DNA of 64,000 bases. Source: Bemisia tabaci (Eukaryota > Arthropoda > Insecta > Hemiptera > Aleyrodidae). The notes under the pieces were generated by a model, which saw only the letters and a program-made list of their open reading frames with translations, did no database searches and was not told where the DNA came from. The stretch lies in the NCBI RefSeq assembly GCF_918797505.1, contig NC_092799.1, forward strand, positions 31,074,597-31,138,596, written 5' to 3'. Position 1 is the stretch's first letter. Every line of letters begins with the position of its first letter. Shown here piece after piece: positions 1-64,000 of the stretch. The position numbers and the translations under genes are program-made.

Positions 1-872
1 GATGTGCCTGGAAAGATAGGGGGCAATGGCGATTGGGCGTCGCAGAGCGCGAGGCTTCGCTGTCAAAGCGGTTTTATGTATGTGTGTAATGAGGTGGCTC
101 AAATCAGGCGTATTTATGCGGAAATGTACACGTATCTTTGTACGTTCAAATGTACTCATACGAAAGAAACCGTAAAGCACGGTGATCTTACGTACTTCGT
201 CGCATTAGATTTGATTACGGGAGCAATGAATTTAAATGAAATGCATTCAATTTGATACCAAATAACTATTAATCTACTAAATTGCCTATTCACAAATAAC
301 ATGCAATAAGTAGAGATATTTTCTAGCATCATCTTTCTTGATTACAGTAGATCTAACATAGCATCATTCAAATAGAACCCATCGGGTTGCCGTTTTTCGC
401 AAGATGGGTTCGATCCGGTATAGACAGCCGCTACCTGTGCTCAAAAGCACGTGCAGCCACTCGGGAGGTAAATTAATGCCGAGGAAGGGCTGAAAAACTC
501 AGGATCCAATTGCAGCAGTTTCAGCTGGTGTTGCTGTTGGTGTGCAACAAGAGATAAGAAATAATAAGACGCAAATCCCAGTTTTTTTCCATCTAGAAGG
601 AAATGGATTCCAACTGAGGAAAATGGAGTAGTATGGAATTATACTGTTGGCGAAAGTCAGTCTCTTTGCCTTGGTTTTCTTTTTCATTTGCCTCTCCTTC
701 GCTTAACGCCAACTTTTTAATCGTTTGAATTGGAGTTCACCTTTAAACGTGTAAAAATGTTCAAATACCTGAGCAGCTCGCAGTATTTGAGGCAGAATAG
801 AATCAAGTGGGACTTTGTTGTTTCCACACAATTGGAGGCTAAGCTTCCTTGCCTTCCAGGAAGCTTATCATC

Positions 873-1016
873 AAATGGACTTCATTTTGCAATTCGGAAC
901 TATAACTTCGGACCCATTTGTAAAAGCACTTATCTGTATAGAGAAACTAATGGTACATACGATGGTTTTTAGCAGAGGCACAATTTATAGTTCCTAATTG
1001 CAAAACGTAGTCCAAA
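873..1016. mobile_element. family L foldback element, copy 1
   Basis: AAATGGACTTCATTTTGCAATTCGGAACTATAA and inverse TTATAGTTCCTAATTGCAAAACGTAGTCC at the other end; about 145 bp. Confidence 0.75.
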
Positions 1017-1319
1017 TAATGCTCTGCCCGGTGCCCACTTGGCACTAAGGTTGATTCCATAGGTCGGAATAATTAACCAAGCTAGAAACCCCCTCCTATG
1101 ACCTACGTACTTTCGACAAAAATGAGCACCTTGAATTCACAATCATCCGCCAATGCCAGCAGAAGAAGTCATATCTCCACCGAACACAGTATCAATGTAT
1201 CGATGACTCAAGTTAAGAAATTTATAGCACATTTTACAGATGGAGACAGACAACTGACCATAATCCTCTTCGGTTCGGCTTAATTTCTTATCCCGAAAAA
1301 TTTCAAAATATTTATCGAA

Positions 1320-1551
1320 TACTGGAAAAAAAAACACATTGGATCTAGAGTCCAGACTCTTGAAAACATTGACAAGAAAAAGGACTCTTGATTCAAGCAG
1401 ATGTAAGCTCAAATCAATAGGAAATCCGCTGAAATTTAAAGGCTTGGTTCTTGATTTAAGCTTAAATCTGATTGAATCAAGAGGATTTTTTCTTGTTAAT
1501 GTTTTTAAGAGTCTGGACTCTAAATCCAATGTGTGTTTTTTTTTTCCAGTG
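1320..1551. mobile_element. family A foldback MITE, copy A1
   Basis: Near-perfect palindrome. Arms begin (C/T)ACTGGAAAAA..CACATTGGATC and end ..CCAATGTG..TTCCAGTG. Flanked on both sides by AA. All family A copies share the inner motif GAACCAAGCCTCTTAATTT between arms of about 100 bp. Confidence 0.9.
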
Positions 1552-1814
1552 AAAAATTTATATTGGCCGTTTATACTGACTTCTGCCGCACTAAACGTAT
1601 TGCCATAGCGTTAAGTTCAGTATATCCTTTTGTAATAGAAAAAAATTAATAATCAACGAATATTTAACAAATCAGCCACTCTTCTCAAAAAAGAAAAAGT
1701 GTTAAAAATTTCCAAGAGATATCCGGTTAGGTTCCCTCCTTGAAATTGGAAAAACAGTCGGAGATTTTGAGACGCTGCAATGAAAATACTCATTGTATGA
1801 CTTTAGCCACCAAT

Positions 1815-2069
1815 ACTGCCGTGCTAAGGAAGGAACGCCGTATGAGCCTTCATGCGTTGCCAAATTTCCATTTATAAAAAGCACATTTCCTGGGAAACTT
1901 ATGATTATTTTTCTTCTAATTTTTCAGATAATTTTGTTTGCAATTCCACCCTGAGTTCCTGAAAATTTCAAGGAAAAATGTTTATAACTTTCCTCAAATA
2001 TAGACATTTTATTGAAGGAAATTTGGCAACTCGCGAATGTTCATACGGCGTTCTTCCTTAGCACGGCAG
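1815..2069. mobile_element. family G inverted-repeat element, copy G1
   Basis: Ends CTGCCGTGCTAAGGAAG.ACGCCGTATGA and its inverse TCATACGGCGTTCTTCCTTAGCACGGCAG, then GTTGCCAAATTTCC inside. AATA on both sides. Confidence 0.8.
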
Positions 2070-2621
2070 AATACACCCCAATTTCAGTGAGTTTTTGTGA
2101 GTTTGAAAGCTTGAAAGGACAGTTTCGATCCATCTGGAATCCGAGGACAGAAGATAATTCAAGTTTGAGAATGACGAATCTCCAGCCGAATCCGCGTGAA
2201 AATGTTCCGGGCAGAATTTTTAACAATTTCGAAGAGGAAACGTCATCGCCCTAAAAGCAAAGTTTTCCGGGTGTAGTCTCAGACTTTATCAGCGGGACAG
2301 ATTTTTGCCTTCGTTGTGCTCCACTTAGCGCTTTGTCAGGCCCGACGCCTCCGAAGGTTTCGCCACAAAGGTCTTCTATATCTCTGTCAACCTACCGAAT
2401 GCCGAATGCGTATGAGAAAAATTCCCACCAAGCCTATTAATCAAAAGACGAATCGCAGCTCAGCCGTTGCCAACGCTAAGTTACAACCGAATGCTCGGAA
2501 CGCTCGCAAGCGCATCATGAATTCCTAGTCGCGCACGGCAAGTGTTTTTTCTAGCTCCGCGCTGCTTCTTTTCTGCACTCTCTCGCCCACGCTTGTCAAA
2601 TAGAACGAGTTTCGCGTTCTA

Positions 2622-2854
2622 CACTGGGAAAAAAAAACACATTGGATCTAGAGTGCAGACTCTTAAAAACATCGACAAGAAAAAATACTCTTGATTCAAT
2701 CAGATTTAAGCTTAAATCAAGAACCAAGCTTCTTAATTTTAGCGGATTTCCTTTTGATTTAAGCTAAAATCTGATTGAATCAAGAGTCCTTTTTCTTGTC
2801 AATGTTTTCAAGAGTCTGGACTCTAGATCCAATGTGTTTATTTTTTTTCCAGTG
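2622..2854. mobile_element. family A foldback MITE, copy A2
   Basis: Full-length copy, CACTGGG...CCAGTG, flanked by TA on both sides. Confidence 0.92.
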
Positions 2855-4191
2855 TATTTTTTAAGAGATAGGTATATGTGACCGTCCTCGGGCAATTGCA
2901 TGTCAGTTTTAAAAGGAAACAACAAATTTAAAAAAAAAAAAACTCAAAATTTAGGAGGTAAGTATAAGAAAGCGCTCAGACCAAAAATCGCATTTTGAGA
3001 AGACGGCTTCAAAATTTTGGATTTATATTTCATTCACGTAAATTACAAAAATCAACAACAAAAAATCTCTCATTCGAGGATAAAGTGTCTTGAACATGAA
3101 CGTTTTTATGCCAAAAGAAACTATACTCCACGAAATCTCTATTCTTACACTGATAATATAAAATACTAAAATGATAGCATATATTAAATATGATTTGATA
3201 CATATATAATATTAAATATGAAAATATTTGTGTTCTCGTGTCACTTTTGGTTAATATACGAAGTGATAAACACAGACCAACGCAAATTTTGTGTTGAATT
3301 TTGCACTGTTAGTGGTGAATGTAGCGTAGGAAACATTGGGGAAACTGGGAAACCCCTGAGTCAAGCGAGGGCTTGGACGGGTTATTTTGTGTTTTACTTC
3401 CCGTGTCAACTAAACTTTTGTGTCGAGTTCTCTCTTTGTTATGAGTGCTTTTTACTATAAATCGGTCGATAGAAGAGGAATACGAAAGCCACGCCGTGCT
3501 GAGGACTCTCTTATATAGACACACACTTGCAGACCGTCTCTTTTCATTTCTTAGAATCGGACAGCAGATTTTGTTTTGAAATCGACAGAATTTAAGAACA
3601 TTTTGTAACGAAAATCGCCCAAAAATGCCAAACCGAAGTATGGACATTTTTTTTATCAGTCAGAAAAATTCTACTCTTTAAACGTGTTTCATTATAAGCT
3701 GTATAAAATTCGAATGAGATTTTTTCAGGATTAAAAATTGCTGGATCATCAGAAAACACTTCGCCACATCTAAGCGCAAGAAGGAACCGAACATGTTCGC
3801 CGAATATTTTTGAAGACACCACTGCTTTGCTCTTTCGAACTGGAAAATTTGCAGGTGTCTGAAATTCGATGAATTTCTTGTTTCAATTGAAATTGCTGAG
3901 CGAACCGAACACGATGATAATTTCGGTTCATAAATTGAACGATTATCGGAGGGAATATGACCAAATTACCTATCTGCTACAATACATACGTTTAAATAAG
4001 AAATGCCGCGTGATGACGCCGCAAGGCGGCAAATTTTTTCACTTTCAAATCCGTGATTTTGCAATTCCCTATACCAGAAAAAAATACTGAAAAAAACCGA
4101 GAACACAGCTCATTCAGAACTTATAAACAGTTTTCGTGCAAGGTCTCCGTTTCCTCTTAAAAAATACACTGAATAATCTTGCGTTGGATTA
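2855..4191. other. no gene seen
   Basis: AT-rich sequence between repeats A2 and C. A few short ORFs, none recognisable. Confidence 0.5.
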
Positions 4192-4429
4192 CACTGAGAA
4201 AAAACTATGGTTTATTAACCTATTAGAGGTAAATATGGAACACCTATAATAGTCGTAAATAAACTAATGATTCTCGGTCTGTGAACCATACTAAGGTCTC
4301 TGTACCTAATTAAGGTACCCCGTACCATAACTAAGGTATATGTGCTATTATTATATGTAGAGGTACTACTATTAGTGGTGTTCCATATTTACCTCTAATA
4401 GGTTTATAAGCCATAGTTTTTTCTCAGTG
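4192..4429. mobile_element. family C foldback element CACTGAG...CTCAGTG
   Basis: Arms CACTGAGAAAAAACTATGG and inverse, then CCTATTAGAGGTAAATATGG and inverse; centre with repeated TAAGGTA/CTAAGGT motifs. Architecture like family A (CACTGRG + A run) but different sequence; flanks TA / AT do not match. Confidence 0.8.
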
Positions 4430-6175
4430 ATAGTTATGAAGTATTTTTTTTAAATTTTCCTGAAACTTAGTCGCAATCTGATCTGTTATTTCAGGATAAA
4501 CATCGTTAACTTTGTTTTATTCGACAAAAAGTTTGACAACTTTGAATGTGCACATACCTCCCATGCGTATTCATGCGTTACTCCTTTTGGGGGTTGCCCG
4601 GCGCTCTGCTTGCAGAAAAGACAGCTTTTCTTAGGTATTTCAAAATCTGGTTTTCTATACCAATTTGACAAAATTCGCTCTCATTAAATTATTTGGATTG
4701 CATTTTGCAAAAACGAACCAGATGCAGTGCAATGATGCTAAGATTGTGCAACTCCATCCTTTGAAATAAAATTACTGATATCACGGAAAAATATGAAATG
4801 TGCATGGTGTTTTTTGTCTTAAATTTAAAGTTTTTAACGAGTTAATGGAAGCTGTCAATTGATAATCAGGTTTTTCTTCTAAGTCAAAAGAAGTTGCACA
4901 ATCTTAGCAACATTGCAATGCTCCCGGTTCTTTTTTGCAAACTGTACTACTTTTGTCTGATTTTTTTAAGTTTTTCCTCCCGCAGATGGTCAGAAAAGAG
5001 TTTTTTTTCCTTCGAATTTGAAGATTGGATCGGCGATCTAGCAACCACGCTGGCAACAGACAATTCATTTCAAACACCTCGTCTCATCCTTTTCTCATTT
5101 CCCTGTGTCGCTCCCGCGTTCTTTTCTCCACTTCTTAAACGCGCTACATTGCTGGAATTTATGAACATCCGTGTTACTCCTCAGTTCCCTTTGTAAAATG
5201 TCTCTAACCCTTAGCTTATATCTTGCCACAACATTTAAAGTTGAGAGAAACTTATAGAAACATCCTCACATCCGAACAGACTTTGGAACCCGCGTGTATT
5301 CTCTACGTTAAAAATAGCTCCCTGTGAGGACGGTAAAAGCAGAATTAAAATCTTTGGTTCCTAATGGAATAGACAGTTCGAGATCATAAAATACCACCTT
5401 GGCTCCTGTTCGATTTTTGTGAAAATTGATAACTGCACTGGGAAAAAAACACATTGGATCTAGAGTCTAGACTTTTAAAAACATGGACAAGAAAAAATAC
5501 TCGTGATTCAATTGAATTTTTTCTTAAATAAAGAACCAAGCCTCTTGAATTCGGCGGATTTCCTTTTGTTTCAAGCAAAAAATCCTATTGAATCAAGAGT
5601 ATTTTTTCTTGTCATTAAGAGTCTGGACTCTAGATCCAATATGTTTTTTTTCCAGTGTGGTGTTACGTTTTTCCTTGATACGGAAATGTATTTTCTCCGG
5701 GAGAGAAAATCAGACTTTCAACTCGAACTGTAATTTTAGGCTCTTCGTAATATTCGTATATGAATTTGATTCATCATTTTGTGTGACGTATCCAGCGCGA
5801 ACAGCACTTAAAGTCAACACATCAAGACTCTATTCTCCTTAATTCGCGTCGCGGTCGGACCAATATAAAACGCCTTCAATTGCGAATGATACTGTGCAAC
5901 ACTCCGAAGTTGAAATATTTGTATTCTTAGGTTGGAACCTAACTCGTGTGAATTGCTCTACCAAATAAGGCATAATAAATACTGTATATCAAGTTACCTC
6001 GCATACGTTAAGCTCATTTTTATCTGACAAAAATGTAAGCCTCACTAGATTAACAAAGAAATAATTATTATCATTATTAACGTAGCCAACGAAAGATGCT
6101 GACTTGAAGGAAAACTTGTCGAGCGCATTGGATGGGTATCGGGGGTATTTTAAGACGAGAAACTTGAATTTTTAG
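4430..6175. other. no gene seen
   Basis: Apart from A3, unstructured AT-rich DNA. The 100-residue plus ORF at 4894-5196 has no recognisable features. Confidence 0.5.
5436..5657. mobile_element. family A foldback MITE, copy A3
   Basis: Full-length with a small deletion in the right arm. Flanked by TG on both sides. Confidence 0.9.
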
Positions 6176-6506
6176 TCAAATTTGCAAAACTCCGTACTCC
6201 AGGATAGCAGAAGTGGCCCAAAATGCTATCTCGGCTCCTATTTTATCATTTGTATATCTCTGGCTGGTGGATGATACTTTTGCTGTCGCTATACTTGACA
6301 TCCTCAAGGATGAACACGGAGTTTTCAAACATTTTTTTCGGAGCTCTATTGGCTTGCTGTGCAATCTTGCGTTCAGATTTTTCATCCTCTTTAGTGACCT
6401 CGTCACTCAATCTCTCACCTATTCTACTATAGTATCCATTTAGTTCATCAGGTGAAACATCATTTTGGCAATCCTCAAGTTTTTCCTGTCCACTCAATTC
6501 ATTCAT
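6176..6506 (-). pseudogene. possible LINE-type ORF2 linker fragment
   Basis: Two overlapping minus frames. One contains NDVSPDELNGYYSRIGERLS, which resembles the conserved 'n.yFs.IG..L' segment between endonuclease and reverse transcriptase in Jockey/CR1-like LINEs. An indel is suggested around 6250-6300, where the frame quality switches. No reverse transcriptase motif and no poly-A tail could be tied to it. Confidence 0.35.
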
Positions 6507-6753
6507 GAAACACCGATTTTTCCTTGGGTTATTTTTAACTTTCCATATTTCTTTTTGATAATATTTTGTTTTTACTATTTCTTATCAGCGTGACGATAGC
6601 AAATGTTTGTATCTAACTCCTCGTTGCTCTTGTCACTTGACCAAAGTCTGAAAATTTTGTCCCGTTTTTGGATGTTACGAAGAATACATACAGTGATTCA
6701 AGGCTTCAGTAGTTCGTCTCTACCAGCTGGTTTCTTCTTTATACTTGATTTGA

Positions 6754-7009
6754 CAGGGTGTCTAGTCTGTCTAGCATCAGGATTTCCCCGATTCTATCAG
6801 GGTTTGAGGTCAATCAGAGTTTAATCCCGATTTCATCAGGTTTTGAAGAAAAATTGGTCGTGAAATCAGGATTTGAGAAAAGTCGGCCGTCCGACCAGAT
6901 TTTTTATCGAGTTATTTTTGTGAAGTTGAAGTTTATCCGCCAAAAATCAGGATTTGGAACCAGGATTTAGCAGTCAAAAATCAGGATTTCATCAGGACTT
7001 CCCCAAATG

Positions 7010-7059
<50 letters not shown>

Positions 7060-7069
7060 AGACACCCTG
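6754..7069. mobile_element. family F element F1, CAGGGTGTCTA ends, 5-bp duplication
   Basis: CAGGGTGTCTAGT...ACTAGACACCCTG, flanked by TTTGA on both sides. The interior has repeats of ATCAGGATTT type and an uninterrupted A run of about 47 next to the right end. Confidence 0.85.
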
Positions 7070-7074
7070 TTTGA

Positions 7075-9700
7075 AGCTAATATTCTCATTAATACACTTA
7101 AAGAAGAGCCTCCCTAAAAAATGGCCCTTTCGGGAACCGGGGATTTCATTCGTATGTGGCTTAAATGAAACCTTATGATGAGACAAGCCTCCAGTAAAAA
7201 TTTTAGCTTGAGTATATGTCTTGTTTCCGAGATACAGCGTTGCAAAGTTGGCATATTTGAGCTTTAAAATTCTCATATTTTTATGGATTTTCTTCCAAAA
7301 ACCAACTTCAAAAATGACTTTACAATACTTACACGAGGTGCACACGATAAATTATAATATAAAAAGTCTCCAGTAAGAATTTTGACTCATGCGTAAGCCT
7401 TGTTTTGGCAGTACAACGTTGCTAAGTTTACATTTTTCAGCTTTAAAAAGCTCATTTTTTAAAGTTTCTCATTCACAAACCGCTATTACTGAAGATCGAA
7501 CTGTATTTTGGGGCATAGAATCAACAATTAGTGATACTCGTAGATGCATAGTATAATTTATAAAAGGATACGATAATACAGTGTTGCAAAGTTTTCAACT
7601 TGTATCTGGGAAAATGTCTATTTTGTGTTATTTTATTGAAGACAAGATTGAACAATCGTTGATAAGTGATATTGTGAAACAAAGAAATGTGGAGGACTTT
7701 TGTCAATCCTAGGTGAAAATTGGAATTAAAATGGCACTGTTGCCAATTTTATTTAAGTTTCTCTTAACATTCCATTATAAAATAAGTTTAAAATAAGGAT
7801 ACTTCCAATAATTGTCTGATTTTAAAACGTAATCCAAGTGAATTTATGGCATACAATGAATGGCTCAGCATCAGTGTTGCTTTCAAAATCTAAAAAATTC
7901 TACCTTGCCTTGGTTGTCAATTTTACTTTTTTTTAGGCAGAATGCAAAAACGAACATAAACTATGGAAACGCTCCAGTTTTTTGAGTACAAATAAATCTT
8001 GATACAGACAATACATTCATTGTTCCTTAAAGAATAGAATATCTTCGACTTAAGAATTACAAATGATGAGAAAATTAAATAAAAAAAATAAATTAAATAA
8101 ATAAATCTATAGAAAAAGAAATTAAAAGAATAAAATACTTAAAATTATTAAAATATTGTTGCATGGATTTGTCAAAAATTATTATTTCGGCATAGCTACT
8201 AACTATTTTTTCATTAATAAGTTGTTAAAGTTCCATTTTTGTTGAGGGTTGTCCCCATAGTATTAAGACCTCTGTGTCACAGTGACAGCATTCCGAAGAG
8301 AATAGGACCAGGCTATTGTCATGTTTCATACTTGTATTTCAAAATGGATTTAAGCATTCACATTATGATCTCGGCACTGGATGTAAATTCTTGGTAGCAT
8401 TCGCTGACCCCTCCATTCTGATAAAAAATACATCCATCTCCCAGTGAAATATATCTGGAAAAAAGTTGCATTTTCTCAATACGCAACGGTGCAGTGTCTT
8501 GGCAGTGCCAATCATAACAAGCTCGTATATGTATAGAGCATGTTGAAAACATATCTTTGATCCAGATGCCTCAAAATAATTGAGATACTTGGTAAAAGTA
8601 AAAAATCGGCAACATGTTGAGGTACTTGCTATATATTTGAAGGCAAGACTATACTCACGTATCAATCGAAAAAAATATTTTCACGGATATTCATAAATAA
8701 ATATAAAAAAAATCACAAAAGACTAAACAAATTACCAAAAAAAAATTAAACAAAATAAAAAAAAGTAAAAAAATTAAATTAGAAGCATCTTTATTTTAAA
8801 ATCATTTTATTATTTTTTGTTTGAAAAGAATTATGAATAAACTTGGCAGCAGTATTTTTTCCAAAACCAATCGTTACCTGGGACTGACATCAGCCCTTGA
8901 TATTTTGCCTTGATACGAGTTAAGATACCCATTGAAGTCGTGTTCAACAAGAAAAAATCATAATCCATACAGAGTTCAAAGTTTTAAGCATGGCAACGCT
9001 GTATCACCACCGGTCAAAGAATTCTTCTTCAAATACAAACATTCATCTACAGATGACATAAATGGTTGATTTCCTGCCTCAAATCGTGATTAAATTCTAC
9101 GAAAGTAGCTTCTTAAACACAGAACTCAAAAATATAGACATTTTTAAAGCTCAAATATATAAACTTTGCAACCCTGTATCATTAAAACTATACTTGCATT
9201 TTGAGTTAAATTTTAACAAAAGCCTTAATCTATCATAAAATTGCATCTAAACCCCAAAAGCATATCTTTTAGCGGTCACTAAGTTCGTTTTTAAGTTAAG
9301 AAACTTGATAAAATGAACATTTTTTATAGGTTTTTATGTCAACTTTGCAACGTTGTTTTAACAGAATTAGTAGTATTAATGTTTCAATTGAAATATGCAT
9401 TCGATAATAATACTAACATTTGATAAAATGTCACAAAATATCATAAAACATCCAATTGAATCGTTCTGAGAAAATAAGATACCTGAGAATATGAGAATTT
9501 TAAAGCTCAAATATGCCAACTTTGCAACGCTGTATCTCGGAAACTAGACGTATACTCAAGCTAAAATTTTTACTGGAGGCTTACCTCATCATAAGGTTTC
9601 ATTTAAGCCACAAACGAACGAAATCCCCGGGTTCCCGAAAAGGGGCCAAAAAAGGCCCTTTTTTAGGGAGGCTCTTTTCTATAGCTACGTTTATATCAGT
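7075..9700. repeat. 2.6-kb inverted structure made of ~176-bp degenerate units
   Basis: The outermost about 200 bp at each side (7090-7290 and 9485-9685) are inverted copies (AGAGCCTCCCTAAAAAATGG / inverse). Inwards, the core TTTGCAACGYTGTATC recurs in plus orientation near 8993, 9167, 9345 and 9522, and inverted near 7231, 7411, 7575 and 7729. Orientation changes somewhere around 8.0-8.9 kb. No ORF of note. Confidence 0.75.
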
Positions 9701-10091
9701 AAGTTTATATGCTCATATTATATCAGTTTATAATAGCATTTTTTATGGTCGGTTAAAATACATATGATAGATAAAATGAGATGTACAAATGTACAACCTT
9801 ACACTTAAACATTTAAGGTATTAAATAGCCCGCGTTTCGGAGGCCTCATTGCTTCTTCATCAGGGCATAGATAATATCAGTTTATATAAGATATATCGGT
9901 TTACATGCAGATTTGAACTTCTCGTCAAAGCTTCACGCATGTAGCCATAAAAAAGTGTTATTGAACACAAGCTGATACCTACAATGAAATTTTGACACGA
10001 GAAATCGGACGAATCGATCGGAGAGGAGACCACCGATGGAAGGTTGAATCTCGCATCGCGACACTAGAAAGAGTCATGACGTCACTCAGCG

Positions 10092-10332
10092 ATGCGGAAA
10101 ACGCCGCATGAGCATTTGAATGTTGCCAAACTTCCTCTCAGGAAACATCAATTTTTGAAGATAGTCATGAATATACTCCCTTGGAATTTTCAGACTCTTT
10201 AGACAAAATACCGAGCAAAATCCTCCGAAAAATCGGAGAAGAAATGTTCACGAATTTCCTTGAACATTTGTTGTGTTTCGAAGGGAATTTGGCAACGCCT
10301 GATGGCTTATACGGCTTTCTTCCTTTAGACGG
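10092..10332. mobile_element. family G copy, diverged
   Basis: GCCGCATGAGCATTTGAATGTTGCC ... GGCAACGCCTGATGGCTTATACGGC. Ends decayed. A hAT-like MITE lies against its right end. Confidence 0.7.
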
Positions 10333-10340
10333 AGGTGGCG

Positions 10341-10511
10341 CAGTGGCGGTGGCGTGATTGCGATATACCGATTGTTATGTCATTTAAACCTATGGTAAAG
10401 AAATCGAGACGTTTAAGGTGGTGTTCACTGCGAACACCCTGTTTATCGATCCTTTTCCATAGGTTCAAGTGGCATAACAATCGATATATCGCAATTCACG
10501 CCACGCCACTG
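10341..10511. mobile_element. family B hAT-like MITE, copy B1
   Basis: Ends CAGTGGCGGTGGCGTG...CACGCCACTG, palindromic interior with GTGTTCRCTGCGAACACC at the centre. Flanking octamers are only partly alike (AGGTGGCG / GATGGGCG). It abuts the right end of a family G element. Confidence 0.8.
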
Positions 10512-10594
10512 GATGGGCGTGGGCGCTATCCCGGCAACCGGCAACACAGCCGCGTTTTCCCTGTCATTGTTGATTTTCAAAGCGAAGTGAATAG

Positions 10595-10985
10595 ATGGAA
10601 AATTGAATCTTGCCCTTCCCCTTCCCGCGGCGCATCGGCCACCCCTCACCCCCCCCCGTGACCTTCCAACAAAAACGTTTCCAAAACATAAACCACTCGG
10701 GAGCGGCGCTGCACGGTTCGCCCTCGTCCTCTGCGTTCATTGTTCACTTATATCTCACTTTATCTTGTGCACAATGGAGCGCCCGTACAAGTACGCTCAG
10801 CCGAGGGCAAAATAGCGAGGAGATTCGCGGTTTCGGACGGGGCTGGCGGCGGCGGTGGCGACGAAACGCACGCTGAAGGGCCTCCGAGGCGCCTCGGGAA
10901 CCCAACCAGGTGCTCGCGTCCACCCACGGAACTCGCTGTTCCCGGCCGAGGGGGAAAATTAATCGCGGCGGGATCCAGGATTTAA
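10595..10985. other. GC-rich block without recognisable coding
   Basis: A GC-rich island, C-rich at 10645-10660 and with GGC repeats at about 10840-10860, directly after a hAT-like MITE. Short ORFs have arginine/proline-rich composition expected of GC-rich DNA. Possibly a promoter or 5' exon; nothing decisive. Confidence 0.3.
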
Positions 10986-11118
10986 CCCTGGGAATCGATG
11001 TAAATGTCCAAGACCGATATGGCTGAGTAGGGCATTTTGCAGGCGCCTACGCGGATATCCATTTGGAACGATTTCGTCCGATACGCAGAGAGAAAAACTT
11101 GGCTGCCCATTCAAGACG

Positions 11119-11355
11119 CACTGGAAAAAAAAACACATTGGATCTAGAGGCCAGACTCTTTAAAAACAATCGACAAGAAAAAATTCTACTTGTATTCAAT
11201 CAGATTTAAGCTTAAATCAAGAACCAAGCCTGGTGAATTATTTCCTTTTGATTTAAGCTTAAAGTCTGATTGGAAATCAAGAGTACCTTTTTCTTGTCAA
11301 TGTTTTCAAGCGTCTGTACTCACGAATCCCAATGTGTTTCTTTATTTACCAGTTG
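11119..11355. mobile_element. family A foldback MITE, copy A4
   Basis: More diverged copy with several single-base insertions. Flanked by CG on both sides if the inserted T in the right end (CCAGTTG) is allowed. Confidence 0.85.
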
Positions 11356-12223
11356 CGGCGTATGCAATTTCATGATTCAGGACCATGATTTTCAGCTATT
11401 TTAGAACACATGACAATCCGGTTGCGTTGAGGGTCGTGCTCTTTTGCGTTTACGTGGTGACATCGAGGTAAACTCTACGAAGATGACATTTCAGAGAGAT
11501 GCTCTAAGTTTAAATTTGGATTCAGCGCATAAAAATCATGCATAGTTTAAAATTCCCGTGTTTAGTGTTACTCTGTGTTACTTTTTTGTGTTAGATCAGC
11601 CCAAATCACTTGGTTGCTTAACACAATTTTGTGTTGAGTTAACCCAAAGCGTACCCGGAATAAACAGCCCTAGCGCTAAGCCGTGCCATTTCAGGTAAAA
11701 TAGCGCCAACAACAGGCAGCAGGGCTCAGCACTCCACTGGCTTTAGTTGGCGTAATTTTACCTAAAGTGTTAGGGCCCAGAGCTAAGTTGTTGTAGGTTA
11801 CTCCGAGACATCGGGGCATGAAGAAAGTGTCGTGTGGAACCTACGCACCTTGTTTTCTTCCCAGAACTCAAAATTTGTGGCTTGCGAGTAGCTAGCGCAT
11901 TGGATCATCACAAGCAATCCAGATTCAATCTGGTGGCCGCCGCTTAATTTTCATGGACGTCGCAGAATTTCATCGCGAAGATTCGGTCCTTTCAACCCAA
12001 GGATTTTGTCAATTTGACTCAGGGAATCTAACACACAAAGATCAACCACACAATTTTTTTTTTGAAGAATACTAGCTTTTGTGTCATGCACCCAGGATAA
12101 TATTTTTGGGAGGAAGCGTTTTTTTGTGATCTGATGGACATGGTTGGTGGTATCTTTTTTGCAAGTCTTGACGTATGTGGACATTGCAGCCGGTAGAGGG
12201 TGATGTTTGCGCTTTTTCACCGG

Positions 12224-12457
12224 CACACAGTGGATCGAGTCAATTAGAGAGGCTGGACATGAAATATTTTATTTAAACTGCAAATGTTGATGTTTATTTC
12301 GTCACATTTTAACTGTCAAAAGGTACTCTAGGAAGAAATTTTTACGAGGTATAACCAATGGATCACTTTTAGAACCTCTAAATTTTCGTATCAAGGGGTT
12401 ATAAGCTTTGAAGTTTCCAAATTTTGCCTGACCTCTCCTATTACTTGATCCACTGTA
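12224..12457. repeat. family H inverted-repeat element
   Basis: CACAGTGGATCGAGTCAATTAGAGAGG...ACCTCTCCTATTACTTGATCCACTG ends; shares its interior with 62.34-62.59 kb (TTTATTTCGTCACATTTTAA). Confidence 0.7.
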
Positions 12458-13307
12458 CGGCATCGCATGTGTTTATTATATGAATCCGTGCTCGTGCGTG
12501 GAGCTATAAGAGAACAGCCGCGCTAGCGTCGACGGTGTACCAATACGCAACAATCTAGGATTAAAGCTCTCCGGAACAGATACTGAAGATTTCAAGTGGG
12601 AGGAAAATAAAACAAAAAGCTATTATCTCAAACGCACACGTCACGATCCATCATTATTCTTTGATGTTCATCCCTTCGTCCGAGATAAAATGACGTCAAA
12701 GCCCAATCGATCGCCTTGAATTTTAAAATATGTTGCATCTCAGTCAAAACGTCAAGTTACACTAAGTCTCAATTCCACGAGCGTGTTCGTGCTTTTCTTT
12801 TGTTTACTTTTTCAAGCTCTTTTTCGTTCCTCAGCATACATTCTTGAACCGGAATTAGGTTATTTTCAAACTCTTAGGCGTCGTCTACAGCACGCGGGAC
12901 TATTTAAACTCTTCTCTATCTCCTCATAGGAGATTTTCGAGTCCATATATACTCAGGCCAAAACTCTGCATGTATGTTACGACGTCCATCGTGCCATTTT
13001 CCAGCGCATGAATTCGTTTTTTCCCCCAACTCAGAAAAAGTGGTTTCCCGAATCGTGGATTATTACGTCCATTTTATGAAAATAAATTGATGAAAAATGA
13101 ACGAAAATTATGAGGTTCTTATCTAATCACAATGAATTTATCCTGAACTCACAGGCAACACAACAAATATCGATGGTGAAACTACCGGACCACGAACCTC
13201 GGTTTGCGACGTTGCAGACTACCTGTCAAACTTTATTTTTTAAATGGAAAACTATAAGTGGAGCACGCTGTTGTTTTGAGCAGCCCTCAAAGTAAAATAT
13301 TTTCTGA

Positions 13308-13371
13308 GAGGCAATTTGGCAACATACGAATGCTCATGCGGCATTTTTTCCTTATTAGCACGGCGGTATTC
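13308..13371. mobile_element. family G right-end fragment
   Basis: AATTTGGCAACATACGAATG...CTTATTAGCACGGCGG only. Confidence 0.55.
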
Positions 13372-13819
13372 TGCGCAACGCCGAAAGGTGGGGGAGGGAA
13401 GCGTTATCTCCGGAAATTGATTTAAAGAACTTCGGAAGAAAAATAGCGTATAAATTTCGCGCGCGGCAACGTTGTGAGTTATCTATAGCTTTGATCATTT
13501 TTGGAAGACGAATGAGTACCAATGAATGTTCAATTCGCCACGTTCTTTCCTTCGAAATTAGCTTAAGCATCTACGGTTCTGAAATCGATTCCTGGTGACT
13601 AGCTTCAGAACCGCGATATTATTTTACTTTTAAATTATCTATTTGCTTCCCTCGGAGGCGCGCTGCAATGGTTTCGTCTAAATTCGATTTTGAATTTCCG
13701 CCCTTTTTTTTTCCCCCACCTTGGTTCTGTCTGAGTCACATTCCTTTTCACTGTGATGATGTCCATATCATCCACAACCGCTGCTCTTTTTTCCGTGAAG
13801 GAGACGCCCTAAATTTGTG

Positions 13820-14062
13820 CACTGGAAAAAAAAAAAAAAAAAAAAAAAAAAACACATTGGATCTAGAGTCCAGACTCTTGAAAACATAGGCAAGCAAAAG
13901 TACTCATGATTCAATCAGAATCTAGCTTAAATCAAGAACCAAGCCTCTTCATTTAAGCGGATTTCGTTTTGATTCAAGCAAAAATCCTATTGAATAAAGA
14001 GTATTTTCTCTTGTCAACGTTTTCAAACTGGACTCTAGATTCAATGTGTTTCTTTTCCAGTG
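13820..14062. mobile_element. family A foldback MITE, copy A5
   Basis: Full-length with the left-arm A run expanded to about 27. Flanked by TG on both sides. Confidence 0.9.
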
Positions 14063-14720
14063 TGGAATTCATGTAATTTTTGAAGAATTTAGATGGCCTT
14101 TTTTGTGTCGTCACTACTGCTCTGACACTGGAAATAGACTTTAAGTATCACAGACACCACACGGTAGCCATCAACAAAATTTACGTTTCACTGGAAATCA
14201 CTGATGAATTAAAGTGCTCGAATCTTTTTATTGTGTTATTCACCACTTTAAACCTACCAACGAACTTTCACTCCTTGGTTGAAAGTTGAGCATTTCCATT
14301 TTTTAATCAAAGTACTGTAAACTTTGAAACCTGTAGCTTCCAAGTTAGATTTCTTACGTCCAAACCTGCGATCAATGGCAAAAAGTTCACCACTCTTGAA
14401 AAGTGACGTGTATCGATCAGTTTACATTTTTCTCAAGGATATCGATATACCCGGATTTCTCAAGGATTCATTTCATTTTCATTTCATTTCATTTTCTCGT
14501 CAGATTTCTCTCATTACTTGCGAACTCTCCCACCCGCAGCACACTCAGGAATTAAAACTATGGGCAAGTTCATTTGACTGTTTTTCTTTTGTTTCTTTTT
14601 TTTTCTTTTTGCGCGCTACTTGACCCCTCAAACCACTCATTTGTCAACTCCGTTTTTCTCGTGAATCTCATAGAACTGGATCTTCCCTATGTAAAATTGT
14701 TCACATATATTTTTTACGTA

Positions 14721-14726
14721 CACTGG

Positions 14727-14795
<69 letters not shown>

Positions 14796-15005
14796 ACAGT
14801 GGATCTCGAGTCCAGACTCTTGAAACATTGACAAGAAAAAATACTCTGATTCAATCGGATTTTTGCTTGAATCAAAACAAAATCCGCTTAAACTAAGAGG
14901 CTTGGCTCTTGATTAAAGCTAGATTCTGATTGAATCAAGAGTACTTTTTCCCGTCGATGTTTTTAAGAGTCTGGACTCTAGATCCAATGTGGTTTTTTTC
15001 CAGTG
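14721..15005. mobile_element. family A foldback MITE, copy A6 with long poly-A
   Basis: The left-arm A run is expanded to about 67 bases while the right-arm T run stays short. Flanked by TA on both sides. Confidence 0.9.
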
Positions 15006-15512
15006 TAATTTTAATTTTTTCCATCACGAATTCTTTTACCACCGCCAGTATTTACTTGACGTTTCCTGTATGTTTAGAGGCCTCCGTCAACAGCCTCGTG
15101 TGTTAGCGAATTCCCTTAAAAGTTCCTGGTTTTCCAACAAGGCGAGAAGAATGATCCGCACCGGGGTCATAAAGTGTGAAAGAGTGGTTCTGGCGAGATT
15201 TCATCGGTGGGCATTGTCTGGCGGGTGACAAGGCAAAACCGAAAAGGTTGCGCGCGGATAATGCCCGGACGAGAATAATGGTAATACGCTGGCTTCAACG
15301 CCATCGCACAGGGTGAGCGATGAATAAGAAAATATTATCATCTTCATCATTTATTGAAAATCTGCAAAGCTTCGCTGTCCATGCAGAAAGCTATCGCAGC
15401 CCCTCCCCCGCCACCTGCAACTTTTGAATGTTATCCCTTGCTTCGTTCTGGTGATCCCGTTCAAAAGTTGCATTGAAGCTGCTAAACTTGGAATAAAAAT
15501 TCCATGCAGGAG

Positions 15513-15695
15513 CTCTACTGCCTTGCTAAGGAAGAACGCAGTGTGTAAAATTGAACGTTCCCGAATTTCCTTTCGAAAAAGACTCGATTTTGGAAAGAAT
15601 TATGAATATTTGTCGTTGAAATTTTTAGAATTCTTAGATCAAATTACGAACAAAATCCTCTGTGAAATTAGAGGAGAAATATTCATTGGCGGGTT
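15513..15695. mobile_element. family G left-half fragment
   Basis: CTACTGCCTTGCTAAGGAAG... with the interior up to GAGGAGAAATATTCATTGGC; right end missing. Confidence 0.6.
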
Positions 15696-16065
15696 GGTGG
15701 ATTTTACCATATCATGATCCGAAGCAGATCAGTTTGAATATGTGTAACAATTTAATCGAGACGTGTAAAAACCATGCATGTTCTTTTTTCCATTTTTATT
15801 TATTTGTTTCAACAGTTATTTTCTGGATTAAGTACCCTCCTCAAAACTCGTTTTTGGTTTACCGTAATCCAAAAACTAGCCTTCACACCACTTTCAATAT
15901 TGCATTTTTTGAAAAGCATTTTTCACACACGAACACTAAAAATGGTTAATAGCAGTTACCACACGGTATCATTCAATTGATCATCAATTTTTTGCATGCA
16001 TTTTGAGCATCTGCTTTTTGAGAATTGGTCGTTAATCGTAAAAACATATAGACCAGCAATGCCTT

Positions 16066-16233
16066 CAGTGCCGAGGCTTGAATGATCGGTTATCGATATT
16101 TCCCCATGTGAAGCTGTGCGTGGTGAAGAATCAATTTTTAAGGTGTTCGTTGCGAACACCCTGTTTATCGATCCTTTTCCATAGATTTAAATGGAAGATA
16201 AATCGACGTATCGCGAAGCACGCCTCGCCATTG
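16066..16233. mobile_element. family B hAT-like MITE, copy B2
   Basis: Decayed ends (CAGTGCCGAGG...CCATTG). Flanked by AATGCCTT / AATGCTTT, an 8-bp duplication with one mismatch. Confidence 0.85.
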
Positions 16234-16869
16234 AATGCTTTTATACTTGTTAAGGAGCCTAATTGTTCATAATAAAGCACTAATAATTGGCATAATATCG
16301 CTTAGATCATGTATAGTTTACTAGCAGTCGCCTGCATGCCCTACTACGTACAATAACTCGCAACGTGTGGCAAGTCGCGGGAGAAAAACGAAACAAAACA
16401 ACATTAACATTCATACGTGATAAGAATCACTTTTACATAGGTTATTACCCGAAGATTTACGGCAATCAATAATTCAAGGGTGAATATTTGCGTAGCAATT
16501 ACTTGCATACAGGCGGAAGTTTATTGCGATCAAGGAGTACACGGTCTCCACCAATCAAACTCGCAAACTGGGAAAGTCACGGCCGGAAGCCCTGCAAGTC
16601 TTGAGGGCCCCATCATTATAGCGCTGTCAGCCCATGACACGTTTTTGTCATGTCGTGCAGGAATATGTAATTCTATCCATATTACAGTTCGAAACATGGA
16701 TAAAATTCAAAACGCCTTCAATTTTTTGTATATGCAGTAGGGACATCCAATGTGTACGAATAGTTGTATCAAGGCGCTGAAGTAAACTGCATGTTGCGAC
16801 CGAGAGATTCTGGAAACACCTCTTGCTTGGCCTCTGTCTATGTCTTGGATAGCCTAAGTCCTCAATCTT

Positions 16870-17018
16870 AAATGGACTGCATTTTGCAATTCGGAACTAT
16901 AAATCCTGGCTCTTCTTGAAAAACACTTATGAGCATAGGGAAACTAATGGCACGTACGTTGTTTTTAAACCGGGCCAGAATTTATAGTTCCAAATTGCAC
17001 AATGTAGTCCAAATGGAC
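16870..17018. mobile_element. family L foldback element, copy 2
   Basis: AAATGGACTGCATTTTGCAATTCGGAACTATAA ... TTATAGTTCCAAATTGCACAATGTAGTCC. The interior GGGAAACTAATGGYACRTACG is shared with copy 1. Confidence 0.78.
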
Positions 17019-17397
17019 TAGTGTCTTTCTTGTATCTCAATGACTACAACAGCAAGCATATAGACTTTAAAAACGGAAGAGTTCGGCTGATACGGTCAGA
17101 TCAAGATCACGACTTTTCGCAAATGTAACTAATGCGGGATAAGTTATTTCCTGTATATTGCAAATGTTCAAAAAAGTGGTTGGCATTTTATATTAATAAA
17201 CTGTAAAGCTTTAATAGTACAATATTGACTGTGATGTTTACAGCAAAAACGCGTATTTCTGTATGTGATGCTGCATATGATTGGCTCATGATTTATTTTT
17301 AAATGTTGAATTACTGTACATTACAGCTTGTTAAACAAGCTAACTGTATTATAAAAGCTAATTATCGAATGAATGAGGAATGCATTGAGGCATGCAT

Positions 17398-17629
17398 CAC
17401 AGGAAAAAAAACACATTGGATATTTAGTCCTGACTCTTAAAAAAACATCGACAAAAAAAAAAATACTCTTGATTCAATCAGATGTAAGCTTAAATCAAGA
17501 ACCAAGCCTCTTAATTTGAGCGGATTTCCTTTTGATTTAAGCTTAAATCTGATTGAATCAAGAGTCCTTTTTCTTGTCAATGTTTTCAAGAGTCTGGACT
17601 CTAGATCCAATGTGTTTTTTTCCCCAGTG
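17398..17629. mobile_element. family A foldback MITE, copy A7
   Basis: Left end mutated to CACAGG. Flanked by AT on both sides. Confidence 0.9.
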
Positions 17630-17680
17630 ATCAAGGAATGCTCCAATCGCTTGCAGTGCAACGGATGGGTGCTCGCGCCT

Positions 17681-17847
17681 CATTTGTGGCGAGGCGTGAA
17701 TGATCGACAATCGATATTTCCCTATTTTAAGCTATGCCAAAGAGTCGATTAGTAAAGTGTTCGTTGCGAATATCCTGTTTATCGATCCTTTTCCATAGGT
17801 TCAAATGACAAATCAATCGATACATCGCAAAGCATGCCACGCCACTG
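17681..17847. mobile_element. family B hAT-like MITE, copy B3
   Basis: Left end altered (CATTTGTGGCGAGGCG), right end CACGCCACTG. No clear flanking duplication. Confidence 0.75.
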
Positions 17848-20284
17848 GTGCTACTTGATGTGTTTTCCGGAAGCGCAATGAACCCGCGTCAGTAAACGTA
17901 AGTTGCCCAGCTCGGCAACTTAGGACCGGAGTTTCGGCGACTGACAGCGTGGGCGGAGCCATAATTTTCGCCGCTCGTCGTTATTTACATTCAAATAATG
18001 TAATTTATGCACAGGGCAGTTGTTTCTACGGCAAACGGCCATTATTTCGTTCGTGCCGTGATTTAATTGAATCCGTTCCTTCGGCGCTATCGGTCTTCAA
18101 ACCCGCAGTCCCATCTTGCGCTTCATCAGCCCCTCAATAGATATTTCACATTTCTGATAAATCTATGTACTTCACTCGGAAATCCGTCCACAAAATACTT
18201 CACATTCAGCAAAATTTGTTGTTTGAAAAAATGTCAATGAACCGCGCAGAAATGCGGCCACTTGACAAGGTCCGAACTACGAATAATCATCATAGCGTTT
18301 TTCGCCTCTAAATTTTATGTAGAAAACGATTCGTACAACGGGGAGTTCTGAAATCAACCTTTGAACGAGATATCAACCAAAATTGTTAACAACTATCGAA
18401 TCGTACAAATGTCAATTGTTTCTTTGCCATGTAACCAATGTTGATTTTATGCACTCATATCCCCTATAGGAGGTGATTTTCACACCTTCCGTTGTGTAAT
18501 GTGTTTTCCTCGTGCGATTTTAAGGTGGACAAATTCACCAAAGGCTGTAATTCATACCTTGTCTAGATGTCTATTCGTGGTTTCACACTCCCAAACAAAC
18601 TTTCCAAATTACGGAGGAATGATTTGATTTAGGTTCAAACGTTTATTGAAGCAGAAAAAGAGGATGCTTTCAATTTGAAGTGGATCAAAAATAATGATCA
18701 GGACATTCGAATTGTGTTAAATTCATCCCTAACTTCACAGCCTACCTATGAGGCAGCGCTCCGCTCTTTTGAACTTCCATTTCTAGTACACCCTGGCATC
18801 GCCATGATTCAAAACTTGACAATTAAAAGGCACCCCAGTTTCACAACCCCTCGCAAAACTTTAAATGACCTTCGTCATCAGTTGCAGTTTTCTAATTAAA
18901 ACGGTCATCATAAATATGTATACTCGTATGCATCGCTTCATAGCGCTTTCTGCCGCTTTACGACGCGCACATCGAAAAAACAGTATCATAATCCCAACTA
19001 TACTCCTGGCTAACTTTTTTTTGAATCCCTCAATTTGAAGACTTTTTTCGGAATCTCTCAATTTGAAATGATTTGTCTGGGTTCAAGTTTTTTCCACATA
19101 GCCATGCTTCACCTAATACTATCATATCTATTCTTTTAATCCATGCTTGTGAGACTTTAATAAATTGAACGGAGTTACACTTTATGCTCCAAGTCAGTAA
19201 CCGACTTGATTTCTAGTGTATTGGTACCACCATACCTACTTGATCTTGCCATTAATTTTCTTCACGATCTGTCATTCTTTAATGTTAACTTATATGTGCA
19301 TATTAAAAAGGAAATGAATAGTTTTTTTAAAAATGTTCGGAAAAATCCTGTATCTTCTTAACGTCGAAGTATGTCTTTTCTAGCGCATCGTATATTGTTT
19401 GTGGTAGCCTCGAGTTTTTTATTTGGCTCAAACCAGCCGCACTAGACTTTATTTTGCTTAAATCTTTCATCGTAAATAGACTTCTTCAGTATTATGACTC
19501 GATTTGTTAGTTGACTCCAATGTAATCACTTACCCCCACATCTTGGAGCAATTGGCTCGTAAATAGCGAGAGGAGGCATCGTTGCTTTCACTCCTCGCTA
19601 CTATTTCTTCATTTGCTCGGTGGGTTGAAACAGTTAGAAGGAGATGAAAGAGTTCCTATAGATCTACCACAGCATCAAGGAGGAAGTCGGATTGAATTTT
19701 GAATCAGCCCGCCATTGTTGAGACAAAAGAATAGGGCGCCTTTACGGTAAGTGTAATTGCTGGTATTAAGGGTCTCAGGGTGCAATTTGTATCTGCGATT
19801 CACTGCGACATCTTGGCTGCCCTTTCCCCTATCTGAGAGACTCAAGCGGGTTCATTAATGTAAGTGTGTTTTTGAGCGTTCCGTGCCCTGTTCATTAGAT
19901 GCAGTACAACGTTGCCAGTTTCTCATTCGATCAACGCAATGAGGTAGTAACTCCTGATAGCATGTGTCAATAGAACCAAAGCCAGGAAAACAAAAAAAAA
20001 AAGAAAGAATATTTATAGTTTTGTGTAACGCAATACTCTCTGTGTCAAGTCAAAGTTTTCCCCCTTCAACTGTGTGTAGGAGTTCAGAGCAAGAAAATAA
20101 TTTACAAACAGAAGCCTTCCCGCGATATTTGGAATTATTATCGCCAGATAGAAACACATTTGGGGTCAAAGGAGTGTGAAAATGGCAGGGTTTCAATTAT
20201 CTCCTTTGCCGGGCGGAGCACAGTGAGAGTGACAAAACTACCACGCGCAAACTAATCGTGCTCTGAAGCTGCTCACATTGTCAT
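17848..20284. other. no gene seen
   Basis: Short ORFs only; no recognisable motif and no obvious repeat family. Confidence 0.45.
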
Positions 20285-20449
20285 CAGTGGCGTGGCGTGA
20301 ATGATCGATTATCGATATTTTCCCATCTGGAGCTATGGTAAAGAATTAATTGTTAAGGTGTGCGTTGCGAACATTCTGTTCATCGACCCTTCTCCAAAAG
20401 CTTAAGTGACAGATCAATCGATATATCGCAAGCACGCCACGCGCCACTG
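20285..20449. mobile_element. family B hAT-like MITE, copy B4
   Basis: CAGTGGCGTGGCGTG...CACGCGCCACTG. Flanked by ATTGTCAT / ATTGCCAT, an 8-bp duplication with one mismatch. Confidence 0.88.
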
Positions 20450-20479
20450 ATTGCCATTACGATTTTTGAAGGCGAAATC

Positions 20480-20545
20480 GACATAATAATGAGAGGCACG
20501 TAATAATGAGAGGCACGTAATAATGAGAGGCACGTAATTAAGGGA
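20480..20545 (+). repeat. short tandem repeat, three 22-bp units
   Basis: ATAATGAGAGGCACGTA repeated three times. Confidence 0.9.
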
Positions 20546-20659
20546 GGGATCAACGCGTGCTCCTAACCCGACGGAGCAAAATGACATAACTGCTGCGCGC
20601 AGCTGTTCGTGCAGATCCTCAGCTGCGTGCTTTAGATTTTATTAAAATATTAAATATTC

Positions 20660-21025
20660 TAAAAGACGGGGAAAAAGTATACCGAAACACGCAACAAATT
20701 AGCTTCTCTCACTCTGTACCTCATTTTGCTGTTTTTATGCTAACCCCACACTCTAACAGGTACTCCCACTGGTTTTAAACATATTTTAACATTTTTTCAA
20801 ATTTTGACTACATCCCTAGTGTCTTAGTTCGTTTTGTCTCTTGTTCTATTCCTCTCCATCATGCACTGTGACAAGTCGTTACTCTAATTAACTTGTTTAG
20901 CTGTGTTTTGTGTTTGTAGCTGCTTGCTGAAGATGGGCTAAGCCCGAAATGCATCCAAGCTAATAAACTATTCTTCAACAACCATATTTTGCGTGTTTCG
21001 GTATACTTTTTCCTCATCTTTATCA
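20660..21025. mobile_element. inverted-repeat element carrying a hammerhead-like stem-loop
   Basis: GGGGAAAAAGTATACCGAAA..ACGCAA and its inverse TTGCGTGTTTCGGTATACTTTTTCC bound about 360 bp. Near the right end is CTGAAGATGGGCTAAGCCCGAAAT (20927-20950), flanked by GCTTG / CAAGC. Confidence 0.65.
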
Positions 21026-21119
21026 TAACAGCACTTTTTTTTCAACGCCAATGTCCGAGACGTCTTGACCCTACGAGAAGGAGTCATCCTCAGGTAAAAC
21101 TCAGAGGCAGCTTATGATA

Positions 21120-21232
21120 CAGGGTGGGCGAAAAGTCCTCGACCTCCGCCCCTCTAATTTTTAAAGCATGTCCGTATCAAAACGAAATTTGGAGGGTACC
21201 TACTTCTAGGTCAACAGGAGCAAAGGTCAAAA
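21120..21232. mobile_element. diverged mariner-like terminus
   Basis: CAGGGTGGGCGAAAAGTCCTCGACC... then a layout like the 25-kb element (accTaCTTCTAGGTCAACAGGAGC) ending in a poly-A run. No matching second end found. Confidence 0.5.
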
Positions 21233-22029
21233 AAAAAAAAAAAAAAATCATAAGTCCGGTCCAGAAAGCTGTTTATGAATCTGCCCCTTCTCAATTGGAT
21301 CATTCCAACTCACACTTTCGTTATTGGTTCTGTCATGGACTGAGGAGCATTTCTAAGCTCCGCGAGGAATTTTGAGGTTTTCCAATCGCCGGTTAATGAA
21401 ATGATGGTTGAATTTCAGAACTTTGTCGATCTATTATTAGGATTTGATCTCCATCAATTAAAATTAGGGAAATGAAAGCCAGCGATGCGCTCATGTCAAT
21501 ACGACGTTTTACATGCTAATCAGCTCGGTGCAAGTCTGTCAATCCTCCTTTTGATGCTCCCTCTAGAGAGTTTGATTGAAATGAAAGTTACAACGATGTG
21601 TCGATGCACCAAGAAGAATAAATTCGCAAGGCGCGAGTTTACCGCCTCCAAGTCAAGATTGAAACTGACGGGCTCCATCGTGGGAATTTTTCCTTTAGTA
21701 AGGCGTGAAGCTTTACTTTTTCCTCGCGTGGAATTGAAGTGTAAACAACAAGTACCGTATGGATTGTTTAATACGTGCGTTTAAATTTGTAAAATCTGTA
21801 AGCGCGATGTATTTGCTTTGCTCAAAATTTAAATCGCCCGTTTAATCTCATTCAAAATCCACACACAGCAGAAAACGTACTATGCGGAACGCGGTCACGT
21901 ATCCCGATCTGAAACTCTCATCTTCCAATAAACGTCTTTTTTGTAACCCTTCTGACGTCAACTAAACATGATAACTTGAAGACGGTCGTGGCCAGCCGCA
22001 GATTCCCGCAATGTTATCAACATTTCTAA

Positions 22030-22605
22030 TTTGTTTAATGTTCTTAATGGCCAAAGTCGGCAGAGTCCAAAATGGACATCGGCCAAATTCCCACCAACCC
22101 AAACCTGACACTGGAAAAAGAAAAAACACATTGTATCTAGAGTCAAGACTTTTGAAAACATTGACAAGAAGAAGGACTCTTGATTCAATCGGATTTTTGC
22201 TTGAATCAAAACGAAATCCGCTTAAATTAAGAGGCTTGGTTCTTGATTTAAGCTAGATTCTGATTGAATCAAGAGTAATTTTTCTTGTCGATGTTCTTAA
22301 GAGTCTGGATTTTAGATCCAATGTGTTTTTTCCAGTGGACAATATCATGATCATATATCTCGGAATAATTTGTTTAATATTCTTCAAGAACTTAATATGT
22401 TGAAAATATGTTTTCACCTCTCCGTTTTTTAGGGCAGGTACATACTCAAGTCGACAGAGTCCAAAATGGACATCGGCCAAATTCCCACCAACCCAATCCT
22501 GACAATATCATGATCATATCCCGGAATAATTATTATTATATTCTTCAAGAACCTAATGCATCGGAAATATGTTTTCACCTCTCCGTTTTTTAGGGCAGGT
22601 TCGTG
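22030..22605 (+). repeat. local direct duplication, interrupted by A8
   Basis: The unit CAGAGTCCAAAATGGACATCGGCCAAATTCCCACCAACCC occurs at about 22062 and 22455. The unit AATATCATGATCATAT..ATGTTTTCACCTCTCCGTTTTTTAGGGCAGGT occurs at about 22340-22440 and 22505-22600. Confidence 0.85.
22109..22337. mobile_element. family A foldback MITE, copy A8 (with empty-site evidence)
   Basis: Flanked by GA on both sides and inserted in one unit of a local tandem duplication. The uninterrupted unit near 22490-22515 preserves the pre-insertion sequence with a single GA. Confidence 0.95.
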
Positions 22606-23366
22606 GATTTGGGGGGGGGGGTGATTCGGAGGGGAGGCTAATTCTAGTGGAGATGAGGAAATACATTTTTAGCTCATGTTTATCATATTTCTGCCCTGAA
22701 GCTCTATTACACATTCTTCTATTGGATCCTGTTGGTTAGTTAGAAGTTACACAAAATCTATACTCAAAAGGTAAATTTCCACGTTTAACACGAATAGTCC
22801 AGGTTGCCCTAGTAAGTACCCGATTTGACGTCATCCACCGCGGTAGAGCGTACCGTGGTCTCTTCTATATTCCGTTCAAAAATCATTAACTGATCCCACA
22901 CAGGAATGCCAGTACCTCTCCAGATTTTTTGGAAAATTGATTTTCATAGGTTATGCCTCACGTACATTACGAATGAAATCAACATGAACGAGCGACTGTA
23001 ATATCCATTGTTCCAGTGCAAAGTATCGTGTGAAGACTATTAGCCCTTGCTTCAAAATGGGAACTGGGCCATGTCCATTCCTTGTTTTAAGGACGTCAAC
23101 GTACTGAAAATAAGTTTCCATCTGAATTCACACGTAACCTATAAGTTCACGGATGAATTTTTCAAGGATTTCAGCCAGTCTGAAGGTTTATTGAATCCCT
23201 GATAATCAGAAGTAAGTGTCTCTACTCCGAGTAAGTGTGAAAGTCGGGGAACTTTACCTTCACCATTCTGTACATCCGGTGCTCCAGGAAATGCACGCAA
23301 TTTGAATGAAATGGAAAGACTAGTTAAGACACGGACGAGCATCGAGTGTGAATTGCAATATAAATT

Positions 23367-23400
23367 CTGCCGTGATAGCGAAGAGAGCAGTAAGTGCAAA
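23367..23400 (+). repeat. family K repeat end (CTGCCGTGATAGCGAAGAGAGC)
   Basis: CTGCCGTGATAGCGAAGAGAGCAGTAAGTGCA. An inverted copy at 24150-24185 may bound one element of about 815 bp that A9 later entered. Confidence 0.6.
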
Positions 23401-23703
23401 AATCAAGTTTTGAGAAAACGGGCTCAGGAAGCATCAGACCGGGAAATTTTATCGAAGGAAGCCTCCGTTCTCTCTCAAAGTATCACTAATCCTCCGAAAG
23501 ACTCCTAGAAATCGTTTGGATGATTAAAAATCGACTGATTTTATTTCCATTACATAAAAAGTGTATTTTTCATTTTCATGCCAGGTTATTGTTAGGCGAG
23601 ACAGCCGAAGGTACTATCTACTGTATGTTTTCGTGATCGTGTTTTGAACATACATGCAACAAACAAATTTTCAGGTTATAGAAATTGGCAGAAGTGGGCG
23701 GCA

Positions 23704-23932
23704 CACTGGAAAAAAAAACACATTGGATCTAGAGTCCAGACTCGTAAAAACATCGACAAGAAAAAGGACTCTTGATTCAATCAGAATCTAGCTTAAATCA
23801 AGAACCAAGCCTCTTAATTTAAGCGGATTTCGTTTTGATTCAAGCAAAAATCCGATTGAATCAAGAGTATTTTTTCTTGTCAATGTTTTCAAGAGTCTGG
23901 GCTCTAGATCCAATGTGCTTTTTTTTCCAGTG
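23704..23932. mobile_element. family A foldback MITE, copy A9
   Basis: Full-length, flanked by CA on both sides. Confidence 0.92.
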
Positions 23933-24149
23933 CACTTTACTTGAATGCACTGTTCTCATTGGCTCTCTAGAGGAATATTGTCTCTTACTGCTGTCTTGCC
24001 TGAAACTACGTCATTTCTTGCGCACTTATGACTTTCTCATATGTCTCCTTTTCATGAAAATAAGATGGGTTTTGTTGTTATATCTATTTCAGTGATTTCA
24101 TCTAAAAGAGTCTACACGAATTTTGAAGGAAACTCGATTTCCAAAATTT

Positions 24150-24185
24150 GACCCTCACTGCTCTCTTCGCTATCACGGCAGGACT
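24150..24185 (-). repeat. family K repeat end, inverted
   Basis: CTCACTGCTCTCTTCGCTATCACGGCAG, inverse of the 23.37-kb repeat. Confidence 0.6.
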
Positions 24186-25012
24186 GTTCGCACGCTGACC
24201 GTTTTTGCAGGTCGTATAAGCAACTCCAAGTTGTAAGTACGTATGGATCGAGTTTAATAGAAACGCAACAAGTCGCATCTAGCTCAAACCGAGTCAAAGA
24301 GGTTCGAAGTTTTATCGCTTCAGAAGACACAGTTTTGAAATGTAAAGTCGTAACAACTATTTCAACGATCAAAATTTCTTTTCTCGACTTTGAATATCTG
24401 AAAGAAGATAACGAAATACTAGTTGAATTTAAAACTATGTCCAACTTCTGTTTTTCCAAAATGCAACTTGGTGCATCTTTGTTAAACTATCAGTCCATAT
24501 GTAACTGGTTTGCTGAAGCATACGTATACGCATTTTATGCTGAGACATATGGACCTTCTTTGGAACTCTACATCGTGCGTTTTAGGTGTATGTAACACCA
24601 AAGGTGAAGAACTCAATTTATGTACTTACTGTCATTGAATAATTCTGCGTTTCGCCGAAAAATTTCGTGTGTTTTTAAAAAAACGGACGCACTGAAAGAA
24701 CCATTTAAAACTTCATGACGCCTCCGGTTTTATAGAACTAACTTGCTTTCAAGACATTGTTCACACTTCAAATCACAACAATTAATAATTATTACGATTT
24801 ACCGAATTTAGTTATCATTTGATAACCCACTTTTCACTCAGTCTTAATGTATCAAAATATGAACTTATGGTTATATATTTCCAATAGAAATTGTATTTAT
24901 TTGTTCATTCTCTTCATTGTTCTTCAATGTTTTCTTTAGTAGTAGACCATTGCTCAAAATTACAAAGCAACCACCTGCTTCTGTTATATATACGTAACCT
25001 ATAACCTCTCTA

Positions 25013-26008
25013 CAGGGTGATCCAAAAGTCCCTTCCACCCCCTCTAACTTTTTACCTAATTGAGGTAAAGATTTGAAACTTGGGGGATATTCCTAGGTCA
25101 AAGGGAGCTACTTTTTGGCCCCCCTAAAATTTTCAGGGGGCCCCCCTTGGGGGGCAACGGCCCCCAACTTTTAATTTTCAAATGGGAAGACCCCCTTTGT
25201 GATAGCTCGTTCGAAAGAGCATAAAAAAAGAAAACTTTTCGCGCAAACCCGAAGTCAATAACTCAAACCGTTTCAAAATGGCGGCCGGTTAAAGTTCAAA
25301 ATGGCCGAAAATTCACACCAGGTTATTTGTCGATGGATTTGCGCGAAAATCGGTATGTAGGAGTATTTTGACACGAGAAAAACGAATTTGACGTTAGATT
25401 TTCAAAAAAACCGAAATTTCCAAAATGGCCGCCGGTTAAAGTTTAAAATGGCCGAAAATTGTCACCTCGGTTTTTTGCTGATGGATTTGCCTTAAACTTG
25501 GAATTTGAGAGTATTTTGGCATAAGATAAACAAATTTGAACTTAGATTTCAAAAAAATCAATTTTTTGTCATTTTGAACTTTAACCGGCGGCCATTTTGG
25601 AAATTTCGGTTTTTTTGAAAATCTAACGTCAAATTCGTTTTTCTCGTGTCAAAATACCCCTACATACCGATTTTCGCGCAAATCCATCGACAAATAACCG
25701 GTGTGAATTTTCGGCCATTTTGAACTTTAACCGGCCGCCATTTTGAAACGGTTTGAGTTATTGACTTCGGGTTTGCGCGAAAAGTTTTCTTTTTTTATGC
25801 TCTTTCGAACGAGCTATCACAAAGGGGGTCTTCCCATTTGAAAATTAAAAGTTGGGGGCCGTTGCCCCCCCAAGGGGGGCCCCCCTGAAAATTTTAGGGG
25901 GGCCAAAAAGTAGCTCCCTTTGACCTAGGAATATCCCCCAAGTTTCAAATCTTTACCTCAATTAGGTAAAAAGTTAGAGGGGGTGGAAGGGACTTTTGGA
26001 TCACCCTG
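25013..26008. mobile_element. 996-bp mariner-ended near-perfect hairpin
   Basis: Ends CAGGGTGATCCAAAAGTC...GACTTTTGGATCACCCTG, flanked by TA on both sides: the Tc1/mariner signature. Arms of about 438 bp (25013-25450 and 25570-26008) are nearly identical in inverted order around a loop of about 120 bp. Each arm also contains two related direct units with AAAATGGCCG and TTAAAGTTCAAAATGG motifs. No transposase. Confidence 0.92.
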
Positions 26009-27639
26009 TATAACCTTTCACACAGCATTGAATGTTATTTAAACTGTAAAACAGCTTGAAATATCAATAACTTATAATATTTCTAATGGCATATTGTGAT
26101 GCTTATAGTGACAAATTTGTGCATTCCTCAAAAAAGTATTGTTTTTTGTTTTAATAATGAAAAAGTTGGGAGGTCACCACGTTACGCCAATTTTCCTTTC
26201 AAATACTTTTAAGGGCAATATTAGTCATAGCAGGAGCTATGATGATTCTAACAAAAATGATGGATGCCGAAATGTTAATACCTCGTCAAATTTTCTGGGT
26301 CATAATTTCCATTTATAGTAAATTTGGTATATTCCCCACTTTTTCATTCTCGAACGTCTCCCATAAGTTTCACGGTTCGTGATGTGACCAATTTTCCCCC
26401 TTTTTTTTCTCAAGAAGCGGTCTTAAAAACATTAAGCAAATCTTAATGGAAAAAATCAGTTTAAAGAAATTAATAAAGCGAAGACGTTACCGCATAAGCA
26501 ATGTAATCATATACTTAAATTATTACGATTTACCGAATTTAGTTAACATCTGATAACCCACTTTAAATATAAATTAAAAATATTATTTAATAAAAAATAA
26601 ATTTTTTTAAATTTTTTGTTATAAATTATTGAATTTCGGCTGATAAATACGAGTATTTTCATCATATAGTCAACGTTTTGAGTTTATTTAGGTTCTTTCG
26701 TCGTATGATGATCAAGAATAACCCTCACGACCCTATATCCTCTTTTATATGCCTTGTGCCAAAAGTATGAGCAATTTCTGTCACACACTTACGGCTCCAT
26801 ATTTTATAGGTTCAATGGGCTTAGTTATGTATAATTAATCCGGACAAAAGTATGCAAAATTCCACCGCGCCAATCAAAATACTCGTAAGTCCAGCAGAAA
26901 GAAGTAAGAGAATATTCCCCTTTTAGCTTGCACCTTAAATTTGGAAAACATTGTCTATTTACCATCACTTTTAGTAAGAATAACCTTCTATCAAATGTAC
27001 CAGTTTTGTAATTAGGATCCAAGAGATACTTTTTTTACATCTTAATTGGTGAGTTTTCCTGGCTTTTTAAAATAACTCCTACTGACTATTTAAACCCTGT
27101 GCAAGGGATGGAATATTACTTTTAACTACGCCAACTAAATTTTTGGGGTTAAACAGACGCAATCTATCTGAAAATGTATCTAAAATTTTAAATTCTCCAC
27201 TCACTCAAACGCATGTTTTTATCTAAGATCAATGCATAAAAATCACGTAGTAAGTTTAGCCGTCTTAGATTCTGAGAAAGTTAAGAGTCAAGCAGTAGAA
27301 CTAACATCAACAACAAACGATCATATTTTATAATTGCCTTAATACTCCTTTTTCACATAAGAAGGTAAATCGTACGTAAATTCCTTCCGTACAATCGCCA
27401 TCGTCACGCATTTACGGAATATATCAAAAACCTAGGTAAAGTTAGCAGAAGCCATGGTATTCCGGAAATAATGAACAAAACAATTATGCAAGCAGAGACA
27501 ACAAGTAATTGATACTAACACTTAAGACAGTATGAATTTCCAACATATAACTAGTATCAAAATATTTGGTCCATTTACCAAGTTATAATTGCATATCCTA
27601 ACGAGGTTTGGAATGGGAACAACGCGAAGTAAATACGAC
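26009..27639. other. no gene seen
   Basis: AT-rich, with TTACGATTTACCGAATTTAGTTA repeated at 24.79 kb and 26.52 kb. Confidence 0.45.
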
Positions 27640-27835
27640 GAGGAGTCGGGTTGAGGGCCCGAGCCGGGGTGGCGACATGAGGGCGCGGAAGCTCGCGGTG
27701 AACTGAGCCGAGAGCGCGGAACCCGAATCAGAGTAATGAGTGGCGCTAGGTACCCACGCGGCGCCGCCGCCGCCGCAGCCACGGAGTCAAGAAGGCTTCG
27801 CCGCACCGGGCATCGCACGGTGGAACAAGCTAAAG
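27640..27835. other. GC-rich, CpG-dense island
   Basis: Much higher GC than its surroundings, with a (GCC)n tract near 27760-27775 and many CpGs on both strands. It could be an old promoter or first exon. Short ORFs cross it on both strands but none is recognisable and no splice model is convincing. Confidence 0.4.
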
Positions 27836-28821
27836 GAAGAGGTTGGACATGACATTTTTTATAATATGACCACTAAGAAAGCAGACTTAGCCAAGGTGTT
27901 ATATGTGTTTTCACTTATTATATTTATTTAATAAAAAATGTGCTATGAAAGCTTTTCGGCTTGACGGCCATGATACACAAGTAGCTTGATTTATAATGAA
28001 AGTTATGAGAGAAACCCAAAACGAATCTAAAGTACAGCTTCAAATGGAACATGTCGCCAGTGCGTCACAAGCGGCATTTCTCAATGAATTACCATTATTC
28101 CGTAACCGAAAAATTATAAAAAATACCGTGGAATCAGCTCTTAAAGCACCTCCAGACAAAGCAATAAAAAATGTGTATGCAAATTCTCCATTCTTGCATC
28201 GAAAATATCTGAGATCAACTCTACTAAGATACTAACGATTTATTTACATCGTTACGGGAACTTTGCCGGAAGGTTGCGAAACCATCGGCACTCCCTCCGT
28301 CTCAGTAATTGAGGGCAGTAACAAGATGACAGGGGACAAGATTAAAAATAAAATGGGGCAATGAACAGATTTAGGCGTGTTAGGTTAATCTAATATCTAT
28401 GTCAAATCTAGTGCCTTAACAACTAAAGATTTAACACTAATCACTTCTTTCGCAAAACGTTTGATTCTTGTCCATGCTGTCAGGCTAAGTTCAAGGGGTG
28501 TTTCTGGGAAGGCAAGTTCCGGAAGAACCAATGACACCACTCTTAAACTTGGATTATTAATATTCAAAATCAGCGAACATTGGAATGCAATGTCTGAAGG
28601 TAGTAGCAGTGACCGAGTGCTAGAAATAATGTAAAATTTCTCTTTAAAAACTTACATTTTATTAACAAACTTAGACCGAAGCTTTTCGAAGCGAACGCTT
28701 CATCGTCAGGTTCACAAAATCGATATCACAAAGGCCATAATTTCAAACAAGGTGACAGATTTCATTGATGGTAACAATTGATAACAATTTATTAATATTT
28801 TCGAAAAAAAAAACTTTGTAA

Positions 28822-28870
28822 GTTTCCAGATTTTGTCCGAATTCTCCTATTGCCTTGCTCCAGTGTGCGT
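28822..28870. repeat. family H right-end fragment
   Basis: TTTTGTCCGAATTCTCCTAT..TGCTCCAGTGTGCG only. Confidence 0.5.
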
Positions 28871-29199
28871 TGGTGCGCCGGGGAAATTCTGAATTCAACA
28901 GATTCGCCAACATCCCGAGTGCACCGCGTGTGCCGGACATGCACGCGTCTGACCTCACCCCAGCTGCTCGAAACGCCAATGGAAATCTTATGAGCTTTAT
29001 GTCTTGCGCAGGTTGCAACTTGCTTATTTACTTACTAAACCTAGTTATTCACTTATGTACGTAATGAGAAGATACCTAGGTATTATGCGGATACATTTCT
29101 TCTAATTTACTGAATTACCTTTCGGCTTACGTCATCTTCAGATCAGTATGAAAAATCTTGAGCCTATGTATTCACATTTCGAAACTTTACATCACAAAT

Positions 29200-29434
29200 C
29201 ACGAGGGGAAAAAAACTCATTGGATCTAGAGTCCAGACTCTTAGAAACATCGACAAGAAAAAATACTCTTGATCCAATCGGATTTTTGCTTAAATCAAGA
29301 ACCAAGCCTCTTAATTTGAGCGGATTTCCTTTTGATTTAAGCTTAAATCTGATTGAATCAGGAGTCCTTTTTCTTGTCAATGTTTTCAAGAGTCTGGACT
29401 CTAGATCCAATGTGTTTTTTTTTTTTTCCCAGTG
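29200..29434. mobile_element. family A foldback MITE, copy A10
   Basis: Left end decayed (CACGAGGGG). Flanks AT and AA do not match exactly. Body typical of the family. Confidence 0.88.
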
Positions 29435-29809
29435 AATATATGATGGAGTCAATATAAAAATCATGACATATGATAGGAAACTTCATCACACATGCAAAAG
29501 TTGTAAATACGTATACGTGTAGCAAGCCCAATTTAAAATATAATACACGTACACAATTTAGTTATTAAAATATAACACAAAAATAAAACCAAAACAACAC
29601 ATATAAATAATAACAGCCCCTACGCACGTATGATAAAATACAAAATCAAAATTTAATCTGATGAACGGTAGGTGGAAAAATGGGCCCCCTAACAATCATG
29701 CAGGTGAACACAAAGACCAAAACATATTGCATTTATCATAACAATGATCAAGATTACATCGCTCAATCTCTTTAGTAACAAGGTACAGTACTTCCTTCCT
29801 TTCACAGAC

Positions 29810-30154
29810 TTAACTAACTGAATCAACTGCGATCCCAGTCTGAAAGCGAGGATCATAAACTTGTTGTTTGAGAAAGTATATTATAGCTGAATGCGGTATT
29901 TCCATACTTCTGCTATGACGAGCATCTGGTTTATTAAAATCTTTGTTTGGTTCACCTTTCAGGTGCCTACCTTCCAGTTTCAAGTATCTTTCATGCTCCA
30001 TATCTTCTAGGAGCTCAATTAAATCATCTGTACTTAAATTACTCAATCTTTTAAATCCGGATTTCAAGACTCAATGAAAAGACTCTACAAAATTATTGGT
30101 ATCCAAACCACAATGATAATAATTTCGGTAACACATTACCCATGACTTTGGTCT
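29810..30154 (-). pseudogene. MULE-type transposase fragment with in-frame stop
   Basis: Minus-strand frame PKSWVMCYRNYYHCGLDTNN-FVESFH, a TGA at 30071-30073, then VLKSGFKRLSNLSTDDLIEL and on to a stop near 29810. The pattern W..cYR......TNN.vEsFH..LK...k.r.s.ddLi..L matches the region after the catalytic core in MULE-like transposases found in many invertebrate genomes. Only this segment is present; the DDE core was not found, and a further stop lies just upstream at about 30157. Likely an old remnant. It is on the same strand as the helicase-like fragment at 30.7-31.1 kb but in unrelated sequence. Confidence 0.5.
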
Positions 30155-30742
30155 TTAGAACATACATTGCGAACACACTGTCACGCTATGCATCAAGTTT
30201 AATACTCAATAACCTCAATCTTCAACATACAATAATTTATTTGCCGTGTGATCAGACATCAAAATCTATGAGTAATATAAGTAAAGATTGTTTCCTTGCG
30301 AAATGGTGTGGACCCAGCACCATTTCTCCACCTTGTTATAGAACGATCTAGGTTGTGCGTCTCTGCATCTTCGTGTGTCGTTGTGTGTTTAAAGGTTGGC
30401 TATTCTGTACCGGCTACTACCCATCTCACAAACATTTCCTCCGAATAATCGCAAAACCTGGCAACATGGCCGTAATTGTTCCGAGAATAATTATTTTTCA
30501 TGAACAAAAATGGATGTTTCAGGAATGATGGACAAGATTAATTTTTTTTCTCGGGTCTGATTATTTTTTCACGACCACTTTCTTTTTTTTCAGTCCTGAA
30601 TATTTTTTCTCAGTCATGTATTTTTTTTTATCAGTGCTCAGAATATTTGTTCTCGATCATTTTTTTTTCTTTGTTAGATTATCTTTTTGCCCAAACGGCC
30701 AACCGGTAAACATAAACATGAACAACTAATACCTTCTTCATG

Positions 30743-31089
30743 TCATTCCGGCGTTATCAGGATAAAGACCGACTGTCCATTCCGCAGAACGTGGTTGACG
30801 TTTGTTAGAGAGTGGACATCCATTCGCGTGTTGCGGCCGTCTGTAATGTGGACCTTGTTGACTAGTTTCCTTAGCTGGTCCTGCAGCAGAGCTATAAGCG
30901 GTACTATAATTAGAACCAGTTTCGGCACTGGAGCGTCCTTAAATGGGACTAAAAAGATGATCGTTTTTCCGGCTCCCGTTGGGAGACGAATGCAGATGCT
31001 TCTTCCAGTTTCCAGAAGCTCCATGCATCTCACTTGTACTTCCGTCAAAGAAATGATGTCTGCATTCAGGCATTTTCGCTCTCTCCAAC
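30743..31089 (-). pseudogene. RecQ-like helicase ATPase fragment, truncated
   Basis: Acceptor TTCTGTGCAG, then GT-TGG-AGA (phase 1 in). The frame holds a Q-like region (ADIISLTEVQVRCMELLETG), Walker A RLPTGAGKT, motif Ia LIIVPLIALLQDQ (compare RecQ-type VISPLxSLMxDQ) and then SVFILITPE, which matches the stretch just before motif II in RecQ helicases. The frame stops at TGA straight after ITPE. The DEAH box and the whole second RecA-like domain are absent here and I could not find them downstream. It therefore cannot encode an active helicase as it stands. Together with the exons at 31.4-32.9 kb it looks like one decayed multi-exon gene, possibly carried by a mobile element. Confidence 0.55.
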
Positions 31090-31381
31090 CTGCACAGAAT
31101 ATAATCACACACATTCTTTACCAATCGCTTTCGTGCTCCATGCTGGATACTTTGAAGCCCCATTCCATCGAACGCGAGGGGGGGGGGGGGATATGGAAAG
31201 GGCCCCTACGTGAGAAGAAGGAATGCGGGAGTTCAGAATCGGCAATACCCTCTCATTTAATGATATTTGTTTCGTAGCCCACCGTCCATCAATTTTCGAA
31301 TGCGAGGAGCCACAGTTTTGAGAGTGCAAATCGCACGGCAAGAGATACACACTGCTTTAATAGATGCTTCTACTCACCCGT

Positions 31382-31883
31382 CTAGTGAAGAAATATATGC
31401 ACCGACGCTTTCGTAGCCGCAGAGCGGTTTACAGCCTCAATAACGCCGAGTAGAAGCGCAATCGCTGACGGGCCCAGGCTTGCCCCATAGTCGGTAAAAT
31501 TGGAAAGAATGCGCTGATCCACGCGGACGCACAAAGTCCTTCTGGTGCGGCACTTATTCAGGCGCCGATATAATTGAGATGCAACGTTCTTTCGAATCTT
31601 TTCCCGCCAATAGGAATCCTGAACTCCGCCCGAGTCACTGATCACCTTTATGGCGTAAGCCATCGGAGGAGATCCGTAACTCGGGAAGAGAAGATTTTCT
31701 TTTGCAGGGTCAACCAGGACCAACTCAGTGAGGTCACCGAGGGTGTGGATGTTCCCCACCGTGACGTAATCCGCGGTGTAGCCATGATCCAAGAACATCC
31801 TTGTCAATGTTATTGGCGCCTCCCATGCCGTCAGATGGAGTAGCGCTGCCAGCCCCGCACCCTTCTTTCCGGACGTCCAAAAT
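31382..31883 (-). CDS. unknown domain exon, ends in TAG before a consensus donor
   Basis: Acceptor CCCTGCTAG at 31884, phase matching the Pro/Ala exon. About 166 codons are open: FWTSGKKGAGLAALLHLTAW, then AKENLLFPSYGSPPMAYAIK, a basic stretch (REKIRKNVASQLYRRLNKCR) and ASLGPSAIALLLGVIEAVN near the end. I do not recognise the fold. A TAG stops the frame at 31382-31384. Five bases later there is a GTGAGT donor in exactly the phase needed to join the ATPase exon that begins at 31089. So the TAG looks like a premature stop in a formerly longer protein, or two separate genes lie side by side. Confidence 0.45.
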
Positions 31884-31989
31884 CTAGCAGGGATCCACAA
31901 GGGACAATCGTATAAGTCGTTGAGTAAAATGAAAATTGAACATGCAGGCAAAAAAATGGAAAGTATCATATGAAAGGATCTGATCTTAC

Positions 31990-32336
31990 CGGGTAGAGCG
32001 AGGCATCTGGCCGGGTTGATGCTCCGGTGGTTGATCCGCACCGTTGCCAACAGGTGCATTGCCTTCAATAGGTCCTGGTAGGAGGGCATTCTCATTCTGT
32101 AGAGGATTCGCAGCATGTGCAGGATTCGCAGCATGTGCATCATCCATAAGGGGCGCCGGATTCACGTCCATAGGCATTGCCTCTGCAGGAACAGCCAATG
32201 CCTCTGCTGGAACAGCCAATGCCTGTGCTGGAACAGCCAATGCCTCTGCTTGATTAGGGAATGGTTCAACAGGATTAGCCATTGGAGGTGGAGACATAAG
32301 AACCGGAGGCGGCTCCTCGTTTCCTTGCTGCTGCAT
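31990..32336 (-). CDS. Pro/Ala-repeat N-terminal exon of the unknown ATPase-associated gene
   Basis: Starts with an ATG at 32336 (MQQQGNEEPPPVLMSPPP) and is open to a GTAAGA donor after 31990 (phase 2). The middle consists of 8-residue repeats of the EALAVPA type (at least three), then AHAANP repeats. The DNA shows the same as a ~24-bp tandem repeat. Low-complexity and likely disordered. The next exon's first base completes an Arg codon (STR-FWTSG), so splicing to it is well supported. Whether the ATG is the true start or this is an internal exon is unclear. Confidence 0.45.
32160..32260 (+). repeat. coding minisatellite, ~24-bp units
   Basis: GGAACAGCCAATGCCTCTGCT type units, about four, within the Pro/Ala exon; translated they give the EALAVPA repeat. 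Confidence 0.85.
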
Positions 32337-32472
32337 GTCTCCTTCGCCTGGATGTCATTTGCATTGCTGTGAACTGCAGCAGTAAGCATTCGAGTTGTCC
32401 TGTAACTGGCGTTGGGAACCCCTCTGTTTGGTCTTCTTATGACTCTTGTTCTGGCTCTAAGCGATGTTATTT
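32337..32472 (-). pseudogene. exon segment of the same unknown gene, frame broken at its 3' side
   Basis: After the acceptor TTTGATGCAG the frame, in phase with the previous exon, reads EITSLRARTRVIRRPNRGVP and on to a region near 32340. There the coding-like frame shifts: the in-frame continuation becomes a low-quality His/Trp/Leu-rich reading of repeat DNA, while the sensible Pro/Ala-rich reading lies in another frame. If the stretch from 32472 to 31990 is one exon, its length does not fit the phases at both ends, which implies an indel. Alternatively this segment is 5' UTR and translation begins at the ATG at 32336. Confidence 0.35.
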
Positions 32473-32650
32473 CTGCATCAAAGAAAATAAATGCGTCAAG
32501 AAAAAGAATAGGAAGAAATAAATAATTTACCACCATTGCACCAGGAAAACTCCACATCAGGAATCAAGAATATGACTAAACCAACGACTGAAAGATAATG
32601 TAGGCGAGGTACAACGTAGAGCTGGACAATAATTTTTTCACAAAGAGGTC

Positions 32651-32677
32651 TTTTTTTTTTTTTTTTTTTTTTTTTTT
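32651..32677 (+). repeat. poly-T tract
   Basis: Uninterrupted T run of about 27 in the intron upstream of the Pro/Ala exon. Confidence 0.9.
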
Positions 32678-32800
32678 GAGACCACGAATGACCTGATTAC
32701 GAATACTTGTTTCTCTGAGGAGAATCTGCAGTTTAGTTTAAGAAGCCACAGGCACTCCCAGTAGTAAAATCGAGTATGAAAAGAAAAAGCATAATCTTAC

Positions 32801-32893
32801 CTTCAGGCTCAGAGTCTGAATCCAGGTCTATCCTCCGCCTCCTAGTTGAAGGCTTTTGTGGACTAAGAGGTACTTGCCGTCCACCTGAAGTCT
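32801..32893 (-). CDS. exon of an unknown gene: basic then acidic segment
   Basis: A 93-bp stretch with a clean acceptor (ACTTCAG) and donor (GTAAGATT), phase 1 in and 1 out. It reads SGGRQVPLSPQKPSTRRRRI followed by DLDSDSEPE: a TRRRR cluster resembling a nuclear-localisation signal, then an acidic Ser/Asp tract. The next candidate exon (acceptor at 32473) opens in the matching phase. I do not recognise the protein. A 36-40-bp minisatellite lies just upstream and a GC-richer stretch at 33.3-33.5 kb could hold the 5' end. Confidence 0.4.
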
Positions 32894-32899
32894 CTGAAG

Positions 32900-33172
32900 T
32901 TCAAAAAAACGAAAGACACAATTTATAAATTAATAGTTCAAACAAACGAAAGACACGATTCATAATTTAATTGATAGCTTTAAAAACGAAAGACACAATT
33001 TATGAATTAATAGTTCAAAAAACGAAAGACACGATTTGTTATTTAAGTGATAGTTCAAAAAACGAAAGACACGATTCATAATTTAATTGATAGTTCAACA
33101 AACGAAAGACACAATTTATATATTAATAGTTCAAGAAACGAAAGACAAAATGTATAAATTAATAGTTCAAAA
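32900..33172 (+). repeat. minisatellite, about seven units of 36-40 bp
   Basis: Units of the form AAAACGAAAGACACAATTTATAAATTAATAGTTC, alternating two variants (CAATTTAT..AATTAATAG and CGATTCATAATTTAATTGATAG). Confidence 0.9.
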
Positions 33173-33479
33173 AACAACTAACGATAACGATACTAACACT
33201 GATAACGATACGGATCTTTAAGTTGAAATTGAGATAGAAAATCTTAGGCACAACTTAAGGCGGAGCACGCAAATTACACGCAGTAGTACAGGGTAGGCGA
33301 ACGCACGCGAAGAGCCAAATCTCGAAGACGCACACCAAACGTAACCAGACGCGCACACACGATATGGAAGAACCCGCAAGGCAGGGCAGAGGTCGCGACC
33401 CTGACCAATCAGGAATGACAACTCCCTCTCACGTCATCTGTGACGTAGCGCTTACTCGGTGCTTTTCCCCTCTCTCCCC

Positions 33480-35244
33480 CTTCAGGCGACGGCGCGCTCA
33501 AGAAGTGTGAAAAAACAAATGACTGAGCACAGGTAGCTGATGCGGGCAAGTAGTGTTACTGAAGGGAACAATAGAACACAAGTTAAGATAAAAGAAATGT
33601 ATTAAGGAAAGCGGACCCAAGAAATGCTCATGGCAACAAAGGCCTCTGAACCCGGAGCAATCGAAGCTACGCCTCCAGCAGCCGGAATTTTTTGCCTTTG
33701 AGCCCGAAACGGACGGTATGTCTACCCGTAATTGCGGCTCCCACGGCCGGAGTTTTTTTTAGTGTAAAATAAAAATTGCCCCGTGGAGCACCCCGGCTAA
33801 TCCAGCCCTGGTAGGGAGGTTCCAGATTTTCCATTCGAATTTTGTTTAAATTACACAATGGTACTGCTCACACCCATTTAGAACTGAAAATCTGTCTCTT
33901 TGGCCGAATTCGTATCTTCTCTTGGTATATTATGATTTGAATTTACATCCTTTTAAATCAAGAATAATGAAGTTTTTATTATTTTGAGCATTGCTCCCCT
34001 TTTTTGGAATTCGGCGTCGTGCGGGCTGATAAATGCATCGAGAACATTTATCCAAATATGAATCGACGATGACGGCATGATCCTGCGAGCCAAGGGCAGA
34101 ACTTTTATGCCGAAAACAGAGACCAGTTGTTGAAACAAGAGATCTTCCTATTCATTAGGAGTTTCCCGCCTGAATTCGACAAAATTATCATAATTTACTC
34201 ATTTAATTCATCAAAAACAAGAAAAAAACTGCATTTATGCACCTAACTATTTTTTAAGGATACTAAATTACCATTGCATAGCTGCTTGTTGAACCATATG
34301 GAAGAATAATTGAAATAAATAAAGCTTGACCGCGATGGGGTTATCCAGCTTGTGGCGAGGTCAAGCGTTATGTGATGGATCTCCAACCTCAAAACGAGAA
34401 GTATCCATCAGTCGCCATTAAGTGAGTGGAGTGTTTCTCCTTGTCTCTGATTTTCCGCGGAAAATACTACTACCAGAGCCACCTACCGCCTCTCGTTAGC
34501 AATCGCGTTGCTATAAGCTTCCACCGGAGAGCGCCACCCATACAGGGTAACTTTTATCGCATTTTCCACCCCTTACTTTGCGTAAACCTGCTGCTTTCAT
34601 TGTTATTTTGCTCAATTTCCTAGGTAAATTGAGTCAATGGACACCAAGAATTAAATACCTCGTTAATGGTTATGGATATAGTCCTTATGAACTACATGAT
34701 ACAGATTGTCTCTATAAATCTCGTATAAAATTAAGAATGAACGGTGCCTGTTCAAACAATGAGGTTTCAAAAGTTCCCAATTCAAGGTTGGCGGAAACGG
34801 CAGAAACACTACCTCCCATCGCTAAACCTTGAATCTTTTGATATTGTCCGTCTAAGCAGGCACCTCAGATCTTTTAATACATGTATGAGCTTTAGAGTAG
34901 CTCAGCTAATCCCTTATTTTTTAAGCATAGCTACTACCAAGAATCGTTACCGTTTTGTTCTATCTGCCGAAAATCAATCTAATCTGCTGTCTTCAAGAAT
35001 TATTTCCCCTCTACCTTCAAAGATGAGGAATGTAGAGAGTATTTTCCATCTCCTGAAAAATCGCGTTTTCCGAGTTACGTGATTGCCGACGTGAGGAAAG
35101 CTCCGTACTCTTAAAGGACGCTTGTCACTCTCAATCTGTTGGAGCGCCTCCCATTTCGTATGATACTGTGCAACACCTCTGTTGTAAAATAGTTGCTTGA
35201 GCAAAGCGTGGCAATCAGCGGCGGCGGGTGGCCGGCCAGCGCTA
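33480..35244. other. no gene seen
   Basis: Short ORFs on both strands without recognisable content; a small inverted pair GCTTGACC / GGTCAAGC at 34.32-34.37 kb. Confidence 0.45.
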
Positions 35245-35335
35245 AACGTGCATTGGCGCCTACAAACCTAACAGGGATACTTCACGCATTGCGCAATGCG
35301 TGAAGTATCCCCTTAGGTTCGTAGGCGCCAGTGGG
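35245..35335. repeat. short near-perfect palindrome
   Basis: GGCGCCTACAAACCTAA..GGATACTTCACGCATTGCGCAATGCGTGAAGTATCC..TTAGGTTCGTAGGCGCC. The central 36 bp (35275-35310) are a perfect palindrome. Related to the CGCCTGCAAGACTGCATGAA repeat at 41.7 and 43.1 kb. Confidence 0.85.
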
Positions 35336-35727
35336 CGTTCCGCGCCGCGGCGCAGCACGTCTCTCCGCTTTATGTAAGGCTCTTATTTTTAAACTCGAGG
35401 AGTCAACGTTTTTCAACTCATGATTTTGAAATTTTAGCACAGTCTGCACAGATTATTTTCATGTAATTGATAAAAAATGATGTATCAAAGGAAAATATAA
35501 TGAGTATTTTTAAATATTAAGGTGGTTCTGTGTCAAATAAATAGTGATTTCCACAACCCCCTTAATTTTTTCTTCTATGTTTTGTACCTTTAATGTGCTG
35601 CAGCGCGGTGTACGCGCAATCAAACGCTCAAAATTGGACGTATTTGACTCTAAAAGTCGATCTTTTAGAGTCAACATGGGTTAAAACCAAAGATCGCGTA
35701 ATTTCACATGTGATCTGTAGAAAAGTA

Positions 35728-35823
35728 GCCCCCTTTGACCTAGGAATATGTTCCAAGTTTCAAATCTTTACCTTAATTAGGTAAAAAGTTAGAGGGGGTG
35801 GAAGGGACTTTTGGATCACCCTG
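35728..35823. mobile_element. solo terminus of the mariner-ended hairpin family
   Basis: About 95 bp matching the right end of the 25.0-26.0 kb element (CCCCCTTTGACCTAGGAATA ... GACTTTTGGATCACCCTG). The rest is missing. Confidence 0.85.
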
Positions 35824-37715
35824 CATAGGTACACTGTTGGAAATTTTAGAAGATTCCAGAGTGAGAATCATTCTTACTAAGACTCCATTTTGCCCTTAGA
35901 AAAATGGAGTGAAAATGCGAACGAGTGACCGACGGCGCGGAGTGAACAACATTCCTGAACTTGGCGTGTAATGCACCGCGATCACAGGGTGCTAATCACC
36001 ATACGAAGGAGTGATATCAGGAGAGGGGAGGAGGGGCTCGAAGGGGCAATATGCCTCTACTAGAATTCACGCGATGGTACCGCGGAGGGTTGCAAAATTT
36101 CATATAATCACGTCGATAGCGCTATCTGTCAATTAATGACTGTACTACTTTCTACTACATACTCAGCGCACGCTGTCAATTAGACAGGGAAGCTCTTGCC
36201 ATGAGCATTAGTTACAAGTTTCAAAGTAGTATGGCAGTCTCATTCCATAGGAATAGGAATTCCAGGACACAAAGCTAGTTAGAAAAAGAAAATATTTATT
36301 TTAACATAAAGGAAAAAATTCTTACAACAATCACTTAAATAGAAACACTTTAATAATTGCCTAATTTGTACAGATTACTCTATATGTGTGAAGTTTGAAC
36401 TTTATATGATCAAGGGGAAACATCAAAATCAACAATACTTAAAACAGTATTAACAGGAAACAAAGTCAAACAAGGAACAAATACAATATCAGCTCCTTAA
36501 ACATTAGCTATAAGTACAGTCATTCGTTTCTGCACAACTGATTGTAGAAGGCGGCACCCCAAGGGATCCACTTCATGAATCATAGGATCAAGTTACGGAG
36601 GGGTACACTGAATAAATCAGATGATTCTTAACCGCTATTTTTAGGCGATAATCCATAAAACGCCGTGTTGGTTCTTATTGTTCATCTAAACGCCTGCAAA
36701 TGTCTGCGTACAACTTCAGTCAACTTGTGCTTTATCAACTTCAGTCATAGGTCAGGCTAATCAGAGAATCTTTTATCAACGAAACAACTTCGAATTTTTA
36801 TTTACTGAGTAACTCGTCGAGAAAGAAAAGTATTTTTCTCTTTCTGTTTTTAGTTCAGAGAATACAAATAAGAAACTTTAAGTGTTAACATCAAATAAAG
36901 TTCAGCCTCTCATCTTCAACTTTAAATTATTGCCTTATTGAATTCCAGTATTTTTATCTTTGCATTTCTCAAGAAATAGACCCAGATTAGATTTTCGTTA
37001 TTCTGTATTATCTTTGGTCACTTAGAAATTGATTTAGTATTTAATTTTAAATTATGAGAATTTCCAAAGGAATACAAAATGAAAAGTATTAATGTGAAAT
37101 TCACATTTTAATTAATTTGGCCTGGGACTCATATACCTACCCGTACAATTTTACAGTTCAATGTTAAATGTAAAAAGAATGGATTTTGACGTGATAATCA
37201 GTAATTAAATAGGAACAAGTCAACATCGACGTGAATAGTAAATAATGAGGATACGGCTTACAAATTTCTTTCCCGATTGTAGAAGTTGAACTCTTTGAAA
37301 CGAAATTTTGCTAGAAAGGAAAATACTTTTTTTCTTAGATATCTGACCCACCATAAAACTGTGTCAATCACTTTTGGCAGGAAATTAACTCAGCATTCCT
37401 TGAAATCTTAATGATTATTTCAAAAGAGGATGAAACATCATTTTTTCTTCCAATGTTCCACAGATCAGGTTTCACTGTCAGAATTCTACTACTGAACATG
37501 GTAGTAGTATCCGCGACAATCCGCAGAGTCAAAGAAAATAACAAGTCCTGAATTTCTATCCTTTTCCAAACAATTTGCCTTTTCACAGTCAATGATACAT
37601 CGAATCATTTAGGGACTTTACTTTGGGAAAAAAAACTGGTCTAGGAATGACAATGTTTACAGCTCTAGTAGCTCTACAGCTTCAGTAGTGGAGGCATGGA
37701 AGCTCTAATGAGGAC
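35824..37715. other. no gene seen, AT-rich
   Basis: Low-complexity AT-rich DNA downstream of the receptor gene; nothing supportable. Confidence 0.45.
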
Positions 37716-38003
37716 GAATCCATCAATGGATCGTATTCGATAGTGGTTCGATGTATCGTTTGGTTCAAAACAATAGAACATAACCTCAAACCAAAATGTT
37801 AGGATATTTGTCAGAAAAACTGAAAATGAGAAATTTTGTAGCGATTTCACTACTTTTGGCCAATTAGTACGCACACGAATCAAAAATCTATCACAAAAAA
37901 CCCGTTCCGTCAGATTACTCAATTGACTTTTGAGGCCATGTTTATGTTTCGAACCAATCGATATCGATACAATCTCATCCGTTTGATGTATTGAATACGA
38001 TCC
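37716..38003. repeat. palindromic repeat preceding B5
   Basis: ATGGATCGTATTCGATAGTG..GGTTCAAAAC near 37725-37775 recurs inverted at 37950-38004 (GTTTCGAACCAATCG..GAATACGATCCAT). Confidence 0.55.
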
Positions 38004-38117
38004 ATGGCGAAGCATTAATGATCGACCATCTATATTCCCCCATTTGAAGCCGTGGTAAAAAAATCGATCATAAGAGTGTTCTTTGCGAACATCCTGTTTA
38101 TCGATAGTTTTCCATAG

Positions 38118-38494
38118 AGTACCTATATAGCGAGAGTATGGACAGATCGCTTCATGGAGGGTTTAAGGCCCAAAAGTGCAGCCACCCTTCTAACCAACTT
38201 CTCACTCACAAAATTTCACTGCCAGTCTGCAGATTCCAATTCCAACTAAGATGGCTAAGAATGTACATAAATGAGCGTTCTTCCGCAAAATTGAGTAAAT
38301 TTATGCAAAAACTAAGTCAAATTCGTGCTTTATAAACGATGGTTCGTAACAATTGTATCAGTAAAGTGCTCTGAATAATTGAAATTCATAGGTTGGCTGC
38401 ATTTCTGGGCCCTAACTTTATTCACGGAGACATCGGTGAAGGCCTGATGGATTTTCGGAGTTTCACATCTGTCTATACTCTAACTATACAGGTA
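38118..38494. mobile_element. nested inverted-repeat element inside B5
   Basis: Begins AGTACCTATATAGCGAGAG, with an imperfect inverted copy at its end (ATACTCTAACTATACAGGTACT). A second inverted pair lies inside (AGTGCAGCCACCC / GGTTGGCTGCATTT). The host segment TAGTTTTCCA appears on both sides, suggesting a duplication of 10 bp or more. Family unknown. Confidence 0.6.
38417..38422 (-). promoter_or_regulatory. candidate polyadenylation signal AATAAA for the receptor
   Basis: AATAAA on the minus strand about 147 bp after the receptor stop codon, the first canonical hexamer downstream. It lies inside the element nested in the MITE next to the stop. Position is the only support. Confidence 0.3.
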
Positions 38495-38568
38495 CTATCT
38501 AGTTTTCCACAGGTTTAAATGGCAGATCAATCGATGTATCACAAAACGCGCCACGCCACTGAGGAGGA

Positions 38569-38812
38569 TTACTCTTCTTCGGTCTCTTCCTGAACACTGA
38601 AACTATCAGGATAGCAATTGCGAGCAAGGTACGAGGAGTGCGAGGTGGTGGAAGGCGTCTGGAGGAGCGGCGTCCCTTGCATGGACAACGAGATCGGAAG
38701 CGTCGCGGCGCTGCCTACGGCCCCGGCCGGCGTCGTTGCAGAGTTCCTGTTCTCGTTCACCGACCGATACCTGGGCGGCCTCGAGAGCTTTTGACACTTG
38801 CACTGCAGTAAC
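38569..38812 (-). CDS. 5-HT2: 5-HT2-type serotonin receptor, C-terminal tail and stop
   Basis: Last coding exon (residues 452-532 and the TAA stop). The acceptor GATTTTGTTACAG is followed by G, which completes Arg after FI, giving FIRLLQCKCQKLSRPPRYRS. C457 and C459 are candidate palmitoylation sites ending helix 8. The rest is Ser/Thr/Pro-rich and ends in an acidic EETEEE. I see no PDZ-type terminus of the vertebrate 5-HT2 kind. The correct frame differs from the longest ORF on this strand. GC content is well above the flanking introns. The stop lies only 7 bp from the end of a hAT-like MITE (to 38561), so the 3' UTR begins inside a transposon. Confidence 0.9.
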
Positions 38813-40389
38813 CTGTAACAAAATCGTTGAACCGTTAACGTCTAGAGTGGAATGAGTTATGCTCATGTTTCGATCCTGCTATATTTCATCTTGTAAATGC
38901 GTCAGCAGTCACAATTGGACTGAGTTAAGCAGAAAGGAACCAACCCTCATTTTGGAAAAAATTGAGTTATGAGTGGTTTTGAACTCAACCACTGCTCTAC
39001 TATCTATCGCCAAAAATTCAAAGTTTTGTTGGAGCAAATTTTGCAGAAATTGAACTTGAAGTTTATATCTTTTATATTGAGTCTTATGCAGGAGCTAAAC
39101 TTTAAACCTCTTTTTCTCGGTTCAATCCCGATGTGGCTTGGTTCCTTCCTGTTTAACTCCGTCCAATTCATGATCTGTTTTATGTAAATTGTGCGGATTG
39201 TGAGGTAACAATAACACTGTGACATTGATACTGACAGGACTTGACAGGATATGACCGTGCGCGTCCGTTTCCCATTCTTCGCATTTCTGATTTTCTCGAA
39301 ATGTTGACATCAAATTGTATCCAACTGCGTTACAAAGGAGACAGAATGGACACTGCTACAAACTCACTTCTCCTGATAAAAACCTTTTCCCAATATCAGT
39401 TACAATGGACCACTAGACAAGGTACGAATTCAAGCAATCCGATACATTTTTCTTAACCAAAATTTCACGTAGAACACGATTCACACAACGAAAATTACCG
39501 AAACCAACTTCAAACGAAGATAATAACGTTTTTATTTCACATTGGTTACAAGGAATTTGAACTACCACTCACAAGAAACTGAAAGCTCTACGTGAGTCAA
39601 ATCGCGCACTACAACGGTTTCAGCAAGCTTCTCAATCAAGCAATATTCATTTCCCACCATGTGCTGTTCTAGCAATTTGCTATAGTTGAGCCAAGCGTCA
39701 AGATAGAGGTTGTCAGATTTTTATATCACACAGACTGTCATGATAACGTTTAGAGCGAGATGTGAATCACGTAGAGCATTGAGTTTTCATTAGCGGGTGG
39801 TTTGAATTCGCGCATCAAGTATCATTAAATATCTTCGTAAGGAGTTAATTTCGGTAATTCTCGTTGTGTGCATCGTGTTTTACGTGAAATTTTAGTTACG
39901 GAAAGTGTATCAGAATGCTGAAATTCGTACCTTGTCAAGTGGTCCATTAATTGGACTACTTCTGCCAAACGAAACTATGGACGAGTGGAAAAGATGGCTT
40001 GTGCTCCATAAAGCATAAGAAACAACATTAAAGTGGGCGTGATTCTCTTTGCGGAAATAGAAGAGCGGAAGTTTACATTCTGTTGAACGGAACTATAAGC
40101 CAACTGAATGTGGCACTCATGAGCCATGGTCATGGGAAAAGATGGTTGTGGACAAGGCTCATGACGAGTTAAAGCGGAAGGCGAGGGACCGCGGCGGCGG
40201 CTTCGTTGCCGCTGACGTCACCGGCGCCTTATGATTCCCATTCATTCCTACAGCCCTCGTCTAACGAGCATACCCTTTCTTTTCCACCTGTTTTTGGTTC
40301 CGTTTGGCAGAAATACGTCCAATCAAATAAGCAAAGAAATAGGTCGCCTACTCACTTGCTCTGTAATTTTTCCGAGAGAGTATTGCCAC

Positions 40390-41025
40390 CTCTGTGCCGC
40401 TCTCTGATTGGGTCATCAGTTTTACGCTATCATGGGGCTCTAAAGTTGGACCAATGTAATCAAACCCGACCCATAGAGACACGCATTATCGGCTGAGAAA
40501 TGAATGATAATCGTACTCAAAGGTTAATTTTTGGCATAAATATCCATTTAGACCTTGATACACGATCAAATTCCCGAACCAGTTACCATCAAAGTGTCGG
40601 GAGTCATCAGTCTTAAAACATTAATTTGCTCAATTTTAAAATGAAAAATTGACAGAAATTTTTTGTGCGGCAGGAAATGATGAATGGTGGCACTTCATTT
40701 TGATCAAAATTTGACGGCCCCTCAAATTAAAGAGGACTGTTGCATGGTGACCATCAGTCATCGAAAGGTCTACTTTGATCAGAATTGGTTCGGAATTTGA
40801 TCGTGTATCCAGACCTCATAAGTTGAAGTCCAAGCGATCCAGAAGTTGGATATTAAAACATTTTATCACATCCAAAATCACGTTTAGAACTCTGTGAAAC
40901 TTTGTAGCCATTTTATTTGTTTACTTTGGGCCAAACCAGGAGCGGAGGGGCTGCTGGGGTTTGTTTACATCGGTCCAACTTTGGAGCTCCATGATAGCCG
41001 ACCAATCAGAGAGCGGCACACTTTT
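40390..41025. mobile_element. inverted-repeat element next to receptor TM6-TM7 exon
   Basis: TGTGCCGCTCTCTGATTGG...AAAGTTGGACCAATG is repeated inverted as CATCGGTCCAACTTTGGAG...CCAATCAGAGAGCGGCACA. A second inner pair is GATACACGATCAAATTCCCG / inverse. It ends about 95 bp from the exon donor, on the downstream side in transcript order. Confidence 0.78.
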
Positions 41026-41122
41026 TCTGTAGTAAAAGGATTGAGATGGCAATACTCCTCCGTATACAGATACTCTAGTCCGATCCTATTCGTAATGGTA
41101 TGAAGTATGTTGTAAGTCTTAC

Positions 41123-41404
41123 CTGATGAATGCTGCGCGGAAAGTTCGATTAAAAATTGTGTAGATGATGGGGTTGATAGTGGACGATACGTATCCAAGC
41201 CAGAGGCAGATGCTGACGACGTGGTCGGGCACTTGGCAGTTTGGCTTGGGACAGATGGCGAAAAGGATGTTGAGCGAGAAGAAAGGCGCCCAACAGAGGA
41301 CAAACGTGAAAAAGACAAGACCCAGCACCTTAGACGCCTTCTGCTCCGTCCGCACAGCGTTCGCCGCAGCCAAGTTCTGCCGTTTGTTTCGGTTCGCCAG
41401 AAAC
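41123..41404 (-). CDS. 5-HT2: 5-HT2-type serotonin receptor, TM6-TM7 exon
   Basis: Sixth recognised exon (residues 358-451). The acceptor TTTCAAACAG is followed by G, which completes an Arg codon; the donor after ATC-AG is GTAAGA (phase 2). The cytoplasmic start is [18 protein letters not shown], then the EQKASKVLG motif that leads into TM6. TM6 holds F392, C395, W396 (toggle switch W6.48), P398 and the aromatic pair F399-F400 (6.51/6.52) that lines the amine pocket. The third extracellular loop has C409 and C414. TM7 carries [14 protein letters not shown] with N435, P436 and Y439 (NPxxY), followed by the helix-8 start [10 protein letters not shown]. This is the most diagnostic exon for the 5-HT2 group. 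Confidence 0.96.
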
Positions 41405-41737
41405 CTGTTTGAAATTCAGCTTGGGTCAGTATTGGTCCAGCGAATTCGATCAATTTAAACTAATATTCATGCCCTCTCAGTTAATTTTCATGAGATTCAA
41501 CCGACACTTTTCAAAATCTTGGAGTGCTCCTCACTTCGAAGTTTTTTTTTTATTAATATTTCATTGTATCATCTCTCATTTATTCGCAGACATCTATTTT
41601 ATTTTTCTCGACAGCGTGTGAGTGGTTTGTGGTATTTATATTAGATGGCGCTGTTTCCTTCGCGTCCTTGGTAAATTTCAATCACGCGAATCATTCCAAC
41701 GCGAGTTCGATTCCAAACACAGTGTGGCCGGCGTTTA

Positions 41738-41805
41738 ACTTATATCAGCGCCTGCAAGACTGCATGAATACTTCTCGCATTGCGCCAAACTCAGTGCAGT
41801 CGGCC
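41738..41805 (+). repeat. dispersed 65-bp repeat, copy 1
   Basis: GCGCCTGCAAGACTGCATGAATACTTCTCGCATTGCGCCAAACTCAGTGCAGTCGGCCA, also at 43075-43137 nearly unchanged. Confidence 0.85.
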
Positions 41806-42812
41806 ACTTGGCGTGAAACTCATATTCGCGCCTACTAGACTGTAGGAATGCTGTAGGACTGCGTGTCATCATTCCTAACTTTCTGCTCCAGTTTTTACTA
41901 GAATTATAGGGAAAATATGTATCCTCATTGTAACGTTTCAGAAACTCGGATAATATTTAATTTTTTTTGTTTGGTTATACTAAAAGAAAATAGAACGAAC
42001 CAAAACATGGAGTCAAAATTTTCCATATTCTTATTCTGGATCGTTTTTCTCAGTGGTTGGCCGCCGCGTAGCGACCACAGGTCCCGGTTCACTTTTTAAA
42101 TGTCTGTGAAAGCTCTCTGGGCCATTCGTGCTGCGAGGGCTATTCATGGAAGTGAGACATGCTCGTAAGTGAGGAGGTTTGAACAGTCTTCCCCGATGTA
42201 GTTTTCTACCACGAACTACTATAAGGTCGCCAGATTAACGCTTCGTCGTTGAAAATTGAATATTCGCGCGGACATGTGAGTTTTCAGCACCAGAAAAACT
42301 CGCGCACTCCTATACATTTCCTAAAAGGCACGTCAGGGAGCATTCGCGCAATCTTATCGCAGCCAGTAGAATTTAGCGTAGAAAATAATGGGGAGACTGC
42401 AGGGAGACTCCAAAGCCAAGCGATGACTTGGGTTATTTTTTATTTAACTTTGTGTATTTACCAAACTTTTCTGCTGAGTTTTCTCTTTTTGTGCTGTTTA
42501 GCGTAAAGATGACCAGACATCTATAGCATTCACCATACTTTTGGTGAAGGTAATTAGAGTTACTGTATTTGCTACGGTAAAGTTTATTTGTGTTTACCAT
42601 ACTTAACTGTCACTGTATCTCAAGCCGTACATTTTTTCAGTGTCTGGGACGAATTTTATGAATGAGGAAACGATAAAGCACCAAAATATAGCCCGAATAT
42701 ACGAATAAATACGGAGGGAATTAAACATAGGTCAACAAGGCTAAAACACGAAAAAACATTAAAAGGCAGGACGTTTTGAGATGTTGCCAGCTCATTTTCA
42801 GCTGCAAAATAC

Positions 42813-42977
42813 CAGTGGCGTGGCGTGAATTGCGATATATAGATTGATATGTATTTTAAACTTATAGTAAAGAATCGATTATTAAGGTGTTCGCTGCGAA
42901 CACCCTGTTTATCGATCCTTTTCCACAGGTTTAAATGGCAGATCATTCGATTTATCGCAAAGCACGCCACGCTACTG
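42813..42977. mobile_element. family B hAT-like MITE copy B6, perfect 8-bp duplication
   Basis: CAGTGGCGTGGCGTG...CACGCTACTG, flanked by a perfect CAAAATAC on both sides (42805-42812 and 42978-42985). Nested inside another palindromic element (family D). Confidence 0.93.
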
Positions 42978-43074
42978 CAAAATACATAAACAAATGAATA
43001 CAAAATTGTGTGGCGTATTACTTCATTCGATTGTGTGACCTGACGACGGCTGGGGCCAGGTCGCCACTTAGATT

Positions 43075-43137
43075 AGCGCCTGCAAGACTGCATGAATACT
43101 TCTCGCATTGCGCCAAAGTCAGTGCAGTCGGCCAGTT
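43075..43137 (+). repeat. dispersed 65-bp repeat, copy 2
   Basis: Near-identical to 41738-41805; sits in the loop of family D element D1. Confidence 0.85.
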
Positions 43138-43287
43138 TATTTTTTACTTATTTTTTGTGTTTTTTGCAACTGCCATGCCAATAGGTAACAGTTCGAAACG
43201 TCTTGCCTTTAATTGTTTTGTTTACCCGTGTAACAATTCCCTCCCTATTTAGGTATTGAATGAGGACATTTTACGGGTAGCACTCAC

Positions 43288-43527
43288 CTTAAATTTAAAG
43301 TGGAAGGTGTGACGTTGAGTTGCAGTCTTAGTGTTTTCAGTCTGAAGTTCCTCGTCTCGCGAGCTATGTTGTCGGGCGTTTGGGTCTCCCGGTCGCAGAC
43401 GCTGGCGTCGACGGTCGGAACCACCGGAACTCCGGATTTGGAGCCGCTCTCCGATACGTTGCTCCCGCCGTTGACGAAGTTCAGTTGCGACTGAGAGGAA
43501 CTTACGATCTGAACGTTGTTTGATTGC
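43288..43527 (-). CDS. 5-HT2: 5-HT2-type serotonin receptor, third intracellular loop exon 2
   Basis: Fifth recognised exon (residues 278-357). The acceptor TTAACAG is followed by G, which joins the AG left by the previous exon to give Arg; then CAA-TCA-AAC. It ends AAT-TTA-AG at a strong GTGAGT donor (phase 2). The peptide is Ser/Asn-rich at first, then basic (ARETRNFRLKTLRLQLNV), consistent with the membrane-proximal part of a long third loop. Both flanking phases match their neighbours, which is the main evidence. The donor sits beside a palindromic transposon remnant that ends near 43250. Confidence 0.88.
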
Positions 43528-44114
43528 CTGTTAACATAATCCATGTATGAATTGCCATAGTTCTACGACCAAAGTCCGAACCAATCCTGATCAAAGTCAA
43601 AACAAGCGGGAAAGTTCTAATACTGTCGTATTAGAAAAGCGCTCAGGTGTTAGTAAATGTATTTAGTGAAGAAAGGAAGTATAAACTCCGTCGACTTGGC
43701 TGGGGAATGGAAATAAAACATCAGCTGACAGCAAACAAAGGTTACCAAGGAAACCGTAAACGTGTTTTTTCGTTTCCCGAAAATGATAGCCACCGTTGAG
43801 CTCATCAGGCGCGTTTTTTTTTAGGCTTCTTTTATTTTCAACGATCACATTCGATAAGAATTACACTACCGCTAAGGAAATTTCTTATAGACAAACGATC
43901 GTAACTACCCGCGCATTACGTTAAAAGCATAAAATGCAGTTTTCACAGCTTTATTTATTTTGAAAATGGACCCCCCCCCCCCCCAAAAAAAAGCCTACAC
44001 ATCGATGAGCTGGTGCGCCATTTAAACGAATTAGCACTAGTATACTAGTATTCTAGAGGCAAGTCGAAATCAAAAAGCGCTGCCTATCGACCGAGCGCTT
44101 AAAATATAGGAGAA

Positions 44115-44455
44115 ACAACGGGAAACAATAAGGCTATAAATAACATAAAAATCGGAGACATTTCGGGCCAAAACTGAGCCATTTTTAGTCGGGAGACAAA
44201 AAATAAAAGATAAAAATTCCTAAAAGAAACCTGCAGACTACACGATGACCCAGAAAATCAAAACAAAGACCTTTGTTTGTGTTGTTGTTGTTGTTTTTTG
44301 TGGTCTTTGTTTTGATTTTGTGGGCCAACGTGTAGTTTGCAGGTTTCTTTTTTCAATTTTTATATTTTATATTCATTCTTCCGACTGAAAATGGCTCAGT
44401 TTTGGGCCAAAACGTCTCCGATTTTTATGTGTAATTTTTAGCCTTGTTTCCCGTT
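44115..44455. mobile_element. palindromic element J1 with (GTT)n loop
   Basis: Arms carry AAAAATCGGAGAC..GGGCCAAAACTGAGCC and the inverse; inner arms AAACCTGCAGACTACACG / CGTGTAGTTTGCAGG; loop TGTTGTTGTTGTTGTT. Confidence 0.78.
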
Positions 44456-44602
44456 TTTTCTTCAATGTTTTTTGATAGCACCATTGTCATGCACGGGTTG
44501 CTGTTTTTTTTCAAAAATTTTATCCTGATCAAAGTGGACCAGTTGATGACTGATGGTCACCATTCAAGAGTTCTCTTCGATCAAACTTGGACGGTTCCAA
44601 TT

Positions 44603-44634
44603 GCAGTTCCAAATTGCAAAATGCAGTCCAAATG
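44603..44634. repeat. family L end fragment
   Basis: AGTTCCAAATTGCAAAATGCAGTCC only. Confidence 0.5.
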
Positions 44635-44974
44635 CTTGGTGTCGCGTTTCGTGGGTCAATTGACAAAGGGCGACTTTAAATTATTAGGCTCCATGTTTTC
44701 TATTTAACATTTTATATCGAACGTCATTCGTGTAAATAAAATAATTGGAAATACCCCGTAATGAAGGTATTAATTTTTTCTGTGCATACACTTAAACTTC
44801 TCGCTCATCAAAGAAGCATGATTCACCAGAGTTAAGTCGCACTTCAAAAGTTACCGAAACTTTCAATGTAGTATGAATAAATGGTGAATTCAATCTCGAC
44901 GCTTGGCTCAGCGGTTACACTTCACGCTGGAACATTCATAGGTTGTTCACCTGTAGGTAGTATTGTATATTTAC

Positions 44975-45171
44975 CTATCAAAAAGTGTCGAGGGACGGAA
45001 AAGTTTGCCTGCTGTGAGGCCGAAGGTTTTTCGACTCTTTGGTGCTGCTGCGTAGGTGTCAGAGGTCGGAGTGGTCGCCCTTCCACCACCTTTTGGTTTG
45101 CAGTAACGGCCTCCAAGCCGCCGGAACACTGGCTCAGACTCCCCTCCTGGATGGGTCTCAAGAAATCGAGC
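44975..45171 (-). CDS. 5-HT2: 5-HT2-type serotonin receptor, third intracellular loop exon 1
   Basis: Fourth recognised exon (residues 213-277). The acceptor TTTTTCCAG is followed by GCT-CGA-TTT, so the loop begins ARFLETHPGGESEPVFRRLG directly after the RKK of the TM5 exon. The exon ends GAT-AG at a GTAAAT donor (phase 2). The longest open frame in this stretch is a different, wrong frame. The phase-0 continuation used here has no stop before the donor. Content is Gly/Arg/Ser/Thr-rich and probably disordered, as usual for this loop. It follows a 7.1-kb intron. The splice phases support the assignment more than sequence conservation does, because this loop varies widely between species. Confidence 0.85.
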
Positions 45172-45396
45172 CTGGAAAAAGAATCATCATAGGGTGACGA
45201 CTTCATAGAAAGCCTTTTATTCATCACCGTCAAAGGACAGAAAAATAGTATCCCTTGCAAACCTTCAATCTAATCTTCAGTTCTGAAACATCTAAGTGGA
45301 AAAACCCGGAACAAATCAGGACATTTTACTACTCATAAAGGGCCGTCTCTAAATTACGTAACGCGATGAGGGGGCGGGGGTCGAAGAGAGCGCTAC

Positions 45397-45706
45397 CAGG
45401 TTGTCTACAAGTTCGGAATTTCCGGAAAGTACGGAAATAGTACTGCTTTTTTAAGGGCGGTCCGGAAGTACTGAAATAGTACGGAAATTCCACAAGAGGG
45501 TCCGGAATTTTTTCATTTTTTCGTCATTATTGTCGGAATTTGAGCTAGGAACTCGAATTTTTGAAATTTTTTGAATTTTCTTGAATGGAGGTACAGAAAA
45601 AGTACTGAATTTTTCTGTTGAGGAGGTATTGAATTTCTCGGAATCGTACCGAAGTTGTACTGTAAAAGTACTGATTTTTGGCCAGCCTGTTTTAGTAGAC
45701 ACCCTG
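45397..45706. mobile_element. family F element F3
   Basis: CAGGTTGTCTACAAG...GTAGACACCCTG with the same interior type as F2. Flanks GCTAC / GCTGC, a 5-bp duplication with one mismatch. Confidence 0.85.
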
Positions 45707-47105
45707 GCTGCGCCATTTTATTTTTACGTGTTAAAGGATAGGACCCACGTCAATGGCGTTACATGGAGTAAGGGGGGAGGGGGTCAAAAATGCGGTGGGA
45801 ATGTATGTCGGCTTGACAGAATGAATGATAAAATCATGTTTGAAATTGATGCATTTCTTGCCTCATGATTAGTTCAAATTACATCATGAAGGATTATAAA
45901 GGCGAGTCTCCCTTCGTACTTTTCCGGAACTTCACCCTCGTGAAATAAACCTATTGTGTGTCAAAGTTTATAACCCAGGCATCATAAAGTTTACTATTTC
46001 ATTCAGTGGCGCCATGAATGAGATGAACACTGTGAAATGATACATGGGAATAGCGTGGTATGAAAGAGAGTAAATTCACACAGCTACCGCCATCTGTAGA
46101 TTTTCCTCTGAACGTGAAGTTCGAGCTCTCCCCCACAGGTTGAGCTCCTCTGCTCCATTCATCCGTCAGGAAGAGGAAAGTTTTAAACTTTCGTCAGAGA
46201 GACTTCGTTTCTCTCTCCGAACAAAAAGTTTTTTGTTAAGTGAAATTGATATCTCGTTTTCTATTTTTTGCTGGTTTCTTTATACTCAGTGCTGGTGGAC
46301 GATAAAACAAGCGTCTTATTAACTATGGTAATTATATTTTTTCTTTTACATGTTTTTAGGTTTTTTTTTTTTTTTTTTTTTTTTTCCCCATTATCACCTA
46401 TCCACGAAAATGTTGTTAGCGGACTACCCGCATCTCTTTTCCAATTAAATAACTCACTTAGTCAAAGTTCAACTGATAGGAATTAAGTCACATCAAATCA
46501 GACTTGATGATGGTTCGTTCCTCCCAGACAAAGTAAGAGAAGTTTGAAGTTTTGCCTCTTCGAAGATTCAATTTACGGGATGAAATTTCAACCTTGCTTC
46601 CTGACCATACTTTTTTTTTCGACTCAAAGCTTTTGGCGGGAATAAAGAAAAGAGAATAAAGTCTCATTTTTCCTTTGTGACTCATCTTACTGAGGAGACT
46701 ACTTTAAGAAATGACACAGTTGTTTTTAATTTCATCCCAATTTATTAATTATGAATGTAACATAATGTGAATGTAGCTTTCGCACAACTCAACATGCCTG
46801 GGGTTAATAATCCCCTTCAACCCTTTTTTCATATCTGGTAATGACTAAATTGCAAAGAAAATTTATTCTCATATCACCTCTCAGTTCCGAACCAATACCC
46901 CCTTTTTAAAGATGCAGGCCAAATTTCATGCACCACCCTTAACACTTCAAAGTAGAATTATTGCGTCAAGGATCCAAATATGTTTCCTCGCTGTCCTAAA
47001 ATTCGGCATATGTTTTCATTGGACTGTGCTTAGTAGACGAGAACCAAACAACGTCAGCTATTTCTAAATTTAACTGGGCAGTTTACTCAAATTCGGTGAT
47101 AGCTC

Positions 47106-47360
47106 TGCCGTGAAGAGAGCAGAAAGTGCATCTCAGTATTAGCCATGGTTAGCACATGATTTTATGTGTCTTGAGGTTCATATACACTTACTGCTCTCTT
47201 CGCTATCACGGCAAAGCTATCACCAAATTTAAGTAAATTGCCCAGTAAGCATTGCGAAGAGAGCAGTAAGGGCATATGAACCGCGAGACACATAAAAGCA
47301 TGTGCTAATGATGGATCGTACTGAGATGATTTTTCTGTTCTCTTCGGTACCACGGCAGAC
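47106..47360. repeat. family K cluster, alternating orientations
   Basis: Four copies or variants of CTGCCGTGATAGCGAAGAGAGCAGTAAG: + near 47106, - near 47188-47215, + near 47250-47280, - near 47330-47356. Confidence 0.65.
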
Positions 47361-47567
47361 CTGATGTGGCTTGGTTTCATCTCTACTTAAGGCGGCCCAA
47401 CTTAGGGCTCCTAGGAAAAGAACAAATTATAGCCTAAAATGAGGCACAAAAAAATAAAGCAGGATCTTGAGCATTCATTTTTCTTGAAAACACTCTCAAT
47501 TCTTATGAGGAAATGTATTCCTTCCCCTAGATACTGATATCGGTTTCAAAATATGTAGAATCTGTTG

Positions 47568-47618
47568 AGTTTTAAATGTCAGATCAATCGATATATCGCA
47601 AAACACGCCCGCCACGCC
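47568..47618. mobile_element. family B solo right end
   Basis: Only about 50 bp matching the right end (CAGATCAATCGATATATCGC...CACGCC). Truncated. Confidence 0.65.
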
Positions 47619-48184
47619 AAGAAATTGTTGGCTTTTTGTCGGCTTTCATGAATGTACACTGATAACCTTGGTTTTTTTCCAGCTAGGACCTGGCAAATTT
47701 CCATTGTAACAAGAGTTGGTGAGCCTCCATTTATGTACTTTTGAAAGAATTTTCTACACATGTTTCCGAGAAATTTATGATATTTTTTTATGCAGGCCTC
47801 CATTAATCGGCTCATTATTTTGATTTTAATACATATATCTGCCTCATTTTTCGACAGCGGAATGGAGATTTTAACTTTTGCCGTTTGCGCATAAATTTCA
47901 CGAGAGAAACTCAGTTGCGCTCATGCATTTTGAGCCATCAAGGAGTGGAAGTAGTATTATGCACCTACATCCTACACGGTTGCGCGTTCCAGCCCAGCGC
48001 AACATTATAATATCGACGAATCGTACGTGAGAACTCAGGTATCCTTCAATTCCGAGGGTATGCAATTTTAGCCACACCGGAGTTGATATAGTTGTATCAT
48101 CACGCCGTCTAGCATCTCACAATCAGTGCTCCATCTAATGTCGCAAACAGCAAAGTAATGGATGGAATTGATAGATATCATACC

Positions 48185-48521
48185 CAGAGACAAGAGACCC
48201 TCCACTGGCCTCCCAGTGACAGGTGGAAGCTTTTACTTTCGGGGTTTCAACAATTCTTTATGGACAATTACTAGGGAGTAACAGTCATCACCCTAGTTTC
48301 GGCTGTTGACTTACCTACATGGTCGATGATGAGCTTCGGATGACGTCATGAGCCAAACAAGTTTCCGAAACGTCGGCCATTTTCGGCTTGTTTGCAAAAC
48401 GAATCTGCCAACACGTTGTTGAACATCAACCATGTAGGTAAGTCAACAGTGGAGTGCTGAAGTCCCGAAAGTAAAAGCTTTCACAATGGCCAAGATACTA
48501 GTGGAGAGTCTCTTGTCTCTG
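48185..48521. mobile_element. hAT-like inverted-repeat element with perfect 8-bp duplication
   Basis: Ends CAGAGACAAGAGAC...GTCTCTTGTCTCTG, flanked exactly by ATCATACC (48177-48184 and 48522-48529). Further inverted pairs inside (ACTTACCTACATGG / CCATGTAGGTAAGT and GAAGCTTTTACTTTCGG / CCGAAAGTAAAAGCTTTC). 337 bp, no coding. It sits in the 7-kb intron between the TM5 exon and the first loop exon. Confidence 0.9.
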
Positions 48522-50333
48522 ATCATACCGCACGTAAAATTAGGGCAGGTTGAGTCAGTTCTAATCGGCTTTGCTAATAACTTGATTAGCACCATATTGT
48601 TATCATTTTTGTCCGAAAACCAATTAAAGTATCTAAATGTTAGCATATTTCGATGTTGTCAACAGTATGATTTTTGGGACGTGTTCATAGGAGCACGATA
48701 CCGTGATTAGGGATAAAAAGATTTCGGTTATATCGGTATTTGAGTTCTCCCTCTTTTAAGTATCCGCAGAATTGATGGCAATGATACCGCTGGAAGATTT
48801 TAAGAATATATAAAGAAACACAGCGCAGAATTGAAAAATAAAATCAGGAACAATCAATTCGAACATTCGTCTCGCGTTCCTATCGAGATCAACCAAGTTT
48901 GGAATTTTACCATAGCCGATCAATCATAAGAAAAATCAGCATGCTCACCATTTCGTTCCATCGTAAAAATGTGAAAATGAGCTCTGCTTGCAACTTCTAG
49001 TAACACATCTTCACGTTTTTTTTCTGAAGAAGGAGAACGTTTTAATTTATGGACGCGGTAACTTATAAGTTTTACGTATTAATTAAAACAAGAATTTGTC
49101 TTATGTATCTACCGTATATAAGAAATATCAGTTAACAGAGGTTTGCCCCTCCCACCGGTTATTTCATTACTGGAGATTCTTCGTATCTTGTTAGGAAATG
49201 AACATGAACTGGTATTTCAACCTACTCCTGACAAGGACCCAGAGTGAGTGACCCAATTAGTAACGCTCATCACTCAGGAGGCATCCTGAAGATCTCGTCG
49301 GGGTACTTCAAGCCAAGTGTCTTCTAATTTGAAACTTGCACGGCCAGGACAATGAATTTCTTGCATCATTTTTTAGAACGTAGCCTGACACTGAAATTAT
49401 TTCCCTTAAATGTATCCGGTGCTCGATCTCTATAACATTTCTCAGCGTTTGGTACTTAGTCGTCGATAAAGTCCTAAATATTTACCTCGCGATAAAGAGA
49501 AAGAGTTTACCTTTCCTTCGGAGTTTTAATACGAGAAGAGGTACCGAAACACCATTCCAGACAAAAGTTCGCTCGTAACCTACAGTTTCAATTTCGGTTT
49601 TAATAGGCAAAGCCTGAGAACTGTTCAAAGTAAACCCTTTTGTCTCTAATTTAAGCTCCGGCCTTTGAGCTCAAAGTGAATCCTGAAGTTAAGTTAATAT
49701 GGGACCATTCTTGAACTACATCACGACAAAATTTGGAAAATTAGTCTCTCGCCTTCCATCATCGTCACTTATCACGGAGGTCTTAACTCGCCTTAAAGAT
49801 TACTTGACTCTTTACAAAATCCTATCTTTTCCACATTTAAATTCATCGTTGATCCTCGATACTCTTACAGGAACTATAGAGATTTTCGCTCGACGTCACA
49901 CAATTTAAGATCTCGTTTTAGAGTGTGGCATAATGAATGAACGATCCATGCGCTGCTAGGCATTTCCCTCGAGACTTTCCCGCCACTTTAGAAAGGGACA
50001 ACTAGATTGGGTAAAGAATTAAAGGAAATTGTATTCTTGTCAGTATACAAAGCATAACACGACGCGACGAAAGCATCCGAAATGTCCAGATTCATCCCAC
50101 GAGCCAGAAATAACCATATTTTCTCAGTTCAGATTTCCTGCTTGCCGAAAATACGAAAGTCTTTTACGAATGTGACGATCTTCCTCCGAGCCGTTGCCAT
50201 TTTTTTTTTTTTTAGGATTTTGACATTAGGCGATCTTGCTTAAAAAACCTAGGCTACATAAGTCAAAAGTTGATTGCAGTTTAATACTCTAAATTGATTT
50301 TTGGAATTTATTTTGAGAGCTACTTTTTTCCTA

Positions 50334-50549
50334 CACTGGTAAAAAAAAACCTCTTGGACCAGTGCCGCGGTGCATTGACTTGAGAGTGCAGTTTCTTGTC
50401 GCCGGATTTAAGAGTCTTGAACTCTTGTTTCAAGCGGATTTTGCATTGATTCAATTCAAAATCCGCTTGAAACAAGAGTCCAGACTCTTAAATCCGGCGA
50501 CAAGAAACTGCACTCTTGAACCAAGAGGTTTTTTTTTTTTTTACCAGTG
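50334..50549. mobile_element. family A-related foldback element with a different interior
   Basis: CACTGGTAAAA...TTTACCAGTG palindrome of 216 bp, flanked by TA. It shares the terminal bases, A/T run and fold architecture with family A, and a TCCAGACTCTTAAA motif, but most of the arm differs (CCGGCGACAAGAAACTGCAC). A sister subfamily. Confidence 0.85.
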
Positions 50550-50959
50550 TACCCTGAATGAAAGACTGCCTACTATCAAAGATGGAAAGAAATGTTCCTC
50601 GAATGTATCTCTTGTCTTAGAAACATGTAAATATGTTTCCTGCGGTTGAGTTGACTCCCGTTGCATTTTATGTAACCGGAAGGGGGAGTTAGAACACACA
50701 GAACTTATTATTTATAATAAACCCCGATCTCTCATTTTTAAGTTGACTCTGCGGACGATGTTAGCCTGATCAGCGTGTTTTGAGCGAAATTTCAACGCGG
50801 ACACTTTTGCATGTCGTAGTAGTACGGACGGTACTGTAACTTGAGCCCTGTCAGTGCCTTGTTGCATGATGAAGATGGTCTCTCGAATGTGTTCTCAGCA
50901 AGTCTTTTGCATCCATCTGAATTTTTATCAAGGTTCTTTTTCTATTTGAGAGCACAGCG

Positions 50960-51211
50960 CTGCCGTGGTAAGGAAGAACGCCGTGTGAGCATTCGAGAGT
51001 TGCCGAATTTCCTTCGGTAAAATATTTATTTTTGAGGCAAATTATGAATATTTTTCCTCGGAATTTTCAGAAACACTAGGTGAAATTGCGATCAAATTAT
51101 CTGAAAAATTAGAAGGAAAATAACCATGAGTTAACTAGAACATGTGTATTTTATCGAAGTAAATTTGACAACGCCTGAAGGTTCATACGGCGTTTTTCCT
51201 CCGCGCGGCAG
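50960..51211. mobile_element. family G copy, complete
   Basis: CTGCCGTGGTAAGGAAGAAC...TACGGCGTTTTTCCTCCGCG-CGGCAG with the family interior. Confidence 0.8.
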
Positions 51212-52309
51212 AGAGGCCCTGACTCGTGGGGTGCAATCTTCTCGGAATTGGTGCGCGTTCCTCTGAAAAATATACATGGTAGCACATGTGCATAATAAAA
51301 TGCATACTCGTATGGAAATTAGCCCGACGCTGATCTCTTGAGTCCCTTCTTTCAGTCAATGTGAGCACGAAAAAATTGAGTAATACCGGAACCGAGACGG
51401 TCTTGCACTTCAGCCCGAAAAATAGAGCAGAGAGGAAGCTTTATATCCCAAGCAGAAACGCTCTCTGATGTTCATTCTTTGTTCCTTTTCACGGAAGGAA
51501 GGAACGCTATTGGCAGGTACTGGAACTCTTTGAAACATTAGACTACTTTTAAGGCGATTGAAATAAGTTACTCAACCCGAACAAAAGATAGTTGTCCGAG
51601 CCTTATTATATCCTCCGTCCACCTATTATTACCTTCGTCTAATTTGATTCAGGCGCAACTATTTGCGGTCAGTCACGATTCAAGTTGAGGTCCAGTCTCA
51701 AGAACTCAGATGTGGTCATTTTATTCAAATAATGTGGTTGAATCTCAAGATTAGGGTTCAGTCACAACCAGCCACATATTATTTTTTCCAAGAATATGCT
51801 CTTTCAATGTCAATAGTAGTGTCACCAGTTTGAGCTTAGTATAATAATTTAAATTAAATAATTGAGATAAGAATGAAATTACCATTGTAAATGTTTCACA
51901 TTTTGTGAATCATCCATAAACATGACTTACTATCAAAATGAAAACATTGCAAGCACTAATTATATTGATTCCGTAACCGACAAACCATGATTTTCCGTCG
52001 ATCACGTGTTATCGTCATGAAATTTTGTGGTTCATAAGTCGTAAAAACTAAAACATCTCATTTTTTTTCTCTTATTTTGCCACGTATTTATGGATAGTCA
52101 CAAATGTGTCTGATTTCCAATGTATTTGTCCCGCTTTCAGGCATAATCTTAAACTGATGTGAAATCGTTTAGTGTCACGCTTACTAACGAGTTTTTAAAA
52201 CGCTCAGTACGCATTATGCAGTTATTGTTGAAAGCACGGGATTTGAATTTAATAAACTGTACAGCATCTGAGGAATGCTGCTCAGCAAGTAATTAATGAA
52301 AACATTCAC

Positions 52310-52464
52310 CTTTTTCCGGAGTAATTGCACTGTGAGTGCGTAAGTAACTACCATGATGAGCATTGGAATGTAGAACGCCACTAATGAGCCGAAAACAAAG
52401 AATGCACGATTGTTGATAACGCATTCTCGATCGTCAGGCATTATGTTGCTCGGATTTGAAACCC
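52310..52464 (-). CDS. 5-HT2: 5-HT2-type serotonin receptor, second extracellular loop and TM5 exon
   Basis: Third recognised exon (residues 162-212). It starts after TGTATACAG with GG, which completes the Gly codon left by the previous exon, and ends at AAA-AAG before a GTGAAT donor (phase 0). It reads [20 protein letters not shown], a segment typical of 5-HT2 receptors. C175 is the second-loop cysteine expected to pair with C94. TM5 runs about 180-207 with G186, S187, A190 and P194 (5.42, 5.43, 5.46 and 5.50). The exon ends in QLLRKK, where the third intracellular loop begins. Without the splice site the frame would run into intron sequence. Confidence 0.95.
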
Positions 52465-52811
52465 CTGTATACAGAAGAAAAATATCAAATTGAATTAAGA
52501 GAATGAATAACGCACCATAAAACGCACATTTATGTTATGGTTTGATTCCGAAAATGGTACACGAAAAAAGACAACATGTGCCAACCTCAAACAAGTTAAT
52601 TTCATCTCGTTGCAGTTTATTAGTCCATGACCTATCCCAATCGCACTATTTTTTTTTTTTTTTTACACAGAAATTAGATTAATTCATGGTTTTACTAATT
52701 TTATGATGATTTTACTTTGCGGGGAGGGGAAGGTTGAACGTTGAATAGCTTCACGGAAGTATTTACCAATTAACACGATCTGGTTTCAAAATCTGAAAAT
52801 CCAATCAAAAT

Positions 52812-53036
52812 TCCAACTATTCAACTATCAGCTTGCTTGGGTACTCAGGAAAGGCGCTGTTTGAAGAACGACCATGAATACGACCCTAAGTTGGCGTTAG
52901 TCCATCTTTTTCCCCTTGTCTATGGGAACCACCCATTTCAATCATTAGGATCGCTCCATATCCATATGTCCTCTTTGTCCATCAATTCCAACTATCAGCC
53001 TGCTGGGCTACTTAGGAAAGGAGCTGTTTGAAGCAC
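52812..53036 (+). repeat. pair of ~50-bp direct repeats
   Basis: CAACTATCAGCTTGCTTGGG..AGGAAAGGCGCTGTTTGAAG (52822) and CAACTATCAGCCTGCTGGGC..AGGAAAGGAGCTGTTTGAAG (52988). Confidence 0.8.
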
Positions 53037-53509
53037 GACCCGACCTGAAATTGAAGGATGGTCCGTCAGTCGGTCGTGGCGGGGAGACTCGAAGGAAGGG
53101 AAACTTTTCGGACGAACGAATCCGCTCAGGTGGAAATATGCAGTGAAGTTTTATCAAAGTGGAAATCCTGTCATGCAGAAAAAGCACCTGTTGCTCGTGC
53201 TAATTGCTCTGCTTTATGCAGATATTAATGCCTCGGGGAGCCGAGCCGAATGCGAGGATTCCGAAACTTATGAACTCTCACATCAAACCTGGCTGCTCTT
53301 TCATGACTTACCCGCTTTCAGCCCGTTTCTTCAGTAAGGATATCTTCGTATTTGGAAGATTGAATTGCCTCCGCTTGTGCAAACGACCGTGTGCGCGAAG
53401 GCTTTCAACCATACTTGCTCTGTTTTTACTCGGTTTAATTGCTGCAGTCTGTGCGGAAGCTTCCTAATTATTGTAGTCCGAAGATTACATTTAATAATAC
53501 GCATCAAGT

Positions 53510-53690
53510 GAGAAAGCTGAAAATACGCAATTAATAAAACCCAAGACGTTTTGACCCACAACTGAGTCATTTTCAGTCGGGAACAATAAAAATTTAAAAA
53601 AAAAAACTGAAAAAGACTCAGTTTTGAGTCGAAACGTCTCGGGTTTTATTAATAGTGTATTCTTAGCCTTCTTTCCCGTTTTTCCTCCCT
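53510..53690. mobile_element. palindromic element J2, short
   Basis: AATAAAACCCAAGACGTTTTGACCC..CTGAGTC..TTTTCAGTCGGG and inverse. Same motif set as J1 with little interior. Confidence 0.7.
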
Positions 53691-53723
53691 GTTTTTTCCA
53701 CTGTTATCATGTCTTGGGCTGCT

Positions 53724-53949
53724 CACTGGAAAAAAACACATTGGATCTAGAGTCCAGAATCTTAAAAACATCGACAGGAAAAAATACTCTTGATTCAATC
53801 GGATTTTTGCTTAAGTCAAGAACCAAGCCTCTTAATTTGAGCGGATTTCCTTTTGATTTAAGCAAAAATCTGATTGAATCAAGAGTATTTTTTCTTGTCA
53901 ATGTTTTCAAGAGTCTGGACTCTAGATCCAATGTGTTTTTTTTCCAGTG
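53724..53949. mobile_element. family A foldback MITE, copy A11, beside receptor TM3-TM4 exon donor
   Basis: Full-length. Its end is 22 bp from the donor of the TM3-TM4 exon. Flanking dinucleotides CT/CA differ by one base. Confidence 0.92.
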
Positions 53950-53971
53950 CAGTGTGGTAGTGGAGACTAAC

Positions 53972-54199
53972 CTAAATATGTGACAGAGCCGCTGACGCAG
54001 AGCGAGAGAACCCAGACGAGAGAGATCTTGATGCCGACGAGACGTTTGGTGGAGTAGGTGTGCCTCGTCTTGAGGGGGTTCCGGATGCCGAGGTAGCGGC
54101 CCAGACTGATGCAGCACATGTGCATGATGGACGCCGAACATGCCAGCACGTCGCAAGTCACGTACACATTGCACCAGACAATGTTCAGCGGCCAGTAAC
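53972..54199 (-). CDS. 5-HT2: 5-HT2-type serotonin receptor, TM3-TM4 exon
   Basis: Second recognised exon (residues 86-160). The acceptor TTTTTTTGCAG precedes GT-TAC-TGG and the donor is GTTAGT; phases 1 in, 1 out. TM3 carries C94 (C3.25, the disulphide cysteine) and, seven residues on, D101 (D3.32), the amine-binding aspartate of biogenic amine receptors, within [11 protein letters not shown]. The usual DRY at the end of TM3 reads GRY here (G118-R119-Y120) in [11 protein letters not shown]. From memory, insect 5-HT2 receptors often share this change, but I cannot verify that here. TM4 follows with W147 (W4.50 position). The exon is 228 bp, a multiple of three with equal phases, so skipping it would keep frame while removing TM3-TM4. 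Foldback MITEs lie 22 bp beyond its donor and about 105 bp before its acceptor. Confidence 0.95.
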
Positions 54200-54303
54200 C
54201 TGCAAAAAAATCATAAATGTGATGTCTCGCGTACTTGGAGAGGAAACGTTTTTTGTCGTGTTCCCGGCAGTATTTTAAACGAGAATGGGCCACTTTTAAA
54301 CTT

Positions 54304-54531
54304 CTCTGGAAAATAAAACACATTGGATCTAGAGTCCAGACTCTTGAAAACATTGACAAGAAAAAGGACTCTTGATTCAAACAGATTTAAGCTTAAATCA
54401 TGAACCAAGCCTCTTAATTTGAGCGAATTTCCTTTTGATTTAAGCTTAAATCTGATCGAATCAAGAGTCCTTTTTCTTGTCAATGTTTTCAAGAGTCTAG
54501 ACTCTAGATCCAATGTGGTTTTTTTCCAGCG
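54304..54531. mobile_element. family A foldback MITE, copy A12, upstream of receptor TM3-TM4 exon
   Basis: Full-length body with decayed termini (CTCTGG / CCAGCG). It lies about 105 bp before the TM3-TM4 exon acceptor in transcript order. Confidence 0.9.
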
Positions 54532-57500
54532 TATTATGGCACGGGAGAACATTTTGTAAGATGAGTCGTTCTATCCAACCCTTACGCACTAGGATGCTAC
54601 ACAATATTCAACATGGCTGACGCTTCCGCACGCAAATCGATTTGTAAGGAAGCACCATGGTGTCAATGGTCTTTATCAACTCAAAAAAATGTAAATCCAT
54701 ACACAGTGGTTGATGAAATCCCGTCTCGTCACGCATGCTTAGGCGGGTTGGCGTTGGCCATGTTGAGTATTGCGTAGCATCCAAGACGGTAAGGTTTGGG
54801 ATAAAACGACTTCTTTTAAGAAATGTTCAACTGTGCCAGACTATCGGTTTTCAAAGCGAGATGCTCGGAAAACACATATTCTTCAGGCAGATTGTGTAGT
54901 TAGGAGTGTATTTCAAGCTTTCCCTTTGCGCTCATCGTGATTTTTAAGCCATTTTCTATCAGCTTCAACAAAATCACACTCAATCTAAAATTTGCAACAC
55001 GACAATATTTTTTGCAAATAAAATGGCTGTTATCTAAGTGGAATCCTTAAGTCATTCAAATGAGATCAGTCAAATTATGAAGAAAACTTGCAAATATGTT
55101 AACTCATCAGTTTTGAGAATGCTCGCTTGGAACTCAAATCAAGCAACGGACGATAAATTATGGCCCCTTTTACGTAAGGGCGTATCTTTATTTTCGCGTG
55201 AGCCCCAAAAAGCATAGAGTCACACGGAGCTCGCTTATGGCTCGCCTGTAAACTGAGATATGCCCTTTATATGCCTGAGGAGTGACGATATGTTCGAAAT
55301 TCGGCAACCGGCCTCCCGCCAAATTATGCAAAACAAAGTTGACTTTATTACTTGCATGTGTTTACCGCGGAGAACTAGCGATAAGCACAATGGGGACGTC
55401 TCGTAACTTTATGAAAGAGACTGTCAAAGCTTACGGAAGACTTTATGTCAGGTGAAACAATATAATAGGCACCGGATTTTAGGTTAAAATTCACGTCTCA
55501 ACACATCATCTGCCTCCAGGCTCCTATTGCCCGTCTCGGAAGAGTTAATGAACCTTACTCGTCAAAAGTAATATGTGTAGCTTAAAACTCTGTTCGTCAT
55601 GTTTACCTATCATTCTATCAAAGTCTTTTCAGCTAATTTCAAAAATAGAAATCAAAACAGTTTTTAAAGAAAATCGTAAATCAGTGAAAATTAAATGAAA
55701 TGTAAATAATCCATCAAATTTGAGCAGGCTCTAAGTGTAGCATCATGAAAGGGTTAATTTTTACTAGCTCCGAATATATTTCAGCAGTGTGACTTCGGAA
55801 ATAAATACTTGGAAGGGGGATTGCATTGATTTGCCGTTAAAAAATACTACAGGTATATCAATGGAAATATTCTATGATCTTGAAAACTTTCAGGCTGATT
55901 TGGGTCTACCTTGACATTTGTCAAACCCTCGAATAAATATTTACCGTTATATTATGTATTTTTTGCAATGGCAAGTTATTCTAATCTCCGGCAAGAGCCT
56001 CTTTTCAAGTTGAATTGCTTTCGGCTTTTGCCGAAAGTGTCCTTTTCTATAATACTATGTTACAAGCCTTGTTACGCTCCTTTTCAGGCGGGTTTTTTTT
56101 TTTTTTTTTTTTTTTTATTTATTCAAATTGGGTCGAAAAATCGGTATCACAGTTTGCAAACAAGAATACTAGAACTGTGAAATCCTGCAATGTGAATCAT
56201 AATCAATTAATTTCACTTTCGAGCCAATGTAGGTAGCGTTCCATTTAGATCCAACAATTTTGAGCCCTGAACACGATGTATCAGAACTTTTACTGCAGGT
56301 TGTATCTGAAAAAACGTTTCGCGAATTGCAACCATATCAAACATTCATGAGTTGGGAGCAGTTTAACATGCTCGAACTTTTAGAGCTACTATACTTGTAA
56401 AACACTCCATTAATTAGTTTCTACCGCAGTTTATGTTCGACTCGGAGTATTTTACTCTGAACGGTTCTATGTACATAGATATGTTTTATATTTTATTTTT
56501 GGTGTTTGTAGAGGATTAATTGGAACTTCTTTTAGTATATTTTTTCGTTCTGAACATGTTGGATCTTTTTTATCAAATAGATTTTTTACCCTACACTCAT
56601 TTCAGTCCTTTTTCCCGCAGAAGAAATATTATTCATCGCATGATTCAACGCATCTGCTTTTGTTTAATGTCCAACAACGAGGAAAAGAATATCTTGAGGA
56701 AGGAGATCATTACGGTGAGAAATTAGAAGCGACCCGTCCCAGGAGGCATCATCACTAATTGATCGTCGGGTTAAGATTAACGATTCCAGTTTTTTGTTGA
56801 AATGCTACTTTTATTTTTTCCTCGTCCTCGTACAACTAATAACTTTTTTTCCTCTGAATCTTTTCAATTAAATCACTAATTAGAGCGTGCAATCAAATCC
56901 CAAAATAATTAAATCCAGCATTCTCTATAATTTCTACTTTGAACTATTCAATTCAGTCTTAATGATTCCAATTCTACAATTTCCGCTTAATATCTGTAAA
57001 GAAGCAAAGAAAATTAGATTTTTTTTTTTTTTATAATTCATGGTTGTAAGGAGATATTCTGAAGAATCGTTTTACAGTATGTGCGTCGTAAGTTCAGGTG
57101 TTATTATAATACACAGTGAGTAACCATAATTAAGTTTTTTACATCCCATCAAGTAAGATTTTTTTTATTAAAGGATTTATTCACGTTTTATATATATACG
57201 TCTCTTCCATTGACCATCTCTTGAAAGCGGACTGTGGCGGTTTTCTATCGAATGATAAATCTATTTGAATGAGCTAGGGCATTTTTCAAAGCGGAGGGAC
57301 TCCTCTTATTACTGCTTCTGTGTAAAAAATTTCTTTACTAAATTACTTTAAAACGCATTAAAACAAATTTAGATTCCATTGATCAAACGAAAAGATTGAA
57401 ACTCCTCACGACTCTTTTTCCTTATCTCTCTTTTTATGGCTTCTTTATGATTGGAAAGTATCAGTTCAACGCTTACTTCATACGTTGATTGTATAGTTAA

Positions 57501-58045
57501 AATCCTAAAATTTTAAGATGTGGTGAAAAGACCCCCCCCCCCCCCAAAAAAAAAAAAAAAAAACTGGAGCTGAAGAAGAATTTTATTTTTTCATCACGAG
57601 AAATAGATGTGTGTTCCTCATTCTCTGCCTTTCATGGGTTTCTACAGTCACTCGGCTGAAGCCTTAGCAAGCTCAGGGAAGAATGTTAAATATTATACAA
57701 CCCATCAGGGGTTAAGTCACTCTAGTAAAAGTCTGAATCTATGGGAAAACGTGCCTGTCTTGTCACCGACACACCTTCGAGCTTCATTTTTTATGACGCG
57801 ATGTAAGGCCATGGTATGCCAAAGAGTCCGTCTATTTGCATTGGATGCCTAGCCACGTTGTCTTGCTAAGTTAAAATTGTAACAGCGTGGAAATCTACAT
57901 GATTCTCATAAGGTTGATTGTAAAGTCTGCGAGCCAGGATCGTAAGTTCGTTAGTTCGGATATAAAAATTTTACCTAAATTTAGGTATCCTTTTTTGATT
58001 TCGCCTGGAAACAGCCTAGTTGCGGCTTTATGCGCGAAAATTGCG
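54532..58045. other. receptor intron, no exon seen
   Basis: Part of the 6.6-kb intron between the TM1-TM2 and TM3-TM4 exons. Poly-T at about 56094-56115 and a C/A tract at 57532-57563. Confidence 0.5.
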
Positions 58046-58238
58046 CACTGGAAAAAAAAAACACACTGGATCTAGAGTCCAGACTCAAAACATTGACAAG
58101 AAAAAATACTCTTGATTCAATCGGATTTTTGCTTGAATCAAAACTAAATCTGCTTAAATTAAGAGGTTTGGTCCTTGATTTAAGCTAGATTCTGATTGAA
58201 TCAAGAGTACTCTCTTGTCGATGTTTTTTTTTCCAATG
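58046..58238. mobile_element. family A foldback MITE, copy A13, right arm shortened
   Basis: The right arm lacks the segment complementary to the TCTAGAGTCCAGACTC part. Flanked by CG on both sides even so. Confidence 0.9.
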
Positions 58239-60458
58239 CGGTGTTGGGTACAGAAAGAGCAATTCTTGCTTGCGTTGTTGCAGAATCACCACTGCCAGTA
58301 TACCTATATTATAGAGTGGGAAGTTTCGGGTGAATCCTCTGAAAGGTTCAGTTTTCAGCATTGTAAAATCATAAAGAAAATTCCGCAAAAGTTTTTTTTA
58401 TATATCCCGTGCATTTGCTCCAATCATAGTAACTGTGAAACGTTAACGGAGAGCCTGAGACACCGCAACCAAGAAATTCCCTTCCTGCACCCAGCGTTTT
58501 AATTGTTTGGAAATCTCTGATCTTGCTGTGTTCGTTTCTCTGCAAACAATTCACCACCTGCAATACCGCATTTTTATCCCGGGGGTATAAATTTGCGTTT
58601 GCTGATTTAGCATTCCAATATCGAAAGTTGTTTTCTCTTTAAATCCAATTTCTATCGCATAATTCTCCAGAGAAAGAGAGAAAAGAATCTCAGTGGAATT
58701 CACTCTAATTGGCTCATAACTCCCATTGTCACGAATTCTCTCTCGCGAGAGTGTAAAACGGAAAAGGTCTTATTGCTTAACGGTATGATGCAACTTTTGC
58801 CGTACTTTTATGTCCTGACTGTCCGGAAGCCTTCCAACCGGATGCCAAAATCTGATAGCGCTTGCAATGTTAATCAAAATTAAATTTGAGATCTTCCAAT
58901 GATGATCGCACTTGTGGTTTCAACGAATTCCTTTACGCTTACATTCGATTACAATGTTCACAACGCGTTTTATATTTATAATAACAAGCATGATGGGGGA
59001 GTCAAAAACCCTCTGATTACATCCCCTTGTAGATTGCTTCCTCCCTTCACAAATATATGTGCGGGCGTTGCGGAAACTTTTCAACCGAAAGTAATTGAAA
59101 GCGGAGCAGGGACTTCATTTCCACGGTTTTCCTCATTATAAGTCACTCTTTTTCAAGTTCAGAAGAGCCGGCTAAATATTTTATTTTCACCCTTTCACCT
59201 TTTAGCACCTCTTCAGCCTCCTCGAGGGTTAATTTTCAGGACGACGAGGATAACAAGTCGAAAAATTGGACTTTGAACTTTTGACGGATTATACTCTAAA
59301 GTATCCTAAAGAGTAAGTTGCAAGCAATGTAGTTTATTTTTGTGCAAGGGTGTGAAGTTGCATTACGAAAACAAAATTTTGCGCCATGAAAATAGCAGAT
59401 CAGAATTTTTAATGGCTTTTTCGCTTACTTATATTATTGAACTGAATATTTCAAATTATATTATTGAACGGAGAATTTAAAATTTGTGGATGTCACTTCT
59501 TACTTTGGTAGTTATGTAGCTTATTTAAAAACTCTAACATCTTTAATTTTAGTCCCTTAATATTTTTGCAAGTTACAAGACGTAAATCCCAGAGATCCTG
59601 CCGAAGTTGTGCTTCCAAGCGCTTCGTCGCACCAAAATTCCAACTTAGAGTTGGGTAAGTTTTAGCCGGTTGGCTCCTCTTTTTTAATCCTCCTGATGTA
59701 TTTTAAACAAAAAGAGCCAAACCGGCACGACCTAATACCCGTTTGTTTCGCGGTAGATCAGCAAAAAAATACAGGAAGTGTGTCATTCAATAATGTTTCT
59801 AGTTTCTCTAAGATCTTCGAAACTTCCAAATTTTTCTTGTGCAGTTTTGTTCCTAGGCAAAATATTTCCACGGATTTGGGTGTTTCCTTGGAAATTTTAA
59901 AACCACCTAATAGTGCGACACGCGCAGACACACAAAAAAAACTGTGTTCAGTAATAATAATGCTACATTTATCGGAAGGGTAGAGGATTTCTAGATTTCC
60001 GCCTTTTCTAGGATGTTTAAGTAAATGATCTGTAGTTATTTATTTTTGGTGTTTTAAGTTTAAGTCATTGAATAGATTAATAATTTAAGTTCCTTCACGT
60101 TCAATTTCAGCATTTTCGATGTTTTCTATGCTACCCGAAGTCTGTAAACTTTGTAATATGAACTATATTGTGTGATAAGGGATGATCTCCAGATTTGTTT
60201 GATCTGTTCATTCTGATTCTTTCGTAATGGACCTGTGAACGAGGTGTGTTTTTAAGCACAGCTCAACACATTTCTTCTTCATTTCACAAAGACAACGAAT
60301 CACAAAAGTAGAAGTCTTGAAACAATCCCTAAGCTAAAGGCAAATGAACATGCGTTCAATTGCTAGTACAAAGTACGTAATTATGGTACAATGAAACTTT
60401 GAAACTTGGCTCGTTTTCTTCAGGATTTGATTGAAGAATCTGATTGCTTAACATTCCA
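58239..60458. other. receptor intron, no exon seen
   Basis: Rest of the same intron; no repeat family recognised and no alternative exon supportable. Confidence 0.5.
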
Positions 60459-60689
60459 CACTGGAAAAAAAAAAACACATTGGATCTAGAGTCCAGACTC
60501 CTGAAAACATTGACAAGAAAAATGACTCTTGATTCAATCAGATCTAAGCTTAAATCAAAAGGAAATATCCGCTCAAATTAAGAGGTTTGGTTCTTGACTT
60601 AAGCTTAAATCTGATTGAATCAAGAGTATTTTTTCTTGTCGATGTTTTTAAGAGTCTGGACTCTAGATCCAATGTGGTTTTTTCCAGTG
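60459..60689. mobile_element. family A foldback MITE, copy A14
   Basis: Full-length, flanked by CA on both sides. About 74 bp beyond the donor of the receptor TM1-TM2 exon. Confidence 0.92.
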
Positions 60690-60763
60690 CATCGGTGAAA
60701 CAACAATCATAATCTGTCCAAAAAATGAACTGAATCCAGGTGCGTTTGCCTCCTACCACTCAC

Positions 60764-61016
60764 CGAAAAATCCCGGTATGGCACCTAGCGGCATGACGAA
60801 CAAGCTGACGAGGAGATCAGCGATGGCCAGCGACAGGAGGAAGTAGTTGGTGACGTTCTGGAGCCGCTTGTCGAGACAGACGGCCAAGCAAACGAGGATG
60901 TTGCCCACGCCGCCGGCCACTATGAAGACGATGACGACCAAGAAGTACCAACCGTACTTGGGCGCCACCACCCCACCCTCATCTTCATCCGTGACTTCCC
61001 GCACAGGCCGCTCCAC
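60764..61016 (-). CDS. 5-HT2: 5-HT2-type serotonin receptor, exon with N-terminal tail, TM1 and TM2
   Basis: Serotonin receptor of the class A GPCR 5-HT2 group, a plasma-membrane receptor that in this family signals mainly through Gq/phospholipase C. This is the most upstream exon I can place, so residue numbers here and below start from its first codon. Residues 1-22 are an acidic extracellular segment. TM1 is about 23-48 with N39 (N1.50). TM2 is about 57-80 with the LAIAD motif, D67 being the sodium-site D2.50. The exon begins directly after a TTATAG acceptor (first codon GTG, phase 0), so it is internal and the initiator Met lies further upstream, not found. It ends after TTC-G at a GTGAGT donor (phase 1). 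The next exon begins with GT, completing a Gly codon. Subtype 5-HT2A versus 5-HT2B is unresolved. Confidence 0.93.
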
Positions 61017-61471
61017 CTATAATGACAATGATCAATTTTTTCATTTCTCAAAATGCCACAAGATAGACGCATTTAGTGTGACGTCACATCTCGTCATAAT
61101 TTCGATACCTCGAAAGTCGAAACGTGCCCTAACAAACGAACATGGAGGAATCTGCGGGATATAGGCAGGGGGGGGGGGTAGGGGAATTCGCTCGATGACT
61201 GTCTATGATATTACGAGTTTATTTTACAATCAATTCTTGTGATTGTGATCTCAAACGTTTTGGTAAATGAGTAGCTTTCATAATATTAAAGTCCCATGGA
61301 TTAATTGTTTGGTTTCAGGCTAGTTTTAGCATTATTTCGTCAATTGTTCATTTTGGAGGTTATGTTTGTTTGTTTGGGGGCACATTTCGACTTTCGAGAT
61401 ATCGAACCACCAATATCGCTCCGTGACGTCACCACTAAAATCGTCTATTGAAGACGATACCGTCTTACCAT

Positions 61472-61860
61472 ACTGTCGTGCTGAGTGGTAACGCTGTATG
61501 AGCATTCGAATGTTGCCATTTCAGGGTGTCTACAAGTCCGGAAAGTCCGGAAATAGTACTGTTTTTTTAAGGACGGTCCGGAAGTACTGAAAAAGTGCGG
61601 AAATTCCGCGAAAAGGTCCGGAATTTTTTTAAATATTCGGTCATTTTTGGTGCAATTTCAAATTTTTTAATTTTTTTCCAATTTCGTCAAATGGAGGTAC
61701 TGAAAAAGTACGGATTTTTTCTACTGGAGGAGGTACTGAATTTTTTGAGAATGTACTGTAAAAGTACTTATTTTTGACCAGCCTGTTTTAGTAGACACCC
61801 TGCATTTCCTCTCAGAAAATATTTATTTTTGATAGAAGTTGTGAATATTCTTCCGTGGAA
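61472..61860. mobile_element. family G left half interrupted by F2
   Basis: TACTGTCGTGCTGAGTGGTA..GAATGTTGCCATTT, then F2, then TTCCTCTCAGAAAATATTTA.. continuing the family G interior. Confidence 0.75.
61522..61802. mobile_element. family F element F2, 5-bp duplication
   Basis: CAGGGTGTCTACAAG...GTAGACACCCTG, flanked by CATTT on both sides, inserted in a family G element. Interior rich in GTCCGGAA and AGTACTG motifs. Confidence 0.9.
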
Positions 61861-62055
61861 AAATCAATCAATGTTATCAAGTTGACAGAGGATTTAGCCA
61901 AAGAACAGCATTGGTTTGTCGAGACGTTCGTTGGCCGAGGAGGGCTGCCATCGTATTCACATGAACGGCTAATCAGAGTGTTGATATCGACCAATATTGG
62001 AAGCCAATGTTGACGTAGACCAGCCATTGTTGACAGTGGGAGTACTGCCACCACT

Positions 62056-62313
62056 CTGCCGTGCTAAGGAAGAACGCCGTATGAACATTCGAGAGTTGAC
62101 AAATTTCCTTCGATAAAATGTTTATTTTTGAAGCAAGTTATGAATATTTTTCCTTGAAATTTTCAGGAACTTTAGGTAAAATTGCTAACAAAATAAATTA
62201 CAAGAAAAATTGGAAGAAAAATATTCATATTTTTACCAGGAAATTCATGTTTTATCAAAGGACATTTGGCAACGCCTGAGGGTTCATACGGCGTTTTTCC
62301 TTAGCACTGGCAG
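62056..62313. mobile_element. family G copy, complete
   Basis: CTGCCGTGCTAAGGAAGAAC...CGGCGTTTTTCCTTAGCACT-GGCAG. Confidence 0.82.
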
Positions 62314-62339
62314 TAATGCCGCGTTTTCCTAGGATTGGC

Positions 62340-62590
62340 GGTCGGCGGCTGCCGCACAAGGGACGGAGTCCATAGGGAAGGTCGGACATGAAATTTTTAG
62401 CTAAAACTGCCAATGTATTTATTAATTTCGTCACATTTTAAATTATAAGGGGTGCTTTACAAAGAAAATTTCACGAAAAAATCAATGAAACCACTTCTGG
62501 AACCTCAAAGTTTTATAGAAACGGACTAATAAGCATTTAAAAATGCCAAATTTTGTCCGACCTCTCCTATTGACTCGACTCAGTGTGCGC
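62340..62590. repeat. family H copy, decayed left end
   Basis: Contains TAATTTCGTCACATTTTAAA and TTTTGTCCGACCTCTCCTAT..GACTCAGTGTGCG. Confidence 0.65.
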
Positions 62591-62914
62591 CGCGCACTAT
62601 CTCATAAGCGCCCGTGTCGCCAGACTTCTCCGCGAGCAGTCTGTCGCATTATGCGCCGCGCCCGGCGTTCGATATATTTCACGCGATCAAACGTAGATGG
62701 GCGCCGCCGCTAGCACGCCGGCCGTTTCTAGGATAACGCGGCATAACATATCCATCTTTCTTGACGGAGACAGGTTTATTACGTTGTTGGTGGCCATTCG
62801 TGACGAAATGGCTTTTTTTGCTCTCGTTCTTTTCCCCCGCTGTGTCGTATTGTCAAGTTTTCCCGCACTCTCGCTTTTCTCTAAAATTTTCAGGTGGTTA
62901 ATCACCATCGATCC

Positions 62915-63290
62915 CGTAAGGATAAAGCACAAAAACATAACCCGAATATAGGAGAGAATTAAAACATGGGTAAACAAGGCTCAAACATTAAAAACACGAG
63001 AAGACAGGACGTTTCGGGCTGTCACCAGCTCATTTTCAGCTGCAAAAAACACAAATAACCAGTAACAAATTGAGTGGCGACCTGATCCCAGCCGTTATCA
63101 CATACTGATAATGGCTGGCTGATATTGGTGATAATGGCTGGTATCAGGTCGCCACTCAATTTTTTACCGGTTATTTGTGTTTTTTTGCAGCTGAAAATGA
63201 GCTGGTAACAGCTCGAAACGTCCTGCCTTTTAGTGTTTTTAATGCTGTAGCCTTGTTTACCCATGTTTTAATTCTCTCCTTCTTTGAACC
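62915..63290. mobile_element. family D palindromic element D2
   Basis: Arms meet around AATGGCTGGCTGATATTGGTG, with GAGTGGCGACCTGATCCCAG and its inverse. Each arm contains CAGCTGAAAATGAGCTGG..CGAAACGTCCTG. About 375 bp. Confidence 0.8.
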
Positions 63291-63534
63291 CGTAAAGTTT
63301 AGATATTTCTGTTTGAAATATTCTTAAAATGGTGTTCTTGAATCCAGCAATTGGTCTCATCGCTCTACGCTATAATAGTTTTAAAAATCCTGTATAACAA
63401 TGGAAACTGAAAACATTCGAGCCTTTTGACTCTATATCAGCGAATCTATTCAAATCACTACCCACAAATCGTAGTTTTACCACAAAACTATCAGCCGCAT
63501 TAATCTGGTACCAGTTTCATTGTTCGACACCAAT

Positions 63535-63760
63535 ATCAACCGCTAAAAACAGTAAAATACAAAAATAAAAAAAGAAATTGAAATAAAAAGTGTCATCACC
63601 GTGTAACGCCCTGCTGGTTTCTTTCGATTTTAATTTCTTTTTTATTTTTGTATTTTACTAATTTTAGCAGTCGATAATGGTGTCGTGAGACACCGAAACG
63701 TCCCGTATATTCGTATGTATTTTAGCCTCGTTTTCGCTCTTCCTTGTTTTCGTTCTACTT
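63535..63760. mobile_element. palindromic element N
   Basis: CGCTAAAAACAGTAAAATACAAAAATAAAAAA and its inverse, then TCGATAATGGTGTCGTGAGACACCGAAACGTCCCG with a perfect 6-bp stem and GTGA loop, then TTTTAGCCTCG as in D and J. Confidence 0.65.
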
Positions 63761-63839
63761 AATAACAATCAGATATTTTGATTTTATAACTGAGACGTTC
63801 GTACGTTTGGATGCCATCATTTTCCAGGATAAATTTATG

Positions 63840-63958
63840 CAGTGGCGTGGTGTGCTTTGCGACCAATTGACATCTCCCCATTTGAAGCTGTGGTAAATAA
63901 TCGATTACCAAGGTGTTCGCTGCGAACACCCTGTTTATCGATACTTTTCCATACACTA
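63840..63958. mobile_element. family B copy B8, right part missing
   Basis: CAGTGGCGTGGTGTG start and GTGTTCGCTGCGAACACC centre, lost after TTTTCCATAC. The remainder is absent and does not continue to the window end. Confidence 0.75.
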
Positions 63959-64000
63959 GAAAAAAAAAGAATCTGAAATTTGCCGCCGAGAAGTATTTCT

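Follow-up and report, generated by a model that had tools for sequence, protein, structure and literature searches.

Palindromic MITEs with CACTGG ends and variable 2-bp target site duplications in an insect genome, probably a non-autonomous CACTA/EnSpm (CMC) family

We analysed a 64-kb stretch of DNA (the window) that carries fourteen copies of a short palindromic element, family A, and one related element. The ends of family A, its variable 2-bp duplication, its flank preference for pyrimidine-purine (YR) steps and one insertion with its matching empty site are all observed directly in this DNA. Family A is probably a non-autonomous, palindromic MITE of the CACTA/EnSpm (CMC) group, moved in trans by a putative CMC transposase. 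Most likely it represents a new family within the known CACTA group, not a new mechanism. Its membership of the group is argued from the fit of its ends and duplication, not from a transposase.

All 15 elements were located where the first-pass annotation had placed them. None is assigned a strand. Identical dinucleotides flanked 12 of the 15 when the sequence was read manually: 1320..1551 (left end TACTGG; AA), 2622..2854 (TA), 5436..5657 (TG), 11119..11355 (CG), 13820..14062 (left poly-A tract expanded; TG), 14721..15005 (left poly-A tract very long; TA), 17398..17629 (left end CACAGG; AT), 22109..22337 (GA), 23704..23932 (CA), the related element at 50334..50549 (TA), 58046..58238 (193 bp, one arm partly lost, right end CCAATG; CG) and 60459..60689 (CA). 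The CG match at 11119 depends on taking CCAGTTG as the right end, a boundary placed to within 1-2 bases and read manually only. The remaining three elements, 53724..53949 (CT/CA), 54304..54531 (ends CTCTGG/CCAGCG; TT/TA) and 29199..29434 (degenerate left end; AT/AA), lack an exact duplication, and each has one base in common between its flanks. A script also returned 12 of 15; it scored the element ending at 29,434 as a match (AA/AA, start 29,199) and the one at 11,119 as a mismatch. With a chance of 0.071 per copy, the probability of 12 or more matches among 15 is ~6e-12. The palindromic family with a 2-bp duplication that the first-pass annotation described is thus borne out. Its statement that all 15 elements end exactly in CACTGG...CCAGTG holds for nine; the other six (at 1,320, 11,119, 17,398, 29,19x, 54,304 and 58,046) deviate at one or both ends.

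Family A copies in the window are 193-285 bp long. A consensus built from 24 copies measures 228 bp; its arms agree at 101 of 115 alignment columns, and the mean divergence of the copies from it is 7.6% (K2P 0.076). The elements are short and similar in length, with long terminal inverted repeats (TIRs) and a high copy number, as is characteristic of MITEs. Two copies, at 13,820 and 14,721, have a lengthened poly-A tract beside CACTGG. The element at 50,334-50,549, with TIRs CACTGGTAAAAAAAAACCTCTTGGACC / CACTGGTAAAAAAAAACCTCTTGG, belongs to a separate though related family (B). Four conserved minus-strand segments of the window, lying from about 41,100 to 61,020, belong to a 5-HT2-type insect receptor gene; a fifth segment, at about 43,290-43,560, is presumed to be part of it. 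The receptor query gave 47-80% identity to 5-HT2-type and related receptors, nearly all from insects, among the 120 of 360 matches listed.

The length of the duplication was read from a paralogous empty site. Element 22109..22337 is located within a locally repeated stretch. When its flanks were joined with one GA removed, they aligned at 90% identity over 155 bp to window positions 22448..22600 (plus strand), which have a single GA, no element and no gap at the junction; the alignment has one 2-base gap, 13 bases to the right of the junction. The scores for joins with 0 to 4 bases removed were 227, 229, 234, 227 and 223, with the best at exactly 2. The single GA and this optimum indicate that the site read GA before insertion and that 2 bp were duplicated. 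This was the one valid match among 24 elements tested from the window and the sampled loci. A second reported span was rejected, as judged from its coordinates, because the flank had aligned to its own place.

We extended the tally to 363,641 bp of the same genome, comprising the window and further loci, some of them overlapping. A profile search found 30 merged matches, 27 of them near full length. Among the 21 copies selected by rule (at most one mismatch at each end), the 2-bp flanks matched in 16. This rule misplaces the copies with long poly-A (those at 13,820 and 14,721 were missed), the copy at 11,119 and two copies that other insertions interrupt. Counted by hand, with three further end pairs, 24 of 29 pairs matched and nine dinucleotides were represented: CA 5, TA 4, TG 4, AA 3, CG 2, TT 2, CT 2, AT 1 and GA 1. 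In each of the five misses a single base differs. The 29 exclude two degenerate-ended copies, which also match (GT and TT). No flank match was found at 3-6 bp in any of the 21 rule-selected copies or at 3 to 8 bp in any of the 15 window elements. The ends could in principle lie inside a longer duplication, or the elements could be hairpin repeats that spread without transposition, and copy 23704..23932 indeed folds as single-stranded DNA into a near-perfect hairpin (-77.9 kcal/mol, z -17.4). However, a longer duplication is refuted by the lack of longer matches (0/21 and 0/15) and by the empty site, which shows a clean 2-bp duplication, and we consider the probability of either explanation negligible.

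The duplicated dinucleotide is variable, but its choice appears to follow a preference for YR steps. YR dinucleotides made up 15 of the 24 matching pairs (P ~3e-5 at a background of 0.2247). The proportion was 9 of 12 in the window and 4 of 8 in eight other copies counted apart, the latter not significant alone. The same preference was seen in the 610-Mb assembly (151 contigs; the window lies on contig C7), in which 12,804 exact matches to the extended end TAGATCCAATGTGT...TTTTCCAGTG were counted, and 0 to its control. A YR dinucleotide follows 7,499 of these 12,804 ends (58.6%), compared with a background of 22.5% in the 363,641-bp sample. TA, the one dinucleotide counted singly genome-wide besides the YR class, follows 3,183 (24.9%), compared with 6.1% in the same sample. 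The first 100 of the 12,804 matches listed include 16 pairs that each form one element. A YR step was present at both ends in 11 pairs, at neither in 3 and at one only in 2, so that 14 of 16 are concordant (P 0.003); TA was present at both ends in 2 pairs, at one only in 3 and at neither in 11. Since 4 of the 16 pairs are discordant for YR or for TA, an exact match is possible in at most 12, a point that counts against the CMC reading.

Tc1/mariner elements duplicate a TA target, and the roughly fourfold excess of TA over background would be expected if family A were a Tc1/mariner-type MITE family in which the other dinucleotides had arisen by decay. In contrast, 75% of the exact ends are without TA, 20 of the 24 matching pairs have a non-TA dinucleotide on both sides (TA in 4), and the empty site has GA. 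These paired non-TA duplications and the GA empty site refute the Tc1/mariner explanation, which we regard as very improbable. The claim that the duplication is not restricted to TA was therefore sustained: genome-wide flanks of TA only, and a longer duplication, had been named as the observations that would overturn it, and neither was seen. Harbinger, hAT and piggyBac, like Tc1/mariner, do not fit a variable 2-bp duplication.

Family A is very abundant. Twenty systematically placed 10-kb samples (200 kb) contained 12 copies and one fragment, from which we infer about 37,000 copies in the genome; with 14 copies in its 64 kb, the window exceeds these samples in density. With at most one mismatch allowed, the end sequence CACTGGAAAA has 35 matches in the window, where 7.35 would be expected; 17 of the 28 family A ends there match it exactly. 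Genome-wide, CACTGGAAAA occurs 36,174 times, compared with 1,624 for the reversed control. Scaled by that exact fraction, this excess would correspond to about 28,000 copies if all were family A, a rough figure because the first 8 genome-wide matches listed include no family A end. The copy number probably rose to tens of thousands some time ago, as suggested by the mean divergence.

We also scanned the 363,641-bp sample for relatives, requiring CAC...GTG termini in which 14 or more of 16 bases are inverted, together with matching 2-bp flanks. The scan returned 33 pairs, compared with 8 in a control with the right flank displaced by 3; families A and B account for 11 of the 33, and the excess is modest because some of the other 22 lie within longer repeats. 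The best additional CAC-ended families, whose occurrence favours the CMC reading, were CACTGAAAAAAAAGTT at L017 and L022 (flanks CG, TT), CACGGAGAAAAAAAC at L013 and L014 (CA, CA), CACTGAAAAAAAAATC at L019 (TA) and CACTCCTTACTGCGCA at L014 and L047 (TA, TA). The last is possibly a TA-target family.

The assignment of family A to the CMC group rests on two features. Its termini are of the form 5'-CAC...GTG-3' (CACTGG...CCAGTG without deviation at either end in 9 of the 15 window elements), and its duplication falls within the short range of the group (2-4 or 2-5 bp), as evidenced by the 24 of 29 pairs, the empty site and the genome-wide flanks. The passages cited here give CMC target site duplications (TSDs) of 2-4 bp (PMC4482050), or termini of mostly 5'-CA..TG-3' with TSDs of 2-5 bp for CMCT elements (PMC12730594). 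For animals, the cited parts of PMC1636069, PMC6004678 and PMC12730594 describe CACTA/CMC elements and MITEs that combine CAC...GTG ends with 2-bp duplications. The first-pass annotation did not consider the CACTA/CMC group.

Animal TRC/CACTA elements are described with 2-bp direct repeats (PMC1636069; PMC4298943), flanking the TIRs in 7 of 14 copies of elements such as SmTRC1 (PMC1636069). However, in the cited passages animal CACTA TIRs start with CCC and not CACTG (PMC1636069, PMC4298943), which counts against the CMC reading; SmTRC1 and its kin share this CCC start (PMC1636069), whereas family A begins with CACTGG and encodes nothing. The Cryptococcus CACTA element CNIRT6, as described in the excerpt cited, resembles family A in TIRs beginning with CACTG and in a variable TSD sequence, but it is fungal, about 7.5 kb long and has 3-bp TSDs (PMC12810828). 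CMC-NA_1 and CMC-NA_2, CACTA-derived MITEs found in polydnaviruses and in the wasps that host them, are likened to family A by their description in the cited passage only (PMC6004678). Two further points count against the CMC reading. CACT ends also occur outside CMC, since piggyBac elements with CACTAGA TIRs are described in part of PMC4298943, and our literature search returned no paper joining CACTGG, 'target site duplication' and 'terminal inverted repeat'.

ISL2EU (PHIS) elements, suggested as a lead by the first-pass annotation, share a 2-bp TSD with family A, but according to the cited passage they duplicate 5'-AT-3' within A|AT|T only and their TIRs usually start with GG (PMC4482050). 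Family A has CAC ends, and AT is the duplicated dinucleotide in 1 of its 24 matching pairs. The lead is excluded because the ISL2EU target is AT only, and we hold an origin as ISL2EU MITEs to be highly improbable. A search of the genome with the DDE_Tnp_4 profile (PF13359) gave 103 matches. At L048 and L051 the DDE_Tnp_4 frames adjoin frames that we take to be YqaJ-like, an arrangement that is in keeping with ISL2EU. The DDE_Tnp_4 family at L052, on the other hand, has long TIRs quite unlike the ends of family A.

This genome does contain CACTA-type transposases, which favours the CMC reading: a Transposase_21 (PF02992) search gave 7 loci, 5 of them above the curated cut-off, with open frames of 691-978 aa. 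No inverted CACTGG pair surrounded the frame at any of the 6 loci (of 7) read out to 7.6-9.5 kb, and the failure to find an autonomous CACTGG-ended element there speaks against the CMC reading. The seventh locus shows 2 differences in 3,396 bases from its twin. Two of the loci, C6 and C8, have a common right end (inward CCCTGCTAAAA) of the CCC type like that of animal CACTA elements; their left break of similarity does not match this right end. An inverted CACTGG pair was likewise absent at the 5 of 103 DDE_Tnp_4 loci inspected, each over 3.5-4.8 kb only. Thirty places in which CACTGG...ACACATTGGA is followed by sequence that departs from the MITE were discarded as candidates; judged by eye from the six bases beyond the shared part, they resemble family A with small indels. 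The source transposase could have decayed, or could be located in sequence beyond that read.

These missing partners at the Transposase_21 and DDE_Tnp_4 loci would also be expected if the transposase acting on family A came from a different and perhaps undescribed superfamily with CAC ends and a 2-bp stagger that prefers YR steps, and the cited CACTA passages make no mention of a YR preference. Against this, the combination of CAC...GTG ends and a 2-bp duplication is already described, in the passages cited above, for animal CACTA/CMC elements and MITEs. That description weakens the idea, raised by the first-pass annotation, that the transposase may be unusual or undescribed, and we consider another superfamily unlikely; the source itself, whether CMC or not, is putative. 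The broader proposal that one undescribed transposase lineage, with CAC[T/G]G-poly(A) ends, a 2-bp stagger and YR choice, drives several MITE families in this genome seems to us doubtful at best.

Returning to the CMC reading, the following steps would account for the observations. A CMC-type DDE transposase supplied in trans would bind the CACTGG-poly(A)-ACACATTGGA ends and excise the element of about 228 bp with its two arms of roughly 100 bp. The element would then be joined to target strands staggered by 2 bp, preferentially at YR steps, and fill-in of the stagger would produce the 2-bp duplication. Both the enzyme and the staggered-cut chemistry are presumed in this scheme.

Family A offers a clean, testable example of an insect genome in which CACTA-like MITEs have reached a very high copy number. 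The YR preference (59% vs 22%) defines a rule of target choice, not stated in the cited passages, for an element that duplicates 2 bp. The additional CAC-ended families of this genome should aid in finding their transposase.

Short elements with terminal inverted repeats (TIRs), CAC ends and identical 2-bp flanks were also found at six other loci of the genome (L013, L014, L017, L019, L022 and L047). The CAC-ended families there, besides family A, included the CACGGAGAAAA, CACTGAAAAAAAA and CACTCCTTACTGCGCA families. Two family A copies were interrupted by later inserts. In the copy at L018:6767-7365 (family A target duplication CA), the nested element was bounded by AGTCGTC...GACGACT, and its duplication, ATT, was 3 bp long. 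The copy at L022:3508-4614 (family A target duplication CT) was split by an insert of ~870 bp; with its poly-T tract and duplication of ~14 bp, this insert appears retroposon-like.

Within the window, the poly-A adjoining the left CACTGG end was much lengthened in two family A copies (at 13820-13850 and at 14721-14790), as if a microsatellite had been seeded by the TIR. Two further copies (53724-53949 and 54304-54531) closely flanked, one on each side, a conserved exon-like segment on the minus strand, a putative exon of the 5-HT2-type receptor gene. At 30746-31117, also on the minus strand, lies a fragment of a DEAD-box helicase (PF00270, E 5e-11). The large palindrome at 25080-25940 is another foldback element. 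The repeat tool gave arms of 184 bp at 98%, and inspection by eye extended them further.

The DDE_Tnp_4 element at L052 (G000:C1:9781801-9786600, on contig C1 of the same assembly) carried a 681-aa frame and very long, near-identical TIRs, with an outer end of about AAAGAGGTCTGTGC. Since a 681-aa frame was present in 16 of the 103 genome-wide DDE_Tnp_4 matches, as counted by hand, this element looks young.
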